DNA of 64,000 bases from a virus. Made by a program: the position numbers and the translations under genes. The first letter of the stretch is position 1, and each line of letters opens with the position of its first letter. Where the stretch lies: positions 1 through 64,000 of IMG/VR virus record IMGVR_UViG_3300034272_001071, one strand, 5' to 3'. Below are positions 1-64,000 of this stretch, piece by piece. The notes beneath the pieces were generated by a model. It did no database searches and had not been told where the DNA came from. It saw nothing but the letters and a program-made list of their open reading frames with translations.

Positions 1-1091
1 CCACCTTCACGCATAGCAGTTAAATAAAGGGCAAGGTCTTGTACGCTTCCGCCTAATCCCTGAATTACTGGACCAGCTTTTGGAATTGCTTCCACTAGGT
101 CATTAAGAGTTGTTGATGTTTGGTTTTCAACTGCGTTAAGAAAGTTAATTGATTGTGAAAGCTCATCTGTATTTTGTTTAAATGCTGACTGAATTGCAAG
201 TGTAGCTTTCATTGCTTCTTGTCTATCTACTTCACCAAGTACTGCGAGTCTTGTCGTTTCTTTAATAGACCCAAGAAGTTCATCTCCAGTTTTTCCAGTT
301 GCTGCAATATCAGCTGCTAGCCCAATTGTTTCTTTAAAAGATACACCCATTGCTGCAGATATTTCTCTTGAAGTTTTAACTACATCATCTCTAACTCTAC
401 CTAGTTCAGCGGCTGAAGTTCCTGCAACATCCCCATAAACCTTTGTTAAACGAACTAGTTCTTGATCTGCTTCTCTAAATGCTTTTGCTGCTTGCGCTCC
501 AAAAGCTATTAAAGGAACTGTTAATCCTACTGTTAACTGACGACCAGCCCACTGTGTATTTTTACCCCAGTTAATAAGTTGTCCAGCGCCATCCTGGATT
601 ACCTTATTCATAATTTGAAGTTCTTGTCTTGCTATGGCGGTTTTGTTCTTTATTTCATCAAGCCCTCTTGGAACGTGCACATTGAACTGCATAAGTCCTT
701 GTGCATTTCTGCCTAGCGGTTGTAATACTGAGTTCTGTAAGGCTACTTGCTGTTTTGCTAAATCTCTTATAAGCCCACCAGATTGCTGTGCATGCTGTCT
801 AAATGTGTTAAAGTATTGATTTAGTTTAAGTTTTCCGCCATCAAGATTTTTACCAAATTTTTCGACATCTGATTGTAGGCTTACAAAGTGTGTGGAGTAC
901 TGTCCTGTGCTTCTAAGGGTGTCAGAAAACGATCTATTCATTACGGCAATTTGATTTGCCAACATCTTGTTTGAGTTGGCTAATTGCTCTTGTAATTTAG
1001 ATAGACTAGAAGTAACCCTATGCACATCGGCGATAAGGGCTGAGAAGTCAGCGTTAGCGACTATTCGGGTACTTATTGTCTCTTCAGCCAT
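1..1091 (-). CDS. Tape measure protein, N-terminal part (runs off the left edge)
   Basis: The first 363 codons of a long helical protein that continues beyond the window. It sets tail length and occupies the tail lumen in siphoviruses. Residues about 25-110 are coiled-coil-like with many Gln and Leu. A later Ala-rich part (AAKAFREADQEL, then repeated short helices) resembles the TP901-type tape measure region. It lies just downstream of the two tail-assembly chaperones, the expected position. The ATG at 1091 has an AAGGAG motif 14 bases upstream, overlapping the end of the previous gene, a slightly long spacing. Identity rests on position and helical character more than on a diagnostic motif. 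Confidence 0.85.
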   Translation of the reverse strand, partial: MAEETISTRIVANADFSALIADVHRVTSSLSKLQEQLANSNKMLANQIAVMNRSFSDTLRSTGQYSTHFVSLQSDVEKFGKNLDGGKLKLNQYFNTFRQHAQQSGGLIRDLAKQQVALQNSVLQPLGRNAQGLMQFNVHVPRGLDEIKNKTAIARQELQIMNKVIQDGAGQLINWGKNTQWAGRQLTVGLTVPLIAFGAQAAKAFREADQELVRLTKVYGDVAGTSAAELGRVRDDVVKTSREISAAMGVSFKETIGLAADIAATGKTGDELLGSIKETTRLAVLGEVDRQEAMKATLAIQSAFKQNTDELSQSINFLNAVENQTSTTLNDLVEAIPKAGPVIQGLGGSVQDLALYLTAMREG

Positions 1092-1102
1092 TTATGTTTA
1101 TA

Positions 1103-1767
1103 TTACTCCTTGGTGTATCCTAGTCCTTCTCCAATTCCGAATCCAGCCTGAGCTGCAAATCTTCCTTGTAGTGAAACGACATCATTGGGATTAGCATGTA
1201 TTCCTGCTGCTCTCAATTCTATCTCTTCGAAACTAGAACCTTCTTCGTTTTCTTCTTCGTACTCACCTAAATCTACTCCCTTTAAAGATGCTAGAAACTT
1301 TCTTTCTCCGTGTTCCTTTTTCTTTAAAGCTTTAAGGGTAGCTATAAGTTCTGGCATTGATAAATTTTCTTCAAGTTCATCGTAATTTCTCCAATGTCCT
1401 AAAAGAAAAAGTTCTCCTTCTAAAGCGGCTAAGTCTAGTTCTGACCAGCCAGAACCGCTGCCGCTAGTAGGTTTGGGTCGTCAAGTTTAATTCCTCCGCA
1501 AACTTCTAGAATGCGGTTCATTGTTGGAACATCGATTGCATCTTCAAATGCTTCTCTGTCTGCTACCAAGTCTGGTAGTTGTTTTTCTAGTGCAATTGCA
1601 CAAGCGTCAATTAAGATATTTAATGTTTCATCTTCTGTTTGGGAATCCCCAGTCTTTTTAATTGCAATCATGAACTTACGAAGTTCTTTAATAGAGAGTG
1701 GTTTTAGCTTTACGGTCTGTCCGTTTTGTAGCTGTACTTCTTCTACGTCATATACTGTTGTGGCCAA
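1103..1767 (-). CDS. Tail assembly chaperone, long form made by -1 frameshift
   Basis: The short ORF (1435-1767) and the downstream open frame (to 1103) join through a -1 slip on CCCAAAC (plus-strand 1471-1477), read in frame as C-CCA-AAC. After the slip the new frame has no stop before 1103 and continues through a Gly/Ser linker (PTSGSGSGWSE) into a Leu-rich domain, giving about 221 residues. This gpG/gpGT-like arrangement between tail tube and tape measure is standard in siphoviruses. The long form is thought to hold the tape measure while the tube polymerises. I see the slippery site and open frames directly; frameshift use is inferred. The independent start sometimes called at 1357 is probably not used. 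Confidence 0.85.
1435..1767 (-). CDS. Tail assembly chaperone, short form (gpG-like)
   Basis: A 110-residue acidic protein ending ten residues past the CCCAAAC slippery heptamer. It is the unshifted product of the tail chaperone pair. Start ATG 1767 has the SD AGGAGG (minus strand, about 10 bases upstream). A candidate promoter with extended -10 TGTTATAAT and TTGTAT 17 bases upstream lies between the tail tube terminator and this start, so the chaperone/tape measure unit may have its own transcript. Confidence 0.85.
   Translation of the reverse strand: MATTVYDVEEVQLQNGQTVKLKPLSIKELRKFMIAIKKTGDSQTEDETLNILIDACAIALEKQLPDLVADREAFEDAIDVPTMNRILEVCGGIKLDDPNLLAAAVLAGQN
1471..1477 (-). other. Programmed -1 frameshift slippery site CCCAAAC
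   Basis: Heptamer of the form X XXY YYZ in the zero frame of the short chaperone gene (gac-cca-aac). Only a -1 slip opens the downstream frame through the Ser/Gly linker. It lies 33 bases before the zero-frame stop, as in other tail chaperone pairs. Confidence 0.8.
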
Positions 1768-1792
1768 TTTAATCCTCCTAGGATCTAGTCTT

Positions 1793-1826
1793 AATTATTA
1801 TAACATATAGGCATTATCTATACAAA
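1793..1826 (-). promoter_or_regulatory. Candidate promoter for tail chaperone genes
   Basis: On the minus strand TTGTAT, a 17-base spacer and TATAAT with an upstream TG (extended -10). It falls between the tail tube terminator and the chaperone start. Assigned by consensus only. Confidence 0.5.
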
Positions 1827-1827
1827 T

Positions 1828-1853
1828 GGAAAACCCCCAGTTTCCTGGGGGTT
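1828..1853 (-). terminator. Intrinsic terminator after the tail tube gene
   Basis: Nine-base-pair stem AACCCCCAG/CTGGGGGTT with a four-base loop. Read on the minus strand it is followed by TTTTCC. It lies 22 bases after the tail tube stop. Confidence 0.85.
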
Positions 1854-1874
1854 CTCGCTAATAAATTAAATTTA

Positions 1875-2582
1875 TTATGCTACTAGTACACGGTCAATAA
1901 TCTTGCCGTATTCTGAGCCAGCGTAGTTAGCATCTGGTAGAAGACGGAATGTTACTGGGAATGTAGTTGGAGTTGTACGTGCAAGAGAGAATTGTGACTG
2001 TTGTACAGACAAAACTCTACGTGCATAATATACACGCTCTGAAGCTGTTGAGCTTGCTGTTGGTGCTAGACCTACTGCAATCAATTGACGCTCTGTTGGA
2101 GCTGCTCCTAGAGAACCTGCCTCAAGACCGAGGACATCCTTCTTTGTTAGTCCAGTTCCTGTTGTTGAAAGAGTTGATGCACTCTGTCCGAATACTGCTG
2201 CGATATTCTCGAGAGTACCTTCTGACATTTCTGTTGCAATCATAACTTCCATCGCAGACTTGAACAGCTTAGCTGTATCAAGTAGCTGATCTACTGTTAC
2301 TGAATCGTATGTTGGGTTATAAGTAATTTGAAGACCATTGTTAGTAAAACCAACGTTACGGTATCCAAACTTTCCTGCTTCTTGATCAACAGCATTTAGT
2401 GTTGATGTGTATGATACGCCTGATGCAAATGCTGGGACGCCTACTGTTCCTGCGCCTGATGCAACTGCTACGCCTGCTTCTGCGTTTGAGATGTAGTCTG
2501 AGTCGTTTACGTCAATTGTTGACAAGAACAACGGAGATGCACCAACGAGAATATTTTTAGCATTACCTACGGATTGTGCCAT
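1875..2582 (-). CDS. Major tail (tube) protein
   Basis: A 235-residue protein rich in Ser, Thr, Gly, Ala and beta-branched residues. It is located between the tail terminator/connector genes and the tail chaperones, where the tube subunit is always found in siphoviruses. The isolated transcription unit (own promoter candidate upstream, strong terminator downstream) fits a highly expressed virion subunit. SD AGGAGG sits 9 bases before the ATG at 2582. No catalytic motif. Identification is by context and composition. Confidence 0.8.
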   Translation of the reverse strand: MAQSVGNAKNILVGASPLFLSTIDVNDSDYISNAEAGVAVASGAGTVGVPAFASGVSYTSTLNAVDQEAGKFGYRNVGFTNNGLQITYNPTYDSVTVDQLLDTAKLFKSAMEVMIATEMSEGTLENIAAVFGQSASTLSTTGTGLTKKDVLGLEAGSLGAAPTERQLIAVGLAPTASSTASERVYYARRVLSVQQSQFSLARTTPTTFPVTFRLLPDANYAGSEYGKIIDRVLVA

Positions 2583-2668
2583 AGTTTTCTTACCTCCTAT
2601 ATTTTAATATATATATATATTTTAAAATCTTAAATTAAAGCTGGCTAGGCTTCTTTCCTCTTAGGATA

Positions 2669-2697
2669 ATTTTATTCCATAATAGGTAAAAAGGCAA
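2669..2697 (-). promoter_or_regulatory. Candidate late promoter, tail tube gene
   Basis: Minus strand TTGCCT, 17-base spacer, TAAAAT. The same two hexamers at the same spacing occur upstream of the protease/scaffold gene, suggesting a shared late promoter form. Confidence 0.5.
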
Positions 2698-2700
2698 ACC

Positions 2701-3213
2701 CTAGAGGAATCTACCTACGGAATCTGTGATTCTAGAGTATTTAATCTCTAATATCACCTCTGCGGAGAAGAACCCCTGAAGCTCTTCTGAGGGGGCTGTT
2801 GGGGATATATCTGCCACCCATATGCTATGAAATTTAAATTTATTTGACAATTCAGTCCATCTGTTAACATCTCTAGCAGACTCATCCATTCTTCTAAACT
2901 CATCAGTCATATAGTTTCTAATTTCATTTATGTCTGCCACAGACGTAGAATATAAAGTAAACATGATCTGCTCACAGCAGATTAGCCAGTTGTCTTCATA
3001 CGACATGCCAATCTTGTCGTAAACAATATGCTTCTTCCCACTTAAAAATTGATTCATTTCAGCAACTTGTTGAACTGGGATAATTGGAACAATGCTTTCA
3101 TTTAAGTTGTCTGACCAATAGTCATCTTCATCAAATATATTACGGGTATATAGCTCTTTCCATAAATACTTGCGAAGCTCTAGCATGGCATCTAGCTTAT
3201 AGTTAGCCGTCAC
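2701..3213 (-). CDS. Probable tail terminator / minor head-tail joining protein
   Basis: A 170-residue protein immediately before the tail tube gene, the usual position of the tail terminator (gpU-like). It has an N-terminal helical half containing a Trp/Tyr-rich stretch and a C-terminal beta-rich half. It overlaps the preceding gene by four bases (ATG inside the stop region), suggesting coupled translation. No diagnostic motif. Assigned by gene order. Confidence 0.6.
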   Translation of the reverse strand: MTANYKLDAMLELRKYLWKELYTRNIFDEDDYWSDNLNESIVPIIPVQQVAEMNQFLSGKKHIVYDKIGMSYEDNWLICCEQIMFTLYSTSVADINEIRNYMTDEFRRMDESARDVNRWTELSNKFKFHSIWVADISPTAPSEELQGFFSAEVILEIKYSRITDSVGRFL

Positions 3214-3992
3214 ATTGCACCTCCAAATGACGCAGCAAGCGCCTCGTCAGCCTGAGACCTGATAAGGTTTGGTGAAAATGAATATTGAACTTTCTTAATA
3301 TTAGATGGAACTCTAAGTGCCTTAGTAAGACTTGAGCTAAATATTCTTTGAAATCCAGATTTTTTAATTGATTCATTTACTAACCTTCCACTAAAAAATC
3401 TTGAATGCGCTAAAGTAAATTGGTTAGTAGCAGCAGATCCTCCAGGGCGCTTAACTGTTACAGATTGGCCCTTAGGCATAAAAACTGTTTCTCCATCAAT
3501 TTCAAAAACTAATCGTTCTGAATTCTTAGGTCTAATAACTAATGGATTGCCAGCTTCCATTATAGAAGCTTTATTTTTAAACATATGCCTACGCTTTCCA
3601 TTTGATGAAGGAACCATAGATTTTGATGGCAAGAAATCATAGTTTAATCTAAAAGACAATCCTTCTTCAGAAATTTTATTTACCTTAAAAAGTCTGCCTG
3701 TTTTGTCTCCAGACTTTTGCCATTCATAAACATGGTGTAAGCTCTTAGGCTTTGATCTAGCTAATGCATCTATGTAGTTTCCAAAATCTTCAGAGACTTG
3801 ATTAAAAATTGTATTTACAAATAAAGCTTTAAATTTAGCACTAGATGTTAACTTAGATATGACTGCTGCTTCATAGTATACAAATGCTGACACCTGAGCT
3901 ACTGTGCTATCTTTTAAAGGTCCGCTTTGATTAGCATGCATCATTCTTTCAAGTCCGCTTGATGCTTGAACCAGTAATCCGCTATTGTCCAA
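3210..3992 (-). CDS. Structural protein, head-tail connector region
   Basis: A 260-residue basic protein lying between the head closure-like gene and the tail terminator-like gene, with short overlaps at both ends. It has an N-terminal helical part and a basic C-terminal half (KSMVPSSNGKRRHMFKNKA). The position corresponds to small neck/minor tail components of siphoviruses, but the length is larger than the usual HK97 gp10-like protein. I do not recognise the family. Confidence 0.6.
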   Translation of the reverse strand: MDNSGLLVQASSGLERMMHANQSGPLKDSTVAQVSAFVYYEAAVISKLTSSAKFKALFVNTIFNQVSEDFGNYIDALARSKPKSLHHVYEWQKSGDKTGRLFKVNKISEEGLSFRLNYDFLPSKSMVPSSNGKRRHMFKNKASIMEAGNPLVIRPKNSERLVFEIDGETVFMPKGQSVTVKRPGGSAATNQFTLAHSRFFSGRLVNESIKKSGFQRIFSSSLTKALRVPSNIKKVQYSFSPNLIRSQADEALAASFGGAM

Positions 3993-4410
3993 TTTGCTGG
4001 TTCTCCGATCTCTTCATAGATGAGCTATATGCAATTACACGACCAAATGGGTCGGTGACTGGCGTTGTTCCCATAACTTCAAATACAGTTGGAGTTTCGT
4101 TTGGATAATTAATTTCATTCCAGATAGTGTTTCCATTAGAGTCCCTAATGTTTGTAACCTTTTCTCTAGATGTTAATTTTTCTGAAGTTCTAACTTGAAT
4201 AACTTGATCGTTCAAATACTTATTTGAAAATATTTGCTTGTCACTAGAACGTGTAGTTGCAGAGTTGCTAATAACTCCTTTAGCGTGGCACGGTATTGTT
4301 TTGTAGTAATTCCATTCCCTAAGTATTGCTCCTGTATCAGGATCCTGAACCTCAAACTGTCTATATACATCTAGGTTCATAGACAAAACAGAGTCTATAA
4401 TTCCATTCAT
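3982..4410 (-). CDS. Putative head closure (stopper) protein
   Basis: A 142-residue beta-rich protein starting one base into the stop of the adaptor gene and overlapping the next gene by 11 bases. Such tightly packed small genes after the capsid gene encode the neck ring that closes the portal. It contains alternating hydrophobic strands and a conserved-looking DPFGRVIAY segment near residue 125. Assigned by position. Confidence 0.6.
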   Translation of the reverse strand: MNGIIDSVLSMNLDVYRQFEVQDPDTGAILREWNYYKTIPCHAKGVISNSATTRSSDKQIFSNKYLNDQVIQVRTSEKLTSREKVTNIRDSNGNTIWNEINYPNETPTVFEVMGTTPVTDPFGRVIAYSSSMKRSENQQIGQ

Positions 4411-5384
4411 CAGATAAGTATAACTTTAGAAACTACATAATCTGAGAGCAATTGATCTGCATAAAGATTTCCAGTTCCTGAAGTTGATCCACTTCCGTAT
4501 TCAAAATCCCAGTCAAATGTTGAAATTTTGGTAACATATTTGTTTCTCCACATGTTATCTTTGGAAAAATAATCTTTCATTAATTCCATTGCTGCAAGGT
4601 CTACTTCGTCTGGGACTGCTTGCCAGCCAAATTTTCCAAACACTGTGTATCTTACACCTCTTCTAAAAATTCCAGAGGAATCATTAATGCTTGGAGGAAC
4701 CATGCCATTTGCAGTATAAACTGTATTGTCTAGCATGTTTGCTCTATTAATACGAAGAGCAAATCCACTTTCGGTAACATCTACCTTATAGTTCCAATTG
4801 TCAATATTATTTAGATTATCTTCTAAAAGAATATCATTTGCATGTAGTCTATATAATGACTCTATCCTAGAAGGCAGCATCAGTGAGTCTGAGTCTGTTC
4901 CATAAACAGAACATACATCTGGATAATTATAAAATTTTTGACCTGTATAATTTTCTATTACTTTACGAGCATATCTTTCAGCTGAAACTATTTCTTCGTA
5001 AGATCTATAGTTTGGATCTGATGGGTCATTACCAATACGCAAATAATCATAAACTTGAGCATGATCAGCATATGGCTGAACAACAAAAAGTTTATGTTGT
5101 CTTGACTGGAAACTTCCTTGAATATTATAAGACCAGACTAATTTAAAATCTCTAGCTTTATATGTTGCATCTACTGGTAGGTTTAAGCTATATACCCCTA
5201 TGTCAGTTTCTGATTTTTGAGTAGTTAAACCTGAATATAATGGAGTTAATGGATTTATGGTTGTTTCTGGATCATTGCTTACATCATAGACTGCAACTGT
5301 TGGATTAGAGTCTGCGTCTGTTGCTTCACCCCTCCAAAAAATTTTGTGTTTTACTGGGTTGGTAGATCCTACATAAATTTCCAT
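4410..5384 (-). CDS. Head-tail adaptor protein with N-terminal beta domain
   Basis: A 324-residue protein. Residues 1-105 look like a beta-sandwich. Residues about 107-150 are helical (YDYLRIGNDPSDPNYRSYEEIVSAERYARKVIENYTG cut here for reading as an adaptor-type helical start), and later parts contain beta strands ending with an acidic aromatic patch. HK97 gp6-like adaptors begin with such a helical segment (xYLxI..d..dd..i...i..A...ie.yTg). It follows the SAP-domain gene and capsid gene. The extra N-terminal domain is longer than in usual adaptors and may be surface-exposed. Confidence 0.65.
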   Translation of the reverse strand: MEIYVGSTNPVKHKIFWRGEATDADSNPTVAVYDVSNDPETTINPLTPLYSGLTTQKSETDIGVYSLNLPVDATYKARDFKLVWSYNIQGSFQSRQHKLFVVQPYADHAQVYDYLRIGNDPSDPNYRSYEEIVSAERYARKVIENYTGQKFYNYPDVCSVYGTDSDSLMLPSRIESLYRLHANDILLEDNLNNIDNWNYKVDVTESGFALRINRANMLDNTVYTANGMVPPSINDSSGIFRRGVRYTVFGKFGWQAVPDEVDLAAMELMKDYFSKDNMWRNKYVTKISTFDWDFEYGSGSTSGTGNLYADQLLSDYVVSKVILI

Positions 5385-5397
5385 GGCGTAGGTTTAG

Positions 5398-5793
5398 TTA
5401 GTTGTAATACTCCTGGACTTCTCTTGGAGTTGCTAATCTAAAACCCTCCTCCTTATCAAAAATTGCTTGCGCTGTTTCATTGTTCATTGCAATAAATGGG
5501 TGCTCTTTTGTGAACGTAAATCCCATAATATCATATCTAAAGTTATCTCTAGTCATTCTTACTAATACTGTGTTTTCTGGCTGTTCCGCCTTTGGATCAA
5601 ACTTTGGCAATACTTCTACTGACATATCTTCTTCTTCCATCTTGTCCATGGTCTTGTTATATACAGACCAAGTAACGCCTTCTTCTGCAAGGGCTGCAAT
5701 AATGTCGGCCTTGCTCTTTAGGCCATCTGTATCTACTGCAAAATCTTCTGCAATCTTCTTTATTTCAGATATCTTTAATGTCTCAAATGACAT
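5398..5793 (-). CDS. SAP/HeH-motif head protein
   Basis: A 131-residue acidic protein. Residues about 5-36 (LKISEIKKIAEDF, then LKSKADIIAALAEEG) form a helix-extended loop-helix of the SAP/HeH type, often found in small phage head genes downstream of the capsid protein. The C-terminal half is beta-rich. It is separated from the capsid gene by a terminator and has its own extended -10 (TGCTATAAT) upstream. Its exact role is unknown. Confidence 0.65.
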   Translation of the reverse strand: MSFETLKISEIKKIAEDFAVDTDGLKSKADIIAALAEEGVTWSVYNKTMDKMEEEDMSVEVLPKFDPKAEQPENTVLVRMTRDNFRYDIMGFTFTKEHPFIAMNNETAQAIFDKEEGFRLATPREVQEYYN

Positions 5794-5845
5794 GTAATTC
5801 TCCCATTTCTACTCTAAACAATTATAGCATTACTAAATTAAAATG

Positions 5846-5879
5846 AAAAGCCCCCCAAAAATTAATTTAGGGGGCTTTT
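5846..5879 (-). terminator. Intrinsic terminator after the major capsid gene
   Basis: AAAAGCCCCC paired with GGGGGCTTTT around an AT-rich loop. Near-symmetric, so it may act on both strands. It follows the capsid gene stop by 21 bases. Confidence 0.85.
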
Positions 5880-5900
5880 AGCAGATTTAAATCCTATTAA

Positions 5901-6950
5901 TTAGGAAGCAACCTTAACGTCTTTAACGACTACCCAAGCATCTGCCTGCTCGATTTGAACGCCAACACGAGTATACATTGTGTACTCGATTGAGTCCTTA
6001 CGTGGCTGGAAGAAGCGATATACAGTTACGTCACGCTTGATACCAATAACTACGTTATTTGGGAATGTCAAGTGGATGTCTCCGTGATCGCCAGTCTCGC
6101 CTGAATATGAACCATCTTGTGATTCCTTTAGCATAGGAACTTCAACGATTGGAATTCCGAATGCAAATGGTGCTACATATCCTGCTGGACCACCAAGTCC
6201 TGGTGTTGTTCCACGGATAACGCCTGATGCGATATCTGATGGAATTGTTTGGTTTGTTCCAATGCTGTTAGCATATAGGAAATCTTGGATTAGGTTTGAA
6301 CCTACCAAGAAGCGTAGATCACCACGACGTTGCTTGTACTTACGTGGAAGTGCCTTTAGAGCCTTGTTGAAAAGCTCACGAGATACTCCTGCGCCTGCAC
6401 CAGCTACAACGTGACCGCTAGCCTTTGCCTTCTTTACAACGCCATCAAATGACTTGTATAGGTCATCGCTAGTCAAAGCTGTATTTCCGTTAAGGATTAC
6501 ATCTTCGATATCGTTACCTGCTTGTGTTGCCATCAAACGGGCAATGTGGTCTTCTAGATCTGGACCTTCAATGTTGTCTTCTAGAGACTCAGTTGAAAGC
6601 TCCCAATTTAGACGAAGCTTCTTAGTTGTGATAGAGATCTTTGAGAAAGTAACTGCTGCGTTTGAGCCAGTTGCATCTCCTTCAGTTGCGAGAGTCATAA
6701 GCTTCTCACCAACGGACATACGATCAATTTCTGCTGTATCGCTTCTCATTCTGACTGTACGGGCGACCTTACCAATTACGGTTGCGTCGAACATATAATC
6801 TAGAAAGCGGGCTGATTGTTCTGCGTTTAGAAGTCCACCGTTGCCAGCTTCGCCAGCTACGTGTACTCCATTAGCGCCAGTAGTTGAGGCGAATGTCGCT
6901 GTTGCAGTTGTTCCTGCTGCGATTGCCTTTTCTAATGTTTCATTACTCAT
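5901..6950 (-). CDS. Major capsid protein (HK97 fold)
   Basis: About 349 residues. It shows the typical linear organisation of an HK97-fold capsid protein: flexible N-arm, E-loop region rich in Thr/Ser/Glu (residues 75-110), then a long helix and a C-terminal A-domain ending with strands such as RDVTVYRFF and YTMYTRVGV. It follows the protease/scaffold gene and precedes a terminator. The ATG at 6950 (MSNETLEK) has AAGGTAGG about 12 bases upstream. A GTG four codons earlier (6962) is possible but less well placed. The mature N-terminus may be produced by the upstream protease. Confidence 0.9.
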   Translation of the reverse strand: MSNETLEKAIAAGTTATATFASTTGANGVHVAGEAGNGGLLNAEQSARFLDYMFDATVIGKVARTVRMRSDTAEIDRMSVGEKLMTLATEGDATGSNAAVTFSKISITTKKLRLNWELSTESLEDNIEGPDLEDHIARLMATQAGNDIEDVILNGNTALTSDDLYKSFDGVVKKAKASGHVVAGAGAGVSRELFNKALKALPRKYKQRRGDLRFLVGSNLIQDFLYANSIGTNQTIPSDIASGVIRGTTPGLGGPAGYVAPFAFGIPIVEVPMLKESQDGSYSGETGDHGDIHLTFPNNVVIGIKRDVTVYRFFQPRKDSIEYTMYTRVGVQIEQADAWVVVKDVKVAS

Positions 6951-6967
6951 ATTATATTTCACCTACC

Positions 6968-7510
6968 TTATTTAATTAATTCTGTTACGGAACCGAGGAA
7001 AGAACCGTTCCACTTTGATTTTTTGATTGTTACTTCCTGTGACCCGCCAAGGTCAGAGGACTTCTTAATTGCAGTCTCTGATTCTACTGCATCGACACGC
7101 TTTTGTACGCCATCAATCGTGTTCTTGATATCTTCTACAGCCTTTGAAAGTGCTGCATTTTGTTCTGCCAATTCTGAAATACGAACATCAGCGCTCTTGC
7201 TAAATGCTTCAACTGTTTCTTTAATAGTTGAAACTTGAGTAGCATTTGCTTCTGAAGCCTTATTTAGTGTTTCTGAGAAAAAGCCTTTAAGATCGCCAAG
7301 CATCTTTGCAAAATCAGGTTCATCAACCACAACTTCTGATACGTCGGCTGCTTTTTCTAGAGATTCGGCAGAAGCGTCTGCTACTGCATCTGCAGGAGCT
7401 TCTTCAACAGCTGGTGCTTCCTCTGCGGGAGCATCTACTGCTGTGTCTTCTACGATTGCTTCTGGTGCTACTGCATCTTCTGCAATTACGTTTTCTGTAT
7501 TTTCTGACAC
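6968..7510 (-). CDS. Candidate separately translated scaffold protein (internal in-frame start)
   Basis: Inside the protease/scaffold gene, codon 263 is a GTG preceded by GAAGGAGGT and a 6-base spacer, a near-perfect ribosome-binding site that the coding constraint does not require. Translation from it would give a 180-residue acidic coiled-coil scaffold lacking the protease, as lambda Nu3 is made inside gene C. The site is directly visible; use is inferred. Confidence 0.6.
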   Translation of the reverse strand: MSENTENVIAEDAVAPEAIVEDTAVDAPAEEAPAVEEAPADAVADASAESLEKAADVSEVVVDEPDFAKMLGDLKGFFSETLNKASEANATQVSTIKETVEAFSKSADVRISELAEQNAALSKAVEDIKNTIDGVQKRVDAVESETAIKKSSDLGGSQEVTIKKSKWNGSFLGSVTELIK

Positions 7511-8296
7511 TTCTTTACCTCCTTCTATGTCTGCCTGTTTTGCAATTTGTGTTTCAGGCGTCGACAATCTTGACTTTTTGTGTAAATCAAGAATCTTATC
7601 TATTTCTTTTGCTTTGTTAACATCGTTTGACTCTACCCAACCAATTAATGTTGCAGGCTTACCTGTAACTGGGGAATCATAAGATGACTCTTTTGATACA
7701 AACACTGAATCAGTATCTGCACAATAAAAAATATTTTCTGCTACAACTTCTGTTGCCATTCCTTTAAATACTAGCTGACCATTCATTTTCTGAACAGACA
7801 AGATGTTGCATAGTTCATTTGCTGGAGAGTCAACTACTGACAATTCCATCAATGCATATTCTTTAATAAATCTTACTGGCTTACCTGTAGACTTGTTAAC
7901 TTCGTTTTCTGAATCTACAATCTTTCCGCCAATTGAAAATCCTGCTAATGTTCCATCTAGAATTTTTTCCCAAGTGTCTTGGGCACCTTTTGAAATGTAT
8001 GCATCAACATAAACTCCATTGTAAAATTCTTTTGTTGTTGGATCATAAAATGTTTCTGGCTTAAATGAAACCATTTTGCCAACTGCATTTGATCCATGCA
8101 TCTCACGAATGTTTCCACGAAAACTTTCAAACGCTTTTAGACTTGCTTCAGCAGTAACAACATCGCCAGTCTGGTCGATATTATCTAAAGTTGCAAATCC
8201 TGAGACAGTTCTTTTTTCACGGTTAACTTTAGTAAAAGGAACCGATAATGTAAGGTTGTCGCCATGCGAAGACCATAGTGATTTTTCAATGTTCAT
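6968..8296 (-). CDS. Prohead protease fused to scaffold domain (XkdF-like)
   Basis: A 442-residue protein with two parts. Residues 1-175 match the prohead protease fold used by XkdF-like phage proteins: VSGFATLDNIDQTGDVV, then REMHG with the candidate catalytic His, GFSIGG, and ELSVVDSPAN with the candidate Ser. Residues about 262-442 are very acidic and Ala/Pro/Glu-rich followed by a long coiled coil, as expected for a scaffold. The protein likely directs capsid assembly and then cleaves itself and the capsid N-arm. A strong internal ribosome-binding site separates the two halves (see separate entry). A TTGCCT-N17-TAAAAT promoter candidate lies just upstream. Confidence 0.85.
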   Translation of the reverse strand: MNIEKSLWSSHGDNLTLSVPFTKVNREKRTVSGFATLDNIDQTGDVVTAEASLKAFESFRGNIREMHGSNAVGKMVSFKPETFYDPTTKEFYNGVYVDAYISKGAQDTWEKILDGTLAGFSIGGKIVDSENEVNKSTGKPVRFIKEYALMELSVVDSPANELCNILSVQKMNGQLVFKGMATEVVAENIFYCADTDSVFVSKESSYDSPVTGKPATLIGWVESNDVNKAKEIDKILDLHKKSRLSTPETQIAKQADIEGGKEVSENTENVIAEDAVAPEAIVEDTAVDAPAEEAPAVEEAPADAVADASAESLEKAADVSEVVVDEPDFAKMLGDLKGFFSETLNKASEANATQVSTIKETVEAFSKSADVRISELAEQNAALSKAVEDIKNTIDGVQKRVDAVESETAIKKSSDLGGSQEVTIKKSKWNGSFLGSVTELIK

Positions 8297-8300
8297 ATGC

Positions 8301-8329
8301 TTAATTTTATAACGTTATTGTATATAAGG
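8301..8329 (-). promoter_or_regulatory. Candidate late promoter, protease/scaffold-capsid unit
   Basis: Minus-strand TTGCCT, 17-base spacer, TAAAAT, ending a few bases before the start at 8296. The hexamers and spacing equal those before the tail tube gene. The very short distance to the ATG suggests a minimal or absent 5' leader. Confidence 0.5.
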
Positions 8330-8350
8330 CAAATAATCAGTTGAGTAAGG

Positions 8351-9934
8351 TTATTCGACTTGTCGTCCGTCGCCCTGAGTATTTCGGCCTTCTCCAGAAA
8401 CATCTGGGGAATTTGCAGACCTTTCAGAATCTCTAGATCTGGTTTTTCCTGCCTGTGCTCTTGCCTCTGCCTGTTGCTGTGGCTTTAATTCAACAACTTT
8501 ATCTCCGCCGTCAATAGGGACCAGACCCATTCTAATTCTTACCTCATTAGGGGTAATTACCTGCATCCTTAAATATCTCTCATCAATTTTTGACTGAGTA
8601 TCTTCGTCGGTTAGAGTAAGCTCATTAAATTTAAGAAGTAAGGCATCTGTCATTTCTTCAATAATTTTATTTAATTTCTTTTCTAAATTCATTTGAGCTG
8701 GACGACATACCTGCTCTCTGAATGTTTTGTCTGCATCTCTTGCGACTGCAAGGTTGACTCCTTCTGGAGTTCCAATTTTATTAATTGGGACACGATGAGA
8801 TAATAGAATTTCGTCTCTATTAGATTTACGATATACGTTAAATGAAGACTCCTGAGTTCCAGCTTCAATTGGCTCCATCTTAAATTCAACCTTTGAGTCT
8901 GGTGAATCTGGTGGAAGAGGAATGTATAAAGATCTATGATTTTTACCCCTTAGACCTACCTGGAAAAACTCGAGTAATTTACGCTCAGACTCTGTTGATA
9001 ACTTAGCACCCTTTACGGTGATTATATATCTTGGAACCGCCTTGTTCTCAAAGTAGTCAAGGTTGTACTTTCCTGCAAACTCGTTTCCAGCCATAGCATT
9101 TGAAGATGCCACGATATCTGGGATTCCATAGTAGTTATTTGTTGGCGTGTATTTCTTTAGATGAATAATTTCATTTGGTCTATCTAGTCCTCCTGCAATT
9201 GGGTTCTCTGTTTCTTGATCTCCAAAGTTGCGGAAGTATACTGCCTTACCGTATAACAACTGAATAAAGCCGTCACGAAGGCGACGAACACGCATTGTCT
9301 TTGCTGGGATATGTCCTATATATCCAATTCTTCCAGCAGAAGTTCTACCAATTTCTATATAACCATTTCCTGTTGCTTCAACATCAGTGTAGACTTTAAT
9401 TAATGTTTCTGTAAATGTTTCTTCTTCGTTGCACTGCTCTAGCCAATCATATAAGTCTTGACGAAGTCTATTTAGCTTTCTACGTGCACGATCTAATGCT
9501 TTATCATCTGTAATATTATCAAATGCTTCTTGAGTCTTACGTGTTTCAATAAAGTCGTGTCCAAGACCAACAATATTTGAAACCTTAGCGTTAATTGCTG
9601 AATAGTTGTATGGAGAAATTTCATAAATAGTTGAAAGGTAATCTAAGTTGTATGGTGGCTCTATAAGATCGAACATGGCGTAGCCAGTAATTGCTTGTGC
9701 CAATAAATTTTGTTGTGTTTCAGTTCCTTCAATACCTTGAAATCTTTTTTGTAATTCCCTACTCATCTTTCGACGGAATGCAGGACTTAAACCCGATATC
9801 TTTGTGAGGTCTTCTCCGCTTACCTTAAATAGGTCTGTGCTTGTTTGCTCTCTTGGAGTATTAAACTTCATCCAGTCGGCAACATTAGATATAGCGATCT
9901 CTTGTGAATCATTGTCTTCTTCGTATTGAATCAT
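8351..9934 (-). CDS. Portal protein
   Basis: A 527-residue protein. It forms the dodecameric DNA channel at the capsid vertex. It shows the order seen in phage portals of the SPP1/HK97 kind: an N-terminal stem helix region, a central WLEQCNEEETFTETL / YTDVEATGNGYIEI segment, PNEIIHLKKYTPTNNYYGIPDI (clip and stem entry), and a C-terminal helical crown. It precedes the protease gene. The last 35 residues are Gln/Arg/Ser-rich and disordered-looking. It overlaps the upstream 114-residue gene by one base. Confidence 0.9.
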   Translation of the reverse strand: MIQYEEDNDSQEIAISNVADWMKFNTPREQTSTDLFKVSGEDLTKISGLSPAFRRKMSRELQKRFQGIEGTETQQNLLAQAITGYAMFDLIEPPYNLDYLSTIYEISPYNYSAINAKVSNIVGLGHDFIETRKTQEAFDNITDDKALDRARRKLNRLRQDLYDWLEQCNEEETFTETLIKVYTDVEATGNGYIEIGRTSAGRIGYIGHIPAKTMRVRRLRDGFIQLLYGKAVYFRNFGDQETENPIAGGLDRPNEIIHLKKYTPTNNYYGIPDIVASSNAMAGNEFAGKYNLDYFENKAVPRYIITVKGAKLSTESERKLLEFFQVGLRGKNHRSLYIPLPPDSPDSKVEFKMEPIEAGTQESSFNVYRKSNRDEILLSHRVPINKIGTPEGVNLAVARDADKTFREQVCRPAQMNLEKKLNKIIEEMTDALLLKFNELTLTDEDTQSKIDERYLRMQVITPNEVRIRMGLVPIDGGDKVVELKPQQQAEARAQAGKTRSRDSERSANSPDVSGEGRNTQGDGRQVE

Positions 9935-10278
9935 TACTGTCCCTCTGCCCTTAAATTTTTAATTTCGTCTTTATAGTTTCCAATATCCAAAGGATCAGGA
10001 ACTAGTCCCCACTTAAGTCTTTGCTCTTGTTCTGCGTATTCTTCATCTGTAATTTTGCGTCTTGCTGAAAGAAATTTAGGCCCGCCTTCATATATACCGA
10101 ATGTGCGAACTTCTCTAGCCAAAGCATCGATTCTGGATCTATTGCCTTTTTTCGACGTGATCGAAAGATAATTCCCATCTTCGTCTCCAATCCATCTGCC
10201 GTCTGGCATTTCCCAAACATATATGCCTAGCGTTGACTCTTCCTGCAGAATCTTTGTATTTGCTTTACTAATATCCAT
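9934..10278 (-). CDS. Small hypothetical protein upstream of portal
   Basis: A 114-residue protein with a Trp-rich N-terminal half (YVWEMPDGRWIGDEDGNYLSI) and a charged C-terminal half. It shares a stop/start with the portal gene, suggesting co-translation. In related actinophages small genes sit here between terminase and portal, but the terminase gene is not adjacent in this window. Function not recognised. Confidence 0.65.
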   Translation of the reverse strand: MDISKANTKILQEESTLGIYVWEMPDGRWIGDEDGNYLSITSKKGNRSRIDALAREVRTFGIYEGGPKFLSARRKITDEEYAEQEQRLKWGLVPDPLDIGNYKDEIKNLRAEGQ

Positions 10279-10341
10279 AGAAGTTTATTTTACCATTCTT
10301 TATGGCCTAAGTCCAGCTTTTTGTCAAGGCAGATGACAAAA

Positions 10342-12096
10342 TTATATGCTTTGTAGAACGACCCAGTCATTATTATAATACTTTGTGGCTAATTCTGTCA
10401 TGGTTATGGCATTTTCTGTAATTGATTCCACAGGCTTTCCGCAATAAAGCTCGAAGTGGGTTTCAATTTTTGATGCTGTTAACTCAGAGTTGTAGGTAGC
10501 AATATTCTTATAAAGGTTGCTTGGCCCTCCCGACCCCGACATAAGCTCATAATTAAATCTTAATTCTGCAGTTACTGGATCAGTAAATACGATTACAATG
10601 TGATGTGGCTCTTCTTCAACTAAATAGGAACTAATGTTTGTTTGATTAGTTACATCTACATTGTTTACATATATCTTGGCTATATTGGCCTTAGAAACCA
10701 CTCCAGAGCCGTTCCAGGCTAGTCTGGTAGTAGAAGGGTTGTAGGCATACAAAAGGGTGTTAGCGGCCAACGTAAGGGGCGTAAAGAACATCTCTATAGA
10801 CTTCACAGAAGTAGATGAATTTAAACTAAATCCTGATCCACTTTTAGCCCTAATTCCATTCATATAATGTCTTGATAAAATTGGGTAATTCAAGGAGCCT
10901 AAGTAATAATCAGTTGAAGAGGTTATTTTATCCCCAAAATTATCTGCATATATTGTTCTATCAGCATAAAATGTTATACAAAAGAATGATAGTTTTGGTA
11001 GATATTTGCTTGCATCTGTAGTAGACATTGTAATTCTAATGTATACGTTACCGCTAGAGTTAAATGAATCTTTAGTATATTGTGGCAATGGCTGTCCATT
11101 TACACACTGAGAATATGCAATTCCATCTACACTAGACTCTACTGTAATTCCTAGATCATTCCGCCATTCAATTTTTGAAGTAGTTAAGCCTATTTGTGAA
11201 GGAACGAAAAAGTAATCATTTATGATAAAGGTTTTGGCTTCGACTGTATCTGTTTTATAAAAAGAAATGTATCTGTTATTTGAATCGTAGTATGTGTTTT
11301 CATCTACAAAATCTGACCACGCCTTGCTTGCTGGATATGAGTAGTCCATTACAGCTTTAATGTTTGCATCTGTTCCAGTGAATAATATTCCTTTATCTGG
11401 ATAAACAACATTAATTGCGGAAGTAGAAATATTTCCATCTACATAATGCTTTCTTATAGAATCAGGCTGTAGTCCATATCTGTATACAGCTGGAGCATCT
11501 ATAATAAATGTATCTCCGACAACTGATGTTGGGCCTACCTGTAATCCTAGTGTTGTGTTTGTAAATTTAAAATTAGATAAAGCTTTGGAGTCAACGGCAA
11601 ATGAATCTATATATAGGGTAATAGCTCCTACTGAGTAAACTCCGACAAGGTGTATGGACTTCTTACTGTATGTAACGCAGTATCTAATTGATTCTGTGTC
11701 TGATACCTTAAATAATATATCTCCATTTTCCCAGAATAAACCTATGTCATTTGTTGGGTCTGCAAATATTGGTGTCTCTGAAGAAGATTCAATTGATGGG
11801 TGTATCCATGCCTCTATTGTAAAATCATTATCTGAAGTATATTTTGTTCCAAAGCCCGCTCCGACAGTTGCTCCATAATAATCTTTTGTAACAGGTAAAG
11901 TTATATATGCTGTATTTGTAATGCGGGTTCCAGAAACTCCACCAGAAACTAAGGGAAGTATATTTGATACAGGAGATCCTACATAGGTAGCATTATTTCC
12001 ACATCCAGAAATATCTGTAGCGGTTGTACCAGAAGACTCATCCAGGGGCCAGAAGCCTATTGGGTAGTCCTTGATAACCTTCATCTGATATGTCAT
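10342..12096 (-). CDS. LamG/concanavalin-like virion protein
   Basis: A 584-residue protein opening with PIGFWPLDESSGTTATDISG, the signature start of LamG/laminin-G-like domains (WxLDE...D.SG.gN). A second region around residues 75-180 (FTIEAWIHP) completes a jelly-roll lectin domain, and a further LamG-like stretch lies near residues 420-530. It probably binds glycans or decorates the virion. On the minus strand TATAAT lies exactly six bases before the ATG, so the mRNA is probably leaderless and no SD is present. Confidence 0.7.
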   Translation of the reverse strand: MTYQMKVIKDYPIGFWPLDESSGTTATDISGCGNNATYVGSPVSNILPLVSGGVSGTRITNTAYITLPVTKDYYGATVGAGFGTKYTSDNDFTIEAWIHPSIESSSETPIFADPTNDIGLFWENGDILFKVSDTESIRYCVTYSKKSIHLVGVYSVGAITLYIDSFAVDSKALSNFKFTNTTLGLQVGPTSVVGDTFIIDAPAVYRYGLQPDSIRKHYVDGNISTSAINVVYPDKGILFTGTDANIKAVMDYSYPASKAWSDFVDENTYYDSNNRYISFYKTDTVEAKTFIINDYFFVPSQIGLTTSKIEWRNDLGITVESSVDGIAYSQCVNGQPLPQYTKDSFNSSGNVYIRITMSTTDASKYLPKLSFFCITFYADRTIYADNFGDKITSSTDYYLGSLNYPILSRHYMNGIRAKSGSGFSLNSSTSVKSIEMFFTPLTLAANTLLYAYNPSTTRLAWNGSGVVSKANIAKIYVNNVDVTNQTNISSYLVEEEPHHIVIVFTDPVTAELRFNYELMSGSGGPSNLYKNIATYNSELTASKIETHFELYCGKPVESITENAITMTELATKYYNNDWVVLQSI

Positions 12097-12117
12097 AATT
12101 ATATTATATACTAGATA

Positions 12118-12714
12118 TTACCTTTTATAAAAGAATATGGGAATTAGATATTTGTTCCCAGAGGTTGTTTCTGCAGGTTCATGAAATGTGTCCTTTGACT
12201 CAAAAACAACAACGCTTCCAGCTTCTGGCTTAATGGATATATTGAAATCTGGAAAGTTTATCTCTCCGCCTTCATAGTCGTCATTTAAATAGACAACCAT
12301 TGAAACCGTTAGTGGATCTTGGTCATCATCATATGAGTCTATGTGGGATCCCATATATGCGCCAACATCATACTTCTTAATAAAAAAGGTTGTGGGCAAA
12401 TATCCTGGCTCAATACCTGTATCTTTGCAAAAAGACTCTTCGATATTTATAACTTTGTAAGCTAACATAGAGCAAAGCTTTGAGTTTATTTTATCTCCGA
12501 CTGTTTGATTTTTAAAATTGTTAAGTCGACATTCCTTTTGTTTACCAAAAACATCATTGGTTCCAGAAGAAGATCTCCACTCTTGCCATGGACCTATTTG
12601 TGGAACATAAGATGGATCTAGATCAGACTCCTCTAGTTCTTTTAAAAATAGACCTGGATCCTCAATAACATTTCTGTAGTAATGCACCTTAGGATGAAGA
12701 ACTTCTTTAATCAT
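12118..12714 (-). CDS. 2-oxoglutarate/Fe(II) oxygenase (prolyl hydroxylase-like) 1
   Basis: A 198-residue double-stranded beta-helix enzyme. The iron triad is visible as H124-x-D126 and H178, with K188 in the position that binds the 2-oxoglutarate C5 carboxylate. The core YLNDDYEGGEINFP between them is the family hallmark (P4Hc type). It would hydroxylate a protein or other substrate in the cytoplasm using O2, Fe(II) and 2-oxoglutarate. The start overlaps the preceding paralogue by eight bases. Last in a run of eight related genes. Substrate unknown. Confidence 0.85.
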   Translation of the reverse strand: MIKEVLHPKVHYYRNVIEDPGLFLKELEESDLDPSYVPQIGPWQEWRSSSGTNDVFGKQKECRLNNFKNQTVGDKINSKLCSMLAYKVINIEESFCKDTGIEPGYLPTTFFIKKYDVGAYMGSHIDSYDDDQDPLTVSMVVYLNDDYEGGEINFPDFNISIKPEAGSVVVFESKDTFHEPAETTSGNKYLIPIFFYKR

Positions 12715-13414
12715 ATTTTGCCTTATATTGTAAAGGAGTTCCTTCTTCTTTAGCCTTAGCCCATTCCTTGTAAGTTTCTTCTTGCTCGGCTCTTGTTTGC
12801 TTCAATTCAGCTTCCCACTCCGCTATTTGTTCTGGAGTGTATACAGCATCAGCATTATCCCAAAAAGATCCTACTGTATATCTTTCTGCATTCTTAACAG
12901 TTGACACTTCGTGCTCGTTGCCATAACCACCTTTAAAGAATGCTAGTCTTCCTGGCTTTGGTTTAATGACTATGTCATGATGCTTAAAGTTTAAATCTCC
13001 ACCTTCAAAATTATCATTTAAATATAGGAATCCAGCATATTTACTTTTATAAAATGCAGAGGGAGTTCCATCTTCATGAGTATTGTCTGAATGAAAACTT
13101 GCAAACGCACCGACTACCCACTTTTGTGCATGATAACTAACTTCAGATAGCTCTCTACCAAAACATTCTTCTCCAGCCTTTTTAATTTTTTCTTTCAGTT
13201 GTGAAAAATAATCTCTTGGTAAGCCAAATAACAATAGGTTGTCATCGTGTGGCCAATATCCCATTGCAAAAGATCCGTAGAATGAGATTTGATTCCATTC
13301 TAAAAATCCTGCATTTACAATTCCATCCAGATATCCAATAATTGCACTACATTCTTCTGGTGTTATTAGATTATCTACAACAAAAACGTCATCCTTTAGC
13401 GTTACAATTTCCAT
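12707..13414 (-). CDS. 2-oxoglutarate/Fe(II) oxygenase 2
   Basis: A 235-residue protein with the iron ligands H108-x-D110 and H168 and the 2-oxoglutarate-binding R178. The shared motif YLNDNFEGGDLNF is present. A C-terminal extension of about 45 residues is rich in Glu/Lys/Gln and helical, unlike its neighbours, and could mediate interactions. The start lies within the end of the upstream paralogue (26-base overlap), so the block is translated as a coupled series. Confidence 0.85.
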   Translation of the reverse strand: MEIVTLKDDVFVVDNLITPEECSAIIGYLDGIVNAGFLEWNQISFYGSFAMGYWPHDDNLLLFGLPRDYFSQLKEKIKKAGEECFGRELSEVSYHAQKWVVGAFASFHSDNTHEDGTPSAFYKSKYAGFLYLNDNFEGGDLNFKHHDIVIKPKPGRLAFFKGGYGNEHEVSTVKNAERYTVGSFWDNADAVYTPEQIAEWEAELKQTRAEQEETYKEWAKAKEEGTPLQYKAKYD

Positions 13415-14270
13415 AGCCAGCTTCCTCTTCTCTTTCTAATGCCTCTAATGCATATTGTATATCTTGTTCAGACGGCATAACTCTTACGCCATCTTTAAAA
13501 ACTATATTGCCTCCGTAAACATCTTCGGCCATTCTTCTTCTCTCCATTTGAGCCCACTTAACTGCTCCATACTTTGATTGATTAGCTAGCCACTCTTCAG
13601 ACCCTTCGTATGGGTAAAACATAAAGTTTCTAATTAAATATTTATTTCCCTGGGTTGCTGTTCTCACTCCATGATAGTAAGGCTCTCCTGATGGGAATAC
13701 CATAATGTCCCCTGCTTCTGGTTTGTAGGCTGGAACAAACTCTCCGTCTACATAAAACTCAATTTCTCCACCTTCATAATCATCATTTATATAAACAGTA
13801 CAAGTTATAAAAAATTGATTACCAGGCATATCTTTTTCTGTTTGCTTAAAATCAGTATGAAATTGCATAGTTAGATTATTTTTTAAAGTGTCTACATTTG
13901 TATGATATTTACAAAATGATGAGGATCCTAACTCAGAATCTTTTGGAAGCTCTACATTATACTTTTCAATATAATGATCTAGTGCTACATTGTATGCGTC
14001 AAAAACTGTTTCGGCAGCCCAGTATTCGTTATCAAATGTTTCATTTTTTCCAAGCTGGTCTTGGACAGCATCTTTATGCTTTGTACTTGAGTATAAGCCA
14101 AATGCACTCCATTGATACCACGGATTAAAATAATGTTCTCCAGAGTCTTTATCTTCCTCCGTTAAACCTTCTGTTGATTTTATAATTTCAAAGATCTTTT
14201 TATGATCTGGTAGCAACCCTTTGTATACTTCAATTTTAGGGTATAACGTTTTTGATACTATATCACTCAT
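13389..14270 (-). CDS. 2-oxoglutarate/Fe(II) oxygenase 3
   Basis: A 293-residue protein, the largest of the set. Iron ligands H138-x-D140 and H200, 2-oxoglutarate-binding K210, and the core VYINDDYEGGEIEF. The N-terminal 120 residues are longer than in neighbours and contain a Trp/Tyr-rich stretch that may form the substrate lid. A 60-residue helical tail follows the core. It overlaps the upstream gene by four bases. Confidence 0.85.
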   Translation of the reverse strand: MSDIVSKTLYPKIEVYKGLLPDHKKIFEIIKSTEGLTEEDKDSGEHYFNPWYQWSAFGLYSSTKHKDAVQDQLGKNETFDNEYWAAETVFDAYNVALDHYIEKYNVELPKDSELGSSSFCKYHTNVDTLKNNLTMQFHTDFKQTEKDMPGNQFFITCTVYINDDYEGGEIEFYVDGEFVPAYKPEAGDIMVFPSGEPYYHGVRTATQGNKYLIRNFMFYPYEGSEEWLANQSKYGAVKWAQMERRRMAEDVYGGNIVFKDGVRVMPSEQDIQYALEALEREEEAGYGNCNAKG

Positions 14271-14938
14271 TCTGAATCCTTATCTAACTTAGAGATTGTC
14301 CAAAACCAAGGCGATGTGTATCTGGTACCTGCTGTAATTACATCGACACCATGAATATAATTCAAGTCTCCAGGGAAAAAATATGCTGCTTTTCTTTTAG
14401 GTCTTATTGCTACATCCTGTTTTGGAAAATGCAGTCTTCCGCCTTCATAATCTTCGTTTAAATAAAATATTGTTCCAATGTCATACCACGGGAAGTTTCC
14501 AGGCTTTCCAGCATCTGGACCTTCATGTAACTCTTTATCTGCATGTGGCCACTGCATAGACCCTACTGGCCATCTGACCAAGCATGGTCCTGTTGGATAA
14601 ACCTCTACATTAAAATGCTTTTCGATAACTGGCTTTAGCCTTTGGATAATCTGCTCTAGCATTACTGACACTTCGGGATTTCCTTTATCTAAAGAAGCTC
14701 TTGTGGCGACACGATCTCTCCATACGTCGTGCTGATAAATTACTGTTCCGTTTTCATTAACCACATCTTGTCCACCGTCCCAAATAGTGTTACCCTTTAC
14801 ATAACTTAACAGAAATTCACACTCTTCTTCTGTAAGAAAGTTTTCCACCTCAACAATATTTTCTTTTCCTGCTCCAAAGTATCCTGAGGGTGTAATTGAG
14901 GTTCTATGTGTTCTTAAATCAGATTCATTAACGTGCAT
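14267..14938 (-). CDS. 2-oxoglutarate/Fe(II) oxygenase 4
   Basis: A 223-residue protein with H132-x-D134, H196 and R206 as the cofactor residues and the core FYLNEDYEGGRLHFP. A Gly-rich insertion (EGPDAGKPGNFP) separates the first iron ligands from the core strand, a feature of prolyl-4-hydroxylase-type loops that close over substrate. Part of the minus-strand oxygenase operon. Confidence 0.85.
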   Translation of the reverse strand: MHVNESDLRTHRTSITPSGYFGAGKENIVEVENFLTEEECEFLLSYVKGNTIWDGGQDVVNENGTVIYQHDVWRDRVATRASLDKGNPEVSVMLEQIIQRLKPVIEKHFNVEVYPTGPCLVRWPVGSMQWPHADKELHEGPDAGKPGNFPWYDIGTIFYLNEDYEGGRLHFPKQDVAIRPKRKAAYFFPGDLNYIHGVDVITAGTRYTSPWFWTISKLDKDSE

Positions 14939-14955
14939 TTTTTCTACCTATCATC

Positions 14956-15684
14956 TTATTCATATTTCTTGGGGACCCAAGTTTTTTGTTTGTAAACTCC
15001 AAATTTTTCATTTCCAAGCTCGTCTTGCCTGTAAATTTTTGTATGAGCTTCATGCTTTTCAACCATTTCTTCTTGTGTAAAAAGGTTAACTTCAGACGTC
15101 CATTCTTCTCTTTTATAAGGAAAAATTTGAGCGTAAGGAGTTCCTTTTTTAATAATACCTTGAAAAGTATTCTTTATAAAAAATGGCATAAGTCCTGGTG
15201 GCCCATACCTATCACTGTCAATTATACCGCTTGTAGTCAAAAAAGGCAGCTCAAAATGATTTATCGGATGTGTTATTAAAGCGCTATACCCCTCTGGCAA
15301 AGTAAATCCCCAGTTTGGATACCAATGATATGACTGCTTATAGTATCCATCTGGATAATAAAACTCACCCATATGAGGTCTAGAGTCACAAAATCCTTCA
15401 AACCCCTTTTCTGGTTGAATATAAGTAACTTCATTATAGCTGGAAACAGCAACATCGCATGGAGTTGTTAACATATATCCAGATGAAAATACATCAAGTA
15501 GCGCTGGGCACGATTTAAATCCAGGGCCTTTTTTGTTTTTAGGTGGAAAATCTATAACCTTATTATCTTTGTCTGTCCAGTATTTACTGGCATTTAAAAA
15601 CCAATTTGGGGTTGTTTTTTTTGCAGGAGACGGAGCGGTGTCCTTGTTATTATAAACTCTATTTGAATTAAAAACAATTTTCAT
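14956..15684 (-). CDS. DUF6065-like protein A
   Basis: A 242-residue protein with CPALLDVFSSGYMLTTPCDV near residue 58, a His/Trp-rich centre, GYSALITHPINHFELPF, IDSDRYGPPG and GTPYAQIFPYKRE. This succession matches, from memory, the uncharacterised family DUF6065, which occurs beside 2-oxoglutarate oxygenases in phages and cyanobacteria. The core is probably all-beta. It shares its start with the stop of the paralogous neighbour. No catalytic site identified. Confidence 0.6.
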   Translation of the reverse strand: MKIVFNSNRVYNNKDTAPSPAKKTTPNWFLNASKYWTDKDNKVIDFPPKNKKGPGFKSCPALLDVFSSGYMLTTPCDVAVSSYNEVTYIQPEKGFEGFCDSRPHMGEFYYPDGYYKQSYHWYPNWGFTLPEGYSALITHPINHFELPFLTTSGIIDSDRYGPPGLMPFFIKNTFQGIIKKGTPYAQIFPYKREEWTSEVNLFTQEEMVEKHEAHTKIYRQDELGNEKFGVYKQKTWVPKKYE

Positions 15685-16397
15685 TTTGTTAAATCTTTAA
15701 CTCCAAGCTTGATCGATTTAACTTCATGTTCCCCTAAATGGTTTCCCATGTAGTCTACAGCATCTCTATAGTAATCAGTCCATGTTCCTTCAGAATTTGC
15801 TTTTTCTGCTGCTTTCATGGCACCCTCCATTGTAAGCGGTATATCTCTTTTAATTAAAGGAGCATTTCTTTCTTCATCTAAATTAACTGTAGAATTATTT
15901 AAGTCTGTAAGAGATATTGGCATAATTGCAATAAATGGTTCATTCGCTTTTATTGTAATAGGGACAAAAGGTCTGGTAATTTTCCAGGCTACTGGTAGTG
16001 GGCCTTCAAAAAAAGATGTACTTAATATACTAGTAACCGCACTTGCCCCATCTGTAAAACTATTTGGAACTGGAAAGGAAAGAAGGCTATAGTTTTTATC
16101 AGTGACAAAACGTAGGTTAGTTTTAAAATTAATTGTTGCGTGTCCCCTACCCGTTTCACAATATTTTTCTCCCTGAAGGACTTTAACGTTATCTGGATAA
16201 GTACTAGTAATTCCATCCCACATAAATGTTATATCTTCAGGGAAAGATAGCCCCCAGCCAACCTGGTTACTTAAAGTTAAAGGGAAACATCTATATGCAT
16301 GCTTATGGGTAGTTTCGTCCATCCAATTTCTTTTTGCAGAAAGTGGAACTATGTTTGCAGAAAAATCTGAAACTTTATAAGCATTTAAATTAATCAA
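15681..16397 (-). CDS. DUF6065-like protein B
   Basis: A 238-residue protein with RCFPLTLSNQVGWGLSFP at residues 36-53, FMWDG, GHATINF, LSFPVPNSF and ANEPFIAIMPI. These follow the same order as DUF6065-type proteins but the sequence is only distantly similar to the neighbouring copy. Embedded between two oxygenase groups with 4-8 base overlaps on both sides, so it should act in the same process. Function unknown. Confidence 0.55.
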   Translation of the reverse strand: MINLNAYKVSDFSANIVPLSAKRNWMDETTHKHAYRCFPLTLSNQVGWGLSFPEDITFMWDGITSTYPDNVKVLQGEKYCETGRGHATINFKTNLRFVTDKNYSLLSFPVPNSFTDGASAVTSILSTSFFEGPLPVAWKITRPFVPITIKANEPFIAIMPISLTDLNNSTVNLDEERNAPLIKRDIPLTMEGAMKAAEKANSEGTWTDYYRDAVDYMGNHLGEHEVKSIKLGVKDLTK

Positions 16398-17145
16398 CTG
16401 ATTTCTCTTCCATTAATTGTTCTGCTGGCTTAAACTTTTTCCCTTCAGTAATATGATTATATTCATAGCTAGCTTCAATTTCTCTGTACAGTGGTGTATG
16501 TGGAGCCTCTTGATAATCTAGCATGGTTACAATTGCATATTTTGTTCCTGATGTTACTGGCATTGCAGCATGAGAATATATAAAGGAAGATGGGAAAAGA
16601 TAAAGGTCTCCAGCTCTTGGCTTTACCTTAACGCCAAGCTTGTCAAAAAATAACTCTCCTCCTTCGTAATCGTCGTTTATGTATCCAACTGAAGATAAAA
16701 CGCAAACGTAGGAGTACCCGTGATCTGAGTGAACATTAAAGTGTTGATTTTTACCATACTTAATAAAATTAAAAGCTTCCCAATAATTCAATGGTGGAAT
16801 TTGAAACATATTCATGTAGTCATAAACTGCTGAAAGTTGAGCAGCCTTTGACTCTCTCCAAATACTGCGTAGCTCAAATTCTTCTTCTGTGAAGTCTTCT
16901 GGCTCGACGTGTGTTCCGTTACCAAGCATTAAGGATCCGCCTTGGTTTTCTTTAATCTTGAAATCCCAAGCATCTCTATAATCTTTATTTAGGGTGTCGT
17001 ATCCAGTCTGAGCAAGGTTCCAGTGTTTCTTGCCTTGTGTTTTAGAAAGAACAGATTCTAGTCTAGTGTCTAAATTATATTCTTTTTTAAATACATCTCT
17101 ATATACAATAATTCCTGGATAAATTGTTTCTGCATTTGGTAGCAT
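16390..17145 (-). CDS. 2-oxoglutarate/Fe(II) oxygenase 5
   Basis: A 251-residue protein with H139-x-D141, H192 and K202 and core GYINDDYEGGELFF. It is closest to the next gene upstream: both share a FIKYGKxQxFxxHSDxGxSY block, PSSFIYSHxAxPVxSGTKY and TMLDY near the C-terminus, so they are recent duplicates. The start follows the neighbour's stop directly. Confidence 0.85.
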   Translation of the reverse strand: MLPNAETIYPGIIVYRDVFKKEYNLDTRLESVLSKTQGKKHWNLAQTGYDTLNKDYRDAWDFKIKENQGGSLMLGNGTHVEPEDFTEEEFELRSIWRESKAAQLSAVYDYMNMFQIPPLNYWEAFNFIKYGKNQHFNVHSDHGYSYVCVLSSVGYINDDYEGGELFFDKLGVKVKPRAGDLYLFPSSFIYSHAAMPVTSGTKYAIVTMLDYQEAPHTPLYREIEASYEYNHITEGKKFKPAEQLMEEKSVD

Positions 17146-17772
17146 TTAATTTGACTCCTTCTTATGCTTTTTGTCAATATAGTCATCATATTCTTTTGAA
17201 TGGGCATCATCGTTATAGTCTAACATGGTGACAAAAGAATACTTGGTTCCAGAATTTACTGGAAGAGCTATGTGAGAATAAATAAATGAAGATGGAAATA
17301 TAATTAAATCACCAGCTTTAGGCTCTATGTGTAAATCAAATTTAGGGAAAAACAATCCTCCGCCAGTATAGTTATCATTAGGATATCCTACCAAAGAAAC
17401 GGCGGATTTGTATGACCAACCGTCGTCTGAATGCTCCTTAAAATATTGTCCTTTTCCATACTTTACAACATTTGTCCATTCCCAAAAATCCATTCTAATA
17501 CTATACATTTCGCAGTAATCTAGCACGGCTTCTTTTTGACAATTATATATGTCATTATATATATCTATATATTCTGGTAAATTATACATCTTGAGATCTT
17601 GGCAATCTCTATACTCTAGATCCTGATCTTCTAAGCATACGGTAGCTGTATTCCATTTTAAAACACCAGAATCTACCTTATCTTCAATTCTTTGAATTAA
17701 GTTTAAATCTTCTGGGAAAGAATTTGGGTATTTCCATATGCCAGGATATAGTTGTTGTTTATTATATATCAT
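17146..17772 (-). CDS. 2-oxoglutarate/Fe(II) oxygenase 6
   Basis: A 208-residue protein with H114-x-D116, H167 and K177. The usual YxND core is NDNYTGGGLFFP here. It is the first gene of the oxygenase block. On the minus strand an extended -10 (TG-a-TATTAT) ends six bases before the ATG at 17772, so the block is probably transcribed as a leaderless mRNA from here. Confidence 0.85.
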   Translation of the reverse strand: MIYNKQQLYPGIWKYPNSFPEDLNLIQRIEDKVDSGVLKWNTATVCLEDQDLEYRDCQDLKMYNLPEYIDIYNDIYNCQKEAVLDYCEMYSIRMDFWEWTNVVKYGKGQYFKEHSDDGWSYKSAVSLVGYPNDNYTGGGLFFPKFDLHIEPKAGDLIIFPSSFIYSHIALPVNSGTKYSFVTMLDYNDDAHSKEYDDYIDKKHKKESN

Positions 17773-17778
17773 AAATAC

Positions 17779-17784
17779 ATAATA
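17779..17784 (-). promoter_or_regulatory. -10 box of oxygenase block promoter (leaderless)
   Basis: TATTAT with a TG one base upstream (extended -10), six bases before the ATG of oxygenase 6. The expected transcription start coincides with the A of ATG. Confidence 0.6.
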
Positions 17785-17799
17785 TCATATTTAAAAAAC

Positions 17800-19359
17800 C
17801 TAGTCAATAGTATCTTGTAGGGTTTTACATCCGTTGTAGGCTAGCATTGACTCTGCAATTAATAGCCCCCAAGGTTCTCTATAAATCAAATACACCTTGG
17901 TGTCCTTTTTAACAATTTCAACCTTTTCAACATCTATAAATTCTAATTCATTGTCTTTATAGGATACAATTTGATCGCCTTGTTTTAATTTAGAGCTTGT
18001 AATAAATTTGTATTTATTTGCTCTTTTTATTAAAATCTGTTCTTGTGTTGATAAATCATACTTTTCTTCATCATTTATTCTAACAATTGAAGCGTAGTCT
18101 TGTTCATTAATATCAAAGACTGTTGACTCAATGTAAGAAACATTTTCTAAAGAATCAGAGTTCCATGCATCTACAAGAGATATGCATTTCTTTGAAACTG
18201 AACCAATAGTACAGTTTGGATCACCTTCTGGAATTTCGTCAAAGACTGCAGTTATAAGAATGTCGCCATTAACAATTTCTTTAGCTTTCTTATATCCGTC
18301 TTTTGTTAAGACGTTAGTGTTTTCTGGAATACAAAATCCTGGAGGACCAAAGAATCTAGGTGGCGAGAAGAATCCTGGAGGACCAAAAAATGTTGGTGGA
18401 GCAAAGAATCTCGGTGGGCTGAAGAACAGCGGCGGGCTGAAGAATCTAGGTGGGGTAAAGAACAGCGGTGGCACAAAGAATCTTGGCGGGGTGAAGAACA
18501 GCGGCGGGCTGAAAAACAGCGGTGGGCTAAAGAATAGTGGTGGCACGAAGAACAGCGGCGGGCTGAAAAACAGCGGCGGGCTGAAAAACAGCGGCGGGCT
18601 GAAGAATAGTGGTGGGCTGAAAAATAGTGGTGGGGCAAAGAACAGCGGTGGGGCGAAAAATAGTGGTGGTGCAAAGAATCCTGGAGGAGAGAAGAATGTT
18701 GTAACCTGATTAGATGTTGTTGGTGTTGAGTTTCCGTTTGCATTTACGGCAACTACGGTATAAGACTGGGTTGTTCCCATTGTTTCTCTGATATTAATTG
18801 TTGTTGCTGGTGGATTTCCAACAACCTCATATGGAGATGCTAATCCTCCTGGTTGAGCAGAGCTGTCTGAAGAAGTAATTATATACTTAGTTAAAGGCTT
18901 GCCTCCAGAAGTTGAAGCAGACCATGAAACAGTGTCTTGTCCTCTTAAATCGGTTGTGCTATGTCCTGGACCAGTTGTATTAGATGTTGAAGTTACTGTT
19001 GCTGGAGCAGCTGGAACTGTAGTAAATGTAACAGAAGATGAAGCAGCTGATGCTTCTGACTGACCATTAGCATTTGTTGCTTTTACTGTAGCTGTACCAA
19101 CAGCTCCTTGAGGAATACCAATAACCGTAATAGGCGAAGATGTTCCAATTTCTGAAAATGATCCTTGTGCGCCACAATTTACAACAACTGTATAGCTTAT
19201 AATTGGTAACTGATCTGGTGGATAATCAAAAGATACTACTGCTGCTGCATTATTAAATGGGCGATTCGTTCCAACATCTGTTAGAGTTACATTGATAGGT
19301 GGTACTGGTAATTCAAAATCACCAGATAATTGAGCTCTTCTACCAACTTTTTTTGCCAT
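17800..19359 (-). CDS. Fibronectin-III / xPPxFF-repeat / Hint-like virion protein
   Basis: A 519-residue protein in three parts. Residues about 18-222 form two fibronectin type III-like domains (VTFTTVPAAPATVTST; SWSASTSGGKPLTKYIIT; SYTVVAVNANGNS). Residues 224-342 are 20 units of a six-residue repeat xPPxFF. Residues 343-519 start with C343-IPENTNVLTKDGYKKAKEIVNGD, a Hint (intein/hedgehog) N-terminal block, and end with KVYLIYREPWG...SMLAYNG-C511. The usual block-B His is replaced by Gln (LSTQEQ), and the terminal HN is NG, so splicing is unlikely and N-terminal cleavage uncertain. Probably a tail adhesin. Located between oxygenase and fibre genes. Confidence 0.75.
   Translation of the reverse strand: MAKKVGRRAQLSGDFELPVPPINVTLTDVGTNRPFNNAAAVVSFDYPPDQLPIISYTVVVNCGAQGSFSEIGTSSPITVIGIPQGAVGTATVKATNANGQSEASAASSSVTFTTVPAAPATVTSTSNTTGPGHSTTDLRGQDTVSWSASTSGGKPLTKYIITSSDSSAQPGGLASPYEVVGNPPATTINIRETMGTTQSYTVVAVNANGNSTPTTSNQVTTFFSPPGFFAPPLFFAPPLFFAPPLFFSPPLFFSPPLFFSPPLFFSPPLFFVPPLFFSPPLFFSPPLFFTPPRFFVPPLFFTPPRFFSPPLFFSPPRFFAPPTFFGPPGFFSPPRFFGPPGFCIPENTNVLTKDGYKKAKEIVNGDILITAVFDEIPEGDPNCTIGSVSKKCISLVDAWNSDSLENVSYIESTVFDINEQDYASIVRINDEEKYDLSTQEQILIKRANKYKFITSSKLKQGDQIVSYKDNELEFIDVEKVEIVKKDTKVYLIYREPWGLLIAESMLAYNGCKTLQDTID
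18334..18690 (-). repeat. 18-bp coding repeat array (20 xPPxFF units)
   Basis: About twenty imperfect tandem 18-bp units encoding xPPxFF, with x mostly Ser/Ala/Val/Thr and Leu/Arg. The outer units at both ends carry Gly (PPGFF). Several consecutive units are almost identical at the DNA level, suggesting recent expansion. Confidence 0.95.
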
Positions 19360-19373
19360 TTAAATAACCTTTC

Positions 19374-19874
19374 TTAAGCTGTTAAATCACCGAATAGAAG
19401 CCATGTGTTGGCGTCACGCTTTAAAATTGTTGCCATTGACCATTGAAATCTTAATTTTCTACCTGGAGTAAAGTTTAAAGTTACACCAGTAGCGGCTACA
19501 ACGGTAGTTTGGCCTGTTCCAGATTGCAAAATATCTATGGTTGTTCCAATTGGAAAGTCTACAACAGAATCAAGAGGTATCGTAAAGTTATTTGCAACCT
19601 GCATTCTGATGTCAATAATTGTGTCTCTTTCATCTAAACTGCTAAGGGTATATGGAAAATATTTAGTGCTAATTCTTGTTAAAGAAGGCACTGCTATTTT
19701 ATCCTGAACACCATCTTGAAATCTTACTGTACCGCCTGAAAGATCAAGGGTTCCCTTTAGCTGGATATTTCCAGCTAAAGTTGTTTCCCCCTGAAATCCA
19801 GCACGTTTATTTACAGATAGCGAGTTGACCTGAAGGTCTTCGTCGGTGTTAAACTTACCCTTGTTGAGAGCCAT
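19374..19874 (-). CDS. Small fibre/virion beta-rich protein
   Basis: A 166-residue protein starting with MALNKGKFNTDEDLQVNSLSVNKRAGFQGETTLAGNIQLKG, a pattern of short beta-strand turns (fibre shaft-like), followed by a C-terminal beta domain ending RDANTWLLFGDL. This type of small protein accompanies long fibres in marine and freshwater phages. SD candidate GGTAAAAC is weak. Confidence 0.6.
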   Translation of the reverse strand: MALNKGKFNTDEDLQVNSLSVNKRAGFQGETTLAGNIQLKGTLDLSGGTVRFQDGVQDKIAVPSLTRISTKYFPYTLSSLDERDTIIDIRMQVANNFTIPLDSVVDFPIGTTIDILQSGTGQTTVVAATGVTLNFTPGRKLRFQWSMATILKRDANTWLLFGDLTA

Positions 19875-19883
19875 AGTTTTACC

Positions 19884-22800
19884 TTATGCCTGAGCCTCTG
19901 TCCAAGATAGTCGTCCGAACACTGATGCTGTTGATGAACCAATGTTCTGTACAACAATAGTTAGAACGTCTGGACCATCTGGATAGATGTTGGCGTTAGC
20001 AGCTGATCCGCCACCGCCGAGGATTGAGTTACCAAGATCTCTAACTCCCGATAGGTCGATTGAGTTTGCTCCAGATCCTACGAAGAATCCTGCTGTAACT
20101 TCACCACCAGCTACTGTAACGTTACCAGCAGATTGATAATCTGCAATCTGAGACAGTGAGGAGTTAGCAACGTTTGCAGCGTTACCGACTGCGTTTGTCC
20201 AAGTTGTTGAAGCCGAAGGTACACCATTAAGTATCGCTGTTACCAAAAGATTGGCGTTAGATGTTGAGGTTGTAACGTCAAGTGCTCTTAGCGTCAGCTG
20301 CATTCTATTAATAAGTTCTCTTGCACCAAATGTTGATGCGATACCGTTATCTACAGAAGGTGCTACACGAATTGAAAACAGTGCTCTTGATTGCCCTGCT
20401 GCAATTGCGGTTGAACTTCTCTGTCCATATGTAAAGACGAGAGATTTATCATCATCATATCTTCCGTCCATAATAACTGAGGTACCCCAGTGTGATATGG
20501 ATGCTGAGAATGATGGATACGCTAGCTCTACCATTGTTGGAGCAACTGCGTCAAATGTAAACAATTGCGCTGATGTAGCTCCCATTGGCGCTGCGATTAC
20601 TCCTGTTGGGTTTGCATCAAGTGCTGCCTTGCTTGTTTTAATTGTATTTCCATTGATAGCTGCAATAAATGTACCTTCTGGATATAAATCGTTAATAAGT
20701 CTCATTCCAACTTGTAGGTTGGCTGAGCTAGAAACTGTTCCTATAGAAGAACCAGATGCCTGAGTGATATTGATAGAGGCTTCTCCAGCTTTTCCTCTTG
20801 TAAGACCAGTAAATGATGTAGCAGATTTTCCAGAATAGTTTACATACTCAACATTAGTGTTGTCTTTAATTGCTAAAGTACCAGTTGGAGGGAAACCTGC
20901 TGTTGATCTTACTGCTAACGCCAAATCTGTGGTCAAAACAGTTTGTGTGGTTGCTGTATATGGAGGTGTTGTTGAAGACTCGTAGCGAGCTGGAAGGTTT
21001 CCGCTTCGCATATAGGCTTCTGTATTTACGTTATTGTTTGGCATCTTGTGGCAATAAATAACGTCACCCTTCGGACCTCTTACACCCCAACGTACGAAAC
21101 CAGCTCCATACCAAGTATAGTCAATATAAAACATCTGCATCTTTGAAAGATCGATATTGTATTGAGATGGTCCTGTTCCATCTAGCTTATCAATATTAAA
21201 TGATGACTGTGGAATTTTTGTTTCTTGAGTTTTTGAAATTATTGCAAATTGAGTAGTAGCACCACGATAAGCAGGGCTAATAGTCATAGATGTATCATTT
21301 TGAATTGCAATAACTTTGTAAGACTGTCCTCTAATTACAATATAATCTCCTGGGATTAATTGCTTAGAGAAAAATGTTGGGAAGTAAGCACTTGACTGTG
21401 TGATGGTTGCTCCACCAAAGTTAGCATTTACTTTTCCAGATAGCTGGAATGTAGAGTTTCTGCGAACTGCATTTAGTGTAGTTCCATCGTACTCCCAGTA
21501 TAGACCGTTTTGATTATCAAACATTCCAAGTCTATTTTGGCATCCATACCATGACTCTACAGAAGCAAAAAAGTCTCCTGTTGCAATTGAAGATGAAGGT
21601 ATAGACAGTGCGTTATACTGGAACTTATCATCAGAAATTACGCTTTGAATTTCAAATGTTCCGTTGTATTCTGTCTGAGTACATCCGCCAATCTTAATCA
21701 TAGTTCCTGGCTGTAAATTGTGCTTTTCTTTTGTTTGAACTGTTACAACAACTGTACCGTTGCTTTGGATATTTTCAATTCCTGCATAAGGCTTTAGAAT
21801 TGTACCAGAAGAAGCCTGTAGGCCCTTACCAGATTGATATCTAAAGTAACGTCGAGTTTGACGAATACATGATGCATAATTTGAACCAGCATTTGTTCCA
21901 AAGATAACTCCGCCGTCATTTGGTCTATGTGCAAACTGTGATTGTGGTCTTACATAAATTATTGCTCCACCGCCAACAGTTCCTGTTGGGGCTACTGCGT
22001 GATAGTAAGAAAATGTTTGTGGGCCAGTAATTTGAGCAACCTCTTGATTACCATTTGGAGGGTTAGTTGTTGCTGTTGCACCAATTACTACAATTTCATT
22101 ACCTATCGCAAGTCCGTGAGGAATTGTTGTTGTTACGGTAATTTTTCTTCCGCTATATGTAAATGAAGGGCTTCCGCCAATTGCTGATCCAGTAAAGACA
22201 TCTCCTTGAACAACAAGTGTCTTATTTGGATCTAGAATTGCTTCAATTCCACTTCGGTTTACAGCATTTGCTGTATAGCTAAATGTTGATCCTCCGCCAC
22301 CTGACTCAATAATAAAGTTACCATTTGCAGCTGTTAGATAAGTGTCAACTACGGTAATTGAAGTTCCGTTTGCTGGGGCAACACCAGAGCTAAGTGTTAT
22401 TGAAACTGTTTTTGAGTTATTAGGAAAGCTAATTGCAGAAATGTTTGGGATTGGAGTTGGGCGAGCATAAGAATATGGTCTGTTGTTATAAAGTCCCAAG
22501 TTTTCCCATTTTGTTTGCTGAATACCATACTCAAAGTCGGTATCAATTAGAGCCTGTGGCTGAGTGACACGAAGCTTATTTGTTGTGTCTAACAAAACCT
22601 CTGCTGGCATAAATGTTTCTGAATGGTCATCAATTGTAATCTGAAGTTTATCAGTAGAACTCATTGATGCTGTATTGTATTCTAGAACAAGCGTAGTGTT
22701 TTCCACCATTGCTGAGCTTGTGCTTGTATTGTATGAAGTGCATCCCAAGCTAGGATCTGAAAAATTATAAATAACCTGATTGGTTGTTACGTTTGTAATC

Positions 22801-22898
22801 AACAACAATCTTTCACGAAGAATTGTCTTCGGAATTGAAATTGTCTTTGTTGAAGGTGTAAATGTGTAGTGTGTTTCTAGAATTACTTTTCTTGCCAT
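19884..22898 (-). CDS. Large virion/tail fibre protein
   Basis: A 1004-residue protein with few charged residues and repeated short beta elements, including four related segments of the type GTxIxIxGxTxxxxNGxxxIxxVxxxxxFxY (near residues 180, 270, 395 and 520), probably repeated beta-sandwich modules. The N-terminal FTPSTKTISIPKTILRERLLLITNVTTNQVIYNF block recurs in large phage structural proteins, probably a virion-attachment domain. Function within the fibre complex is inferred from neighbours. Confidence 0.7.
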   Translation of the reverse strand: MARKVILETHYTFTPSTKTISIPKTILRERLLLITNVTTNQVIYNFSDPSLGCTSYNTSTSSAMVENTTLVLEYNTASMSSTDKLQITIDDHSETFMPAEVLLDTTNKLRVTQPQALIDTDFEYGIQQTKWENLGLYNNRPYSYARPTPIPNISAISFPNNSKTVSITLSSGVAPANGTSITVVDTYLTAANGNFIIESGGGGSTFSYTANAVNRSGIEAILDPNKTLVVQGDVFTGSAIGGSPSFTYSGRKITVTTTIPHGLAIGNEIVVIGATATTNPPNGNQEVAQITGPQTFSYYHAVAPTGTVGGGAIIYVRPQSQFAHRPNDGGVIFGTNAGSNYASCIRQTRRYFRYQSGKGLQASSGTILKPYAGIENIQSNGTVVVTVQTKEKHNLQPGTMIKIGGCTQTEYNGTFEIQSVISDDKFQYNALSIPSSSIATGDFFASVESWYGCQNRLGMFDNQNGLYWEYDGTTLNAVRRNSTFQLSGKVNANFGGATITQSSAYFPTFFSKQLIPGDYIVIRGQSYKVIAIQNDTSMTISPAYRGATTQFAIISKTQETKIPQSSFNIDKLDGTGPSQYNIDLSKMQMFYIDYTWYGAGFVRWGVRGPKGDVIYCHKMPNNNVNTEAYMRSGNLPARYESSTTPPYTATTQTVLTTDLALAVRSTAGFPPTGTLAIKDNTNVEYVNYSGKSATSFTGLTRGKAGEASINITQASGSSIGTVSSSANLQVGMRLINDLYPEGTFIAAINGNTIKTSKAALDANPTGVIAAPMGATSAQLFTFDAVAPTMVELAYPSFSASISHWGTSVIMDGRYDDDKSLVFTYGQRSSTAIAAGQSRALFSIRVAPSVDNGIASTFGARELINRMQLTLRALDVTTSTSNANLLVTAILNGVPSASTTWTNAVGNAANVANSSLSQIADYQSAGNVTVAGGEVTAGFFVGSGANSIDLSGVRDLGNSILGGGGSAANANIYPDGPDVLTIVVQNIGSSTASVFGRLSWTEAQA

Positions 22899-22901
22899 AT
22901 T

Positions 22902-25900
22902 CTAATCTCCTAATTGTATATCCACTGCTCTAAATGGATAAATTGATTTTTTAGCTGATTGACTCTCTGGACCCGACATGTATCTTGCCTCAAATTTAGA
23001 TCCTACTGGAACGGGTTCGCCGAACTGTACAAATCCATCATTATCGAAGAAATATCCATCGGATGGAATCAAACTTAGCCAATGTTTTTCTTGGTTTCCC
23101 AATATCTGTAGTATACCATTAATCGTTATCAAAAGCTTGTAAGGATTTTGTGGTATAAATACCTCTCCGTCATATGTTAGCTGGAATCTTGACTCAGATC
23201 CGTCAAAATAGACGGAAATGTCGTCCAGCGGATATATATCGGATCCAACTGATGAGGCAATTTGGTTTGCCAAATATGCCTTATTTACTGCATGCTCGTC
23301 ATCTATAGGCGCTGCTACAGATATTGGAGTGTTTCCAAAATCAACCCCGTTAATAATAACACTGTTTAATGTTTTATTTGTAAGAGTTGTTGTATTTGTT
23401 TCAGTGACTATTTTGTTAGATGCATTTACATCTAGCCCTAGTCCTGGAATTCTAAAGCTTGTTATTGAAGAGTTTCCTAATACAATTTGATTACTTGTAT
23501 TTACAGCAGTAGTTGCTGCGTTATATCCAATAACAATGTTATTTGATCCAGTAGTAATTGCAGCTCCAGCCAATGTTCCAAGCGCAACGTTTTGATTTCC
23601 GAGCAACAATTGTCCCGCAGCACCAGATCCAACAGCTACGTTATCTGAACCTTCTTGAACTGCACTTAATGCATCTAGTCCTAGCGCAGAGTTATTAGCA
23701 CCCGAAGTTAGGTTTCCTAATACAAACTCTCCGACACCAGTATTATTATTAAATGTATCAACTACACCATATACTAAACCAGGAAGGTCTGGAGTTGCGC
23801 TTGGTATTTGATAAGTGCTTCCAAGAGCTACTGTGGTATCGGTTAGACCTATTGACATAATAATGCTTGAATTTGTCAACTTATTATTTGCAATAGATCC
23901 TGCAAGCATTGCATTTGTAACTGTATTATTTGGAAGTATTACAGTTCCTGTAAATGTAGGTGACGCAAGATTTGCCTTTAAATTAAGAGCTGTCTGCTGT
24001 GCTGTTGAAACTGGTTTGTTAGCATCTGAAGTATTATCAACGTTAGACAAACCTACGTCAGATTTTGTAATTCCAGTTGGGGTATTAATAACTGGAGACG
24101 TTAAAGTTTTATTTGTCAGAGTTTGAGCTGTGTTTAAATCTACAGTTGTTCCTGTATTAATACTAAAAGTATTTCCAGTAAGGCTTAAGCCATTTCCAGC
24201 TAAATATGTACCAGCTCCTGAAAATTGAGTAAATGTTATTGGGTCTGTCCCAATTGTAACAACACTCGTTGATGTTTGAACCCAGCCTGTATTGTCATTA
24301 ACTGTACCACCAGTGACAAAGATGAAGTCTCCGCCATCAACCTCTGATGGGGAATCAAAGTCTGTGGCACGAGACATCATTGCGCCATCATTTATAACAT
24401 AAATACCATTTTCGCTAGGTGTGTTTTGATTCTTTACTAAAATACGATTTCCTGCAGCTAAAGTAACACCATCAATTACATCTCCAACAGAAGTTGCAAA
24501 CGATATGTTTCCTGTAGTAGCTGCTACCGCAGACGGGTGTATGTGTAACCCTTCTGTTACCGAATCTACATAAGCTTTAGTTGCTGCATCTGTAGAAGCC
24601 GTTGGTGTTCCAAGATTTGTTATTTTGTATGTTGCTAAAGTTACATCACCAGTTGGTGCCCCAACAGAATTTAATGAAAATTCTGAAGGATCTACAGAAA
24701 TTGCTCCTGTAGTATCATCATAGTCAAGACCGTTACCGACTACGGTTCCGATAGCATCCTGAGCTCTTTCATCTGTAAAATAAAGCGCTGTTCCTTCTGC
24801 AATGTCTGAAGTGGTAAGGGCATCAGCGTGAGCTATTGCATTTGTTTGTGCTGCAGAAGCTGCTCCAAATGCGTCGTATGTGTTTGGAGTTACAGAAATT
24901 GCTCCAGTTGTATCGTTATAAGAAAGACCTGTTCCAACTGCATTTCCTACTGCGTCTTGAGCATTTTCATCTGTATATGTTACTGCTCCAGTTAAAGAAA
25001 TTGAATTTGCTACATCATCATAAGATACTGAAATATTTGTGTGTGTGCCAGCTGCTAAAGCGGCTGCTACAGCATCTTGTGCTCTGTCATCTGTAAAGTA
25101 TTTATTTGTACCACCTTCAGCCAAGGCATCTGTTGTAGAGTCCGCCACTCCATTTTCAGCAGTAATAGTAAGTCCGTTTTTATCTCCTGTAATTGATATA
25201 TTAGACTTTGTAGCATTTGTAAGTAGTTCTGCTGCAAATGCTTTGGTTGCCAATTCTGCTGTGTCTGCAATACCATGAATATTGGTTGTATCAGATTCGT
25301 GGGTAGATAAGTCAGTTGATGACGCCTTACTGTTTAATTGTGTTTGTATAGAAGATGTTACACCGTCTACATAATTAAGTTCTGTTGTAGATAGTGTTGC
25401 ACCGTCAAGGATGTTTAACTCTGTAGAGCTTGCTGTTAAAGCCACATCCTCATTAATTTTAGGGGAATTTAAAGTTTTGTTTGTAACGGTTTGTGTTCCA
25501 TCTGTTGTAAGAAGTTTAGATGTATCTGCAATACCGTGAATATTTGTTGTATCTGCCTCGTGGTTAGTTAAATTTGTTGCAACTGTTGTAAAGAATGTTG
25601 GATCGTCATTAACTGCAGCTGCTAATTCATTTAATGTGTCTAGTAGGCCAGGTGCCCCGTCTACTAAATTGCTGACAGCGGTTGAAATATCTGATGTTAA
25701 TGCTACTGTTCCAGAACTATTTGGAAGAGTAATTGTTCTATTTGCAGTTGGCTCTGTAGCAGTTAATGTTGTTGTATAGTCGTGAGCCTGATCGTTCCAT
25801 AAAATGATTGAGTTTTCTGGAATTATTAAATCGCCATTTGAATCTAATTCTGCTGGGCCTCCAGGAGTTCCTTGATCTGCTACGAGGATGTAGTCACCAA

Positions 25901-26090
25901 GACTATTGGTTAATCCAGAAGGAGTTACGTTTGCATAACTAGTTGTGGCTGTCCATGTAGAACCATTACCTATTTTAAACTTAAGGGTATCTGTTTCAAT
26001 ACCAATTTCGCCTGCTCTTAATACTGGATTTGCTGAAACCCAATTTGCTGCGGTATCTCTTCGTAATTGAATTCTAATTGCCACTTGCAT
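22902..26090 (-). CDS. Tail fibre with Mtd-type N-terminus and YadA-like head repeats
   Basis: About 1062 residues. The N-terminus IQLRRDTAANWVSANPVLRAGEIGIETDTLKFKIGNG is the short attachment domain found at the start of many phage fibres (Mtd/hyaluronidase-N type; quoted here in shortened memory form). The centre has repeated LTNKTLNSP and STTELNYVDGV modules plus several ALYFTDERAQDAI repeats, typical of trimeric shafts. Residues about 770-850 hold NxALG/NVAVG/NIVIG repeats of YadA-head type. The ATG at 26090 is preferred over a TTG four codons upstream. It recognises the host surface. Confidence 0.8.
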   Translation of the reverse strand: MQVAIRIQLRRDTAANWVSANPVLRAGEIGIETDTLKFKIGNGSTWTATTSYANVTPSGLTNSLGDYILVADQGTPGGPAELDSNGDLIIPENSIILWNDQAHDYTTTLTATEPTANRTITLPNSSGTVALTSDISTAVSNLVDGAPGLLDTLNELAAAVNDDPTFFTTVATNLTNHEADTTNIHGIADTSKLLTTDGTQTVTNKTLNSPKINEDVALTASSTELNILDGATLSTTELNYVDGVTSSIQTQLNSKASSTDLSTHESDTTNIHGIADTAELATKAFAAELLTNATKSNISITGDKNGLTITAENGVADSTTDALAEGGTNKYFTDDRAQDAVAAALAAGTHTNISVSYDDVANSISLTGAVTYTDENAQDAVGNAVGTGLSYNDTTGAISVTPNTYDAFGAASAAQTNAIAHADALTTSDIAEGTALYFTDERAQDAIGTVVGNGLDYDDTTGAISVDPSEFSLNSVGAPTGDVTLATYKITNLGTPTASTDAATKAYVDSVTEGLHIHPSAVAATTGNISFATSVGDVIDGVTLAAGNRILVKNQNTPSENGIYVINDGAMMSRATDFDSPSEVDGGDFIFVTGGTVNDNTGWVQTSTSVVTIGTDPITFTQFSGAGTYLAGNGLSLTGNTFSINTGTTVDLNTAQTLTNKTLTSPVINTPTGITKSDVGLSNVDNTSDANKPVSTAQQTALNLKANLASPTFTGTVILPNNTVTNAMLAGSIANNKLTNSSIIMSIGLTDTTVALGSTYQIPSATPDLPGLVYGVVDTFNNNTGVGEFVLGNLTSGANNSALGLDALSAVQEGSDNVAVGSGAAGQLLLGNQNVALGTLAGAAITTGSNNIVIGYNAATTAVNTSNQIVLGNSSITSFRIPGLGLDVNASNKIVTETNTTTLTNKTLNSVIINGVDFGNTPISVAAPIDDEHAVNKAYLANQIASSVGSDIYPLDDISVYFDGSESRFQLTYDGEVFIPQNPYKLLITINGILQILGNQEKHWLSLIPSDGYFFDNDGFVQFGEPVPVGSKFEARYMSGPESQSAKKSIYPFRAVDIQLGD

Positions 26091-26499
26091 TACCCCCGTC
26101 AATATAAGTATCTATAAAACTTGAACTAGCACTGCCTGAAGATGCAAAGATTCTAGAATCATCAACATACTCACCATAAGTTACTTCTTCAACAATACCT
26201 GTTGACTGGCTGTGTGTGTGCTCAAGAATTTCTTTTGGTCCTGCAACATCATACCAAACTTGTCCATTATATCCTTTAAATGTATTTTCTGATGTATCAA
26301 AGTACAACTCTCCTAATGTGGGAGTAGCTGGTGGTTCTGGTAAAACCGCAACACCTGTGGCTACATTTCCCCATGATGATCCAGAATAAATTCTTAATTT
26401 ACCAGTTGCACTATTGTAATAGATTGCACCAGGGGTTGCCACTGAAGGATCTGTAGCAAGTGCTGGTGGTGCTATAGGAGTTAAGAATTTTTTTGTCAT
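26074..26499 (-). CDS. Short fibre-associated protein
   Basis: A 141-residue protein with two copies of a small module: GAIYYNSATGKLRIYSGSSW and GELYFDTSENTFKGYNGQVW. Such YYD/N-..L..Y.G..W modules occur at fibre N-termini and in fibre chaperone-like or connector pieces. It overlaps the large fibre gene, so it is translationally linked. Confidence 0.65.
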   Translation of the reverse strand: MTKKFLTPIAPPALATDPSVATPGAIYYNSATGKLRIYSGSSWGNVATGVAVLPEPPATPTLGELYFDTSENTFKGYNGQVWYDVAGPKEILEHTHSQSTGIVEEVTYGEYVDDSRIFASSGSASSSFIDTYIDGGNASGN

Positions 26500-26502
26500 C
26501 TG

Positions 26503-27918
26503 TTATCCTACAATAACAACTCTGTATGCTCCAGCTGTTGGTTGGGACGCAAATGTCAGTGTTACTCTTGATGTGGAGGTGTGATCTACATCACATTCTA
26601 CCTGATTGTATGGAGATGCAGTTGCATAAACCTGAACTGTTACGTCTCTTGTTCCTAGGTTGTGATCTGCGTAAAAAGTAAATGGTGCTGATTCTGTTGT
26701 GGTAATATCAGACTTCCATGTACGTGCTATGTCGTGATAATATCCACCCTGAAGGCCAACTTGCCACTTATCTGCTGTCTCGCTCCATAAGATTTCAGCA
26801 TCTGCTTCTAATCCACGGTGTACAACAATTCCAGCATCTAGTGATGGTGCATTAGACTCTGGCATGTCAGAGTTAAGATTAATCTTATTATCTGAAATGT
26901 TAACCTGTGTAGAGTTAACTGTATTAATTACACCAGCTACGTTTAAGTCTCCGCCAACATTAAGGTTGTTGGTAATTGTTACGTCATCTGGTAAACCAAT
27001 TGTTACGGCTGCGCTCTCTGTGCCTGAACCAGAAACTGTAATTTCATTTGTTGTTCCAGAAATTGTTGCTACATAATTACCAGTTGTATCAGTTCCAAGT
27101 TCTACTGAGTTTGGCTGAATTGTAGCTGCAAAACTTACGTTACCGAGATTAGTTACTGTTCCAGTACCTGTTACATCTCCTGTAAGAGTAATATCAAAAT
27201 CATTTGTATCAAAATCAAGCTTTCCATTAGTATCATCGTATGTAACAGAAATTCCAGACTCTGTATTTGATGAAACCATTCCACCAACAATGTCTTGAAC
27301 TCTTTCTGCATTTAATGTTACTGCACCTGATGTTACTGTAAAATCTGTTGAATCAAAACTTGCAACACCTTTATTTGATGAAGTTGCATCTTCTGCTGAT
27401 ATGGTAACTGTGTTTTCTGTTACAGCAACATCAATTCCTTCTCCACCAGATACTTGCAATCCTTCTGTTAGTAATGAAATACCAGTTGTTCCAGTGTCTC
27501 CATTAACTGTAAGTATTGTTGCTACATCTACTTCGCCTGCGGCTGTTAAGCGACCTTGAGCATCTACTGTAAATGTTGGGATCTTTGTTTGTGAACCATA
27601 GTTGCCAGCTGTTACCGCTGTATTATCCAAATCAATTGTTGTTGTTCCAGCTGGATCGCCGTATGTTGATGTTAAACCAACTCCGCCAACGATAGATGAA
27701 CCAATAACATCTTGTATAACTTCTGTGGAGCCAGACATTGGCATCCATGGACCATTTGGTGATGCAAGTCCATTGTAGTAATACATCGTGTTGTTTGATG
27801 TGTCATAATAAATCTGTCCAGTTACTGGACTAGATGGAGCTGATGAAAGCCCCTGAATTCTGGCATTCTGAAGTTCATTCTTATTCAGATTTATGTCAGT
27901 TACAAATAATCTTGCCAT
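26503..27918 (-). CDS. Tail fibre / adhesin protein
   Basis: A 471-residue protein starting with a GQIYYDTSNNTMYYYNG module shared with its neighbours, then a long Thr/Ser/Gly-rich beta shaft containing GDVTGTGTVTNLGNVSF and TINNLNVGGDLNVAGVINTVNSTQ-like stretches (quoted in part). The C-terminal domain ends with beta strands. Probably part of the same fibre complex as the two following genes. Confidence 0.7.
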   Translation of the reverse strand: MARLFVTDINLNKNELQNARIQGLSSAPSSPVTGQIYYDTSNNTMYYYNGLASPNGPWMPMSGSTEVIQDVIGSSIVGGVGLTSTYGDPAGTTTIDLDNTAVTAGNYGSQTKIPTFTVDAQGRLTAAGEVDVATILTVNGDTGTTGISLLTEGLQVSGGEGIDVAVTENTVTISAEDATSSNKGVASFDSTDFTVTSGAVTLNAERVQDIVGGMVSSNTESGISVTYDDTNGKLDFDTNDFDITLTGDVTGTGTVTNLGNVSFAATIQPNSVELGTDTTGNYVATISGTTNEITVSGSGTESAAVTIGLPDDVTITNNLNVGGDLNVAGVINTVNSTQVNISDNKINLNSDMPESNAPSLDAGIVVHRGLEADAEILWSETADKWQVGLQGGYYHDIARTWKSDITTTESAPFTFYADHNLGTRDVTVQVYATASPYNQVECDVDHTSTSRVTLTFASQPTAGAYRVVIVG

Positions 27919-27932
27919 GTGCTATATCTCCT

Positions 27933-28391
27933 TTAAGACAGGTATGCTGTCCCACCGAATGGTTGAGCCATTGTCAGTGTAATTTTGTTAATACTATTAT
28001 AGTCTATTCCTGTTTCTAATATATCGCCTGCGCTGTTCTTGACAGTTACATTTGGGTTGTAGCCCATATTGTGCACTATTTCAAGGTAGTGGTAGGATCC
28101 TGCATTTACAACTTGATTGATTGAGAAAGGGTATGTGAGGGTGCTTGTACTGAGTAAATAATTAGTTGCTCCTGCCCAAGAAGCGTCGTTGGGTTTTGGC
28201 CCATAGAATCTAGTTGTTTGTTTATCGTAATAAAAATCGCCTTCAAAGCCTAGGTTATCTGCTGGAACACCATTTCCATTCAGAATTGTTTTTCCTCTAG
28301 GTCCTTGAGGACCAGGTGTATTTAAAACAATTTTATTAGTCTGTTCAGTTACTACTACTGTTGGGTTATTGTTATTGTTTATTGGCATCAA
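27933..28391 (-). CDS. Collagen-like minor structural protein
   Basis: A 152-residue protein with a Asn-rich start, one short collagen-like tract GPQGPRGK at about residue 28, a FYYDKQTTRFYGP module, and a C-terminal beta domain. It is translated with overlap from the upstream BppU-like gene. Likely a baseplate/fibre linker. Confidence 0.65.
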   Translation of the reverse strand: MMPINNNNNPTVVVTEQTNKIVLNTPGPQGPRGKTILNGNGVPADNLGFEGDFYYDKQTTRFYGPKPNDASWAGATNYLLSTSTLTYPFSINQVVNAGSYHYLEIVHNMGYNPNVTVKNSAGDILETGIDYNSINKITLTMAQPFGGTAYLS

Positions 28392-28735
28392 ATGGTTACC
28401 GATCTGCTCAACGTTATATATCCTTCAAGCAATTTAGTTTTATTTAAATTGCTATCGGTTAACATAAGGTCATATGAAGACTTTGGATAGAATAATTTAT
28501 TAGTTTGAGTAGGGGTCATCTTAATTGTTAATTTACCACTTGGCTCATCAATGATTATTCCGCCAGCAGGTGATGTGAGACTAAAGGCTAGCTTGCTTCC
28601 GCCCTTTGTATCTCTTACCTGTAATTTTGCTGAACAGTCTGTAAGATTGATTGGATCTCCGTCGTTGTCTTTATATTCAACGGTAAATGTAAAGGTAGTG
28701 TTTTGATCCACTTCCCAATTTTTTTGTCCTGCCAT
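28388..28735 (-). CDS. BppU N-terminal-like baseplate protein
   Basis: A 115-residue beta protein: FTFTVEYKDNDGDPINLTDCSAKLQVRD, then GGIIIDEPSGKLTIKMTPTQT and YDLMLTD, following the order of the N-terminal domain of lactococcal phage BppU and related proteins in tail tip modules. SD TAGGAG is 9 bases before the ATG. First gene of the fibre operon after a terminator. Confidence 0.65.
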   Translation of the reverse strand: MAGQKNWEVDQNTTFTFTVEYKDNDGDPINLTDCSAKLQVRDTKGGSKLAFSLTSPAGGIIIDEPSGKLTIKMTPTQTNKLFYPKSSYDLMLTDSNLNKTKLLEGYITLSRSVTI

Positions 28736-28756
28736 TTGCTAAATCTCCTAAATAGG

Positions 28757-28786
28757 AAAACTCCTATGCCAATTTTAGCATAGGAG
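28757..28786 (-). terminator. Intrinsic terminator after the holin candidate
   Basis: CTCCTATGC/GCATAGGAG stem, 9 bp, eight-base loop. On the minus strand followed by TTTTCC. Confidence 0.8.
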
Positions 28787-28809
28787 CTATCCTAATCTGT
28801 TACTATTTT

Positions 28810-29037
28810 TTACTTCTTTGTGAACCCAAATGAGCTTTCGTTTGGATTAAGTGCCTTCAAAATAACTGGTAGACAAGCTGCAATACCACCCTTGATTAAA
28901 TCTCCTGGGTCAGTATTTCCAGTCATGTAAAGAGCAATGGCAGCACCTAAAAAGTGACGACCATAGCTTGCTAACGCTGCTAGAATTTTTTCTTGCATTG
29001 TTACCTTTCCATCATTGTTAAGATCTTGCTTTGGCAT
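28810..29037 (-). CDS. Holin candidate with an EF-hand-like N-terminus
   Basis: A 75-residue protein. Residues 5-16 (DLNNDGKVTMQE) form a full 12-position EF-hand/dockerin calcium loop with Asp1, Asn3, Asp5, Gly6 and Glu12 in place. Two hydrophobic stretches follow (HFLGAAIALYM and GGIAACLPVILKAL), the second with Gly/Ala features common in phage holins. SD AAGGAGG sits 5-6 bases before the ATG. Similar small proteins are annotated as holins in actinophages, but no endolysin is adjacent, so the role is uncertain. Confidence 0.5.
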   Translation of the reverse strand: MPKQDLNNDGKVTMQEKILAALASYGRHFLGAAIALYMTGNTDPGDLIKGGIAACLPVILKALNPNESSFGFTKK

Positions 29038-29053
29038 AAGATCCTCCTTATTT

Positions 29054-29070
29054 CTGGGCCCTGTGCCCAG
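29054..29070. terminator. Hairpin between ribonucleotide reductase and holin candidate
   Basis: CTGGGC/GCCCAG with a five-base loop. It has no clear U-tract on the minus strand and could equally be a leader hairpin of the holin gene, whose SD follows within ten bases. Confidence 0.4.
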
Positions 29071-29108
29071 GAATTTTGGGTTTTACCCCAATGTTTATTA
29101 TATACCTC

Positions 29109-31043
29109 TTAAGCGGAAATGTCTACTAATTCGCAATTTCCATCTGAACTGCATGCTAGCGTAGAGTTAATAGATGTTCCATCTTCTGTCTCATAAAAAG
29201 ATAAATCTTCCCAGCGAATGTTTTTTGGCATTTTGGCAAGGAGATCCTCGTATTCTTCTTTTGTTACTTCTTGATACGGAGCCTGCTTATAAGAGTGATC
29301 TGAATGCGGCAAGAATGAAATTCCAGAAACCTCATCAAAATGCTTATACACCCAAGCACCAACTTCCATCCATTCTTCTTCTTTTACAGAAACTGTAATT
29401 GATGGCTTGTGCTCACACCATGCACGTTGGTATACCAACCATGTATTTAGGTGATCTAATGCTGTTAAATCATTTCTAACAATTGCACCTTCTGGTGCTT
29501 TAACTGGAAATGAAAATACGTATGTGTCGTTTGGCTTCATAACATCATCTTCTACTGGAATTCCAACTTCCTTTAAAAATGTAGAAATTGGATCTCCCTT
29601 TGAGCCACGAACTGTACGAATATAATATGGTGAATGCCAAGGATGCATTCCTGAAGATACCCCGACTAATTGAGACACTGTACCAGAAGGCTTTACGCAT
29701 GTAATAGCTGCAGACTCAGGAATCCCAATTTTCCCAGCCTCTTCTTTATTAACTTCACGAGCATACTCACGAAGTCTAGACAATGCATCTTCCAGCTTAT
29801 CAAGACCCTGTTTTCCAGAAAAGAACTTGTGTCCAAATTGTCCTGTTAATGAAACTCCAAGTAATCTTTCTTCTTCTGTATTGTCCTTCCAAATTTTACG
29901 AAGGTATTTAAAGTCTGTTAGCGTTGATTGCCAAGTTCCAAGAATTGTTGCAAGGCGGACTTTATTTGCAACATCTTCATTTGTATCTTTTTCACGTAAT
30001 ACGACTTCTGAAAGATTACAAAACTGGTAAGGACGTAAGATAATTTCTGAGCATGGGTTAGTTCCATAGTGAATATCTGGATCTCTTCTTCCATACTTGG
30101 CTGCTTGGGCTTGAGCTGCGGCCACATTGTATATACCTCGTTCTCCTGACTTTGAATCATAAAGATTTTTCCATTCTGCTATAAATTGTTCCATCTCTGG
30201 CTTGCGTGAATAAGCAACAGAGTTATTTGAAAGTGCACGTTGAGTATTATTTTCCCACCAGTTACCAGACTTTGCTGCGGCCATTTCAATATCGTTAATA
30301 TTAGAAAGAGAAATCATTGCTGAGCGACGAACGCCTCCAACAACAACAACTTCACCGATCTTACACATAATATCATGTGCCTCAATAGGCTTTAGTTGTC
30401 TGCCTACTGCATTTTTAAATTTTGCAATTGTAAAATCAAAAAGATTAATTAGTGGTTGTGGTCCAGACGAACGACCACCCATTGTCTTAAGTCTTGCACC
30501 TGCTGGACGAACTTTTGAAACATCAATTGCTGGGATATGTCCAGTCCATAGCAAAGCAAGCAGTTCACGGTATGCCTTAGCCCAACCTTGTTTTGAATCT
30601 TCTACAACAATTACTGTATCTGATTTTTCAAGGGCTTCTGGAATAGCAGGAAGCTTATTAACATACTTGTATTCAACAGAGAATCCAACTCCAGTACCGC
30701 ACATAAGAATATACATTGTTTCATCAAACGAACGTGGAGAATCTACTGGAACAAACGAACAATTATACCCAGCAACATTGTCACGATCTAATGCAGCGCC
30801 TGCAGTCATTACAGATCTCATTGACGGCATAACATTTCTATTAAAAACTGCAGACTTTAACTCTTCAATTAACTTTGATTCTGGTTCGTATGCATGTTCT
30901 TTGAAAAGACGATCTAGCATAAACTCAAAATATCTGTCTACTGTTTCTCCCCATGATTCACGGCGATTCTCTTCTGGAATCCATCTTGCATAACGTGACA
31001 AAGCAATAAAATTTTCGTATGGGTTTTCAATAGTTCTTGACAT
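29109..31043 (-). CDS. nrdJ: Class II (adenosylcobalamin-dependent) ribonucleoside-triphosphate reductase
   Basis: A 644-residue monomeric-type reductase making deoxynucleotides for phage replication from ribonucleoside triphosphates. Visible hallmarks: NRNVMPSMRSVMTAG near residue 70, CSFVPVD, GTGVGFSVEY, GTNPCSEIILRPYQFCNLSEVV (shown here in two parts, with the active-site Cys within NPCSE), KPSGTVSQLVGVSSGMHP, and a C-terminal Cys pair C631/C637 for reduction by thioredoxin, which the phage also encodes. Cobalamin must come from the host or environment. Typical for actinophages. No SD of note; AAGGTG is 11 bases upstream. Confidence 0.95.
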   Translation of the reverse strand: MSRTIENPYENFIALSRYARWIPEENRRESWGETVDRYFEFMLDRLFKEHAYEPESKLIEELKSAVFNRNVMPSMRSVMTAGAALDRDNVAGYNCSFVPVDSPRSFDETMYILMCGTGVGFSVEYKYVNKLPAIPEALEKSDTVIVVEDSKQGWAKAYRELLALLWTGHIPAIDVSKVRPAGARLKTMGGRSSGPQPLINLFDFTIAKFKNAVGRQLKPIEAHDIMCKIGEVVVVGGVRRSAMISLSNINDIEMAAAKSGNWWENNTQRALSNNSVAYSRKPEMEQFIAEWKNLYDSKSGERGIYNVAAAQAQAAKYGRRDPDIHYGTNPCSEIILRPYQFCNLSEVVLREKDTNEDVANKVRLATILGTWQSTLTDFKYLRKIWKDNTEEERLLGVSLTGQFGHKFFSGKQGLDKLEDALSRLREYAREVNKEEAGKIGIPESAAITCVKPSGTVSQLVGVSSGMHPWHSPYYIRTVRGSKGDPISTFLKEVGIPVEDDVMKPNDTYVFSFPVKAPEGAIVRNDLTALDHLNTWLVYQRAWCEHKPSITVSVKEEEWMEVGAWVYKHFDEVSGISFLPHSDHSYKQAPYQEVTKEEYEDLLAKMPKNIRWEDLSFYETEDGTSINSTLACSSDGNCELVDISA

Positions 31044-31132
31044 TTTTAAATAACACCTTTTCTCCGCCCTGCGGTTTATGATTTTTTAGTTGAAGTCTAA
31101 TTCTACCAAACTTTAATCTAAAGGGGAAGGGG

Positions 31133-32116
31133 TTATGATATTTTTTTAAATACTTCTTCAAATGCTTTATTGGTCAACTGATCCCAATTATATTCTTTAT
31201 GTATTTCAGTTGACTGAGCATAATAGTATCCAGAATATGCTTTAAAATTAATTGCTGCATCTTCTATTAAACTAACTAAATGATTGCTATCTGGCTTGTA
31301 AACTTTTCCAGGATGCATAACATCCCATGGAGAATCTATAAGTGTAGAGTTTAACTTTAGAGGTCCTAAATATTTTTTGTAATCTGCCCAGTCGTGTGTT
31401 GATATAACTGGCATACCTGTTGCAAGAGCCTGGAATGGAATAAATCCAAATCCCTCTCCATAAGTAGGATAGATCATAACATCATGTTGATGATACATGT
31501 CTACTAGTTCGTTATCCTCTAAATCTCTTTCATCTAATTTAATATTACTATACATTTCGTGGGGAAGTCCAAGAATACTTCCATCTTTATCGTATACTCT
31601 AAGAACACTAGATTTATGAGCCTTTATTGTTAATGTATAATTAGGATTATTTCCAAACGCTTTTATAAATGCGTTTACTGTATCTTGTCCGCCTTTTCTT
31701 TCTGCTGGTTCTCCAACATGCAAGAACTTTACAACATTTGTAGACTCACGTTTTTTAGGTGACCAGATTGGATCTATGCCATGCGGAAAAACATTAGATA
31801 CCTTAAATCCATTATTCTCATATACATCTTTACACCATTGAGATGTTGTCCAAAACTCGTCGCAAGAATTTATTTTTTCTCTCCACGATTCTGGAATAAC
31901 TGTTGATTCCCATGGAGTATAACCAATCTGATATTGATTTCTATGTAATTTATAATTTGTAGGTTGTGAAAAATTAATTTGTAATTTAGCTTTAGGGTTC
32001 TGATAAGTTAATCTATGACCCATTTTAGTTAGACATTCTGCTACTTTAAATCCAGCGTGACCGTAACCATTCTTGGTTGTCAAGTTGGATCTAGGCGTAG
32101 AATATGATATTTCCAT
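31133..32116 (-). CDS. Family 4-type glycosyltransferase
   Basis: A 327-residue GT-B fold protein. The nucleotide-sugar binding half contains FLHVGEPAERKGGQDTVNAF near residue 130 (in part) and the donor-site motif YGEGFGFIPFQALATGMPVIST near residue 218 (in part), with the E-x7-E region of GT4 enzymes. It could glycosylate virion proteins, DNA or a host surface glycan. It stands alone, divergent from the transglycosylase gene, with a shared control region at 32117-32195. Confidence 0.85.
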   Translation of the reverse strand: MEISYSTPRSNLTTKNGYGHAGFKVAECLTKMGHRLTYQNPKAKLQINFSQPTNYKLHRNQYQIGYTPWESTVIPESWREKINSCDEFWTTSQWCKDVYENNGFKVSNVFPHGIDPIWSPKKRESTNVVKFLHVGEPAERKGGQDTVNAFIKAFGNNPNYTLTIKAHKSSVLRVYDKDGSILGLPHEMYSNIKLDERDLEDNELVDMYHQHDVMIYPTYGEGFGFIPFQALATGMPVISTHDWADYKKYLGPLKLNSTLIDSPWDVMHPGKVYKPDSNHLVSLIEDAAINFKAYSGYYYAQSTEIHKEYNWDQLTNKAFEEVFKKIS

Positions 32117-32137
32117 TTAATCTTTCTGGTTGACTAG

Positions 32138-32156
32138 CTTGACACCTACTGTCAAG
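32138..32156. promoter_or_regulatory. Palindrome overlapping the -35 of a divergent promoter
   Basis: CTTGACA-CCTAC-TGTCAAG, seven-base perfect arms. The left arm includes a plus-strand -35 TTGACA with TACTAT 18 bases downstream. It looks like a repressor operator controlling the transglycosylase gene and perhaps the glycosyltransferase. Confidence 0.5.
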
Positions 32157-32201
32157 TAATGCTACTATTATAGTTCGTTATCTCTAAAGGAGGAAATGCC
32201 A

Positions 32202-32753
32202 ATGGAGAAAATAAAAGAACGTTTGAGTGATGTTGCTCATAACTGGGCTTATATAGGAATGATAACATTGTTCCTGTTTACTGTCCAGCCTGGTCCAACA
32301 GAAACTCAAGCTCTTGAGGTGGAAACACCTAAATCAACAGTACAACTAAAGAAAGAAACCTTAGAGAAGTACAGCACTACTGTATACAAGCCTTCTGAGA
32401 TGCTAACAGACGGAGAACTAAAAGAACTCCTATCAGCTGTTGGTTTTGAAGGAAAAGCCCTTAAACAGGCTTGGGCTATTGCTAAGTCAGAATCCAATTC
32501 AAGGCCTATGGCTTACAATGGTGACAGGAAAACTGGAGACAGTTCCTACGGAATTTTTCAGATTAATATGTTGGGTGAACTCGGCATTGATCGTAAAGAA
32601 AAATTTGATCTAAAGTCAAACATTTTATTGTTTGACCCAGTAATTAACGCAGAGATAACGTATTATATGACTAAAGGCGGAACCGATTGGTCATCATGGT
32701 CTTCCCTAAATGGGGCAAGATACAAAGAGTTCTTAGCTGAATTCAAAAATTAG
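32202..32753 (+). CDS. Membrane-anchored lytic transglycosylase-like protein
   Basis: About 183 residues. Residues 16-28 (AYIGMITLFLFTV) form a membrane anchor or signal segment. The C-terminal half (residues about 85-180) is SLT-like: ALKQAWAIAKSESNSRPMAYN carries the candidate catalytic Glu of the SESN motif (quoted across its core), followed by SYGIFQINM. It would cleave peptidoglycan during entry or release. The ATG at 32202 is preferred because AAAGGAGG is eight bases upstream; an ATG six bases earlier is too close. Confidence 0.75.
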   Translation: MEKIKERLSDVAHNWAYIGMITLFLFTVQPGPTETQALEVETPKSTVQLKKETLEKYSTTVYKPSEMLTDGELKELLSAVGFEGKALKQAWAIAKSESNSRPMAYNGDRKTGDSSYGIFQINMLGELGIDRKEKFDLKSNILLFDPVINAEITYYMTKGGTDWSSWSSLNGARYKEFLAEFKN

Positions 32754-32765
32754 AAGGGTAGGTAT

Positions 32766-32978
32766 ATGAACATACAATATGTGTCTAAATACCTACTTCT
32801 AGCAGAGAAGGGCCTTGTTCCTAGACTTAAATGTCCTATGGATCAGGGCCCTTTAATGTGCAACGAAACAAATGAGGGTATAATTTATTTATACTGCTTA
32901 TCCTGTCAGTATACAAATAATATTGGATTGGAATTTTATGGAGAGCTTAAAAAATCCGTTGACCGAAATTCAAACTGA
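32766..32978 (+). CDS. Zinc-ribbon micro-protein
   Basis: A 70-residue protein with two Cys pairs (CPMDQGPLMC and CLSCQ) spaced about 20 residues, a typical small zinc ribbon. It follows the transglycosylase gene closely and overlaps the next small gene. Function unknown. Confidence 0.7.
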   Translation: MNIQYVSKYLLLAEKGLVPRLKCPMDQGPLMCNETNEGIIYLYCLSCQYTNNIGLEFYGELKKSVDRNSN

Positions 32979-33060
32979 CGGAGGAACCATTAAAGAAACA
33001 GATGCCATGGGGCGGGAAAAGTTTTGGGAAGACCTAGGAAGGCCAGATGACAGAAAATAA
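32938..33060 (+). CDS. Small acidic hypothetical protein
   Basis: A 40-residue ORF, ATG at 32938 inside the end of the preceding zinc-ribbon gene and stop overlapping the start of the next gene (33047). The chain of overlaps argues that it is real. Charged, without recognisable motif. Confidence 0.5.
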   Translation: MESLKNPLTEIQTDGGTIKETDAMGREKFWEDLGRPDDRK

Positions 33061-33262
33061 TCCAGAGCCTCAAAATCTAGAAGATAATTTGCCAATGGTA
33101 AATTATATTATGCTTCATAGAATTTATGACCTGCTCACTATAATATCTAATAAAATAGTGGGTGGCGAAGATACACAAAAAATGATACAATATCATGAAC
33201 AGGGGTTCCTACTTGGGCCCACCCCTTCTTATTCAGTTGAGGAAAATAAAGATGGCGACTAA
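33047..33262 (+). CDS. Small hypothetical protein
   Basis: A 71-residue acidic protein with a hydrophobic helical middle (VNYIMLHRIYDLLTIISNKI). It overlaps both neighbours. Context: plus-strand operon downstream of the transglycosylase. Confidence 0.6.
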   Translation: MTENNPEPQNLEDNLPMVNYIMLHRIYDLLTIISNKIVGGEDTQKMIQYHEQGFLLGPTPSYSVEENKDGD

Positions 33263-33449
33263 AAACGCAATTGTAGAAATTATGGTAGAACAACTTAATA
33301 TCCAACAGCGTCAGGCGGCAGTAATGCATAAGCAGGACCTTGTTGAGTTAGAAAAGCACCTATTGTCAGTCCAAGAAGGATATCGACAAATGTGTAGCGG
33401 CATGGTTGATGCACTAATTTCTCGTGGTGCTATTTCAGTAGATCAATAA
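33252..33449 (+). CDS. Small helical hypothetical protein
   Basis: A 65-residue protein starting at ATG 33252, overlapping the upstream gene by 11 bases, with a GAGG motif about 10 bases upstream. Almost entirely helical and Gln/Met-rich. Function unknown. Confidence 0.65.
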   Translation: MATKNAIVEIMVEQLNIQQRQAAVMHKQDLVELEKHLLSVQEGYRQMCSGMVDALISRGAISVDQ

Positions 33450-33452
33450 TAT

Positions 33453-33481
33453 TTGAGTTATTAGGTTCATGTGGGTATAAT
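33453..33481 (+). promoter_or_regulatory. Sigma-70-type promoter, leaderless start
   Basis: TTGAGT, 17-base spacer, TATAAT. Six bases separate the -10 from the ATG at 33488, so the transcript should begin at the start codon. Confidence 0.65.
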
Positions 33482-33487
33482 AAATTT

Positions 33488-33649
33488 ATGTCCCCACATG
33501 AATTTTCTAAGCAAATGAAGAACCCCTATTTCCAATCAAAATATTACAGGGAAGAAAGTCCTGCTGGGCAAATGGAAGCCAAGATAGAAAAACGTATAGA
33601 AAAAATAATTTCTAAAATACTATTTTGGAGAAAGAAGAAAGATGCTTAA
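33488..33649 (+). CDS. Small basic hypothetical protein
   Basis: A 53-residue Lys-rich protein with no SD but a promoter placed for a leaderless mRNA. It overlaps the start of the following oxygenase gene by eight bases, so it may serve as the translated leader of that gene. Confidence 0.6.
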   Translation: MSPHEFSKQMKNPYFQSKYYREESPAGQMEAKIEKRIEKIISKILFWRKKKDA

Positions 33650-34202
33650 TTTTGAAAACAACCCAAACGTTCAAAGACTTCACCCAGAAGAAGAGATTTG
33701 GGTTTATAAGAATTTTCTAAGTAAAGAAGAAGTGTCTAATCTATATGACGTATCTAAAAATTTAGGTGATGAGGCTTGGGGCGGAGACGCTGCCAGACAT
33801 ACAATCGAATGGTATAACGGAAGAAGTAGTTTAATTGTTCCAGAACTAATTCCAGTAAGAAATAAAATTCAAGATCTTGTTCAAGGATACAGTGTAACTC
33901 CTGGAGAATCACTTGCCAGAATGTGGGCTGGAGATACAATGCATGAGCATGAAGACAGTTGTGGTGATGAAGGAACTGATGATACCGACGACAACAACAC
34001 ATGTGCTATAACTGAGTATGGATGCGTTGTTTATATCAATGACGATTTTGAAGGCGGAAATCTATATTACCCAAATCTATCTCTATCATACACCCCTTCT
34101 GCTGGAGATTTAGTTATACATGGATCAAGAATCCGACACGGGGTTTCTGAAGTTAAATCTGGCATCAGATATGTTTATCCAAGCTTTTTATATAGGAGTT
34201 AA
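33642..34202 (+). CDS. 2-oxoglutarate/Fe(II) oxygenase 7
   Basis: A 186-residue protein with iron ligands H103-x-D105 and H166, 2-oxoglutarate-binding R176, and the core VYINDDFEGGNLYYP. Between ligand one and the core is an Asp/Thr-rich insertion (DEGTDDTDDNNT) that may be a flexible lid. It is on the opposite strand from the main oxygenase block, indicating independent acquisition or relocation. SD AAGAAAGA is weak; translation is probably coupled. Confidence 0.85.
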   Translation: MLNFENNPNVQRLHPEEEIWVYKNFLSKEEVSNLYDVSKNLGDEAWGGDAARHTIEWYNGRSSLIVPELIPVRNKIQDLVQGYSVTPGESLARMWAGDTMHEHEDSCGDEGTDDTDDNNTCAITEYGCVVYINDDFEGGNLYYPNLSLSYTPSAGDLVIHGSRIRHGVSEVKSGIRYVYPSFLYRS

Positions 34203-34208
34203 AATAAA

Positions 34209-34793
34209 ATGTCTCAAGTTTTTAAGCAAGAAGATTTTTTAACAAATATCAAAAACACTGAGTCTCTGACTGAAATAGGTCATGGAATTCTTTTATATGA
34301 AAACTTTCTTCCAGAAGAAAAATTAAATTTAATTAAAAAAGAAATAGAGCAGATAAAGAAAGAGTCTTGGAGTAGCCATGAAGATGCTTCTAGTGATATC
34401 GATGGCCTAATAAGCCCACCAGTAAGATCGCTTGAAATATTTCAAGATAAGCTAATTGATTTTATAATTCCTAAATATTGGACCAATGGTCATATTTGGG
34501 TTAGTAGATCTGCTCCTCATTTAAAACATTTTAAAACTAAAATATCTAGAACCTGGACTGCCGCTGACTACATAGTAGTGCTTTATATTGGTGAGTTTGA
34601 GGGCGGAAACTTAGTCCTAAAGAGTAAAGACAACTGGGAAGATTTAGACTTTAGTATTCCAGTTAAAGAAAATCAACTATACCTACTTCCATTAAAAAAT
34701 GGTGAACAGTATGAAACTGATGAAGTAACAGATGGCATCAAGTATGCTGCTGTTGACTGGATATATAGACACGATGAAATTTTCATCGGATAA
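34209..34793 (+). CDS. Degenerate oxygenase-family paralogue
   Basis: A 194-residue protein that aligns with the oxygenase fold by VLYIGEFEGGNLVLKSKDN and the C-terminal GIKYAAVDWIY. The HxD pair is not where expected (LKHFKTKISRTW) and the distal His is replaced in EQYETDEV, so metal-dependent catalysis is unlikely. It may be a partner or decoy of the adjacent active enzyme. Confidence 0.6.
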   Translation: MSQVFKQEDFLTNIKNTESLTEIGHGILLYENFLPEEKLNLIKKEIEQIKKESWSSHEDASSDIDGLISPPVRSLEIFQDKLIDFIIPKYWTNGHIWVSRSAPHLKHFKTKISRTWTAADYIVVLYIGEFEGGNLVLKSKDNWEDLDFSIPVKENQLYLLPLKNGEQYETDEVTDGIKYAAVDWIYRHDEIFIG

Positions 34794-34797
34794 ATCC

Positions 34798-34826
34798 TTG
34801 ACATAGAATTTAAACTATTTTATACT
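34798..34826 (+). promoter_or_regulatory. Consensus sigma-70 promoter of a small RNA
   Basis: TTGACA, 17-base spacer, TATACT. It is the best standard promoter in the window and is followed by no ORF, only by a 95-base transcript ending in an intrinsic terminator. Confidence 0.75.
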
Positions 34827-34832
34827 TAATAT

Positions 34833-34928
34833 GTACTGGTTGTAGCATCCCACAGATTAAGCTCCCAGTATAATGTGTAGCAATACACTAGCAATGCCCA
34901 TTCGGATCCGCCTCTGAATGGGTTTTTT
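34833..34928 (+). ncRNA. Candidate small RNA
   Basis: A predicted transcript of about 96 nt between a strong promoter and terminator, lacking a plausible ORF. It contains GTGT...ACAC and the terminator hairpin. Immediately downstream is another -10 and the next gene, so it may also act as a leader. No known RNA family recognised. Confidence 0.5.
34897..34928 (+). terminator. Intrinsic terminator
   Basis: CCCATTC/GAATGGG stem, 12-base loop, then TTTTTT. Confidence 0.85.
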
Positions 34929-34930
34929 GC

Positions 34931-34936
34931 TATAAT
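34931..34936 (+). promoter_or_regulatory. Extended -10 of a leaderless gene
   Basis: TGCTATAAT directly after the terminator U-tract, six bases before the ATG at 34943. Confidence 0.6.
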
Positions 34937-34942
34937 ATGGAT

Positions 34943-35218
34943 ATGATAAGAACTAGAAATTATACCCTAAATGCTACGACTCCTGTTGAGCTTTCAATTG
35001 AAGACGAAATAAATGTAAAATCAACAATGATAATTTCTAACACAAGTACCAATAAGCATCTAATTATTGGAAATAGCAATATGACACCTACAGACTACGG
35101 AATAAGAATTGAACATGATGCACCGCCCGTCACTATCGACTTATATAAAGACGATAGACTGTATGCGCTTGGCGAAGATGGCACAGTTACATGTGCTGTA
35201 ATGATAATCGAAAGATAA
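34943..35218 (+). CDS. Small beta-rich hypothetical protein
   Basis: A 91-residue, Thr/Ile/Asn-rich protein that looks like a compact beta domain. It begins at the ATG where a transcript from the extended -10 would start. An ATG six bases earlier lies too close to the -10. Composition resembles small capsid-decoration or fibre-tip proteins, but there is no diagnostic motif. Confidence 0.65.
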   Translation: MIRTRNYTLNATTPVELSIEDEINVKSTMIISNTSTNKHLIIGNSNMTPTDYGIRIEHDAPPVTIDLYKDDRLYALGEDGTVTCAVMIIER

Positions 35219-35223
35219 TTAAG

Positions 35224-35295
35224 TATCCCTAGAGAGATTCGAACTCCCGACACACAGGGTAGAAACCTGTTGCTCTTCCGCTGAGCTATAGAGAT
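35224..35295 (-). tRNA. tRNA-Arg (TCT)
   Basis: 72 nt cloverleaf. Acceptor ATCTCTA/TAGGGAT, anticodon loop TTTCTAC (anticodon TCT, reads AGA), T-loop TTCGAAT. No encoded CCA. AGA is common in this AT-rich genome and likely rare in a typical actinobacterial host. Confidence 0.9.
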
Positions 35296-35299
35296 TTAG

Positions 35300-35373
35300 T
35301 ACACCAGGCAGGACTTGAACCTACGATAGCCGAATTATGAGTTCGGGGCCTTAACCAACTTGGCTACTGGTGC
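35300..35373 (-). tRNA. tRNA-Met or tRNA-Ile2 (CAT)
   Basis: 74 nt. Acceptor GCACCAG/CTGGTGT, anticodon loop CTCATAA (CAT), T-loop TTCAAGT. Whether it is an elongator Met or a lysidine-modified Ile tRNA cannot be settled by eye. The GC-poor first pair argues against an initiator. Confidence 0.85.
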
Positions 35374-35377
35374 TAAG

Positions 35378-35450
35378 CTGGACCACCAGGGCTCGAACCT
35401 GGGACATTAGAGTTAACAGCTCTACGCTCTGCCAGCTGAGCTATGGTCCA
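35378..35450 (-). tRNA. tRNA-Asn (GTT)
   Basis: 73 nt. Acceptor TGGACCA/TGGTCCA, anticodon loop CTGTTAA (GTT), T-loop TTCGAGC. It lies 4 bases from the neighbouring tRNA, so the three are co-transcribed. Confidence 0.9.
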
Positions 35451-35527
35451 TTATGTTATAAGTATACTAAATAAAGTGCGAATTGAAAAGTGAGTCCGAA
35501 AAAGTGCGACGGCGGCGATAGAAGAGA

Positions 35528-35812
35528 TTATTTATCTTTTTTAGCTATACGTCTTATATGTGTCCTAATACGATGACAATTACTACATACGATCTCACAT
35601 TTAGCAATTTCTTCATCTATCTTCTTTTTAGACAACGTGGGAATAAGTTCCATTACATTTGCATGTTTCTTGCCACGGACGTGGTCAAAATCCATGACAT
35701 AGTATGGATAAAATTTCCCACAGTCTCTACAAGGAGATTTTTCTTTAAGGTCTCTGATATATGTAGCCAGATAAGCCTTCTGCTTGGCTATAGAGAGCTT
35801 TTCGGACTTCAT
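35528..35812 (-). CDS. HNH endonuclease
   Basis: A 94-residue free-standing HNH protein: structural Cys pair CRDCGK near residue 28, the catalytic region YVMDFDHVRGKK with DH, and the second Cys pair CEIVCSNCHRIRTH. It sits directly upstream of a tRNA cluster, a common site for mobile HNH genes. It may be a homing-type nuclease. Start ATG 35812; upstream TTTGCTACAAT is a weak promoter candidate. Confidence 0.85.
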   Translation of the reverse strand: MKSEKLSIAKQKAYLATYIRDLKEKSPCRDCGKFYPYYVMDFDHVRGKKHANVMELIPTLSKKKIDEEIAKCEIVCSNCHRIRTHIRRIAKKDK

Positions 35813-35922
35813 CCTAGGTAATACCTACAAGAGTGTCTCATATGGCTTAATTGTAGCAAAGAAAATTTCTTAGCGTTCCCGCTTTTTAAATTTACAATAT
35901 ATATTAGTCGACTATAATTATA

Positions 35923-36465
35923 TTAGTCTTTATTAGGATGATATTCTCCACCAGAATAAACAATACCTGCTCTAGGAGTTAAAGATTCTACTCCATGCTC
36001 TGTGCCATATTTAATAAATACAATATCTCCTGGTTCAACTAAATATTCGTGAGCTTGACCATCCTGATATAGTGTCCATATGGTTGCACCAACTGTAGTC
36101 CAGTGAATTGTATCTGTTGTATCTGTATGTCTTTTAATTCCACTTAAATCTGTAACTGCTCTATAGTTCTCAGATATAACAAATGTAAATGAATCCTGAG
36201 ATGCTGGGACTTTATCATACACCTTACCCATGAACTCTAAAAACTCTTTAGTCCCCTTCATATGGGATATGTCATGGTGTTCCTTGCAGTGAAGAATATA
36301 GAATCCTTCATAATCTGATCTATAGTTTCCTGCAGTTCTTGAAAATTCGATATAACCTTGCATATCATCCCACGTAGGAGTTACCACAAAAGCTTTCTTA
36401 AATATCTTGTGATTTACGTTAGGATCTTCAATAGCGTCTTTAAATTCTTTTACAAGGTCATCCAT
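35923..36465 (-). CDS. 2-oxoglutarate oxygenase/cupin-family protein 8
   Basis: A 180-residue beta-helix protein with H113-x-D115, H157 and R165, followed by YSGGEYHP. The typical YxNDxYEGG core is absent; EPGDIVFIKYGTEHGV resembles both the distal half of an oxygenase and a cupin motif 2. It could be a metal-dependent oxygenase of another subgroup. TATAAT ends six bases before the ATG, overlapping the end of the SGNH gene, so it has its own leaderless transcript. Confidence 0.65.
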   Translation of the reverse strand: MDDLVKEFKDAIEDPNVNHKIFKKAFVVTPTWDDMQGYIEFSRTAGNYRSDYEGFYILHCKEHHDISHMKGTKEFLEFMGKVYDKVPASQDSFTFVISENYRAVTDLSGIKRHTDTTDTIHWTTVGATIWTLYQDGQAHEYLVEPGDIVFIKYGTEHGVESLTPRAGIVYSGGEYHPNKD

Positions 36466-36477
36466 ATCTATATTATA

Positions 36478-37062
36478 CTATACCCCTGAATTGATTGCAA
36501 TATCTATATATTCTATAAGCTTCAAAGAGTTTGCTAGATTTAAGTGACATCCATCATCTGTATTCTCTGATTTCAATATATTCGTATTAATTGCAGATGG
36601 AGTATCTATAACATTAGGAGCATATTTGTCTAGTGTCGAATAAAAAATATTTTGCTCCTCTAGCCTTTCCTCCAAATAGTATGCTCTTCTATTTTCCCCT
36701 AAAGTAGCTCCAGGCTTAAACTCCCAAGTGAGGTCATCTTCAGCTTGTGGTATAGGCTTTATGAAGAATAGATCATAGTCTTTAAAGTAGTCGACTGATT
36801 TATCAATGTATCTCTTAACAGTATCTTCAGTATTCTTGTATTTAGGTAAACTCTTGCGAATATCAATTTCGCCAAAGTGTAGTAGTATTTTACTACCTAT
36901 AGGTATGTCGACATTTGAATAATCTACGTTATAGCAGTGCTTTCCAGGAAATGCATATAGATCTTTAATATGAACTATCTTTTGATTATTGCTATAAAAT
37001 ACTTCAAATGCTTTAGCTATGCCATTAGCGTGAGAGTCTCCGATTAAAGCTATGTTCTCTAT
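36478..37062 (-). CDS. SGNH/GDSL-type hydrolase with a non-ATG start
   Basis: A fully open frame of about 194 codons with the three SGNH landmarks: block I IGDSH (Ser10 nucleophile), an HFGEID segment at about residue 66 standing for block III, and block V DDGCHLN (Asp170, His173). Such enzymes are esterases/acetylesterases acting on glycans or lipids. No ATG, GTG or TTG precedes the GDSH motif: the frame opens after a TGA, and the only placement is ATA within ATAG, overlapping the upstream stop (or ATC four codons earlier is not better). Start uncertain. Confidence 0.65.
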   Translation of the reverse strand: MENIALIGDSHANGIAKAFEVFYSNNQKIVHIKDLYAFPGKHCYNVDYSNVDIPIGSKILLHFGEIDIRKSLPKYKNTEDTVKRYIDKSVDYFKDYDLFFIKPIPQAEDDLTWEFKPGATLGENRRAYYLEERLEEQNIFYSTLDKYAPNVIDTPSAINTNILKSENTDDGCHLNLANSLKLIEYIDIAINSGV

Positions 37063-37181
37063 TTTGATTCACCGTCTTTACATGCCCTATAGTGGTTATT
37101 CAGTGTCATATGGGCAAATCCAGATCTTACTTCGATTTCCCGCCCACAACTATCACATTTAACAATTCTATTGGATGCCAA
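37059..37181 (-). CDS. C2HC zinc-finger micro-protein
   Basis: A 40-residue protein from a TTG start. CDSC...HMTLNNHYRAC gives two Cys, one or two His and a last Cys spaced as in a small zinc finger. Its stop TAG overlaps the ATA proposed as start of the SGNH gene, so translation may be coupled. No clear SD. Confidence 0.5.
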   Translation of the reverse strand: MASNRIVKCDSCGREIEVRSGFAHMTLNNHYRACKDGESK

Positions 37182-37439
37182 GGTATACTATCCATGAGAT
37201 CATACAAATCCAAGCAAAGTAATTAACATATCGCTTTACTTTATTTACTGTCATATTCTCTATATTCTAGTCAACTAAGATATATATAATATATATAATC
37301 TTTTAATTACATTTCCAGATTTTTAGATTTTAGGAAAGCCCCCCTACCCCCCAAAATTTAAAATCAATTTTGTAGGATAGAGAAGCTACACATTTCCGTC
37401 ATTATGAGTTTCAGTGTAAGCCCCCACAAACCAGCCTTA

Positions 37440-37469
37440 AGTATAACATGATGAAAATTGCTAGGTCAA
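37440..37469 (-). promoter_or_regulatory. Minus-strand promoter toward zinc-finger/SGNH genes
   Basis: TTGACC, 18-base spacer, TATACT. The predicted transcript starts near 37433 and has a 250-base leader with G-rich tracts before the first ORF at 37181. Confidence 0.6.
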
Positions 37470-37479
37470 GAGTTAAAGC

Positions 37480-37691
37480 AAAAAATCCCAAAGATTTCTC
37501 CTTGAGATTTTTTAGTGAGTAAGTGGATTGCCTTTTACCACTAAGAACAAGTCAACAGCTCAATTAGATCCGCTTTAGTTCTACTAAGAGTTTAGATCAC
37601 TAATCCTACCTGTTAAGGCCTCTTATGCAATTCCGCCTTGTTGACAAGGAGAATTTCTGCCATACTCCAGCTCGTCCGTCGATTTGCTGTT
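37480..37691 (-). ncRNA. Candidate structured non-coding RNA, about 212 nt
   Basis: Begins about seven bases after TTGACT-N18-TATAAT and ends at an intrinsic terminator. It contains a 15-bp near-perfect hairpin (37627-37660: GCAATTCCGCCTTGT with its complement), AGTGG...CCACT, and a long-range ATTA-GATC/GATC-TAAT pairing. No ORF with an SD is present. I do not recognise tmRNA, RNase P or 6S hallmarks. Confidence 0.55.
37482..37513. terminator. Bidirectional terminator hairpin
   Basis: AAATC-CAA paired with TTG-GATTT; T-runs follow on both strands (TTTTTT on each side). It ends the minus-strand RNA and can stop read-through from the right. Confidence 0.7.
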
Positions 37692-37697
37692 AAATAA

Positions 37698-37727
37698 ATT
37701 ATATCATACAGATAATATTCTAGTCAA
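37698..37727 (-). promoter_or_regulatory. Minus-strand promoter of the structured RNA
   Basis: TTGACT, 18-base spacer, TATAAT. The -35 lies within the palindrome CTAGTCAACTAG. Confidence 0.65.
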
Positions 37728-37843
37728 CTAGTATTTCAGATTTATGAAAATGTTAATATAGATTTTATTTGTATGATCCAGGGTTTTAGAATGTCCGATT
37801 TGTCTATATAGTGCGCCCATAGATTATTAACTCTGAGCGTGAA

Positions 37844-37859
37844 TGTGATGCTAATCACA
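37844..37859. promoter_or_regulatory. CRP-like palindrome 1
   Basis: TGTGATGCTAATCACA, perfect TGTGA-N6-TCACA, about 75 bases upstream of the expected start of the first early plus-strand transcript. Confidence 0.7.
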
Positions 37860-37897
37860 AAAATAGTTTGAGAATACTTGCCAGTAACCCCCCTAAA

Positions 37898-37925
37898 TGT
37901 CAGTGCCCCGTGTTAGGCTTATAGT
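37898..37925 (+). promoter_or_regulatory. TGTCAG promoter, atypical first member
   Basis: AAATGTCAGTGCC as in the series, but the hexamer at N10 is TAGGCT; a better TATAGT lies six bases further (N16). Drives the 37969 gene, whose SD is AAAGGAG. Confidence 0.45.
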
Positions 37926-37968
37926 ATAAAGAAAGTAAGAAAGTCTTACTAAAGAAAGGAGTCAGATA

Positions 37969-38139
37969 ATGACTCAACTAACAGAAACTCTGTATAGCAC
38001 AATCGTGCACGATTTCCACAATGGTGGAGTAAAGTCCTCATATGGACTAAATGCCTACACACGCAAGGCTCTATTGCGTGATTTACTAAGTAGCAAGGCT
38101 TGCTACTGTATCAACTGTATAGATAAGGAGTCTAAATAA
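37969..38139 (+). CDS. Small hypothetical protein, early region
   Basis: A 56-residue protein ending with a Cys-rich tail (ACYCINCID), perhaps half of a zinc site. SD AAAGGAG is 9 bases before the ATG. First gene of the plus-strand early region; its stop overlaps the next ATG (TAATG). Confidence 0.6.
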   Translation: MTQLTETLYSTIVHDFHNGGVKSSYGLNAYTRKALLRDLLSSKACYCINCIDKESK

Positions 38140-38291
38140 TGACTAATAGAATTTGGGAAAGTCGTAACGACTATCAGACTAATAGCGACTATGTCGCTTG
38201 CTCTAGCGGTTGCGGTAGAGTAACCGCTTGGACTCTATGCGTAATGTGTGGCGGTAACTACGCTACACACGCCCTAGTAAATGTGGGCTAA
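38139..38291 (+). CDS. Zinc-ribbon micro-protein
   Basis: A 50-residue protein with CSSGC and CVMCGG as two zinc-binding knuckles 18 residues apart. It shares its start with the upstream stop. Typical for the many zinc ribbons in this genome. Confidence 0.6.
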   Translation: MTNRIWESRNDYQTNSDYVACSSGCGRVTAWTLCVMCGGNYATHALVNVG

Positions 38292-38325
38292 CTCACATAC
38301 ACACTAACGGCGTGTCGCTTGATAA

Positions 38326-38347
38326 TGTCAGACCGATACGCTACAAT
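38326..38347 (+). promoter_or_regulatory. TGTCAG-N10-TACAAT promoter
   Basis: Exact series spacing. It also shows TTGATA 17 bases upstream of the -10. Drives the 38384 gene (SD AACGAAAGAAG). Confidence 0.75.
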
Positions 38348-38383
38348 TTCACACATAACCTACTAACGAAAGAAGAACAGATA

Positions 38384-38578
38384 ATGATGACTAAATGGGA
38401 TACTATCCAAGCAGATGTAAGCGATGCTTATGTTTATCTTGATGAAGAAGAAGCGTATAACAATGCGCTAAATAATGAAGATGAAGAAGATTTTTTCGGA
38501 TTTTCTAAGGCTATTGAGTTAGACCATCTTACAGATGAAGAATTAGATAATGTCGCTACTATGTTAGGAATAAAATAA
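38384..38578 (+). CDS. Small acidic hypothetical protein
   Basis: A 64-residue protein with a run of Glu/Asp (DEEEAYNNALNNEDEEDF), pI clearly acidic, possibly a DNA mimic or partner protein, but that is speculation. SD AACGAAAGAAG of the shared leader type precedes ATGATG. The first ATG at 38384 is taken. Confidence 0.65.
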   Translation: MMTKWDTIQADVSDAYVYLDEEEAYNNALNNEDEEDFFGFSKAIELDHLTDEELDNVATMLGIK

Positions 38579-38731
38579 ATGACTATCACTTACTCACTAT
38601 GGCAAGGCTCGCAACTACTAAGCGTAGATAACAAGGCTAATAGCGCAGATGAATTGCTAAATGTAATGACCGAACTAAATAAACTAGGTAAAGGATTTAC
38701 CTACAATGTAAGAGGAGTAGAGGTAAAATAA
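38579..38731 (+). CDS. Small hypothetical protein
   Basis: A 50-residue protein starting at the base after the upstream stop and sharing its own stop with the next ATG (TAATG). Sequence SLWQGSQLLSVDNKANS...TYNVRGVEV looks like a small alpha/beta unit. Function unknown. Confidence 0.6.
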   Translation: MTITYSLWQGSQLLSVDNKANSADELLNVMTELNKLGKGFTYNVRGVEVK

Positions 38732-38886
38732 TGATACCTAACGGATTAGAGTTATACATAACAAGCGACTACGGATTAGAGTTAGATAGTTTTCTAGGCG
38801 CTATCTATTTACCTTGGCACACTATTGCTATTATCACCGCCCTAGTAATCGGCTATAAGATTTATAAGAGAAAGAAGAATAAGTAA
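38731..38886 (+). CDS. Small membrane protein
   Basis: A 51-residue protein with one hydrophobic helix (WHTIAIITALVIGYKIY) followed by a positive tail (KRKKNK), predicted to have an outside N-terminus and inside C-terminus. Coupled to both neighbours by overlap. Confidence 0.65.
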   Translation: MIPNGLELYITSDYGLELDSFLGAIYLPWHTIAIITALVIGYKIYKRKKNK

Positions 38887-39014
38887 TGACTACTAACCGC
38901 ATACTAACTACGCTAGTGCAATTAGGTATTGGGATCCCCGCCCTATATATGGCTCGCCTAATGTGGGCAGACCTAAAAGAAGATGTGAGGGAAGTCATAA
39001 AAGATTTTCGCTAA
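38886..39014 (+). CDS. Small, possibly membrane-associated protein
   Basis: A 42-residue protein with an amphipathic/hydrophobic N-terminal half (ILTTLVQLGIGIPALYMARLMW) and a charged tail. Last gene of the overlapped set. Confidence 0.55.
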   Translation: MTTNRILTTLVQLGIGIPALYMARLMWADLKEDVREVIKDFR

Positions 39015-39146
39015 ATAACGGCGTGTCGGCTTGACAAAATCAAGCTGGCCCGCAAAGGCACGGGGTCGGGCGTGTCGTTACGGATTTGTTATAAAAAACC
39101 CTGAATTCTGCGGCGTGTCGATTTGACAGACAAATCGGACATTTTG

Positions 39147-39162
39147 TGTGATGCTTATCACA
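39147..39162. promoter_or_regulatory. CRP-like palindrome 2
   Basis: TGTGATGCTTATCACA, one of two tandem copies 23 bases apart. Confidence 0.7.
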
Positions 39163-39169
39163 TAACTTG

Positions 39170-39185
39170 TGTGATGCTTATCACA
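39170..39185. promoter_or_regulatory. CRP-like palindrome 3
   Basis: TGTGATGCTTATCACA, centred about 83 bases before the expected transcription start. Confidence 0.7.
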
Positions 39186-39232
39186 AAGCCCACGCTCCAA
39201 ATAGTGAGACAAACCCTTGCCAAATTGGAAAA

Positions 39233-39254
39233 TGTCAGTCCGTTCGTGTATAAT
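39233..39254 (+). promoter_or_regulatory. TGTCAG-N10-TATAAT promoter
   Basis: AAAATGTCAG, 10 bases, TATAAT. Drives the 39290 gene; its leader begins with ACAACAAACGAAAG. Confidence 0.8.
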
Positions 39255-39289
39255 TCCATACATAACAACAAACGAAAGAAGGTCTGCCA

Positions 39290-39496
39290 ATGGCTACCAA
39301 ACTATACACAATCGAAAGCCTACTTGTAGGAAAAAACTATCGCTCAAACTCTCGCCACTTTTCAGGCGAAATCGTTTCTGCTGAACCTCGCCCTGAAATT
39401 TACTACGGCGAAAAAACCGAAGCGTATCTAATCGAAATTCGCACGGGCGGTCTGCGAAATAAATTCGCAACAATCGCAGTAAAGGTTGGTGAATAA
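39290..39496 (+). CDS. Small beta-rich hypothetical protein
   Basis: A 68-residue protein: VGKNYRSNSRHFSGEIVSAE, then YLIEIRTGGLRNKFATIAVKVG. The arrangement (G-x-Y/F...G-x-I...) resembles small SH3/KOW-like barrels, as do two later proteins in this region. SD AACGAAAGAAGG. Confidence 0.65.
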   Translation: MATKLYTIESLLVGKNYRSNSRHFSGEIVSAEPRPEIYYGEKTEAYLIEIRTGGLRNKFATIAVKVGE

Positions 39497-39498
39497 TA

Positions 39499-39624
39499 AT
39501 GGGACACATCGAAATTTTTCGCATAAATGAAAATGGTGCTGGCTGGGTAGATTTATCCGAAGCCACTCCAGATGAGTTATTTCAAATCGAAATCGGATTA
39601 CTAAACGAAGGAGCGTTCGAATGA
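39499..39624 (+). CDS. Micro-protein
   Basis: A 41-residue ORF directly after the previous gene; its TGA overlaps the next ATG (ATGA). Charged, no motif. Confidence 0.5.
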   Translation: MGHIEIFRINENGAGWVDLSEATPDELFQIEIGLLNEGAFE

Positions 39625-39743
39625 ACCTAGACGAATTCAAAAAGCACGTTATCGCACAACGTGAAGCAAGCAAGGCGGAAGCCTTGTCAGTCCTATCTGC
39701 TACAATTACCAAAACAAACGAAAGGGAAAACCTAAATGGCTAA
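39621..39743 (+). CDS. Micro-protein carrying an internal promoter
   Basis: A 40-residue helical ORF linked by ATGA to the upstream gene. Its 3' half contains the TGTCAG promoter and SD of the next gene, so the codons TTGTCAGTCCTATCTGCTAC are doubly used. Confidence 0.5.
   Translation: MNLDEFKKHVIAQREASKAEALSVLSATITKTNERENLNG
39685..39706 (+). promoter_or_regulatory. TGTCAG-N10-TACAAT promoter (internal)
   Basis: Lies within the coding sequence of the preceding micro-protein. The SD AACGAAAGGG follows, then the ATG at 39736. Confidence 0.75.
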
Positions 39744-39900
39744 AGTAAAAGAATACATAGAAATAATCGCAGCGAATTGCGATGAGTGCGGTGGTGCTGG
39801 TTTCTTATTTTGGGGAAATGAAAATAACTATGATGTAGAGCCTTGCTCTTGCGTAGATGAAATCTCTGATGAACTAACACTAGATTGGGTAAATAACTAA
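39736..39900 (+). CDS. DnaJ-type zinc-knuckle protein
   Basis: A 54-residue acidic protein with CDECGGAG and CSCVD, resembling half of a DnaJ/ribosomal zinc ribbon. Own internal promoter and shared leader. Confidence 0.6.
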   Translation: MAKVKEYIEIIAANCDECGGAGFLFWGNENNYDVEPCSCVDEISDELTLDWVNN

Positions 39901-40103
39901 TGTATAAACTAACTTGCGCTTATGATAGCAACGCTCCCCACTGGTCTGCCGAATACGAAAACGAATTTGGTGCGTGGGAAAACTTTTTCCGCTTTACCGA
40001 TTGGGGTTCTGCTAATGAATACTCAACTGTAAATTTATTTACACCAACTGGCAAATGCTACACTAAATTATTTTATCGTTCAGGAGAGGTCGTAGTAAAA
40101 TGA
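39900..40103 (+). CDS. Small aromatic-rich hypothetical protein
   Basis: A 67-residue protein with many Trp/Phe/Tyr (HWSAEYENEFGAWENFFRFTDW). Start overlaps the upstream stop by one base. Function unknown. Confidence 0.6.
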   Translation: MYKLTCAYDSNAPHWSAEYENEFGAWENFFRFTDWGSANEYSTVNLFTPTGKCYTKLFYRSGEVVVK

Positions 40104-40291
40104 TGACTAGAAAAGATTACATCGCAACCGCAGAAATTCTAAAGTATGCGAGCAATAAAACTCACCCCGCTTTATTTTCTAAAATCGTAAATGATTTTGC
40201 GGAAATGTTTGCGAAAGATAATGAGCGATTTGATGTAAAAAGATTTCACGAAGCGAGTGGGTATAATGTTCCTAACTTCAGTTCAAGATAA
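40100..40291 (+). CDS. Small helical hypothetical protein
   Basis: A 63-residue protein overlapping its neighbour by four bases (ATGA), helical with alternating charges. Similar short proteins lie in actinophage early regions. Confidence 0.6.
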   Translation: MMTRKDYIATAEILKYASNKTHPALFSKIVNDFAEMFAKDNERFDVKRFHEASGYNVPNFSSR

Positions 40292-40397
40292 AGTAAAACG
40301 CATTCAGGAATTGCGTCGCAGTAATGCGGCGCAACCTGTTCGCAATAAAAAAAAATACACACGCAAGATCAAACATAAAAATAAATTAAATTCTTAA
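40266..40397 (+). CDS. Small basic protein
   Basis: A 43-residue protein, 40 percent Lys/Arg/Asn in its tail (NKKKYTRKIKHKNK), overlapping the preceding gene by 26 bases. Possibly nucleic-acid binding. No clear SD. Confidence 0.4.
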   Translation: MFLTSVQDKVKRIQELRRSNAAQPVRNKKKYTRKIKHKNKLNS

Positions 40398-40540
40398 TTG
40401 TCGACAAATGCCCGCAGAGCTGCGGAGTCGGGCGTGTCGTTACGGGTGTGATATAAAACACCCTAGATTCTGGGGCGTGTTTCAAAAAATGTCAGTGCCC
40501 TATGGTATTATTCTCTTAAATCGAACGAAAGGTCCAACTA
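40398..40540 (+). other. Intergenic regulatory module
   Basis: Hairpin CCGCAG-AG-CTGCGG, two GGCGTGT copies, TTACGG...CCCTAGATTCTG module, an inverted repeat GGGTGT-N8-ACACCC (40444-40463) and a TGTCAG promoter. Confidence 0.6.
40490..40511 (+). promoter_or_regulatory. TGTCAG-N10-TATTAT promoter
   Basis: Series spacing exact. Leader contains AACGAAAGG; drives the 40541 gene. Confidence 0.8.
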
Positions 40541-40750
40541 ATGGAACAAATTACCGTTGCTTGCTTAAACTCTGAAATCTGTGGCTCAACTATGACTTTT
40601 GATAATGAGTCTGATTATGAAGTCTTTGGCGATGACTATATGTGTGCCGAATGTTATGATTCCGAAGAAATGGAATTCTATGAACTAACTGGCTGGTCCG
40701 ATTCCGACGCCCTTGCGTCTGCAGGACACGGAATGGATGAGGATTACTAA
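40541..40750 (+). CDS. Small acidic zinc-site protein
   Basis: A 69-residue protein with C9...C14 and CAEC (residues 34-37), a likely small zinc ribbon, and an acidic tail. SD AACGAAAGG. Confidence 0.65.
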   Translation: MEQITVACLNSEICGSTMTFDNESDYEVFGDDYMCAECYDSEEMEFYELTGWSDSDALASAGHGMDEDY

Positions 40751-40751
40751 T

Positions 40752-41501
40752 ATGTCAGATCTAACCGCTATAATTACCCCTATGAAATTAAAACGTTCAA
40801 ATGATCGAAAGGTGGCTAACCTTGTCACAAAAAATGGAAAGCAAGCAGCAATTGCCAACACGTTTGGCCTACCCGCAGGAAAAGATTTTTCATGTCCTGG
40901 TGCTACGTCTATCTGCGAGACTGTTTGCTATGCAGGCAAGCTTGAAAAGCTATTCCCAGGAGTAAAAACTAATCTTCTTCATAACTGGGAGCTCCTACGT
41001 AATGCAGACATGGACGCCATGTTGCTATTGCTTGATGAGATGATTGTTGACTTTGTCAATGATTGTGAAAAGAAAGAGGCACCTAAGTTATTCCGTATCC
41101 ACTGGGACGGCGATTTCTTTAACGATACCTACGCATATGCGTGGAAGACTATTATCATGAACCACCCAGATATTCAATTCTGGGTTTATACTCGTGTTAA
41201 GTCTGCAGCGCTTATTCTTAAGAATGTATCTAATCTTTCACTTTATTATTCAACGGATGATGAGAATAAAGAGATTGCACACGATTTAAAACTTAATGAC
41301 GGTATACGACTTGCTTACCTTGGCAAAACTTTTGCGCTTACTGAAAACACAATGAAAGAATTAACTGGTAAGCCTGGTGCTAAGTGTCCTGAGAATATGA
41401 AGAGCATTCCACTTATTAGCAATGCAGGGTCCGCATGTGTTTCATGTGGCCTATGTGTCTACGGTAAAGCGGATATTAGATTTAGCGCAACTAAGAAATG
41501 A
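40752..41501 (+). CDS. gp88-family phage protein
   Basis: About 249 residues of the family named after mycobacteriophage gene product 88. Visible marks: FSCPGATSICETVCYAG near residue 50, FRIHWDGDFFNDTYAYAW near 115, FWVYTRVKS near 140, and a late Cys cluster (CPENMK, CVSCGLCVYGK). The Cys groups suggest a metal or Fe-S centre. Function unknown. Two starts are plausible: ATG 40752, or ATG 40782 (MKLKRSND), which lies seven bases after an internal TGTCAG-N10-TATAAT and would be leaderless. Confidence 0.75.
   Translation: MSDLTAIITPMKLKRSNDRKVANLVTKNGKQAAIANTFGLPAGKDFSCPGATSICETVCYAGKLEKLFPGVKTNLLHNWELLRNADMDAMLLLLDEMIVDFVNDCEKKEAPKLFRIHWDGDFFNDTYAYAWKTIIMNHPDIQFWVYTRVKSAALILKNVSNLSLYYSTDDENKEIAHDLKLNDGIRLAYLGKTFALTENTMKELTGKPGAKCPENMKSIPLISNAGSACVSCGLCVYGKADIRFSATKK
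40753..40774 (+). promoter_or_regulatory. TGTCAG-N10-TATAAT promoter overlapping the gp88 start
   Basis: The codons for MSDLTAII contain the full promoter. A transcript from it begins at about 40782, an in-frame ATG. Confidence 0.65.
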
Positions 41502-41510
41502 GAAAATAAA

Positions 41511-41636
41511 ATGGCCGAACTAAAGTACTTTAATGCATTAATAAATTCCGTGGTTGGTAATGATGAAGAAAGAAAAACCGCTAAAGAATATTTAGCGGAG
41601 GTGGATCCTGAAGTCTGGGGAGATTCTCTAGACTGA
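41511..41636 (+). CDS. Micro-protein
   Basis: A 41-residue acidic helical ORF nine bases after gp88, SD GAGAAAAT weak. Followed by a terminator hairpin. Confidence 0.5.
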   Translation: MAELKYFNALINSVVGNDEERKTAKEYLAEVDPEVWGDSLD

Positions 41637-41640
41637 AGGG

Positions 41641-41660
41641 CCCGCAACACTGCGGGGTTT
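41641..41660 (+). terminator. Intrinsic terminator CCCGCA-N4-TGCGGG
   Basis: Six-base-pair GC stem then GTTTT. It begins five bases after the upstream stop and starts an intergenic module repeated at 43996. Confidence 0.7.
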
Positions 41661-41690
41661 TCCACAGGCTTACGGCTTAGTTGTGGATAA
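41658..41690. repeat. DnaA-box-like inverted pair in intergenic module
   Basis: TTTTCCACA (41658-41666) and, inverted, TTATCCACA (41682-41690, read on the minus strand), flanking GGCTTACGGCTTAG. A perfect DnaA-box consensus in one arm. Confidence 0.55.
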
Positions 41691-41700
41691 CCCTGAATTT

Positions 41701-41716
41701 TGTGAGAAAACTCACA
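41701..41716. promoter_or_regulatory. CRP-like palindrome 4
   Basis: TGTGAGAAAACTCACA, about 70 bases upstream of the expected start of the next transcript. Confidence 0.65.
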
Positions 41717-41749
41717 AAAGCTGCGACACGCCGAGGATGTGTTAGCAAA

Positions 41750-41771
41750 TGTCGGTGGCCTAGTGTAAAAT
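41750..41771 (+). promoter_or_regulatory. TGTCGG-N10-TAAAAT promoter
   Basis: One mismatch in the upstream element (TGTCGG), spacing kept. Leader AACGAAAGG; drives the 41801 gene. Confidence 0.7.
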
Positions 41772-41800
41772 ACCATTATTCCAACAACGAAAGGTAACAA

Positions 41801-42025
41801 ATGTCTAATCTAATGAAGGTTCCACACACAGTAGTTTTTGAGGCAATTATTGACTTGGATAAAATCCCTGCAAATCTATTGCCTGCACTAATCAACCTAC
41901 CACAATCTGAAATTGAAAAGATGTGCAAGGGTGCAACCATTCACGCTCTTGGTATGTCTAATACTCTTGAAGTAGCAAATGAAAATAACACTTGGGCAGA
42001 ATTGACAGTAAAGGGAAATATCTAA
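41801..42025 (+). CDS. Small hypothetical protein
   Basis: A 74-residue protein: a beta strand start (HTVVFEAIIDLDKIP), helical middle, beta end. Shared leader SD AACGAAAGG. Stop overlaps next ATG by one base. Confidence 0.65.
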   Translation: MSNLMKVPHTVVFEAIIDLDKIPANLLPALINLPQSEIEKMCKGATIHALGMSNTLEVANENNTWAELTVKGNI

Positions 42026-42300
42026 TGCTATCAACTGCTATTGAAATCTTAGACGCAACCAAATCAAGTATCTTTGACGAGGACATAATGGGATTAGCGG
42101 GTGAACTGCACACACGCAGAAATGAACTATCAGATGAAATCTATGCTAAGTATTTATTTATGTATTCATCGGCTCTATCTGCTAAGGTTGCCGATAGCAT
42201 AACTAAAATCCTATTGACCGAGCAAGAAATGTCAGACCTTGTTGCTACAATAGATGAAATGGACGACCTATCAGAAACTATCTTAGAGGAGAACGAATAA
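42025..42300 (+). CDS. Small helical hypothetical protein
   Basis: A 91-residue helical acidic protein beginning at ATG 42025 (TAATG overlap). An internal TGTCAG promoter lies in codons 69-76 and may transcribe the next gene separately. Confidence 0.65.
   Translation: MLSTAIEILDATKSSIFDEDIMGLAGELHTRRNELSDEIYAKYLFMYSSALSAKVADSITKILLTEQEMSDLVATIDEMDDLSETILEENE
42230..42251 (+). promoter_or_regulatory. TGTCAG-N10-TACAAT promoter (internal)
   Basis: Inside the 42025 gene, 50 bases before the 42301 start. The leader of the next gene uses GAGGAG rather than AACGAAAGG. Confidence 0.65.
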
Positions 42301-42579
42301 ATGGGAAGCACTTTCGCAACTGAACTAGCCGATAACGACTTATTAGGCTTAGACTTAGAAACACAAATTGGTATTCACTTATCAAGTAATCACTATCCAC
42401 CCGTTCCCCGCTCAATGGTGCAACCTTGCATAGATGCTATTGACGCATACTATGAGGAGGACTATCAGCGTCTTATTGACCTACCTGCACCGATTACTTG
42501 GCGGGATCAAAATACTGCACCTGCATCGGCTATCATCGAGGCTCACCACTTAGATGCGTGGCTTCCTGAGTGTGATTAG
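42301..42579 (+). CDS. Small hypothetical protein
   Basis: A 92-residue acidic protein. SD AGAGGAG 8 bases before the ATG; start directly after the upstream stop. Its stop codon lies inside a CRP-like palindrome. Similar 90-residue Trp/Asp-rich proteins occur in actinophages; function unknown. Confidence 0.65.
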   Translation: MGSTFATELADNDLLGLDLETQIGIHLSSNHYPPVPRSMVQPCIDAIDAYYEEDYQRLIDLPAPITWRDQNTAPASAIIEAHHLDAWLPECD

Positions 42580-42586
42580 TATCACA
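42571..42586. promoter_or_regulatory. CRP-like palindrome 5
   Basis: TGTGATTAGTATCACA overlapping the stop codon of the preceding gene, centred about 73 bases before the next transcription start. Confidence 0.7.
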
Positions 42587-42623
42587 CTATAACCTTCTCA
42601 AATAATGAGATTAGGGTGGAAAA

Positions 42624-42645
42624 TGTCAGACCCACCCTGTATAAT
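42624..42645 (+). promoter_or_regulatory. TGTCAG-N10-TATAAT promoter
   Basis: GAAAATGTCAG, then TATAAT. The leader CCTAACGAAAGGAAAC is only about 20 bases long. Confidence 0.8.
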
Positions 42646-42670
42646 AAACCACCTAACGAAAGGAAACAAA

Positions 42671-42820
42671 ATGACAACACTAGAAATCGGAAGCACGATT
42701 ACAACTGCTAAGTCAGGCGTAGTCGGAGTAATCAAGGCAGTAGATAACCACCCTAGCGGAGTGGCAAGAGTGCTACTTGATGTAAATGGCTCAGAGCGTT
42801 GGACTTCAGTAGAAGTCTAA
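42671..42820 (+). CDS. Small SH3/KOW-like protein A
   Basis: A 49-residue protein. GSTITTAKSGVVGVIKAVDN...ARVLLDVNGSERWTSVEV is paralogous to the 43444 product (GDVFTTGKSGITGTISEI...TKLRLDTGAGMRYAMVKI). Both look like five-stranded barrels that could bind nucleic acid or a protein partner. Confidence 0.65.
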   Translation: MTTLEIGSTITTAKSGVVGVIKAVDNHPSGVARVLLDVNGSERWTSVEV

Positions 42821-42900
42821 CAAACTGAACGAAACAGGGGCAGTTTAGAGAGTGTTCTCGCCCAATGTCGTAAGTAAGAACTCTCACCCTTAGGGGTAAA

Positions 42901-42922
42901 TGTCAGACCCCTATGTTATACT
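42901..42922 (+). promoter_or_regulatory. TGTCAG-N10-TATACT promoter
   Basis: Series spacing exact. Leader GAACGAAAGGG; drives 42956. Confidence 0.8.
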
Positions 42923-42955
42923 AATCAACCAACCAACCGAACGAAAGGGAAATAA

Positions 42956-43378
42956 ATGAGTAGAGGAAAATCTATTAGCGTGAAAATCGCTACACCTAAA
43001 GTAATCAAGGCACTAGAAACACGCCTTGCTGAGTTAGAAAAGAACTATAAGGCACAAGGCGAAAACGAAGCAAAGCACACTAAGGCGCACGAAGCGTGGA
43101 AAAAGGAAGTAGGCAAGTGGGCTATTGCTAACTTCTCAAAGGCTGAGAACCTTCGCACAAACTATCGCTCTTGGAACAACACTCTCAATGTTGATTTTGA
43201 CATCATCACTAAAGAGGGAACTTTTCCTAAAGAACCTGAAAAGGATTTTGAGGTTGTTCATACTCACCAATACAATGAAATGAAAGAGGAAATCACGAAC
43301 GCAATTCGTATCCTCAAAATGACAGATGAGGAAGTTGTAAATACTTCCACATACAACGCTATTGCTCGTTATCTATAA
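42956..43378 (+). CDS. Coiled-coil hypothetical protein
   Basis: A 140-residue, Lys/Glu-rich helical protein; residues 15-60 and 95-125 likely form coiled coils. Own TGTCAG promoter and shared SD. Followed by a hairpin also found after the DUF932 gene. Confidence 0.65.
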   Translation: MSRGKSISVKIATPKVIKALETRLAELEKNYKAQGENEAKHTKAHEAWKKEVGKWAIANFSKAENLRTNYRSWNNTLNVDFDIITKEGTFPKEPEKDFEVVHTHQYNEMKEEITNAIRILKMTDEEVVNTSTYNAIARYL

Positions 43379-43394
43379 ATAACAAGCAACGACC

Positions 43395-43417
43395 TGAGCA
43401 AGTCTAAAAACTGCTCA
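43395..43417 (+). repeat. Recurring 3' hairpin TGAGCA-N11-TGCTCA
   Basis: Six-base inverted repeat with an 11-base A-rich loop. A near-identical copy follows the DUF932 gene at 45177-45199. It lacks a U-tract, so it may be a processing or stability element. Confidence 0.6.
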
Positions 43418-43443
43418 ACCCACCTACTAACGAAAGGAATAAA

Positions 43444-43626
43444 ATGTCTCCAATTCTAGATACCGCTAAGGGTCGCTTCTATCGTAAGGGCGATGTCTTT
43501 ACAACTGGTAAGTCAGGTATTACTGGAACTATCTCAGAGATTATTGCTATCCGCCCTAATCTAACTAAACTAAGATTAGATACAGGCGCAGGTATGCGTT
43601 ATGCTATGGTAAAAATCGGCAAGTAA
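43444..43626 (+). CDS. Small SH3/KOW-like protein B
   Basis: A 60-residue paralogue of the 42671 product (see that entry). SD AACGAAAGGAAT. No TGTCAG promoter is visible directly upstream, so it may be co-transcribed with 42956. Confidence 0.65.
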   Translation: MSPILDTAKGRFYRKGDVFTTGKSGITGTISEIIAIRPNLTKLRLDTGAGMRYAMVKIGK

Positions 43627-43633
43627 TACAAAT

Positions 43634-43658
43634 GGGGGCTAGACAAAATCTAGCCCCC
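43634..43658. repeat. Perfect 10-bp inverted repeat before a promoter -10
   Basis: GGGGGCTAGA-CAAAA-TCTAGCCCCC, then TATAAT five bases later. It stands where other promoters carry TGTCAG and could be a terminator of the upstream gene, an operator, or both. Confidence 0.6.
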
Positions 43659-43663
43659 AATGT

Positions 43664-43669
43664 TATAAT
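43664..43669 (+). promoter_or_regulatory. -10 TATAAT of a variant promoter
   Basis: TGTTATAAT with CTAG instead of TCAG in the upstream element. Drives the 43697 gene. Confidence 0.5.
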
Positions 43670-43696
43670 TATTATCCCTACTAACAAAGGAACAAA

Positions 43697-43939
43697 ATGA
43701 AAAACCGTTATCGTGTAGAAATCTATGACGAGAACAAAGCAAATGACTTGACAATCTATTCAGAGCAAGGTGTGGATAAAGAATATCTAACTGAATTAGT
43801 ATTTTCTAATATGCGTAAGTTTGACGGAAACATCAGAGCATATGTTTATGATAATCTAAAAAAGAAAAAGACAACTGCTCTAATTATAAATCGTGAATCT
43901 CTTCCACCAAAATCTGAACTAACTAACTTGCTTGGATAA
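43697..43939 (+). CDS. Small hypothetical protein
   Basis: An 80-residue alpha/beta protein with an alternating charged sequence (YRVEIYDENKANDLTIYSEQ). SD AACAAAGGAAC. Followed by a strong terminator. Function unknown. Confidence 0.65.
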   Translation: MKNRYRVEIYDENKANDLTIYSEQGVDKEYLTELVFSNMRKFDGNIRAYVYDNLKKKKTTALIINRESLPPKSELTNLLG

Positions 43940-43946
43940 TGATCTT

Positions 43947-43986
43947 GGGGCGGGTTGCACACTAATCTAGATGCCCGCCCCATTTC
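43947..43986 (+). terminator. Terminator hairpin GGGGCGGG/CCCGCCCC
   Basis: Eight-base-pair GC stem, 19-base loop, then ATTTCCC. Modest T-run. Confidence 0.6.
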
Positions 43987-43995
43987 CCAAGCTGG

Positions 43996-44040
43996 CCCGC
44001 AGAGCTGCGGGGTTATCCACAGCCTTACGGCTGCCTGTGG
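43996..44040. repeat. Second intergenic module with DnaA-box-like site
   Basis: CCCGCAG-AG-CTGCGGG hairpin, then TTATCCACA (44013-44021) within a hairpin closed by TGTGGA. Same plan as the module at 41641-41690. Confidence 0.6.
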
Positions 44041-44056
44041 AAAACGCCCAAAAATT

Positions 44057-44072
44057 TGTGAGATTACTCACA
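44057..44072. promoter_or_regulatory. CRP-like palindrome 6
   Basis: TGTGAGATTACTCACA, centred about 74 bases before the DUF932 transcription start. Confidence 0.7.
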
Positions 44073-44110
44073 CGGATCAATTCGGACAAATGACTAACTA
44101 ATCTAGACAA

Positions 44111-44132
44111 TGTCAGTGCCACCTGTTATAAT
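44111..44132 (+). promoter_or_regulatory. TGTCAG-N10-TATAAT promoter
   Basis: Drives the DUF932 gene; leader AACGAAAGG. Confidence 0.8.
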
Positions 44133-44159
44133 TGCAACTAATCTAACGAAAGGTAAAAA

Positions 44160-45164
44160 ATGGCTCACAATCTCGAAGTCGAAAATGGCGAAGTTGCTTT
44201 CGCTCTCCGTGGTGCACCTGCTTGGCACAACCTTGCAAATCGCATCTTTACACAAGATGAAGAAGTTACAACCGCAACAATGCTTGAAGAAGCAAAGTTA
44301 GCGAATTGGAATGTTCGTTTATCTCCACTAACTGACCACATTTCAGAATCTTGGAATGATGTGTCTGAAGCCTCATTGGTTATTCGTGATAACCCATTCA
44401 ATGGCGGAACTGATGTTCTTGCTACTGTTGGTAAGCGTTATAAGCCAGTGCAGAATGAAGAATTATTTCAGTTCGCTGATGCAATTCACGATGCCAATGC
44501 TGATTGCCGTTGGGAATCTGCTGGTTCTCTAAAGAAGGGCAAAGTTGTATTTGGAACTGTAGATATTCCTCGCACAATGGTTCTTGACCCACAAGGCGCC
44601 AATGACCAAACAAAGTTATATCTAATCGTATGGACATCACACGATGGTTCTGTTGCTGTTCAAGCAGCGGTTACACCTGTTCGTGTTGTATGCCAAAACA
44701 CTTTGAATCTTGCAATGAAGAATGCAAAGCAATCTTTCAAGATTCGCCACACGCAATCTGTTGAAGGTCGCATTCAAGTTGCTCGTGAAACTCTTGGGCT
44801 TGCTCTTGGATATTTCGATGAATTCGAAGTTCAAGCAAAGGCGCTATACTCTCAAGCAATTACTGATGCTGAATTCTCTAAGTTGATTCAGACAATTTAT
44901 CCTAAGCCCGATAAGGATACTAAGGGTGCATTGAAGAAGTGGGAAAACAAAGTTGTTCTCATTGACGATTTGTATCACAATTCACCAACTAACGCTACAA
45001 TCAAGGGAACAAAGTGGGGTGCGTTCAATGCACTAACTGAGCGTCTTGATTATTATCGTTCAGGTCGTGGCAATGGTGAAACACTTATGGCGGGTGCATC
45101 TGGTTTTGACCCAGTTCTAACCGCAGAAAAAAATAAGTTGTATCGAATGGTTGCAACTTTCTAA
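44160..45164 (+). CDS. DUF932 / phage-plasmid-like protein
   Basis: A 334-residue protein. AFALRGAPAWHNLANR near residue 10, YKPVQNEELFQFADAI near 96, and VCQNTLNLAMKNA near 180 are hallmarks of the family called phage/plasmid-like protein (TIGR03299, DUF932). It is common in actinophages and plasmids, often near replication or recombination genes. Biochemical role unknown. It is among the largest genes in the early region and has the full module of DnaA-like box, CRP-like site and TGTCAG promoter upstream. Confidence 0.85.
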   Translation: MAHNLEVENGEVAFALRGAPAWHNLANRIFTQDEEVTTATMLEEAKLANWNVRLSPLTDHISESWNDVSEASLVIRDNPFNGGTDVLATVGKRYKPVQNEELFQFADAIHDANADCRWESAGSLKKGKVVFGTVDIPRTMVLDPQGANDQTKLYLIVWTSHDGSVAVQAAVTPVRVVCQNTLNLAMKNAKQSFKIRHTQSVEGRIQVARETLGLALGYFDEFEVQAKALYSQAITDAEFSKLIQTIYPKPDKDTKGALKKWENKVVLIDDLYHNSPTNATIKGTKWGAFNALTERLDYYRSGRGNGETLMAGASGFDPVLTAEKNKLYRMVATF

Positions 45165-45176
45165 ATAAAAAAATCC

Positions 45177-45199
45177 TGAGCAAGATTTAAAACTGCTCA
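45177..45199 (+). repeat. Recurring 3' hairpin TGAGCA-N11-TGCTCA, copy 2
   Basis: Same stem and nearly the same loop as the copy at 43395. It lies between DUF932 and tRNA-Asp and may help process the tRNA precursor. Confidence 0.6.
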
Positions 45200-45205
45200 C
45201 CACTT

Positions 45206-45279
45206 GGTCCATTAGCTCAGTTGGTTAGAGCGCTACCCTGTCACGGTAGAGGCCGTCGGTTCAAGTCCGATATGGATCG
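45206..45279 (+). tRNA. tRNA-Asp (GTC)
   Basis: 74 nt. Acceptor GGTCCAT/ATGGATC, anticodon loop CTGTCAC (GTC), T-loop TTCAAGT. It stands alone on the plus strand, co-transcribed with the DUF932 gene. Confidence 0.9.
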
Positions 45280-45383
45280 CTAAGAATGAGATTTGAATTT
45301 CACATAATGAGACGCCCCCAGGGGTAGAGGCCAAATTTTTGTGTTACGGATCACATAAAAAAAGCCCTGAATTCTATTGTAAA

Positions 45384-45405
45384 TGTCAGTGGCCAGGTGT
45401 ACAAT
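45384..45405 (+). promoter_or_regulatory. TGTCAG-N10-TACAAT promoter, leaderless
   Basis: The -10 ends six bases before the ATG at 45412. A near-match to the CRP-like palindrome (TGTGTTACGGATCACA, 45340-45355) lies about 64 bases upstream. Confidence 0.75.
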
Positions 45406-45411
45406 ACTCGC

Positions 45412-46080
45412 ATGACAAAGTATCAGAAATATACATGGGTGTGCACGGGAGACTGTGACGCTTTAATTGAATATACAATTAAAGATGGATATGGATGGCC
45501 AGCGGGTGTGATGGACCTCACATGCCGATGCAATTCCAATTGCACATTATTGTCAGTGGAAGATGCTACAATACCGTATACAGATACACCTATAACAGAA
45601 ACGAAAGGGAATGAAATGGAAACTGCAGAGACAACAATAACAACGGTTCCTGATACATATAACCCAAATCTATTGGTTACCTACAAAGTAATCAAGGGAT
45701 ATTCGGATGCAGAATATGCAACTGATAAGGTTACATCAATTGAGTGGGACCTACACAATGCACGTCAAGCACAGAAGCGTGTCGGAGTATTTGAAGACAA
45801 GATAAACACTGTCAAAGATATTATCGGCGAGGCATATGCTGACTCACAAGACCAAGATACACTTCGTGCAATCGCAGAAGCCCTTGGTATTGAGTTGACT
45901 AGAACAGTCGAGTGGACTGCATCTATCGAGGTTAGCGGAACAATTGAAATTGATTTGCTTTCTGATTATGATACTGATTACGAACTTGAATCAGAGATTA
46001 CAGATGCTATCTATGCCGACTCACACAATGGCAATATTGAAATCCTTGACCAAGAAGTTTGTAATGTGAGGGAAGCATAA
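45412..46080 (+). CDS. Zinc-ribbon fused hypothetical protein with nested start
   Basis: A 222-residue protein. The N-terminal 65 residues hold CTGDC and CRCNSNC, a zinc-ribbon-like unit. The rest (from residue 69) is an acidic domain with beta strands and helices (EWTASIEVSGTIEIDLLSDYDTD in its second half). The ATG at 45412 fits a leaderless transcript. Codons 47-54 contain a second TGTCAG promoter, and ATG 45616 has its own SD. Confidence 0.7.
   Translation: MTKYQKYTWVCTGDCDALIEYTIKDGYGWPAGVMDLTCRCNSNCTLLSVEDATIPYTDTPITETKGNEMETAETTITTVPDTYNPNLLVTYKVIKGYSDAEYATDKVTSIEWDLHNARQAQKRVGVFEDKINTVKDIIGEAYADSQDQDTLRAIAEALGIELTRTVEWTASIEVSGTIEIDLLSDYDTDYELESEITDAIYADSHNGNIEILDQEVCNVREA
45551..45572 (+). 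promoter_or_regulatory. TGTCAG-N10-TACAAT promoter (internal)
   Basis: Inside the 45412 gene. Followed by AACGAAAGGG and the in-frame ATG at 45616. Confidence 0.75.
45616..46080 (+). CDS. Nested in-frame product of the 45412 gene
   Basis: A 154-residue C-terminal form with its own promoter and leader SD (ACGAAAGGGA, 5 bases before the ATG). Two proteins would be made: with and without the zinc ribbon. Alternatively this is the original gene and the zinc-ribbon ORF was fused by loss of a stop. Confidence 0.65.
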   Translation: METAETTITTVPDTYNPNLLVTYKVIKGYSDAEYATDKVTSIEWDLHNARQAQKRVGVFEDKINTVKDIIGEAYADSQDQDTLRAIAEALGIELTRTVEWTASIEVSGTIEIDLLSDYDTDYELESEITDAIYADSHNGNIEILDQEVCNVREA

Positions 46081-46292
46081 TGTATTTTGAGTTGACTGCT
46101 CCTGATAGGCTATCGATGGAGATGGCCTATTGGGATGCTCAGATGATGGGTCTTGACCCACAAGCATTAGCACCGTTGACATTCAACATTGGAACTGGTA
46201 GCATTGAGAAAGTAAGTCGCATTCGAGATAAGTATAATCTAATAGAGAGTTATACATCAGACTACGAACCGACAGGATATACAGGGAGATAA
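46080..46292 (+). CDS. Small hypothetical protein
   Basis: A 70-residue protein sharing one base with the upstream stop. Met-rich helical start (LSMEMAYWDAQMMGLDP). Function unknown. Confidence 0.6.
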   Translation: MYFELTAPDRLSMEMAYWDAQMMGLDPQALAPLTFNIGTGSIEKVSRIRDKYNLIESYTSDYEPTGYTGR

Positions 46293-46293
46293 A

Positions 46294-46449
46294 ATGGATT
46301 ACCAAGATGGTTTTGAAGACGGAGTCAAATTTGCACGAGAGGTTATTGTAACTAATATCCGACTGTGGGCAGAAACATCTGAGGACGGCGCAGCATATGA
46401 TGATATCGCTGACCGCCTAGAATTTGGAACCGTTGACTATGACCTCTGA
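46294..46449 (+). CDS. Small acidic hypothetical protein
   Basis: A 51-residue helical acidic ORF, SD GGGAG 5 bases before the ATG; overlaps the next gene by 11 bases. Confidence 0.6.
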   Translation: MDYQDGFEDGVKFAREVIVTNIRLWAETSEDGAAYDDIADRLEFGTVDYDL

Positions 46450-46648
46450 GGATCTAACTCGCTGGATTGGCTGTGATCAATGTGGCACAGCTCAGGCTAT
46501 GTATCTAATTAAACTAGTAGATGGTGAACTATTCTTTTGTGGCCACCACTACAATAAAAACAAGGATGCCCTTGACAAGGTCTCATTCGAGATGATAGAA
46601 TTAAACAAAAAAGAAGAAGCACCACAACTAACAGAAATGGCGGAATAA
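46439..46648 (+). CDS. DUF7455-like zinc protein
   Basis: A 69-residue protein. LTRWIGCDQCGTAQAMYLIKLVDGELFFCGHHYNKN (quoted in shortened form: CDQCG...FFCGHH) is the short C-x2-C / C-x-H-H zinc motif common in actinobacterial and actinophage small proteins. Role unknown. Confidence 0.7.
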   Translation: MTSEDLTRWIGCDQCGTAQAMYLIKLVDGELFFCGHHYNKNKDALDKVSFEMIELNKKEEAPQLTEMAE

Positions 46649-46649
46649 A

Positions 46650-47054
46650 ATGGGAGACAGAGCAAACTTTGGATTCGTCCAACCTAACGGAAATACAATC
46701 GTCCTATACGGGCACTGGGCTGGACATAATATGCTAGCACAATTGGCAGAGGCAGTATTTAAAGCACGTCCTCGCTGGTCCGACCCAGCATATGCAACAC
46801 GCATTACAATCAGTCAGATGATTAACAATGACTGGAATTCAGAAACTGGATGGGGCCTGCACGTAAACGAAATTGGAGACAATGAGCACAAGGTTGCTAT
46901 TGTAGATTTCGAGCAGCAAACATTTAGTCTTCACGAAGAGGCTCCTCGCAATGACAAAGACAACAAGGTCAATGGGATGAAAAATCAAGCAATCTTTACA
47001 ATGGACCTGAGTAACTTTGTCGAGAAGTATGCGGACGTTGTCATCTCAGTTTAG
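46650..47054 (+). CDS. Hypothetical protein, actinophage type
   Basis: A 134-residue protein beginning MGDRANFGFVQPNGNTIVLYGHWAG, a start seen in many actinophage and host hypothetical proteins, with a beta-rich fold and Trp-containing centre. SD weak; ATG two bases after the upstream stop. Function unknown. Confidence 0.7.
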   Translation: MGDRANFGFVQPNGNTIVLYGHWAGHNMLAQLAEAVFKARPRWSDPAYATRITISQMINNDWNSETGWGLHVNEIGDNEHKVAIVDFEQQTFSLHEEAPRNDKDNKVNGMKNQAIFTMDLSNFVEKYADVVISV

Positions 47055-47069
47055 TTAACTAAGATATGA

Positions 47070-47075
47070 TATAAT
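47070..47075 (+). promoter_or_regulatory. Extended -10 (TGATATAAT) of the small RNA
   Basis: TG-a-TATAAT; predicted start at 47082, the first base of a hairpin. No TGTCAG element. Confidence 0.6.
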
Positions 47076-47081
47076 ATGGAT

Positions 47082-47231
47082 AGGTCCTAGCGGACCTTTT
47101 CATTGAAGTATGGTGCGGCTACCAGGGGTTCCCCCAAGTCGTTAAATAAAGCAGCGTTTACTAAATTCCTTTCGTTCCTGCTAGCAGCCTTACTTATCTT
47201 AAGATCCTTCAGCTTAGCTGGGGGATTTTTT
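47082..47231 (+). ncRNA. Candidate regulatory RNA with anti-leader loop
   Basis: The transcript would open with AGGTCC-TAGC-GGACCT, contain AGGGGTTCCCCC, then a stem AGCAG (47150-47154) / CTGCT (47178-47182) whose 23-base loop displays ATTCCTTTCGTTC (47165-47177). This is the reverse complement of the leader GAACGAAAGGAAT shared by about a dozen genes here. It ends with an intrinsic terminator. No ORF follows the only possible starts. Function as an anti-Shine-Dalgarno regulator is inferred. Confidence 0.6.
47204..47231 (+). terminator. Intrinsic terminator of the small RNA
   Basis: ATCC-CAGC/GCTG-GGAT stem with a short loop, then TTTTTT. Confidence 0.8.
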
Positions 47232-47351
47232 GTTTGGCCCCCAAAAGCGTGAGGGTATCATATGCTATTTACGGATGTCAATATAAATCCCTGGAAATTT
47301 CAGTATTTGAGATCAATGTGGTGTAAAACACACCCATATTGCATAGACAAA

Positions 47352-47373
47352 TGTCAGTGGTCTAATATATAAT
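47352..47373 (+). promoter_or_regulatory. TGTCAG-N10-TATAAT promoter
   Basis: Leader AGCGAAAGGAAAT; drives 47399. Confidence 0.8.
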
Positions 47374-47398
47374 TGGGTTATTAGCGAAAGGAAATAAA

Positions 47399-48190
47399 AT
47401 GCCAAATTGGTGTTATAACACGTTAACTATTCAAGGACCAAAGTCAGAAGTTGATTATATCAAGGATAGACTGAATAAGCCATTTACATTAGCACAAGAG
47501 ACATATGGTATGGGTGATATTAGTTCTTCAGGTTTCCCCACCAAAATTAAACAGGTTACTTATAGTAATCCTGTCTTTGCATTCTTCAATATCCATTCAT
47601 ATAAGGATGAAGGTATTACTGATGAGGAATATGCCTGCCAGCCTTCTCGTGGAGACATAGATATCCAAAATGACCCTGATTGGTTCCGCAAGTCTGTTGA
47701 GTTTGCTAAAACTCAGAAGGATTGGTATTCGTGGAATAACTCTAACTGGGGAACTAAATGGGATGTTGCAGTTCGTGATGAAGAAGAATACTCAAATACA
47801 GAGTTACTTGAATACAAGTCAGAAGGTGATGACAACTGGGTTGTATATAAATATGAGACTGCTTGGTCACCTGCTGTAACTATCTTAACTAAACTAAGTA
47901 ATCTTGTTCCTAACTGCCTGCTCACATTAGAGTATGAGGAAGAAACAGGTTGGGGTGGAGAGTATGAGATTGTTCGTGGTGAGGTTAAAGAGATTCTTTC
48001 ATATGAGAACCGTTGCTATGCTTGCCAGTCTTTTGATTGTGTTGAGTATTGTGAAGATGACTGTGGTGAATTCTGCTCTGAATGTAATGAGGGCTCTTGG
48101 CAGGATGAAAAGGCTATGGCAGAATGTCAGACCCATAGTGTATTATTACCTTTGAAAACCTACACACAAGAGGAGGCACTAAATGGCTAG
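47399..48190 (+). CDS. Api92/DUF1281-like protein with C-terminal zinc cluster
   Basis: A 263-residue protein. MPNWCYNTLTIQG and the following ferredoxin-like beta-alpha pattern are typical of DUF1281/Api92-like proteins found in phages and their hosts. Residues about 203-240 add a Cys-rich part (CYACQSFDCVEYCEDDCGEFC in its core) that could bind two zinc ions. Function unknown. The C-terminal codons contain the promoter of the next gene. Confidence 0.75.
   Translation: MPNWCYNTLTIQGPKSEVDYIKDRLNKPFTLAQETYGMGDISSSGFPTKIKQVTYSNPVFAFFNIHSYKDEGITDEEYACQPSRGDIDIQNDPDWFRKSVEFAKTQKDWYSWNNSNWGTKWDVAVRDEEEYSNTELLEYKSEGDDNWVVYKYETAWSPAVTILTKLSNLVPNCLLTLEYEEETGWGGEYEIVRGEVKEILSYENRCYACQSFDCVEYCEDDCGEFCSECNEGSWQDEKAMAECQTHSVLLPLKTYTQEEALNG
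48125..48146 (+). promoter_or_regulatory. TGTCAG-N10-TATTAT promoter (internal)
   Basis: Within the end of the Api92-like gene. Drives 48183; SD AGAGGAGG. Confidence 0.7.
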
Positions 48191-48401
48191 TTTCTTAGAA
48201 GATGTAAACCAAATGGTAATTGACGCTTGCTATCAAGATATAGCAGAACAATTACTAGAAGATTGGATTAACAGTAATCTTGACGAAGGTCAATATTATG
48301 CAGATAAACAATTTGCTGAAATGTCAGGGGATAAGTTTGTCCAACAAGAATTCAATAAGTTCTATGAACTTAAAGAGGGAGATGAGGATTACTTTGAATA
48401 A
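48183..48401 (+). CDS. Small acidic helical protein
   Basis: A 72-residue protein, SD AGAGGAGG 6 bases before the ATG, overlapping the previous gene by eight bases. Acidic, Gln-rich. Function unknown. Confidence 0.65.
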   Translation: MASFLEDVNQMVIDACYQDIAEQLLEDWINSNLDEGQYYADKQFAEMSGDKFVQQEFNKFYELKEGDEDYFE

Positions 48402-48567
48402 GTATCCATTTGTAATTAGATTAGAAGGTGCTGTAATGGCCAATAATGAAAAGGAAGCACACGAGAAAATTAATCTACACCTAAACGATTTAGGTGATGT
48501 TGATAGCGAAAGATATGATTTAAATTGGCCTGACGTATCTTGGGATATGGAGTATGAACTATGCTAG
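48382..48567 (+). CDS. Small hypothetical protein
   Basis: A 61-residue alpha/beta protein from ATG 48382, SD GAGGGAG 4-6 bases upstream. Overlaps both neighbours. Confidence 0.6.
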   Translation: MRITLNKYPFVIRLEGAVMANNEKEAHEKINLHLNDLGDVDSERYDLNWPDVSWDMEYELC

Positions 48568-48746
48568 GTTATGAAATGGCAGATATCGATAGAATGATTA
48601 ATGCTATACACGATGTTAAGTTATTTTATCTTCGATCCCCGTCCGATTTAATGAACAAGGACCCACTGGTAAAAGACTTAGAAGACGCTGTCAGCTTTTT
48701 ACAGGGTCTATGGGCAGAGGGGTATTTTGATGGTTACCAAGACTAG
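48561..48746 (+). CDS. Small helical hypothetical protein
   Basis: A 61-residue protein overlapping the previous gene by seven bases. Acidic, helical. Function unknown. Confidence 0.6.
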   Translation: MLGYEMADIDRMINAIHDVKLFYLRSPSDLMNKDPLVKDLEDAVSFLQGLWAEGYFDGYQD

Positions 48747-48918
48747 TAAGTTCTTAGAGTATATGAAACTTCATTTAATTAGTCTTAACCAGGATATGGA
48801 GAAAGACTTGAATGTTGAATCTAAGATAAACATCCAGGGACAAATTATGGCAACCGAGCATTTATTGTCAGTGGCTACTGATATAATGAACTCTTCTAAC
48901 GAAAGGGTATATGGATGA
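48730..48918 (+). CDS. Small helical hypothetical protein with internal promoter
   Basis: A 62-residue protein from ATG 48730. Its last 18 codons contain the next TGTCAG promoter and shared SD. Confidence 0.6.
   Translation: MVTKTSKFLEYMKLHLISLNQDMEKDLNVESKINIQGQIMATEHLLSVATDIMNSSNERVYG
48866..48887 (+). promoter_or_regulatory. TGTCAG-N10-TATAAT promoter (internal)
   Basis: Inside the 48730 gene; leader AACGAAAGGG then ATG 48915. Confidence 0.75.
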
Positions 48919-49079
48919 AACTATCATCAGATGTAAAGGAAGACCTTCAAGACCAAGCCGACCAAATTATCTATTTTGAATCTGCTATGTCTAGCGAAAA
49001 TAAAGCAAGCAAAGCGGTATATCAGCGTCTTGTTGAAATATATAAGGTTGCATATGAGGCAGGAGTTAATAGTAAATGA
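48915..49079 (+). CDS. Small helical hypothetical protein
   Basis: A 54-residue protein with AACGAAAGGG upstream. Linked to the next gene by ATGA. Confidence 0.6.
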   Translation: MKLSSDVKEDLQDQADQIIYFESAMSSENKASKAVYQRLVEIYKVAYEAGVNSK

Positions 49080-49348
49080 ATATTGAAGTTGTTGGGCTTC
49101 CGCCCCACCTGCAACGAATGGTCAATGCAGGTGTTACTGGATTAGATATAATGCACGGGGAACTTAAAAACCTAATGCTAATCGCTGAACAAGAACTAAC
49201 TAATGCCCAACAGATTGAAGAAGAATCAGAAGAGGCAATGGATTCTATGGAGCGAAAGTATTGGGAGGGTGTCCTCGATACATATACAGAACTATATAAA
49301 CTAACTTATGATTTATCTTTTGTGATTGGAGCACGGGATGAAGCCTGA
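49076..49348 (+). CDS. Helical hypothetical protein
   Basis: A 90-residue acidic helical protein (EQELTNAQQIEEESEEAMDSM part), likely a coiled coil. Overlaps both neighbours. Confidence 0.6.
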   Translation: MNIEVVGLPPHLQRMVNAGVTGLDIMHGELKNLMLIAEQELTNAQQIEEESEEAMDSMERKYWEGVLDTYTELYKLTYDLSFVIGARDEA

Positions 49349-49652
49349 AGACAAAGATAAACTAAACAAATGTTTAGAGATTCTAGACACAACGGACCTA
49401 GGCCTATCAATGGTTTGGCTATGGACGTGGTCCACAATCAACAACATCTTAGATGATGAAACCTATAAGGCAAAGGTTACCCAAGATCAAATGTGGGACA
49501 ACCTCTGTGAGGCTGTATCGGCTGGCCACGGGTTCTCTTTAGAATACGGGGCAGAACAGCACCAAGACGACGTCCTTGAATGGATGACTAATCGTGACTA
49601 CATTGTGGATACAATGTGGGAAGAAGAAGAGGATGAAGATGAAGACAACTGA
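49338..49652 (+). CDS. Acidic hypothetical protein
   Basis: A 104-residue protein from ATG 49338 with a Glu/Asp tail (EEEEDEDEDN). Trp-rich middle (MVWLWTWSTI). Function unknown. Confidence 0.6.
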   Translation: MKPEDKDKLNKCLEILDTTDLGLSMVWLWTWSTINNILDDETYKAKVTQDQMWDNLCEAVSAGHGFSLEYGAEQHQDDVLEWMTNRDYIVDTMWEEEEDEDEDN

Positions 49653-49779
49653 CAAATATGTGGATACCGTGCTAGCGGAAGCGCAGCGCTTACTATGGGG
49701 CGGGTCCGAAACAGAAAACATTGAAGCACATAATCTCATTGCTAAACTAATTAAAGATAGACTAGGCAACGATGAGTAA
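49639..49779 (+). CDS. Micro-protein
   Basis: A 46-residue helical ORF from ATG 49639, overlapping the upstream acidic tail and next gene. Function unknown. Confidence 0.55.
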   Translation: MKTTDKYVDTVLAEAQRLLWGGSETENIEAHNLIAKLIKDRLGNDE

Positions 49780-49924
49780 ATACAAAGTTAAGATAGAGAT
49801 AGTGGGAGGAGTCCCATATATCCTTGAATGCCCTCCAGAAGTTGATGTTGAGATTACACAAGTTAATCATTGGCAGCGCTGGAAGGAACAGCAAAAGTTG
49901 GCCAAAGAGAAAGGGACAAAATGA
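49772..49924 (+). CDS. Micro-protein
   Basis: A 50-residue ORF (VKIEIVGGVPYILECPPEVD start) ending in a charged helix; overlaps next ATG (ATGA). Function unknown. Confidence 0.55.
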   Translation: MSKYKVKIEIVGGVPYILECPPEVDVEITQVNHWQRWKEQQKLAKEKGTK

Positions 49925-50148
49925 ACGGTTATGAGCCAAGCTTAGAAATCCTGGAAGTTAATTACGGTTGCTCTCCTGGAGGAGTCGATATGTTTGAGGT
50001 GTATGATAAATCTGATATACCTTTAGATGTCCCAATATATGAGACAGAGTCATTGACAAAAGCGGTGAAATATTGTTATAATCTAGGTAAGGACTTTACT
50101 GTTAGAACATTAGCGGAATGGGAGAGTAGAGAGCTTGCCAGCTTATAG
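49921..50148 (+). CDS. Small acidic hypothetical protein
   Basis: A 75-residue protein from ATG 49921, coupled to both neighbours. Beta-rich start then a helix. Function unknown. Confidence 0.6.
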   Translation: MNGYEPSLEILEVNYGCSPGGVDMFEVYDKSDIPLDVPIYETESLTKAVKYCYNLGKDFTVRTLAEWESRELASL

Positions 50149-50335
50149 AGTATTTGGAAATAAGTATCAGAACTATTATACAATCATTGAGGCTGCCGAT
50201 CAATTTGAGGCAGTTGATTTAGCCAATGCATTACCTGAGACAGAATGGGATTCCATTCCAACAGATGATGTGATCGAAGCTACAGATGTGTATCTAAACG
50301 AAGATACATCATTAGATCTACAACTTAATATATAA
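50135..50335 (+). CDS. Small hypothetical protein, TTG start
   Basis: A 66-residue protein (YRVFGNKYQNYYTIIEAADQFEA core) whose only upstream start is TTG at 50135, with GAGAGAG ahead. Overlaps the preceding gene. Confidence 0.55.
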   Translation: MPAYRVFGNKYQNYYTIIEAADQFEAVDLANALPETEWDSIPTDDVIEATDVYLNEDTSLDLQLNI

Positions 50336-50374
50336 GGCGGGACGTAGGGGCTGATCAAAGCTCTTACGGGGGTA

Positions 50375-50403
50375 TTTACAAATTCGTCGATATCCGATAT
50401 AAT
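50375..50403 (+). promoter_or_regulatory. Standard promoter of the Lsr2-like gene
   Basis: TTTACA, 17-base spacer, TATAAT, without TGTCAG. The leader carries GAAAGGGG. Confidence 0.65.
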
Positions 50404-50435
50404 AAATAAAACATCTCTTGAAAGGGGATAAACAA

Positions 50436-50582
50436 ATGGCAACAAAGCGTGAATATCTAAAGTCACAAGGAATTACTGTGGGTAAGCGTGGCCGCTTCTC
50501 AGCTGCCGCTGTAAAGGCAATTGCGGATGCTCAGACAAGTGGGATGACATTCGAAGCAGAAAAGCCACAGGCAAAGAAGTAA
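50436..50582 (+). CDS. Lsr2-like DNA-binding domain protein
   Basis: A 48-residue protein resembling the C-terminal DNA-binding domain of actinobacterial Lsr2. REYLKSQGITVGKRGRFSAAAVKAIADA aligns (from memory) with the two helices around the RGR minor-groove loop of Lsr2; here it is KRGR. The dimerisation domain is missing, so it could bind AT-rich DNA as a monomer or compete with host Lsr2. Own sigma-70-type promoter, SD GAAAGGGG. Confidence 0.6.
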   Translation: MATKREYLKSQGITVGKRGRFSAAAVKAIADAQTSGMTFEAEKPQAKK

Positions 50583-50619
50583 GCTGTCCAGTAGGTGGAC
50601 AATCGGGGGGCTGGCCAAG

Positions 50620-50641
50620 TGTCAGCCCCTCGTGATATAAT
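50620..50641 (+). promoter_or_regulatory. TGTCAG-N10-TATAAT promoter
   Basis: The element is part of an inverted repeat GGGGCTG...CAGCCCC. Leader GACGAAAGG; drives 50662. Confidence 0.75.
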
Positions 50642-50661
50642 CTTAAGACGAAAGGCGGAGT

Positions 50662-51075
50662 ATGAAAACCAAGGAACAACAAATAGCAGAACTTCTGTGT
50701 AACTATTCAGAAGACCATTTCTTCAATCCTGCTTCTCTGGGAGGCTTCCTAGCCGACCAGCCTACCTATACTCTAGACCGTATTATGGAGGTTGTAGCGT
50801 GGGTGATAGAGAAGCAAGCAAGGCGCTATGAACGAGAAATCGAAAACGGCGGTATGGTATCAGAAGGTCTTGCCATAGCATATAAGTTAGACCAAGTTAT
50901 AGATAAGATTAAAGATAAGAATACATTTAACAATGTTAAACTACCTATAACTAACCAGGAGCGGAAAGCAATTATAGACCGTCTACCAAAAGAAAAAACG
51001 GGGGACTATAAATACTCTTGGCTCCATGAAACAAATAACACTAATAGAGTAACTATAGATCATCCATTCATGTAA
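50662..51075 (+). CDS. Helical hypothetical protein
   Basis: A 137-residue protein, helical first two thirds. SD GACGAAAGGCGG, the last gene of the plus-strand early set. Function unknown. Confidence 0.65.
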   Translation: MKTKEQQIAELLCNYSEDHFFNPASLGGFLADQPTYTLDRIMEVVAWVIEKQARRYEREIENGGMVSEGLAIAYKLDQVIDKIKDKNTFNNVKLPITNQERKAIIDRLPKEKTGDYKYSWLHETNNTNRVTIDHPFM

Positions 51076-51614
51076 AACTAATTAAATATATCTAGCCCAA
51101 ATTATCCACAGGTTATCCACAGCCTGTGGATTTTTTGTGGAAAAAATGTGGGCCAATTTGTCCGTTTACGACCACATATAAAAAATCCCTGAAAATCTCA
51201 GATAATGAGATATAAATGTATATTAATCTTATTAAACATATATAAAATATAACAGAATGTGATCTAAATCTGTCAGAATTGGGGGCAAATTTTCCCGTTT
51301 ACGGGAGAGATTTTTATGCCCCAGAAGCCTTGACAATGTGGGCCATATATGCTATTTACGAGGGTATTGACAAAATCCCTCAAATATGCCATGGATATGG
51401 CTGTATGTGGAGCAAAATGGATTACGGTGGAGTAAAAGGGAGAGTCCCATTACATGTATATCTAACTACATATATATCAGTAGTATTTACTCAAGAATTA
51501 GTAGTATATTTTATGGTAGATGATCTCTAAAATAGGTCAAATAAGGCTCTAGGAGGCTATTAGAGACATGTTATATGGCGGGGGGAACCTAGGATATGGA
51601 GCAGATTTTAGCCA
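51076..51614. other. AT-rich intergenic region, origin candidate
   Basis: 539 bases between convergent gene sets. It starts with two tandem perfect DnaA boxes and two inverted near-boxes (51102-51145), followed by an AT-rich stretch (51205-51260) and three copies of the TTTACG...CCCTGA-type module (about 51160, 51293, 51352). The only long frame (51279-51530) lies within these repeats and is not convincing. Confidence 0.5.
51102..51145. repeat. DnaA-box cluster
   Basis: TTATCCACA at 51102-51110 and 51113-51121, then TGTGGATTT (51125-51133) and TGTGGAAA in inverse orientation. Consensus DnaA box twice in tandem. Confidence 0.65.
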
Positions 51615-51788
51615 TTAGAATGGAGTTTCTCCAGACTCTTTGGCTATACGTAGCTGCTCTCTACCCCATGCGTAGAATATATCTATCTGATTCTGGGTAT
51701 ATAGGCAAGAGTTACAGAGTGAATATATCAGATTGTTCTTAGTATATAGATATAGGTCCTTATTGAGATTACATACGTTACAGGTCAT
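51615..51788 (-). CDS. Zinc-ribbon protein
   Basis: A 57-residue protein with CNVCN and CNSCLY Cys pairs and a C-terminal helix. The ATG at 51788 overlaps the end of the upstream gene. Last gene of the minus-strand set. Confidence 0.65.
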   Translation of the reverse strand: MTCNVCNLNKDLYLYTKNNLIYSLCNSCLYTQNQIDIFYAWGREQLRIAKESGETPF

Positions 51789-52023
51789 TTTGCTTCCCCG
51801 CCCCACATTTCTTGCATCTATAATCAGGAGCATTAGGCATCCTATTTCCTCCCGCAAAAGCTCTTCCAGCCTTTACCTCTGGAGCATATATCTCTGGTGG
51901 ACATCCATACAATATTGGTAGAAATTCGTGATCACATATGTCTACTAGTTCTATTGAACATTTACCTTGACCATTTCGATCACATCTTGGGAATAGACTT
52001 GACCCATCGCATTTACATCTCAT
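51778..52023 (-). CDS. Cys-rich protein
   Basis: An 81-residue protein with C3/C5, C14, C22, C30, C41 and a CKKCG end. Probably binds one or two metal ions. A TCGACT-N18-TATACA promoter candidate lies upstream inside the preceding gene. Confidence 0.65.
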   Translation of the reverse strand: MRCKCDGSSLFPRCDRNGQGKCSIELVDICDHEFLPILYGCPPEIYAPEVKAGRAFAGGNRMPNAPDYRCKKCGAGKQNDL

Positions 52024-52031
52024 ATACCTAC

Positions 52032-52208
52032 CTAATTTCTAAGTATCTCGTCATTCATCCAGAGTTCCCCCTGTATAATGCTATATCTTAATTGTAGTCG
52101 ACTAGAATTACATTTCAAACATTTGGGCTCATATGATATCTCATGAGATAAATCAAGATCAAGGACTGAACCACATTTACAGTAGAAGCTATATAGGTAA
52201 TCTGTCAA
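52032..52208 (-). CDS. Zinc-ribbon protein, TTG start
   Basis: A 58-residue protein with CKCG and CLKC knuckles. The TTG start overlaps the upstream TGA (TTGA), so translation is coupled. Confidence 0.6.
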   Translation of the reverse strand: MTDYLYSFYCKCGSVLDLDLSHEISYEPKCLKCNSSRLQLRYSIIQGELWMNDEILRN

Positions 52209-52345
52209 GGAGTCTCATTAACAAAATGACATTGGCAAACACCAATTACAGCATAGCGTTGTTTCTCAATCTCTGCTACATCTGTATATTTAGCCTTATT
52301 TGCACAGTAATGGCAAATCTCTTTTTCGGTATTTTCGTTAGACAT
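52205..52345 (-). CDS. Zinc-ribbon micro-protein
   Basis: A 46-residue protein with CHYC and CQCH knuckles 26 residues apart. ATG 52345; upstream TATAAA. Function unknown. Confidence 0.6.
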   Translation of the reverse strand: MSNENTEKEICHYCANKAKYTDVAEIEKQRYAVIGVCQCHFVNETP

Positions 52346-52390
52346 TTATAAATCTACTCTTTCTCTTATATACCAATTCTAGCATATCTT

Positions 52391-52579
52391 TTATGAAGAA
52401 GAGTCTTTAGTTCTTATCCAATGCCCGTATTTAGTAGGAGTTGGGGAGCCTACATATTCCTGCCCCGTCTCCATATCGATCAGCTTCCATTTACCTGGAG
52501 CCTTAGTATGGACTATGAGATCAGTAGGAGCATCTAGCTCTTCTACCTCAGTTCCGTATATGTTTAGTAATTTTCGCAA
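52391..52579 (-). CDS. Small beta-rich hypothetical protein
   Basis: A 62-residue protein from a TTG start (no ATG upstream), with APGKWKLIDMETGQEY, a small beta motif. The repeat GTGCGAAAAAGTGCG lies 25 bases upstream of the start. Confidence 0.55.
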   Translation of the reverse strand: MRKLLNIYGTEVEELDAPTDLIVHTKAPGKWKLIDMETGQEYVGSPTPTKYGHWIRTKDSSS

Positions 52580-52630
52580 ATGTCTTCTCTTCTCGCCGCA
52601 CTTTTTCGCACTATATAGGTCCTATTAATC

Positions 52631-52798
52631 TTATCTATTTCTACCAAAGAATGGGGTTATATTACCCTTATAGTCATCATCATCCGACCACTTGCCTGTG
52701 CTGTAGCCTGCCTCTGACTTAGTCTCTAATTCTGGATCTTTATCAACATCTTCGCCAAAGTCTAGCCACTCTTCTAGGTTGTCTAGGAATCCCATCAT
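52631..52798 (-). CDS. Small acidic hypothetical protein
   Basis: A 55-residue acidic protein coupled (ATGA) to the upstream gene. Ends with FFGRNR. Function unknown. Confidence 0.6.
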   Translation of the reverse strand: MMGFLDNLEEWLDFGEDVDKDPELETKSEAGYSTGKWSDDDDYKGNITPFFGRNR

Positions 52799-53058
52799 AC
52801 ACCGACTTCCGTTTCTGAAAGTATATCCATTACTTCCCCTAATGTTTTTTCTGGAGTATCGTGAAAATAGTAGGTTCCGTCATCTTTGATAGCCCATCCT
52901 CGCCAGCCGTCTTCCTCATCCCAGAATGATGAAACAATCTTCATAGACTCTGGATCATTAATAGTTCTAGTAATTGAGTTATAGAAATTAACCTCAGCAA
53001 AGATAGCTTCTCTTACTGGAGTCCACCAAAACAATCTGTTTATTAGCCAATCAATCAT
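52795..53058 (-). CDS. Small hypothetical protein
   Basis: An 87-residue protein with a hydrophobic start (IDWLINRLFWW) and a beta-rich middle (WRGWAIKDDGTYYFHD). Coupled to both neighbours by ATGA. Confidence 0.6.
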   Translation of the reverse strand: MIDWLINRLFWWTPVREAIFAEVNFYNSITRTINDPESMKIVSSFWDEEDGWRGWAIKDDGTYYFHDTPEKTLGEVMDILSETEVGV

Positions 53059-53186
53059 ACTGCCACCTGAATTGGAATCATAACTTCACACCTTTCACAA
53101 TACTCATAAGTCGATCCTGTAAATGGGCAGGTTCCTGCCTGGACCAAAGCGTGTCCTTTTATTTTGCATTTAATCTTATTAATCAT
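53055..53186 (-). CDS. Zinc-ribbon micro-protein
   Basis: A 43-residue protein with C6, C19 and CERC, a short metal site. Starts within the end of the upstream gene (ATGATTAA). Confidence 0.55.
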   Translation of the reverse strand: MINKIKCKIKGHALVQAGTCPFTGSTYEYCERCEVMIPIQVAV

Positions 53187-53301
53187 CTTCTTTTAACCTT
53201 TCAAGCAGTTCGGCATTCTCTTCAAATACCTGCTCTATTACACGCTTTAGACGCAATGATCTATCAAGATCATACTCTTCGTCAAATTCTGTGGAATTCA
53301 T
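53179..53301 (-). CDS. Small helical acidic protein
   Basis: A 40-residue helical ORF. Its leader contains the repeat GCGAAAAGTGCG and GGTAGAGAG before the ATG. Confidence 0.55.
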   Translation of the reverse strand: MNSTEFDEEYDLDRSLRLKRVIEQVFEENAELLERLKEDD

Positions 53302-53332
53302 CTCTCTACCTTCCGACGCACTTTTCGCTTCA

Positions 53333-53641
53333 CTAATTGCGTTCTAGTTTAGCCATAATATGTTTATGATTAATTAGAAGATACTTGTTAGATTGATCGT
53401 CCTCAATCTCCGTGCCTGTATGGTCTGGGAAATACACTACATCCCCAATATCAAGCTCTGGGATAGGCATCAAGTCGCCTCTGTAGTTGACCTCTCCTGC
53501 TCCCATATCGACAATGGTTCCAATCTTGGGACCAGCATCATTAAATACTGCAGATATAACTAAGCCAGACTGAGTAGTCTTTTCCTTATCTGTTTCTTTT
53601 GTTACTAATAGCATTCCACCAATTGGCTTAATCATCTTCAT
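53333..53641 (-). CDS. groES: GroES-like co-chaperonin
   Basis: About 100 residues: MIKPIGGMLLVTKE, GTIVDMGAGEVNYRG, LDIGDVVYFPDHTGTEIE and YLLINHKHIMAKL match the co-chaperonin order IKPL.DRVLV / GkVvavG.G / VK.GD.V.f....G.ei / yl.....di.a. The mobile loop is present (TTQSGLVIS). It probably cooperates with host GroEL on virion or other phage proteins. Start at ATG 53641 or 53635, coupled to the upstream gene. Confidence 0.85.
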   Translation of the reverse strand: MKMIKPIGGMLLVTKETDKEKTTQSGLVISAVFNDAGPKIGTIVDMGAGEVNYRGDLMPIPELDIGDVVYFPDHTGTEIEDDQSNKYLLINHKHIMAKLERN

Positions 53642-53765
53642 CTTCTTCCGTATCAAATAGGTCATAGTCTATATCTTTTAATTGACTAAGGCTGTTATAT
53701 GCTGCAAAAGCAACTGCTGCAAGGGCTATGAGTAGCCCAACTAATGTAATTGTTTTCTTGTTCAT
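53628..53765 (-). CDS. Small membrane protein
   Basis: A 45-residue protein with an N-terminal helix (TITLVGLLIALAAVAFAAY) and an acidic tail. Overlaps the GroES start. Confidence 0.6.
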   Translation of the reverse strand: MNKKTITLVGLLIALAAVAFAAYNSLSQLKDIDYDLFDTEEDEDD

Positions 53766-53992
53766 AGTGGTATCTCGTTTACCTTTTCTTTAGACCAGTG
53801 TATGTATGATCTAATATACACAATAGCGTAGGCTATTGCTGAGAATATAAATCCATATTGTTTGGTAATTAAAGCGTAGGTAATCCATAGGATCTCATTG
53901 AATAGAAGGACTAACCATCCCCATATTGTTTTCCGCCCAACAAAGTATATGCCAGCTACTCCAATTATTGCTAGTATCCATGACCATGCCAT
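53762..53992 (-). CDS. Small membrane protein
   Basis: A 76-residue protein with three hydrophobic stretches (ILAIIGVAGIYFVG; WLVLLFNEILWITYALI; FIFSAIAYAIVYI) and a charged C-terminus. Possibly related to the PnuC/nicotinamide transporter-like small integral proteins, but too short. Could act as a holin or antiholin. Confidence 0.6.
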   Translation of the reverse strand: MAWSWILAIIGVAGIYFVGRKTIWGWLVLLFNEILWITYALITKQYGFIFSAIAYAIVYIRSYIHWSKEKVNEIPL

Positions 53993-53994
53993 TG

Positions 53995-54225
53995 CTATTC
54001 CTCAAATGATGTCTGTGTAGTTGGAAGAAGACTTTTGTATCTTCTTTCCCATGTTTCTGCTCTTAATTCTGCATCTCTCCATTTAGAATGTAACATCTGT
54101 TCCGAATCTTGAGATTCATTTAATTTGTTATACATATCAGAAAGCTTGTTTTCTGATTCTGGAGAAGATTTCCCAATAGTCATACCAACTAAAAAGAAAC
54201 CTAAATTTAATAGAATATCCCACAT
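53995..54225 (-). CDS. Membrane-anchored coiled-coil protein
   Basis: A 76-residue protein with N-terminal membrane helix (LLNLGFFLVGMTIG) and a helical, charged remainder. Spanin-like or holin-partner topology is possible. Adjacent to another membrane protein. Confidence 0.55.
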   Translation of the reverse strand: MWDILLNLGFFLVGMTIGKSSPESENKLSDMYNKLNESQDSEQMLHSKWRDAELRAETWERRYKSLLPTTQTSFEE

Positions 54226-54250
54226 ATCCGCCTCTTTCTCTACTACCTAA

Positions 54251-54337
54251 TTATATAGGAGAGTCCAGGACTTTGTCAATAGCATCGTCTATTGTGTTGG
54301 TATGTTCTTTAGAACATGATCCACATTCTTTGCACAT
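54251..54337 (-). CDS. Cys-rich micro-protein
   Basis: A 28-residue ORF (MCKECGSCSKEH start) with GGAG 5 bases before the ATG. The good SD and the isolated start after a hairpin support it, but it is very short. Confidence 0.4.
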   Translation of the reverse strand: MCKECGSCSKEHTNTIDDAIDKVLDSPI

Positions 54338-54351
54338 AATTCTCCAATAAA

Positions 54352-54386
54352 GATCCCCACCAGCCCTAATAGTAGGGCTTAGTGGG
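54352..54386 (-). terminator. Hairpin after the 54397 gene
   Basis: CCCCAC-AGCCCTA/TAGGGCT-GTGGGG around ATAG; weak T-run on the minus strand (ATCTTTATT). Confidence 0.6.
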
Positions 54387-54396
54387 GAATATTTAA

Positions 54397-54612
54397 TTAA
54401 ACCTTCTTTGGTTTTGTTTTCTTTTGACCAAGTACGGTTTCTCTGCGAATGCCGTGCTTGTTTCTGTCAATCTTAGTCGGTGGCTTTGGGCCAGAAAAAC
54501 CAGATTTAAACTTTCCCTGTGAAGGATTTTTTCTTGTTGCTTCTTGTGAAGTTACTGCGCCAGATGGTTGATTATTTGGCGGAGTATCCATACCAGTGCC
54601 ATTATTACTCAT
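54397..54612 (-). CDS. Basic hypothetical protein
   Basis: A 71-residue protein with an Asn/Thr/Ser-rich disordered start and a Lys/Arg-rich tail (KPPTKIDRNKHGIRRETVL). Possibly nucleic-acid binding. Coupled to the upstream gene by overlap. Confidence 0.6.
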   Translation of the reverse strand: MSNNGTGMDTPPNNQPSGAVTSQEATRKNPSQGKFKSGFSGPKPPTKIDRNKHGIRRETVLGQKKTKPKKV

Positions 54613-54760
54613 TAATAAAGTTTTCTCTTTGTTCTGGAGTTGCAGTCATGTTTAGTGTTAGTCCTGCTTCTCCATCCCTAGAAACATCTAATATGCCTCC
54701 TGGGATATTTGCAATACCAGTCTCGCTTCCGAGTGATTCACATCCGCACTCTACGCACAT
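54605..54760 (-). CDS. Small Cys-containing protein
   Basis: A 51-residue protein starting MCVECGCESLG, with a single Cys cluster. The downstream stop overlaps the next start. A longer version from 54904 would overlap the 54762-54926 gene entirely and is less likely. Confidence 0.5.
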   Translation of the reverse strand: MCVECGCESLGSETGIANIPGGILDVSRDGEAGLTLNMTATPEQRENFINE

Positions 54761-54761
54761 G

Positions 54762-54926
54762 TTACTTACCGTTGTTTCCGAGCCCTGCGCCATCCTGAGA
54801 TGAAACATCCTTAGCTGCTGGGAATGATCCAGTTGCTGGTGAATAATCTCCAGTTGCGTTGATGTCATTTGTTCCTGCTGGCTTGCGATTTGCTGTAAAG
54901 CCATCCAAGTTGATACCGTCTGTCAT
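54762..54926 (-). CDS. Small hypothetical protein
   Basis: A 54-residue low-complexity protein (TGDYSPATGSFPAAKDVSS core). SD TAGGAGA is 8 bases before the ATG. Disordered. Function unknown. Confidence 0.55.
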   Translation of the reverse strand: MTDGINLDGFTANRKPAGTNDINATGDYSPATGSFPAAKDVSSQDGAGLGNNGK

Positions 54927-55015
54927 TTTATTTCTCCTATAGGTTTGTATTTAGATGGGTCTAGAATACCATCTATTAAAGATATTATAGCATTTTTTCT
55001 TAGAAGAAGCACAAT

Positions 55016-55630
55016 CTACCTAATAGAATAGAAGGATATGAGGTTTACCCTGTGCCCAGAAGTAATTTTTGTAACCTCATGTGGCAAGGTGTCGTCTCCA
55101 ATAAAGCATATAAATGTGCCCTTCTTTGGCTTCAAAGATATGTTCTCGTTTGGGAACTGTAAAAGACCGCCCTCGTAGTCATCGTTTAGGTATAGCAGGC
55201 CAGAGTGATCGTTTACTTGATCATCTAGCCAGTTGTCGTGATGAAGCTTGTTTTCAGCTCCAGAACGCATATAGCAATACATCATATGCTTGAGATAAAT
55301 ATCTTTTTTAAATATATTTGCCACTGCTTTTTCCTGTAAAAGAGCAGCCCCTGTTAATAAATCTTTAGCCAGGTCATTATATCCGTCATATGGAAGCATC
55401 TTATTGGTTGCAGATATCTCTTCTTTTCTATGAGAATAAGTATATGCTGGACCAGCAGACATACCCTTTCCCCAAAAATCTTTACTGGATCCAGCAGAAT
55501 AATCTCCAGACCCATTCTCCCAGCTAGGACTATCCACTAGGTTTTTAGAAAAACTATCTGATAAAAAATCACACGTTTCGGGTGATAGAAAGTTTTCCAT
55601 AACAAATATCTTATTTGCTAATATTTGCAT
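55016..55630 (-). CDS. 2-oxoglutarate/Fe(II) oxygenase 9
   Basis: A 204-residue protein with iron ligands H130-x-D132 and H184, cofactor R194 and core YLNDDYEGGLLQFP. Coupled to the upstream paralogue (20-base overlap). Far from the main block, so the family was expanded at several loci. Confidence 0.85.
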   Translation of the reverse strand: MQILANKIFVMENFLSPETCDFLSDSFSKNLVDSPSWENGSGDYSAGSSKDFWGKGMSAGPAYTYSHRKEEISATNKMLPYDGYNDLAKDLLTGAALLQEKAVANIFKKDIYLKHMMYCYMRSGAENKLHHDNWLDDQVNDHSGLLYLNDDYEGGLLQFPNENISLKPKKGTFICFIGDDTLPHEVTKITSGHRVNLISFYSIR

Positions 55631-56249
55631 TGTCCGCTAAATACCCTTCTGGTTCATAAAAAGTAATAAAAGCATGTCTTTCTCCATCAGTAACCTTTTT
55701 TACTTCATGTGGTTTATTTAAATCTCCTTCAAAAAATATTAGGTCTCCTATTTCTGGTTTAACTAATAGGTTTTGATTAGGAAAAAATAATTCTCCCCCA
55801 ACATAATTATCGTTTAAATATAAAATTGCAGATTTATCAAAAGCAAACTCTGGGTTAATGACGGGTTCATTATTATCATTAATCATATAGTTGTCTGTGT
55901 GAGTTGGATTTGAGGAACCAGTTTTCATACAACTGAAGAACCAATTCTTAACTTGATGTTTGCCTTTAAAATAATCACTAACTAATTCATTAATTGAAAA
56001 AAGAATGAATGTTGATATGTCTATGGCTATGTTGTAGTTTCCGCTCTGGCCATATCCAAAAACAATTCCTGGGTTGCTTAATTTTGAACCAGAAAGTCCA
56101 CCATAAACCTCAAAAGCATTTGTTTTATTTAACGTATTTATTGGATCAGAGCTTAAATATTTTGATAAAGTTTCCGCAGTTTCTTTAGATATATATTGTT
56201 TTATATAATATACACCTTTTGAGATTTCCTTAACTTCTTTTTTGATCAT
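55611..56249 (-). CDS. 2-oxoglutarate/Fe(II) oxygenase 10
   Basis: A 212-residue protein with H117-x-D119, H181 and R191, and core YLNDNYVGGELFFP. The N-terminal half is more similar to its neighbour than to block members. It follows a small zinc-ribbon gene with which it overlaps (ATGA). Confidence 0.85.
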   Translation of the reverse strand: MIKKEVKEISKGVYYIKQYISKETAETLSKYLSSDPINTLNKTNAFEVYGGLSGSKLSNPGIVFGYGQSGNYNIAIDISTFILFSINELVSDYFKGKHQVKNWFFSCMKTGSSNPTHTDNYMINDNNEPVINPEFAFDKSAILYLNDNYVGGELFFPNQNLLVKPEIGDLIFFEGDLNKPHEVKKVTDGERHAFITFYEPEGYLADNANISK

Positions 56250-56368
56250 TTCCTGTATCTATCGTGCCAGCATTTTTCACAAACAACTACATACTTTGTT
56301 TCTGTACTTGTGATACGAGTTGCCTTATTAGAGCAACCCGCCATCTCACATATATCTTCTAAGTTCAT
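56246..56368 (-). CDS. Zinc-ribbon micro-protein
   Basis: A 40-residue protein with C7/C12 and CEKCW, a classic small zinc ribbon, linked by overlaps to the 56368 gene and the oxygenase. Confidence 0.55.
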   Translation of the reverse strand: MNLEDICEMAGCSNKATRITSTETKYVVVCEKCWHDRYRK

Positions 56369-56556
56369 TACTTCTTTTTAGTTGTCTTTTTAACTGTCTT
56401 TTTTACAGGCTTCTTTGCTGGAGCCTTTTTCTTAGGTGCCTGCTTCTTTGCAACCTTCTTCTTAGGTGCTGACACTTGCTTTTCATTTGCTGAATCTGAT
56501 GCAACAATAGTCTTTACCTGTTGCTCAAGGATCCATAGTCTTAGTTTATTAAACAT
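56368..56556 (-). CDS. Histone H1-like Lys/Ala/Pro protein
   Basis: A 62-residue protein with a KKxAPKKxPxKK tail (AKKQAPKKKAPAKKPVKK core), resembling the C-terminal tails of histone H1-like proteins in bacteria and phages. Residues 1-20 are hydrophobic/amphipathic. Likely binds DNA or RNA. Confidence 0.65.
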   Translation of the reverse strand: MFNKLRLWILEQQVKTIVASDSANEKQVSAPKKKVAKKQAPKKKAPAKKPVKKTVKKTTKKK

Positions 56557-56697
56557 TTACTGCCTTTCTATTTTTCTAACGATGTATCTAATAACTTCGT
56601 TAGGCTTCCATTCATATGGTAATTCTAAATACCTAATTTCGTCTGCTATTTTTTCTCTTATAGCATCTTCTATGTATTCCATAAGTATATTCTAGCA
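56557..56697 (-). CDS. Micro-protein
   Basis: A 46-residue basic ORF (ELPYEWKPNEVIRYIVRKIERQ end), ending immediately before the next ATG. The in-frame start is ATG 56697. A second ATG (56681) is in another frame and hits a stop. TTGACATATAAATG directly at the start suggests a promoter. Confidence 0.45.
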
Positions 56698-56749
56698 TTT
56701 ATATGTCAATGGGGCAAGGTTTCCCCTGCCCCACGAACAATATAAAGAA

Positions 56750-57778
56750 TTACTTCTTTAGCTTGACCTTAGCACGTGGATTCTTTGCATTCCACTTCTT
56801 TGCTAGAGCATTATACTCTGCAATGTAGGTGGCCTTAGCAAGATCTGCTGCTGCCTTATCGGTTGCAAGCTTAGCTGCTGCATCTGCGATAGCTTTATCT
56901 GATGCTAGCTTGTCTGCTGCACGTCCAGCCTTTTCTGCTGCAAGTTCTGCGTTAGCGATTGCTAGTCGTGATGTAACTGATGCAAGCTCTCCTGCAAGAT
57001 CACGAACTGCAACTGTTGCAACAACAGAACCTACTGGTGCTGCTAAGCCTGTTACGGCTGATGCTACTGTTGCGTATGCTGTAACAGTAACTGAACCAGA
57101 AGCAGGAAGTGTAATTGTTTGTTCCTTTGTTCCAATTGTTGCTGTTGCTGTATCTGTTACAAGTGCTGTTGCTGTTGCAATACCATTTGAAGATACTAGA
57201 GTATTAATTGTTACACCGCTCTTTGGGTTACCAAATACGTCAAATGCAGATACCTTAAGGACCTGTGATGTACCTGCTGCACCTGATGCTGGAGCAGATA
57301 GTGTAATAGAGTTTGCTGTTGCTGCTGAGTTTGAACCCTGCACATAGTAAACTGTTGTAGTTCCAGCACGAGTAATTGCTACTGTTCCTACTGCTGTAGA
57401 CTTAGTGTATACAAAAAAGTCTGCTGCTGTTCCAGTTCCAGTTGCAATTGAAAGTGTTGATGTTCCATTTGAAGCAGTTACTGGTGCTGTTGATGTTGCT
57501 AGAGCAGGAACAATTGTTGCATTAGTTGCAACTGCTGTTACTGATGTTCCAGTATCAACGCCTGTTACGGCAATCTTCAATGCATCTGCTGCATCGATAC
57601 TGTTATCTGCTGGGACTGGCAATGAAACAGGAGTTGTTGCTACTGTTCCACCTGTTGCTGCAGATCCCGCTACCGTTAGGGTAACAGTTCCAGCATTAGC
57701 CTGAGCTGCTGGCGATACAAGCATTGTGCTAGTCAGGGCTGCAGCGATGATTAGCGATACTTTCTTAAATGACTTCAT
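56750..57778 (-). CDS. Secreted surface-like protein with Ig-like domain and coiled-coil tail
   Basis: A 342-residue protein. Residues 1-27 form a signal peptide (SLIIAAALTSTMLVSPAAQA, cleavage near ANA). The middle is a Thr/Val/Ala-rich set of beta domains, including a bacterial Ig-like segment around residues 160-245 (KVSAFDVFGNPKSGVTIN). Residues 255-320 are an Ala-rich coiled coil. The architecture is that of surface/S-layer proteins of planktonic Actinobacteria. It is GCT/ACT-codon-rich, unlike neighbours, suggesting acquisition from a host. SD AAGGAG. Possibly a superinfection or receptor-mimic protein. Confidence 0.65.
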   Translation of the reverse strand: MKSFKKVSLIIAAALTSTMLVSPAAQANAGTVTLTVAGSAATGGTVATTPVSLPVPADNSIDAADALKIAVTGVDTGTSVTAVATNATIVPALATSTAPVTASNGTSTLSIATGTGTAADFFVYTKSTAVGTVAITRAGTTTVYYVQGSNSAATANSITLSAPASGAAGTSQVLKVSAFDVFGNPKSGVTINTLVSSNGIATATALVTDTATATIGTKEQTITLPASGSVTVTAYATVASAVTGLAAPVGSVVATVAVRDLAGELASVTSRLAIANAELAAEKAGRAADKLASDKAIADAAAKLATDKAAADLAKATYIAEYNALAKKWNAKNPRAKVKLKK

Positions 57779-57825
57779 TTATTTTTTTCTCCTTAATTTA
57801 TCCACCTCTAGATGAGCGTGGAATT

Positions 57826-58059
57826 CTATTTTGTGTACGAGTTCCGCCATTGTGACGGAGAGTGGCTCTCTTCGATACTTTTTTTCATTTCAATGTCTTC
57901 GTACATTCGAACAATATGAATGCATGGATCCTGACCTTCATCAAAATCCCTGTCTTCTTGTTCAGACATTGGTAGTCCGTCATGTGTAGAACATACAGGT
58001 GGTCCGCACCAACCTTTTTCTATGCCGTATGTAATCCATTCATTAAATGTTAGATCCAT
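57826..58059 (-). CDS. Actinophage conserved small protein
   Basis: A 77-residue acidic protein containing WCGPPVCSTHDGLPMSEQED, a phrase that recurs in many actinophage and host hypothetical proteins. Two Cys and a His may bind metal. It overlaps the thioredoxin gene end. Function unknown. Confidence 0.7.
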   Translation of the reverse strand: MDLTFNEWITYGIEKGWCGPPVCSTHDGLPMSEQEDRDFDEGQDPCIHIVRMYEDIEMKKSIEESHSPSQWRNSYTK

Positions 58060-58352
58060 TCCGATAGCTCCTTTAAAAGAACGTGCTTAGGTTTTGCGCC
58101 AAGCACTGTGTGGACTGGGTTTCCATCCTTAAATAATACCATAGTTGGTATCGAGTGTACAGAGTATTCCTGAGTTTTTTCTGGATGTTCATCAATATTT
58201 AACTTACCAATTAGCAAGCCAGTCTCTTCAGAGATTTCATCTAATATTGGAGAAACTCTTTTACATGGACCACACCAATCAGCCCAGAAATCTATAAGGA
58301 CTAAGCTGTTAGACTCAATAACTTGAGCAAAACTTTGGTCTGTTACTATCAA
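58050..58352 (-). CDS. Thioredoxin
   Basis: A 100-residue thioredoxin with the active site WCGPCK (residues 27-32), the cis-Pro in SIPTMVLF and KDGNPV. It can reduce the ribonucleotide reductase encoded in the window or protect secreted disulfide proteins of the phage. No signal peptide, so it acts in the cytoplasm. Start ATG 58352 overlaps the upstream stop by four bases. Confidence 0.9.
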   Translation of the reverse strand: MIVTDQSFAQVIESNSLVLIDFWADWCGPCKRVSPILDEISEETGLLIGKLNIDEHPEKTQEYSVHSIPTMVLFKDGNPVHTVLGAKPKHVLLKELSEWI

Positions 58353-58561
58353 TTTTTGTCCTTAAGGTCATCTGCTGCTTCATTAAACTTATCCATAAAC
58401 ATTTTAACTACAAAATATGTAGACTCTGTAGCATTCTTATTTAAATTAGAGATAGTTTCTTCTGATTGTTGGTCCTCAGGAAGAGCATTAGCCCATTTTT
58501 GAAAAAGGGCCTTTGCTACATCTTGTACGATAGACTCAAGCACTGTCATTTGCTTATCCAT
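58349..58561 (-). CDS. Small helical hypothetical protein
   Basis: A 70-residue acidic helical protein between the subtilisin and thioredoxin genes, overlapping both. Function unknown. Confidence 0.6.
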   Translation of the reverse strand: MDKQMTVLESIVQDVAKALFQKWANALPEDQQSEETISNLNKNATESTYFVVKMFMDKFNEAADDLKDKN

Positions 58562-59489
58562 TGATTGCCTTACTTAGGTCAAACAGGTTGCCAAACGAGT
58601 TTGGGAACTTCTTGCCCCTGTTAATTTTAACAGAAGTCTTATGGATTAAGTCAGAAATTTGCTTAACCGTATACTGTGGATAAGTTTGCTTTAATGTAAG
58701 CCATTGTGCTGCTGCAATTTGAGCAGAGACAGAGGTTCCAGCAGCATTTCTAACAATATTTCCTGGCACTGTAACTCTTGCGTTACCGACAGAATAGAAA
58801 TCTGTTAGAGATTGGTCAGAGTTACTAATTAGATCAATTCCGTTTCTAGAACCAGATCCAATAGCAAAGGATTCTGGTATGCAAGATGGCCAGTCAATTC
58901 TTGAATAGTCACGACCATTTCCTGTAGGGAAAAAGGTTGGAATATCAACAGACAATAGGTTCTTAATTGATTGCTGTGTAGTTGGGGTAGACGGACAGTA
59001 GTTTTGTCCTGATGCTCTAGTAGAGTCTCCCATAGACATAGACACTGCCTTAATATTAAATTTATCTTTATTGGCATACACCCAGTCTAAAGCAGAATAA
59101 ACTGTTTTTTCTGTTGTAATTTGTCTGTCACCATTAACATTCTGCCCGATAATTCTAACAAAAACTATGTTCATGTTTGGATTTGCAGAAATTGCTGCAG
59201 AAGCCATTTGAGTTCCATGATCAAATCCGTTTTTTGTAATAGATGCTAAAGGCAAGAAAGCTGATCCTGGACCTTCCATAAAAGATTTTCCATTAGGACA
59301 GGTTGTCCACTCTAGTATACAAACCTCATATACAAGTTTTTCTTTAATAGCTGGGATAGAAGTGTCTAACGCAGTATCAAGAATTGCAAGGGTCGGAGCC
59401 GATACGGTCCTGTTCTTTACGTTTGCATGCGATATTGATGGTATAGATAGTGTAAGGGCAATTAGGCCCACTAGTATTTTTTTATTCAT
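58554..59489 (-). CDS. Secreted subtilisin-like serine protease (S8)
   Basis: A 311-residue protease with N-terminal signal peptide (ILVGLIALTLSIPSISHA). Catalytic residues visible: Asp in LAILDTALD (about 33), His in FDHGTQMASA (about 95), Ser in AAGTSVSAQIAA (about 262). It lacks a long propeptide. It would act outside the cell, perhaps on host surface proteins or virion precursors. TATTAT lies seven bases before the ATG, so it is probably leaderless. Confidence 0.85.
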   Translation of the reverse strand: MNKKILVGLIALTLSIPSISHANVKNRTVSAPTLAILDTALDTSIPAIKEKLVYEVCILEWTTCPNGKSFMEGPGSAFLPLASITKNGFDHGTQMASAAISANPNMNIVFVRIIGQNVNGDRQITTEKTVYSALDWVYANKDKFNIKAVSMSMGDSTRASGQNYCPSTPTTQQSIKNLLSVDIPTFFPTGNGRDYSRIDWPSCIPESFAIGSGSRNGIDLISNSDQSLTDFYSVGNARVTVPGNIVRNAAGTSVSAQIAAAQWLTLKQTYPQYTVKQISDLIHKTSVKINRGKKFPNSFGNLFDLSKAING

Positions 59490-59529
59490 AGACTATATAA
59501 TACTAAATACAAGAAGGATTGTCAATAGC

Positions 59530-59700
59530 CTACTTATCTTTATTTAATTTAGCGTTATACCACTTACCAGCGTCCATTTCTGGACCCGTGACTTTATTTT
59601 CATCTAATAAAAGTCTAACTGCTGTGTTTAAATATTCTATCTGAAATTGCATTCTTAGCATTTCCATTTCAAGCAGTCTAATTCTGTCTGATTTTCTCAC
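59530..59700 (-). CDS. Small helical hypothetical protein, GTG start
   Basis: A 56-residue basic, coiled-coil-like protein (LLEMEMLRMQFQIEYL) from GTG 59700, overlapping the upstream TGA (GTGA). Confidence 0.55.
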   Translation of the reverse strand: MRKSDRIRLLEMEMLRMQFQIEYLNTAVRLLLDENKVTGPEMDAGKWYNAKLNKDK

Positions 59701-60023
59701 TCTGTTATCTCTCTGTCTAATGGAGTAGGGGCTGTCAATAAAGCTCCACACTCAACGCACTGCATATCTAAAAAATAAGTTGCAATCTCATAATCGTCAA
59801 AGATAGCCCTTACATAAAAATGAATTGATCCACAAACACAAGCGTGAGTAGGAGTTCCACGCAAGTCTACTGGATTAGAGACAGGGTTTTCCTGCTCTTG
59901 CCTAGCCTCTTCTATATCATTTTTATCAAATACCAAAACGTCGTATCTGTTAAAAAACTCTCTTACAACCCCAATACCAATTAATCCAATTAGGGTAGCT
60001 GCTAAACGATTAACCCATTTCAT
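59697..60023 (-). CDS. Membrane-anchored zinc-ribbon protein
   Basis: A 108-residue protein with a hydrophobic N-terminus (LAATLIGLIGIGVV), then a zinc ribbon (CVCGS and CVECGA) separated by about 27 residues. TATAAT lies six bases before the ATG (leaderless). Function unknown. Confidence 0.65.
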   Translation of the reverse strand: MKWVNRLAATLIGLIGIGVVREFFNRYDVLVFDKNDIEEARQEQENPVSNPVDLRGTPTHACVCGSIHFYVRAIFDDYEIATYFLDMQCVECGALLTAPTPLDREITE

Positions 60024-60037
60024 AAATCTATTATACT

Positions 60038-60604
60038 CTAGACTTCTATAATTGTAAAGGGAGGCCTTACGCTCATATTAAACTTTGCTGCAGCTTCTAA
60101 AGCCATTCTAACACGCTTGCGTGGAGTCTTTATTAATCCAGTTGAAAACAATGAACCAAGTGCTAGTTCCTGCCCAGCACCTTCAGCCATGTATTGAACA
60201 TCTGCTTCGCCTATATGAAAGTCTGAATCCATTGTAAAAATTCTTCCAGCGCCTTGAACTGCTATTAAAAATATTCCGCCTTCATCGCCGTCTTCAGTTC
60301 CAGATCCAAAGTTTCCGTAACCGTGTTCTTTAAATGAATCTTTAATTGACTCTACAAATTTTGTTCTTATAAATTTATCTAAGTTTCTGAATCCAGCAGT
60401 TGGTTTGTAAACTGGTGGTGTCCAGTCATATTGCAAAATTTGTCCCATTCTAAAACTATCAACAAATCCTATTCCGAACTGACCTACTTTAAAAACTTTT
60501 GGGTCTGTGCGCTGAAAAATTAATCCAGACTTATCATCTGATGCAGCAGCATCGCCCCCCAAGAGGACTTTATTTTCATGGATTAGAGCTACTATGCAGG
60601 TCAT
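60038..60604 (-). CDS. Ntn hydrolase, proteasome/HslV-like
   Basis: A 188-residue protein. After removal of Met, Thr1 is N-terminal (TCIVALI), Asp17 lies in GGDAA and Lys35 in DPKVFKVG. This is the proteasome beta/HslV catalytic arrangement (Thr1, Asp17, Lys33-35). Glu/Gly-rich loop and GxGxELALG follow. Such enzymes self-assemble into peptidase rings. No ATPase partner is seen here, so host ATPases or none may act. TATACT seven bases before the ATG: leaderless. Confidence 0.7.
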   Translation of the reverse strand: MTCIVALIHENKVLLGGDAAASDDKSGLIFQRTDPKVFKVGQFGIGFVDSFRMGQILQYDWTPPVYKPTAGFRNLDKFIRTKFVESIKDSFKEHGYGNFGSGTEDGDEGGIFLIAVQGAGRIFTMDSDFHIGEADVQYMAEGAGQELALGSLFSTGLIKTPRKRVRMALEAAAKFNMSVRPPFTIIEV

Positions 60605-60645
60605 ATAACCTAGTATACTATTTTAAAATTCGATGTGCAAGTAGG

Positions 60646-60927
60646 TTATTTAGAGGTATTTTTTTCAATTCTATCAATTGCATCCCTCAATGAGGTGCCA
60701 TGATTATTAAATAGTTCAGCTTTAATAATTCTTATTTCTTCGTCTAAATGTTCAAATCTAAGGTGTCCGAGTTCTAATCTTTCTACAACTCCTGGACGAT
60801 CTTCAGTGCCATTCCAGTCCTGAATAAATTGAAACCAGGTCTTAAAAAGCTTAAAAAATTTATTGCCAAAGTATCCTAGGCCAGAAGCGGCGGCAGCAGA
60901 AAGCACAATCCATTCAAGAATACTCAT
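60646..60927 (-). CDS. Membrane-anchored coiled-coil protein, holin-like
   Basis: A 93-residue protein with one N-terminal membrane helix (ILEWIVLSAAAASGLGYFG) and a long helical tail (VERLELGHLRFEHLDEEIRIIKAEL), like DUF2746-type actinophage proteins sometimes annotated as holins. It has TATAAT 9 bases before the ATG. Confidence 0.6.
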   Translation of the reverse strand: MSILEWIVLSAAAASGLGYFGNKFFKLFKTWFQFIQDWNGTEDRPGVVERLELGHLRFEHLDEEIRIIKAELFNNHGTSLRDAIDRIEKNTSK

Positions 60928-60974
60928 AATAAACTAATTATACTCGACTTAAAATTATAATTTAAAACGGTTGA

Positions 60975-61211
60975 CTAAATTAAAAGCTCCGAAGCGGTAA
61001 TTTCGTTACCAACATAACGTCTTTTTACAATGTATTCTTTTACGTGATCTGGACCAGAAGATCTTCCAGCCAATATAATTACCCAACGTGGCTCAAATTT
61101 AGAAGAAAAACATGTTTCACAAATAAGTAAATTAATTGGCAAAAGAACTGACTTCTTTACCTCTAGCTTGTTTTTAGACTTATTACAGCTATAGCATAAT
61201 ATTTTTTCCAT
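60975..61211 (-). CDS. Zinc-ribbon protein
   Basis: A 78-residue protein with CYSCNKSK and CETCFSSK pairs about 25 residues apart. Same operon as WhiB. Function unknown. Confidence 0.6.
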   Translation of the reverse strand: MEKILCYSCNKSKNKLEVKKSVLLPINLLICETCFSSKFEPRWVIILAGRSSGPDHVKEYIVKRRYVGNEITASELLI

Positions 61212-61408
61212 TATTCTGATTCCTCAATATGTTTAAAGATTATCTCATCAATGATGCTAAACTCTTCATTTTCCATTAATTCGCTGTACTCCATGCCATC
61301 CTTATTGTAGTTAACCGTTGATGCAAACGCACCAAGTTTTTCAACAGTACCGTGACATTGCTCTGAATGGATGTATACAACATGAACCACATCATAGTAT
61401 TCTTTCAC
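61211..61408 (-). CDS. Small acidic hypothetical protein
   Basis: A 65-residue protein, start overlapping upstream end, stop sharing a base with the downstream gene's start. Beta-rich N-terminus, acidic C-terminus. Function unknown. Confidence 0.6.
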   Translation of the reverse strand: MKEYYDVVHVVYIHSEQCHGTVEKLGAFASTVNYNKDGMEYSELMENEEFSIIDEIIFKHIEESE

Positions 61409-61712
61409 TAGGCTTGCCCTCCAGCTCGCATCTTACTCCGTATGACTCAAGCAATCGCTTGACCTTTCCTACATAATCAATAACCATTTCTTTTTTGGCT
61501 CCTTCGAATTGTAAAAAATTATCTTCATACAGTCTTAACGCTAAAAACTGTGGATACATTACTATGTCCATAAGAAGCATCGGTGGCTTCTTTACTTGAT
61601 GGACTGCCTTCTTCATTTCTTCAGTATAAAAAACAGGTTTGTTTGGTTCGCCAGTCCATTCATTTACTCCGTATTTAAAATGCTCATTTATATCTTTTTT
61701 ATTAATAAACAT
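61392..61712 (-). CDS. Small hypothetical protein
   Basis: A 106-residue protein with KKPPMLLMDIVMYPQFLALRLYEDNFLQF as a helical/hydrophobic core (in two parts); overlaps both neighbours. Coupled to WhiB. Function unknown. Confidence 0.6.
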   Translation of the reverse strand: MFINKKDINEHFKYGVNEWTGEPNKPVFYTEEMKKAVHQVKKPPMLLMDIVMYPQFLALRLYEDNFLQFEGAKKEMVIDYVGKVKRLLESYGVRCELEGKPSERIL

Positions 61713-62049
61713 TTTTCTTCTTTAACCTCTTCCAGTCTTCTGCTGTTTTGTGTAAATTCTTGGATCTATCTATTGAACCTGAACTTAAATATACTCCGCC
61801 CCATACTCCATATTCATTATTATCTGTACCAGATTCATAACACATTTTCATTACTGGACAACTAAAACACATCTCGTCTATGTTTCTTGCTATATTAGCA
61901 TCAGACTCGTATTTTTCATAAAATAGATTTGTGTCCATGCCTCTGCATATTGCAAGATGGAACCAATCTAGATCATCTTCATCTATGCCTAAATCATTTA
62001 AAATGTTTGACATGCTTTGTGGGCAACTTCCATATTCCGTTACTGTCAA
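61702..62049 (-). CDS. WhiB-family Fe-S transcription regulator
   Basis: About 103-115 residues. The four cluster Cys are C in LAICRGMDTNLF, C-x-x-C in MCFSCPVMKMC and the final C (about 47, 70, 73, 79), followed by the GVWGG turn motif that binds the sigma factor, then a basic tail. Members bind 4Fe-4S and the sigma region 4 of the host polymerase, changing promoter choice. Phage members such as WhiBTM4 repress host WhiB2. Start ATG 62049 overlaps the upstream gene; ATG 62013 is an alternative. Confidence 0.9.
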   Translation of the reverse strand: MTVTEYGSCPQSMSNILNDLGIDEDDLDWFHLAICRGMDTNLFYEKYESDANIARNIDEMCFSCPVMKMCYESGTDNNEYGVWGGVYLSSGSIDRSKNLHKTAEDWKRLKKKNVY

Positions 62050-62221
62050 CAGAAATTCTTTCTGCTGTCCCCCATGTGTTCTCTTTGAACATGCCCTTTA
62101 CATTTGTAAATCCGTTAATATCTTTTTTCCAAATTACTAGATCGTAATTGTCCCAAAATGGGGTGATATTCTTGGCCTTCTTGATAAAGACTTCGACACC
62201 TAGTTCTGTTAGATTTAACAT
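61994..62221 (-). CDS. Small hypothetical protein, first gene of the WhiB unit
   Basis: A 75-residue protein with MLNLTELGVEVFIKKAKNITPF as start and a beta-rich rest. Its promoter (TTGACA-N18-TATAAT) is consensus. Overlap with whiB indicates coupled expression. Confidence 0.65.
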   Translation of the reverse strand: MLNLTELGVEVFIKKAKNITPFWDNYDLVIWKKDINGFTNVKGMFKENTWGTAERISVDSNGIWKLPTKHVKHFK

Positions 62222-62260
62222 TATTCCTTAAACATAAACCGCAGCATCCCACTGATATAT

Positions 62261-62290
62261 ATTATACAGTAAAATCTGCGGCTATGTCAA
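62261..62290 (-). promoter_or_regulatory. Consensus promoter of the WhiB unit
   Basis: Minus strand TTGACA, 18-base spacer, TATAAT. A standard host-type promoter suggests early expression. Confidence 0.75.
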
Positions 62291-62293
62291 TAC

Positions 62294-63076
62294 TTATTTA
62301 AGAAAAGTTCCACTGAATATGGACTTTTTAATTTTAGGCTCTTCTTTGTCTTCTACGTCATAAGCCTTTTCAACAGGCACACAATTTGGAACCATTCTGC
62401 CACCCTTTTCTTTCATACCTCTTTGAGTGTATCCAGACCAGCAGGCTTTTTCCATATTATCCCATTTATCTTCTTCTTCATTATCTGATTCATACGACTT
62501 AGAAACTTCTTCATCTGTAAGAGTGTCTGACTTTTCTACCTTTTTATGACCACTGCACATTTTGCTAACACATCCACCATTAGCCTTACACTCCTTGCAG
62601 CCTTCACAATCACAGCCCTCTGTAGTCTCCATGTCATCTTCTTCGTCTTCTTCTTCAATTTCAATTTCTACAGCTTTTGTGATGGGATTTACCACATCAT
62701 CAAACATATCTTTAATCTCTTCTACAATTTCATTTAATTCTAATGACTTTTTCATATTTTTCTCTCTTTCAACAATTTTTCTAGACCAGGAAAATCCTGC
62801 GTCTCCACCCCAAGCAAGCCACATAATTTTCCCGTTTGAAGGGTTTTCTGCATTATCCCAATCTTTTCCTTTTTTATCTACTTCATGGCGTGAGAAGAAT
62901 GAATACATTCTTTTAACAGTAGACAAGCTTAATGTTTCGCCACGAGCTAGTTGTCCTGCACGAGTCCAGCCTACTGCAGTTCCTGCGCCTTTAGCTTTTC
63001 CCTGCTCTTTTAACTTTATGGCACGACGTGCTGCTGATTGCATTCCAGATGTTGGCCTGTAGCCTTCTTTTGCCAT
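62294..63076 (-). CDS. DUF5872-like protein with Cys cluster
   Basis: A 260-residue protein. SGMQSAARRAIKLKEQGKA, VGWTRAGQLARGETLSLSTVKRMYSFFSRHEVDKKGKDW and GKIMWLAWGGDAG (parts of one domain, residues 10-95) match a short conserved domain of phage head-associated proteins. An acidic linker then leads to a Cys-rich module (CDCEGCKEC...CVSKMC, residues 158-180), and the C-terminus has a repeated EDKWDNMEKACWSGYTQRG. Probably acts in capsid processing or DNA packaging. Function unclear. Confidence 0.7.
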   Translation of the reverse strand: MAKEGYRPTSGMQSAARRAIKLKEQGKAKGAGTAVGWTRAGQLARGETLSLSTVKRMYSFFSRHEVDKKGKDWDNAENPSNGKIMWLAWGGDAGFSWSRKIVEREKNMKKSLELNEIVEEIKDMFDDVVNPITKAVEIEIEEEDEEDDMETTEGCDCEGCKECKANGGCVSKMCSGHKKVEKSDTLTDEEVSKSYESDNEEEDKWDNMEKACWSGYTQRGMKEKGGRMVPNCVPVEKAYDVEDKEEPKIKKSIFSGTFLK

Positions 63077-63077
63077 A

Positions 63078-63221
63078 TTATTTTTCCTTTACACTAACAA
63101 CTTTAACATTTTTAACTTCATCGTCTATGCCGAATATATCATTAGCATAATCTACAGCGTCTTCTGAAGAGAATGCCTCTACTTCTGCATCAATCTCTAT
63201 TTTGACTCTGTATGTATTCAT
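63078..63221 (-). CDS. Small acidic hypothetical protein
   Basis: A 47-residue alpha/beta protein (YRVKIEIDAEVEAFSSEDAVD core), a common fold for small PHage proteins (beta-alpha-beta). Start ATG 63221, one base before the DUF5872 gene start on the next frame. Confidence 0.6.
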   Translation of the reverse strand: MNTYRVKIEIDAEVEAFSSEDAVDYANDIFGIDDEVKNVKVVSVKEK

Positions 63222-63797
63222 TTACTTACCGCAAGTAGGGCACTTTGCAGTGGATGTTTTTTCTGCTTTAGTCTTTGTTGTAGGTGTTTCACCCGCAGCC
63301 TTAAACTTTGGACGACCAAATCCTACGATTGAAATCATTACGCCTGCTTTGTTTTTCTTGAAAGCACGAAGTTGTTTGCAGGTCTCTCCGCCATTTCGCT
63401 GGCTTCCCTTTTTCTTTGAAGTAGTATTTCCTTCAATACACCATACAGTTCCGTCTTCATTGTCTTTTACAACAATTCCAACGTGAGAAATTCTATCGAC
63501 GCCATCTGATGGGAAATCAAAATAGGCAATATCTCCTGGTTCTGGATCTGCAATATCTCCATCAATCCATTGACCAGCTTTCTTAAATGCTTGTGCACCG
63601 CTTGGTGTATAAACAGTGTTAGGAATTTTTACTCCAGCTTCGTTTGCACACCAGTTAACAAAACTTCCGCACCATGGCTGAAAGTTTGCTTTCATAAAAG
63701 CACCGTATTTAGTTTCGTTATCTTTCGGACCCTCAATGGTTCCTACTTCTGCTGTAGCAACTTCAATAAGACGTGCTGCTGTTCCTTGATCTGCCAT
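63222..63797 (-). CDS. CHAP-domain endolysin
   Basis: A 191-residue amidase/endopeptidase. CHAP catalytic residues: Cys43 in NFQPWCGSFVNW and His105 in DRISHVGIVVK, with a following Glu in CIEGNTT. The N-terminal LIEVATAEVGTIEGP helix precedes. The C-terminal tail has a Cys pair (CPTCGK) and a Lys/Thr linker. It degrades host peptidoglycan at lysis. It has no signal peptide, so it needs a holin. Confidence 0.9.
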   Translation of the reverse strand: MADQGTAARLIEVATAEVGTIEGPKDNETKYGAFMKANFQPWCGSFVNWCANEAGVKIPNTVYTPSGAQAFKKAGQWIDGDIADPEPGDIAYFDFPSDGVDRISHVGIVVKDNEDGTVWCIEGNTTSKKKGSQRNGGETCKQLRAFKKNKAGVMISIVGFGRPKFKAAGETPTTKTKAEKTSTAKCPTCGK

Positions 63798-64000
63798 TAC
63801 TTCACCTTATTCCCAAATTTTACCCAGACTCTTTCGTGAAGAAAGTAGCCTAGTGCTTCCCAACCTATATACAGTAGGGCTCCAAGACTTGCGTATTCCC
63901 ATTCACCAGTAAATAAATAAATTACTCCAGCAACTCCAACTAGATGAAATGTTTCCCAGCTTGCTGTTTTTAGTAGTGTTCTTTTAGCTGAATCTGCCAT
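63797..64000 (-). CDS. DUF2061-like small membrane protein
   Basis: A 67-residue protein at the right edge with two membrane helices (TFHLVGVAGVIYLFTG; YASLGALLYIGWEALGYFL) and the motif KTASWETFHL / WEALGYFLHERVW, which matches the small DUF2061-type membrane family. It precedes the endolysin by a one-base overlap, so it is a holin candidate. The start ATG lies at the window end, so upstream sequence cannot be judged. Confidence 0.7.
   Translation of the reverse strand: MADSAKRTLLKTASWETFHLVGVAGVIYLFTGEWEYASLGALLYIGWEALGYFLHERVWVKFGNKVK

Follow-up and report, generated by a model that had tools for sequence, protein, structure and literature searches.

The locus considered here raises the question of what reads a promoter-like element that recurs ahead of small co-directional genes on the plus strand (37898–51075) of a 64,000-nucleotide stretch of viral DNA, to which we refer throughout as the window. 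A sequence-only reading had described a phage-specific promoter class, with an altered sigma factor or a phage activator (WhiB being its candidate) as reader, in a logic similar to that of T4 MotA. This interpretation is partly supported as a whole, as set out below.

Anatomy of the Array

A pattern scan of the window (64 kb) returned 16 exact matches to TGTCAG-N10-TANNNT, all on the plus strand and all between positions 37898 and 50641, whereas 100 shuffles of the window average 0.61 matches and never exceed 4. Bare TGTCAG is not enriched (37 occurrences vs 31.1 expected), and thus the signal lies in the fixed arrangement. Every site coordinate named in the sequence-only reading is correct, and so is its placement of an upstream element spanning −28 to −23, a position not expected of a −35. 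That 17 sites share TGTCAG is true of 16, the site at 41750–41771 having TGTCGG followed by TAAAAT; the site at 37898–37919, which that reading had called atypical and which lies ahead of a gene start at 37969, has the poor −10 TAGGCT.

Sites for which a pattern match is combined with a downstream start have the −10 sequences TACAAT (38326–38347), TATTAT (40490–40511), TATACT (42901–42922), or TATAAT (39233–39254, 42624–42645, 47352–47373, and the array's final site, 50620–50641). Based on the open reading frames and gene starts, at least five sites, where six had been claimed, lie within upstream coding sequence, namely those at 39685–39706 (TACAAT), 42230–42251 (TACAAT), 45551–45572, 48125–48146 (TATTAT), and 48866–48887 (TATAAT). 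The site at 40753–40774 (TATAAT) precedes a GP88-family gene (Pfam GP88) with a possible leaderless ATG at 40782 (+2), and that at 44111–44132 (TATAAT) serves a conserved 334-aa gene (44160–45164). When a loose list of ribosome-binding-like sequences is accepted, 16 of the 17 sites are followed by a start codon with such a sequence, 14–43 nt past the predicted +1. The sole site without this arrangement is that at 45384–45405 (TACAAT), which has a leaderless ATG (45412) exactly at +1, and whose counterpart in G011, G017, G022, G026, and G008 has an ATG at +1 or +2; the same gene has a second and internal promoter-like site at 45551.

Conservation and Distribution of the Motif

The clade statistics that follow refer to 16 clade sequences unless another sample is named. 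Arrays of 9–30 sites, mostly on one strand, are present in 15 of these 16 sequences, such that TGTCAG is conserved in relatives in the motif search that the sequence-only reading had proposed as a check. Allowing one mismatch in the box before TA[TC]A[AC]T gives 196 boxes at a spacing of 10 (158 TGTCAG, 11 TGTCGG, and all others at most 4 each), compared to 18–25 at each of the spacings 8, 9, 11, and 12. With the relaxed hexamer TAnnnT, the same sequences contain 227 TGTCAG and 24 TGTCGG sites, TGTCGG being the only common variant of the box in the phages, and one sequence, G051, has eight of each. Among the matches listed, a spacing of 10 accounts for 683 matches in 120 loci, and the next commonest spacing for 48. 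Furthermore, at least 120 stretches in IMG/VR carry the spacing-10 pattern, whereas its spacing-11 counterpart, run as a negative control, was found in 0 stretches. The flank following the box is T.64 G.50 G.43, with "tg" in about half of the sites.

These data confirm the observation of a promoter-like array, and the class is a real one: the sites behave as promoters, with exact spacing, a Y at −1 and an A at +1 of the predicted start, downstream starts with ribosome sites, and in some cases leaderless ATGs at +1 or +2. A ribosome site and start follow 172 of 209 sites, compared to 284 of 2039 TATAAT hexamers without the box, and 15 of 228 sites have an ATG or GTG at offset 28 or 29, compared to 3 at 11 other tested offsets; leaders are either ~24 nt in length or absent. 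Separately, the idea that a hairpin or an inverted repeat surrounds the box, hinted at by a few window sites, was rejected, as complementarity is at chance level over 373 sites (stems of at least 7 occur around the box in 7 of these, vs ~0.7 expected).

The array is carried by a low-GC clade of uncultured viruses, probably of actinobacteria, with a relationship to Stanwilliamsviridae. Scans of metagenome viruses gave at least 257 motif-bearing stretches, and clade genes are shared by 253 of 257 loci among the matches listed (counted by distinct regions). In nine cultured relatives, TGTCRG sites are at chance level, and the same nine contain 13 to 51 TTGACA-N17/18-TAnnnT promoters each; the soil relative Comrade has no TGTCRG sites, and its small-gene region has TTGACA promoters.

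Correspondence with an Actinobacterial DNA-Damage Promoter

The published consensus for the actinobacterial RecA-independent DNA-damage promoter (RecA-NDp, recA P1) is tTGTCRgtg-8 nt-TannnT (PMC5656591), which is equivalent to TGTCRG-N10-TAnnnT, and the array motif thus matches it. As TGTCGG is the only common variant and a spacing of 10 is preferred, both the R and the spacing fit this consensus: the phage sites have the TGTCRG box and the 10 bp between box and TAnnnT. Due to this match, the class is not phage-specific in kind, as the sequence-only reading had proposed. The regulator of these promoters, PafBC, is a WYL protein whose site of action is −26, where it works through sigma adaptation and has single-stranded DNA as its activating ligand (PMC10693628).

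Among 149 Actinomycetota genomes, several have more matches to this pattern than to its reversed control (for example, 70 vs 2, 52 vs 2, 49 vs 0, and 16 vs 0), and 70 have no match. In the actinobacterium G141, which is not the host of the phage, it marks DNA-repair genes, preceding recA, recC-like, RadA-like, DEAD helicase, and exonuclease genes. Of the 16 ORFs downstream of its sites, 15 were scanned, and 4 of these, scanned with one library only, gave no match. For 11 of the 16 sites in this genome, the longest downstream ORF begins 0–2 nt away from the predicted +1. Weighing against a RecA-NDp reading of the array, a strict scan of genome contigs (TATAAT plus ACGAAAGG) gave 7 matches compared to ~12 estimated by chance, none of them obviously a host, and TGTCAG-type matches in three low-GC genomes (L386–L388) had no long ORF behind them. 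TGTCAG with TAWANT likewise matched in few genomes (16 of 396). The suggestion that the host phylum does not use the motif, drawn from patterns that demanded TATAAT and, in one case, also ACGAAAGG, is rejected, as the published pattern is clearly enriched in several genomes.

We interpret the array as a set of RecA-NDp promoters of the recA P1 type that would be read by host PafBC, and assign this reading a probability of roughly 0.8. The host, which we expect to possess PafBC, would keep this WYL-domain activator constitutively present and have it switched on by single-stranded DNA; PafBC would then recognize the box, TGTCRG(tgg), between −28 and −20, and by sigma adaptation position RNA polymerase with its housekeeping sigma-A on the −10, with no −35 needed. 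The block of small co-directional genes would in this way be placed under the LexA-independent DNA-damage sensor of the host, and the timing of its expression would be tied to single-stranded DNA arising when DNA enters, when host DNA is broken down, or during replication. The virus thus probably borrows the DNA-damage sensor of its host rather than bringing its own switch.

Other Candidate Readers of the Box

The nearest alternative is a different regulator of the host in the place of PafBC, either ClgR or a homodimeric WYL protein like SiwR. ClgR is cited in PMC5656591 as recognizing the P1 motif, and SiwR also acts at −26, although the conserved −26 triplet of SiwR is GGA and not TGTCRG (PMC10693628); we consider this alternative unlikely.

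Decidedly unlikely, in our view, is a phage-made activator that reads TGTCAG much as MotA of T4 reads its own box, with WhiB as the only recognized candidate. Searches recovered WhiB from 22 of 39 records and from 21 of 40, and from 24 of the 25 records that reach 80 kb. In addition, 12 of 15 genomes have a TTGACA-N16-19-TATAAT-like promoter with 11–12 of 12 matches upstream of WhiB, such that WhiB could be made first, although 11 matches are reached by 3.5–17.5% of random 800-bp stretches. However, Comrade, despite its lack of TGTCRG sites, also has WhiB with its invariant residues (C-terminal NxHKT) and an 11-match promoter, and WhiB7 is reported (PMC3905903) to contact DNA upstream of the −35 rather than in the spacer, both of which make WhiB a poor candidate. 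The array does not fit the WhiB7 type of promoter, with its AT-rich site directly upstream of a −35, as the conserved box lies downstream of the −35 position and only 40.6% of sites have a −35-like hexamer. If a phage activator were responsible, the agreement with RecA-NDp in both R and spacing would be coincidental.

Other phage proteins fare no better. Sigma70 region 2 was found in 0 of 30 motif-bearing phage records, on which basis we reject the proposed phage sigma factor; sigma region 4 gave only sub-cut-off matches, in 10 of the 30 (that in G026 being a 48-aa HTH protein), and a WYL domain was likewise found in 0 of 30. Two phage HTH proteins (161 and 48 aa) are poor candidates because their recognition helices are not alike in groups whose box is identical.

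It is also conceivable, but very improbable, that host sigma-A RNA polymerase itself reads TGTCAG with no activator, or that TGTCAG is a repressor operator. In the nonredundant set of 726 sites among the matches listed, a −35-like hexamer is present at 40.6% (vs 16.0% at a control position) and TGn at 52.5%, and some of the ~40% of sites that keep a −35-like hexamer may also fire without an activator. In the same set, however, 212 of 726 sites lack both −35 and TGn, such that the box must help and the bare holoenzyme should not suffice, and the soil relatives have TTGACA promoters instead.

Finally, we give almost no credence to the box being a site within the promoter at which an antiterminator of the Q or AlpA type is loaded. 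In favor of this idea, the region between −35 and −10 is also where the Q binding element is found, and the promoter of phage 21 has no −35 (PMC6606751); in addition, 11.7% of TGG-type sites have a TA..[AC]T hexamer beginning at −4. However, no Q system is known to us with this many sites, the leaders are ~24 nt or absent, and the −10-like pause element expected in the initial transcribed region is lacking, such a hexamer never exceeding 4% at starts from +1 on.

Implications for Infection

If host PafBC does read these sites, phages common in metagenomes run a main gene block from a LexA-independent DNA-damage activator of the host, and PafBC, which to date has been described as regulating repair, also acts as a switch for infection. 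TGTCAG arrays would gain a function, a catalogue of hundreds of natural sites (at least 726, nonredundant) would become available, and related phages would be seen to drive gene blocks of one kind from promoters of different classes. Our guess is that the array genes are a host-takeover module. More tentatively, and at less than even odds, the single-stranded DNA sensor of the host may serve as both infection clock and decoy, with the whole module firing at once and the 9–30 near-consensus sites of each phage genome diverting PafBC from the repair genes of the host. The TTGACA promoters of soil relatives and the PafBC-type promoters of this clade would then mark a switch of the whole block from housekeeping to damage-sensing control.

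Comparison with Known Systems

Phage promoters tied to LexA and SOS also place phage genes under a host DNA-damage signal, as proposed here for the array. The two differ in that SOS acts through loss of a repressor, whereas PafBC is a LexA-independent activator.

The comparison with T4 middle promoters (MotA box, sigma appropriation by AsiA/MotA) drawn in the sequence-only reading is apt in its logic, as an upstream element replaces the −35 in both cases. Both also have an A/T triplet followed by TG, and TGn in about half of the promoters (PMC2988021). The MotA box is (a/t)3TGCTTtA at 12 ± 1 bp from the −10 (PMC2988021), where the array has TGTCAG at 10 bp. Furthermore, the MotA box is tolerant, whereas in the phage clade TGTCRG hardly varies and keeps a distance of exactly 10 bp, and the reader of TGTCRG is probably a host protein.

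The RecA-NDp (recA P1) promoters of mycobacteria and other actinobacteria share with the array the TGTCRG(tg) box, the fixed 10 bp, a center near −26, a dispensable −35, and ORF starts that commonly fall at the predicted +1, as in G141. They differ in that host-type copies precede DNA-repair genes, whereas the 9–30 phage copies, mostly on one strand, precede small genes of no assigned function. In addition, R is mostly A in the phages (227 of 251 sites) and mostly G in the listed actinobacterial sites, and 128 of 726 phage sites among the matches listed (18%) have a TGTCAG-ACC flank, which departs from the consensus "gtg".

The soil Stanwilliamsviridae, such as Streptomyces phage Comrade, similarly have many promoters before small genes on one strand, and the Comrade homologue of the 334-aa array gene (108241–109263) lies among them; these promoters are of the canonical TTGACA type, whereas the clade described here has a TGTCRG array.

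Sites in the Window and Their Conservation

The window has sixteen exact TGTCAG-N10-TANNNT matches, vs 0.61 expected by chance (maximum 4 in 100 shuffles); every one is plus-strand and falls within 37898–50641. The TGTCAG hexamer by itself is not enriched (37 vs 31.1 expected). The sequence-only reading had listed seventeen TGTCAG sites, of which these sixteen stand and one, at 41750, instead reads TGTCGG. Record G000, from which the window is taken, is 65.7 kb long and probably a fragment, because many array-bearing relatives are 100–120 kb. We note a terminator-like hairpin at 51104–51131, directly past the last array gene and ahead of a minus-strand block. Sites 42624, 42901, and 50620 lie in or near the loop of an inverted repeat; stems of at least 7 occur at just 7 of 373 sites, vs ~0.7 expected. 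Elsewhere in the window, proteins at 12118–17772 (minus), 33642–34793 (plus), and 55016–56249 (minus) resemble 2-oxoglutarate/Fe(II) oxygenases (prolyl-hydroxylase-like) by eye, a strikingly large set for a single phage.

Our sample of the clade (uncultured, low-GC, array-bearing viruses related to Stanwilliamsviridae, with a capsid protein ~60% identical to that family) combined the window with 13 contigs of 71–120 kb and one 40-kb stretch from each of G005 and G043. These 16 sequences contain 16, 23, 15, 15, 18, 17, 17, 19, 20, 30, 10, 10, 9, 16, 12, and 4 TGTCRG-N10-TAnnnT sites, vs averages of 0–1.75 at wrong spacings; the lowest count belongs to the 40-kb G043 stretch, which is the start of a record that carries 19 in all. 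The sites lie mainly on a single strand and usually inside 10–15 kb, being more dispersed in G042, G046, G017, and G054. Across motif-bearing records, 19 of 40 have at least 10 TGTCAG sites and the others, many of them fragments, have fewer, as do some long records (e.g., G063, 109.8 kb, with 4). Among the 257 motif loci listed (at least 257 exist), 19 of which lie within the reference contigs themselves, 253 have at least 3 distinct regions similar to clade proteins and 239 at least 5.

Small array proteins sharing a KSGVvG..RWT motif (window 42671–42820 and 43444–43626; G045, a related virus, 6331–6516) resemble an SH3/KOW barrel by eye. They are present in most array-bearing genomes compared and had no BLAST match in the Streptomyces phage Comrade (Stanwilliamsviridae); the one protein checked against Pfam and PHROG, from G026, matched neither.

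Promoter Anatomy

The arrangement is kept in relatives: 673 distinct sites in 120 listed IMG/VR loci, at a spacing of exactly 10, give the logo WWW-TGTCAG-WSS-N4-TG-N-TATAAT, with 683 matches at this spacing vs 48 at the second commonest. In an IMG/VR pattern scan, the spacing-11 version returned 0 stretches and its spacing-10 counterpart at least 120. With +1 placed 7 nt downstream of the -10, a pyrimidine at -1 is found in 84% of sites with a TGG flank after the box and 73% of others, and A at +1 in 74% and 61%, respectively. A start codon with a ribosome-site-like sequence follows within 90 nt at 172 of 209 sites in the 16 sequences (median leader 24 nt), vs 284 of 2039 TATAAT hexamers without a box. 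By these sequence criteria, the sites are promoters.

Among 726 non-redundant sites, 40.6% have a TTGACA-like hexamer (at least 4/6) at the usual -35 spacing, vs 16.0% at a control position, 52.5% have TGn, and 212 (29%) have neither. These counts point to a polymerase geometry of the sigma-A type with the box sitting within the spacer, such that 29% of sites have no other known element aiding the -10. The suggestion that the box, at -28 to -23, lies where a -35 does not belong holds. The two main flanks after the box are TGG (334) and ACC (128), with TGG nearly exclusive in some genomes (e.g., G044 and G045).

An ATG or GTG that opens an ORF ≥60 aa long lies exactly at offset 28 or 29 (+1 or +2) at 15 of 228 sites, the remaining 11 offsets tested yielding three in total. 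Leaderless mRNAs are predicted from these positions, including those of a GP88-family gene (plus strand, start 40782, +2; likewise in G017, G026, and G005) and of a plus-strand gene starting at 45412 (+1), an arrangement that recurs in G011, G017, G022, G026, and G008.

Match to an Actinobacterial DNA-Damage Promoter

The array motif matches the published RecA-NDp pattern, tTGTCRgtg-8 nt-TannnT (PMC5656591), an actinobacterial consensus equivalent to TGTCRG-N10-TAnnnT. The degenerate R is reproduced, with 158 TGTCAG, 11 TGTCGG, and at most 4 of any other one-mismatch hexamer at spacing 10 (227 TGTCAG and 24 TGTCGG with TAnnnT). The motif is reportedly due to Gamulin and colleagues in 2004. Half of the 16 sites in G051 (119.8 kb) are TGTCGG (8 + 8; G054 has 6 TGTCAG + 4 TGTCGG), and the A/G balance therefore varies among phages. 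R is mostly G in actinobacterial chromosomes and mostly A in phages, a preference that base composition may explain. RecA-NDp is described as non-palindromic (PMC6789036), which fits the asymmetry of the phage box, and as reaching beyond mycobacteria (PMC8223512).

The chromosomal form, TGTCRGTG-N8-TAnnnT, is present in 79 of 149 Actinomycetota genomes (no match in 70), several showing a strong excess over the reversed control (70 vs 2, 52 vs 2, 49 vs 0, 16 vs 0, and 14 vs 0); stricter patterns matched few sites. In the bacterial genome G141 (L382), from which all 16 sites were fetched, the longest downstream ORF begins 0–2 nt from the predicted +1 at 11. Fifteen downstream ORFs were scanned, four without a match in the single library used; the matches include RecA (over the cut-off), RecC (truncated, below the cut-off), an ATPase read as RadA, a DEAD helicase, an exonuclease with GIY-YIG, four DUF222 proteins, DUF2397, and a Cas3-like protein. 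The site directly ahead of this Cas3-like gene would make it a CRISPR effector linked to DNA damage. TGTCAG-N10-TATAAT also precedes a metallophosphoesterase, read as SbcD-like, in the bacterial genome G298, and a similar one lies behind a site in another, G385, by eye. Given this match to RecA-NDp, the class is not phage-specific in kind, contrary to what had been proposed. We found no paper in which TGTCAG appears as a whole word along with phage and promoter (PafBC with phages lay outside that search), nor one combining Stanwilliamsviridae and promoter.

Candidate Readers of the Box

We favor PafBC, presumably supplied by the host, as the reader of the box. PafBC, one of the WYL regulators of mycobacteria, is described as constitutive, with ssDNA activating it via the WYL domain, and as binding at -26 by insertion between the sigma factor and DNA (sigma adaptation; PMC10693628). 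No WYL domain was found in 30 motif-bearing records, some of them fragments. It is possible that ClgR reads the box instead of PafBC.

The WhiB protein, a candidate in the sequence-only reading, fares less well. Its gene (61702–62049, minus) lies in a cassette common to Comrade, which carries this WhiB too, invariant residues included, and the published WhiB7 contact is upstream of the -35 (PMC3905903). Of the 25 records that reach 80 kb, 24 encode WhiB; in the window its gene is preceded by a perfect TTGACA-N18-TATAAT (62290–62261, minus); such promoters score 11–12 of 12 in 12 of 15 genomes (12 in the window, G019, G022, G026, and G051, 11 in the rest), 11 being reached in 3.5–17.5% of random stretches. 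A phage-encoded sigma factor can be set aside, as region 2 was found in 0 of the 30 records, some of them fragments, and region 4 matched only below the cut-off in 10, the G026 match being a 48-aa HTH protein. The lack of a phage WYL domain or sigma region 2 in these records, the WhiB of Comrade, and the position of WhiB7 binding together favor host PafBC.

With PafBC as the reader, sigma-A RNA polymerase would meet the -10 while ssDNA-loaded, active PafBC sits on the TGTCRG box, bridging sigma and DNA, leading to expression of a partly leaderless small-gene block. Because PafBC pre-exists and needs only ssDNA, the array could switch on early in infection or when replication begins, and it may also titrate PafBC.

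Comparison with Cultured Phages

In nine cultured relatives (seven Streptomyces phages of the Stanwilliamsviridae and two Rhodococcus phages), TGTCRG-N10-TAnnnT occurs 0–3 times, vs 1.0–2.75 at wrong spacings, and TTGACA-N17/18-TAnnnT 13–51 times. The latter count is 51 in Comrade, vs 4 at wrong spacings, and 7–17 in the clade, vs 2–7. The 334-aa array gene (window 44160–45164) has a Comrade homologue at 108241–109263, among small genes with TTGACA promoters. These counts and this homologue suggest that one promoter class has been swapped for, or overlaid by, another in the clade.
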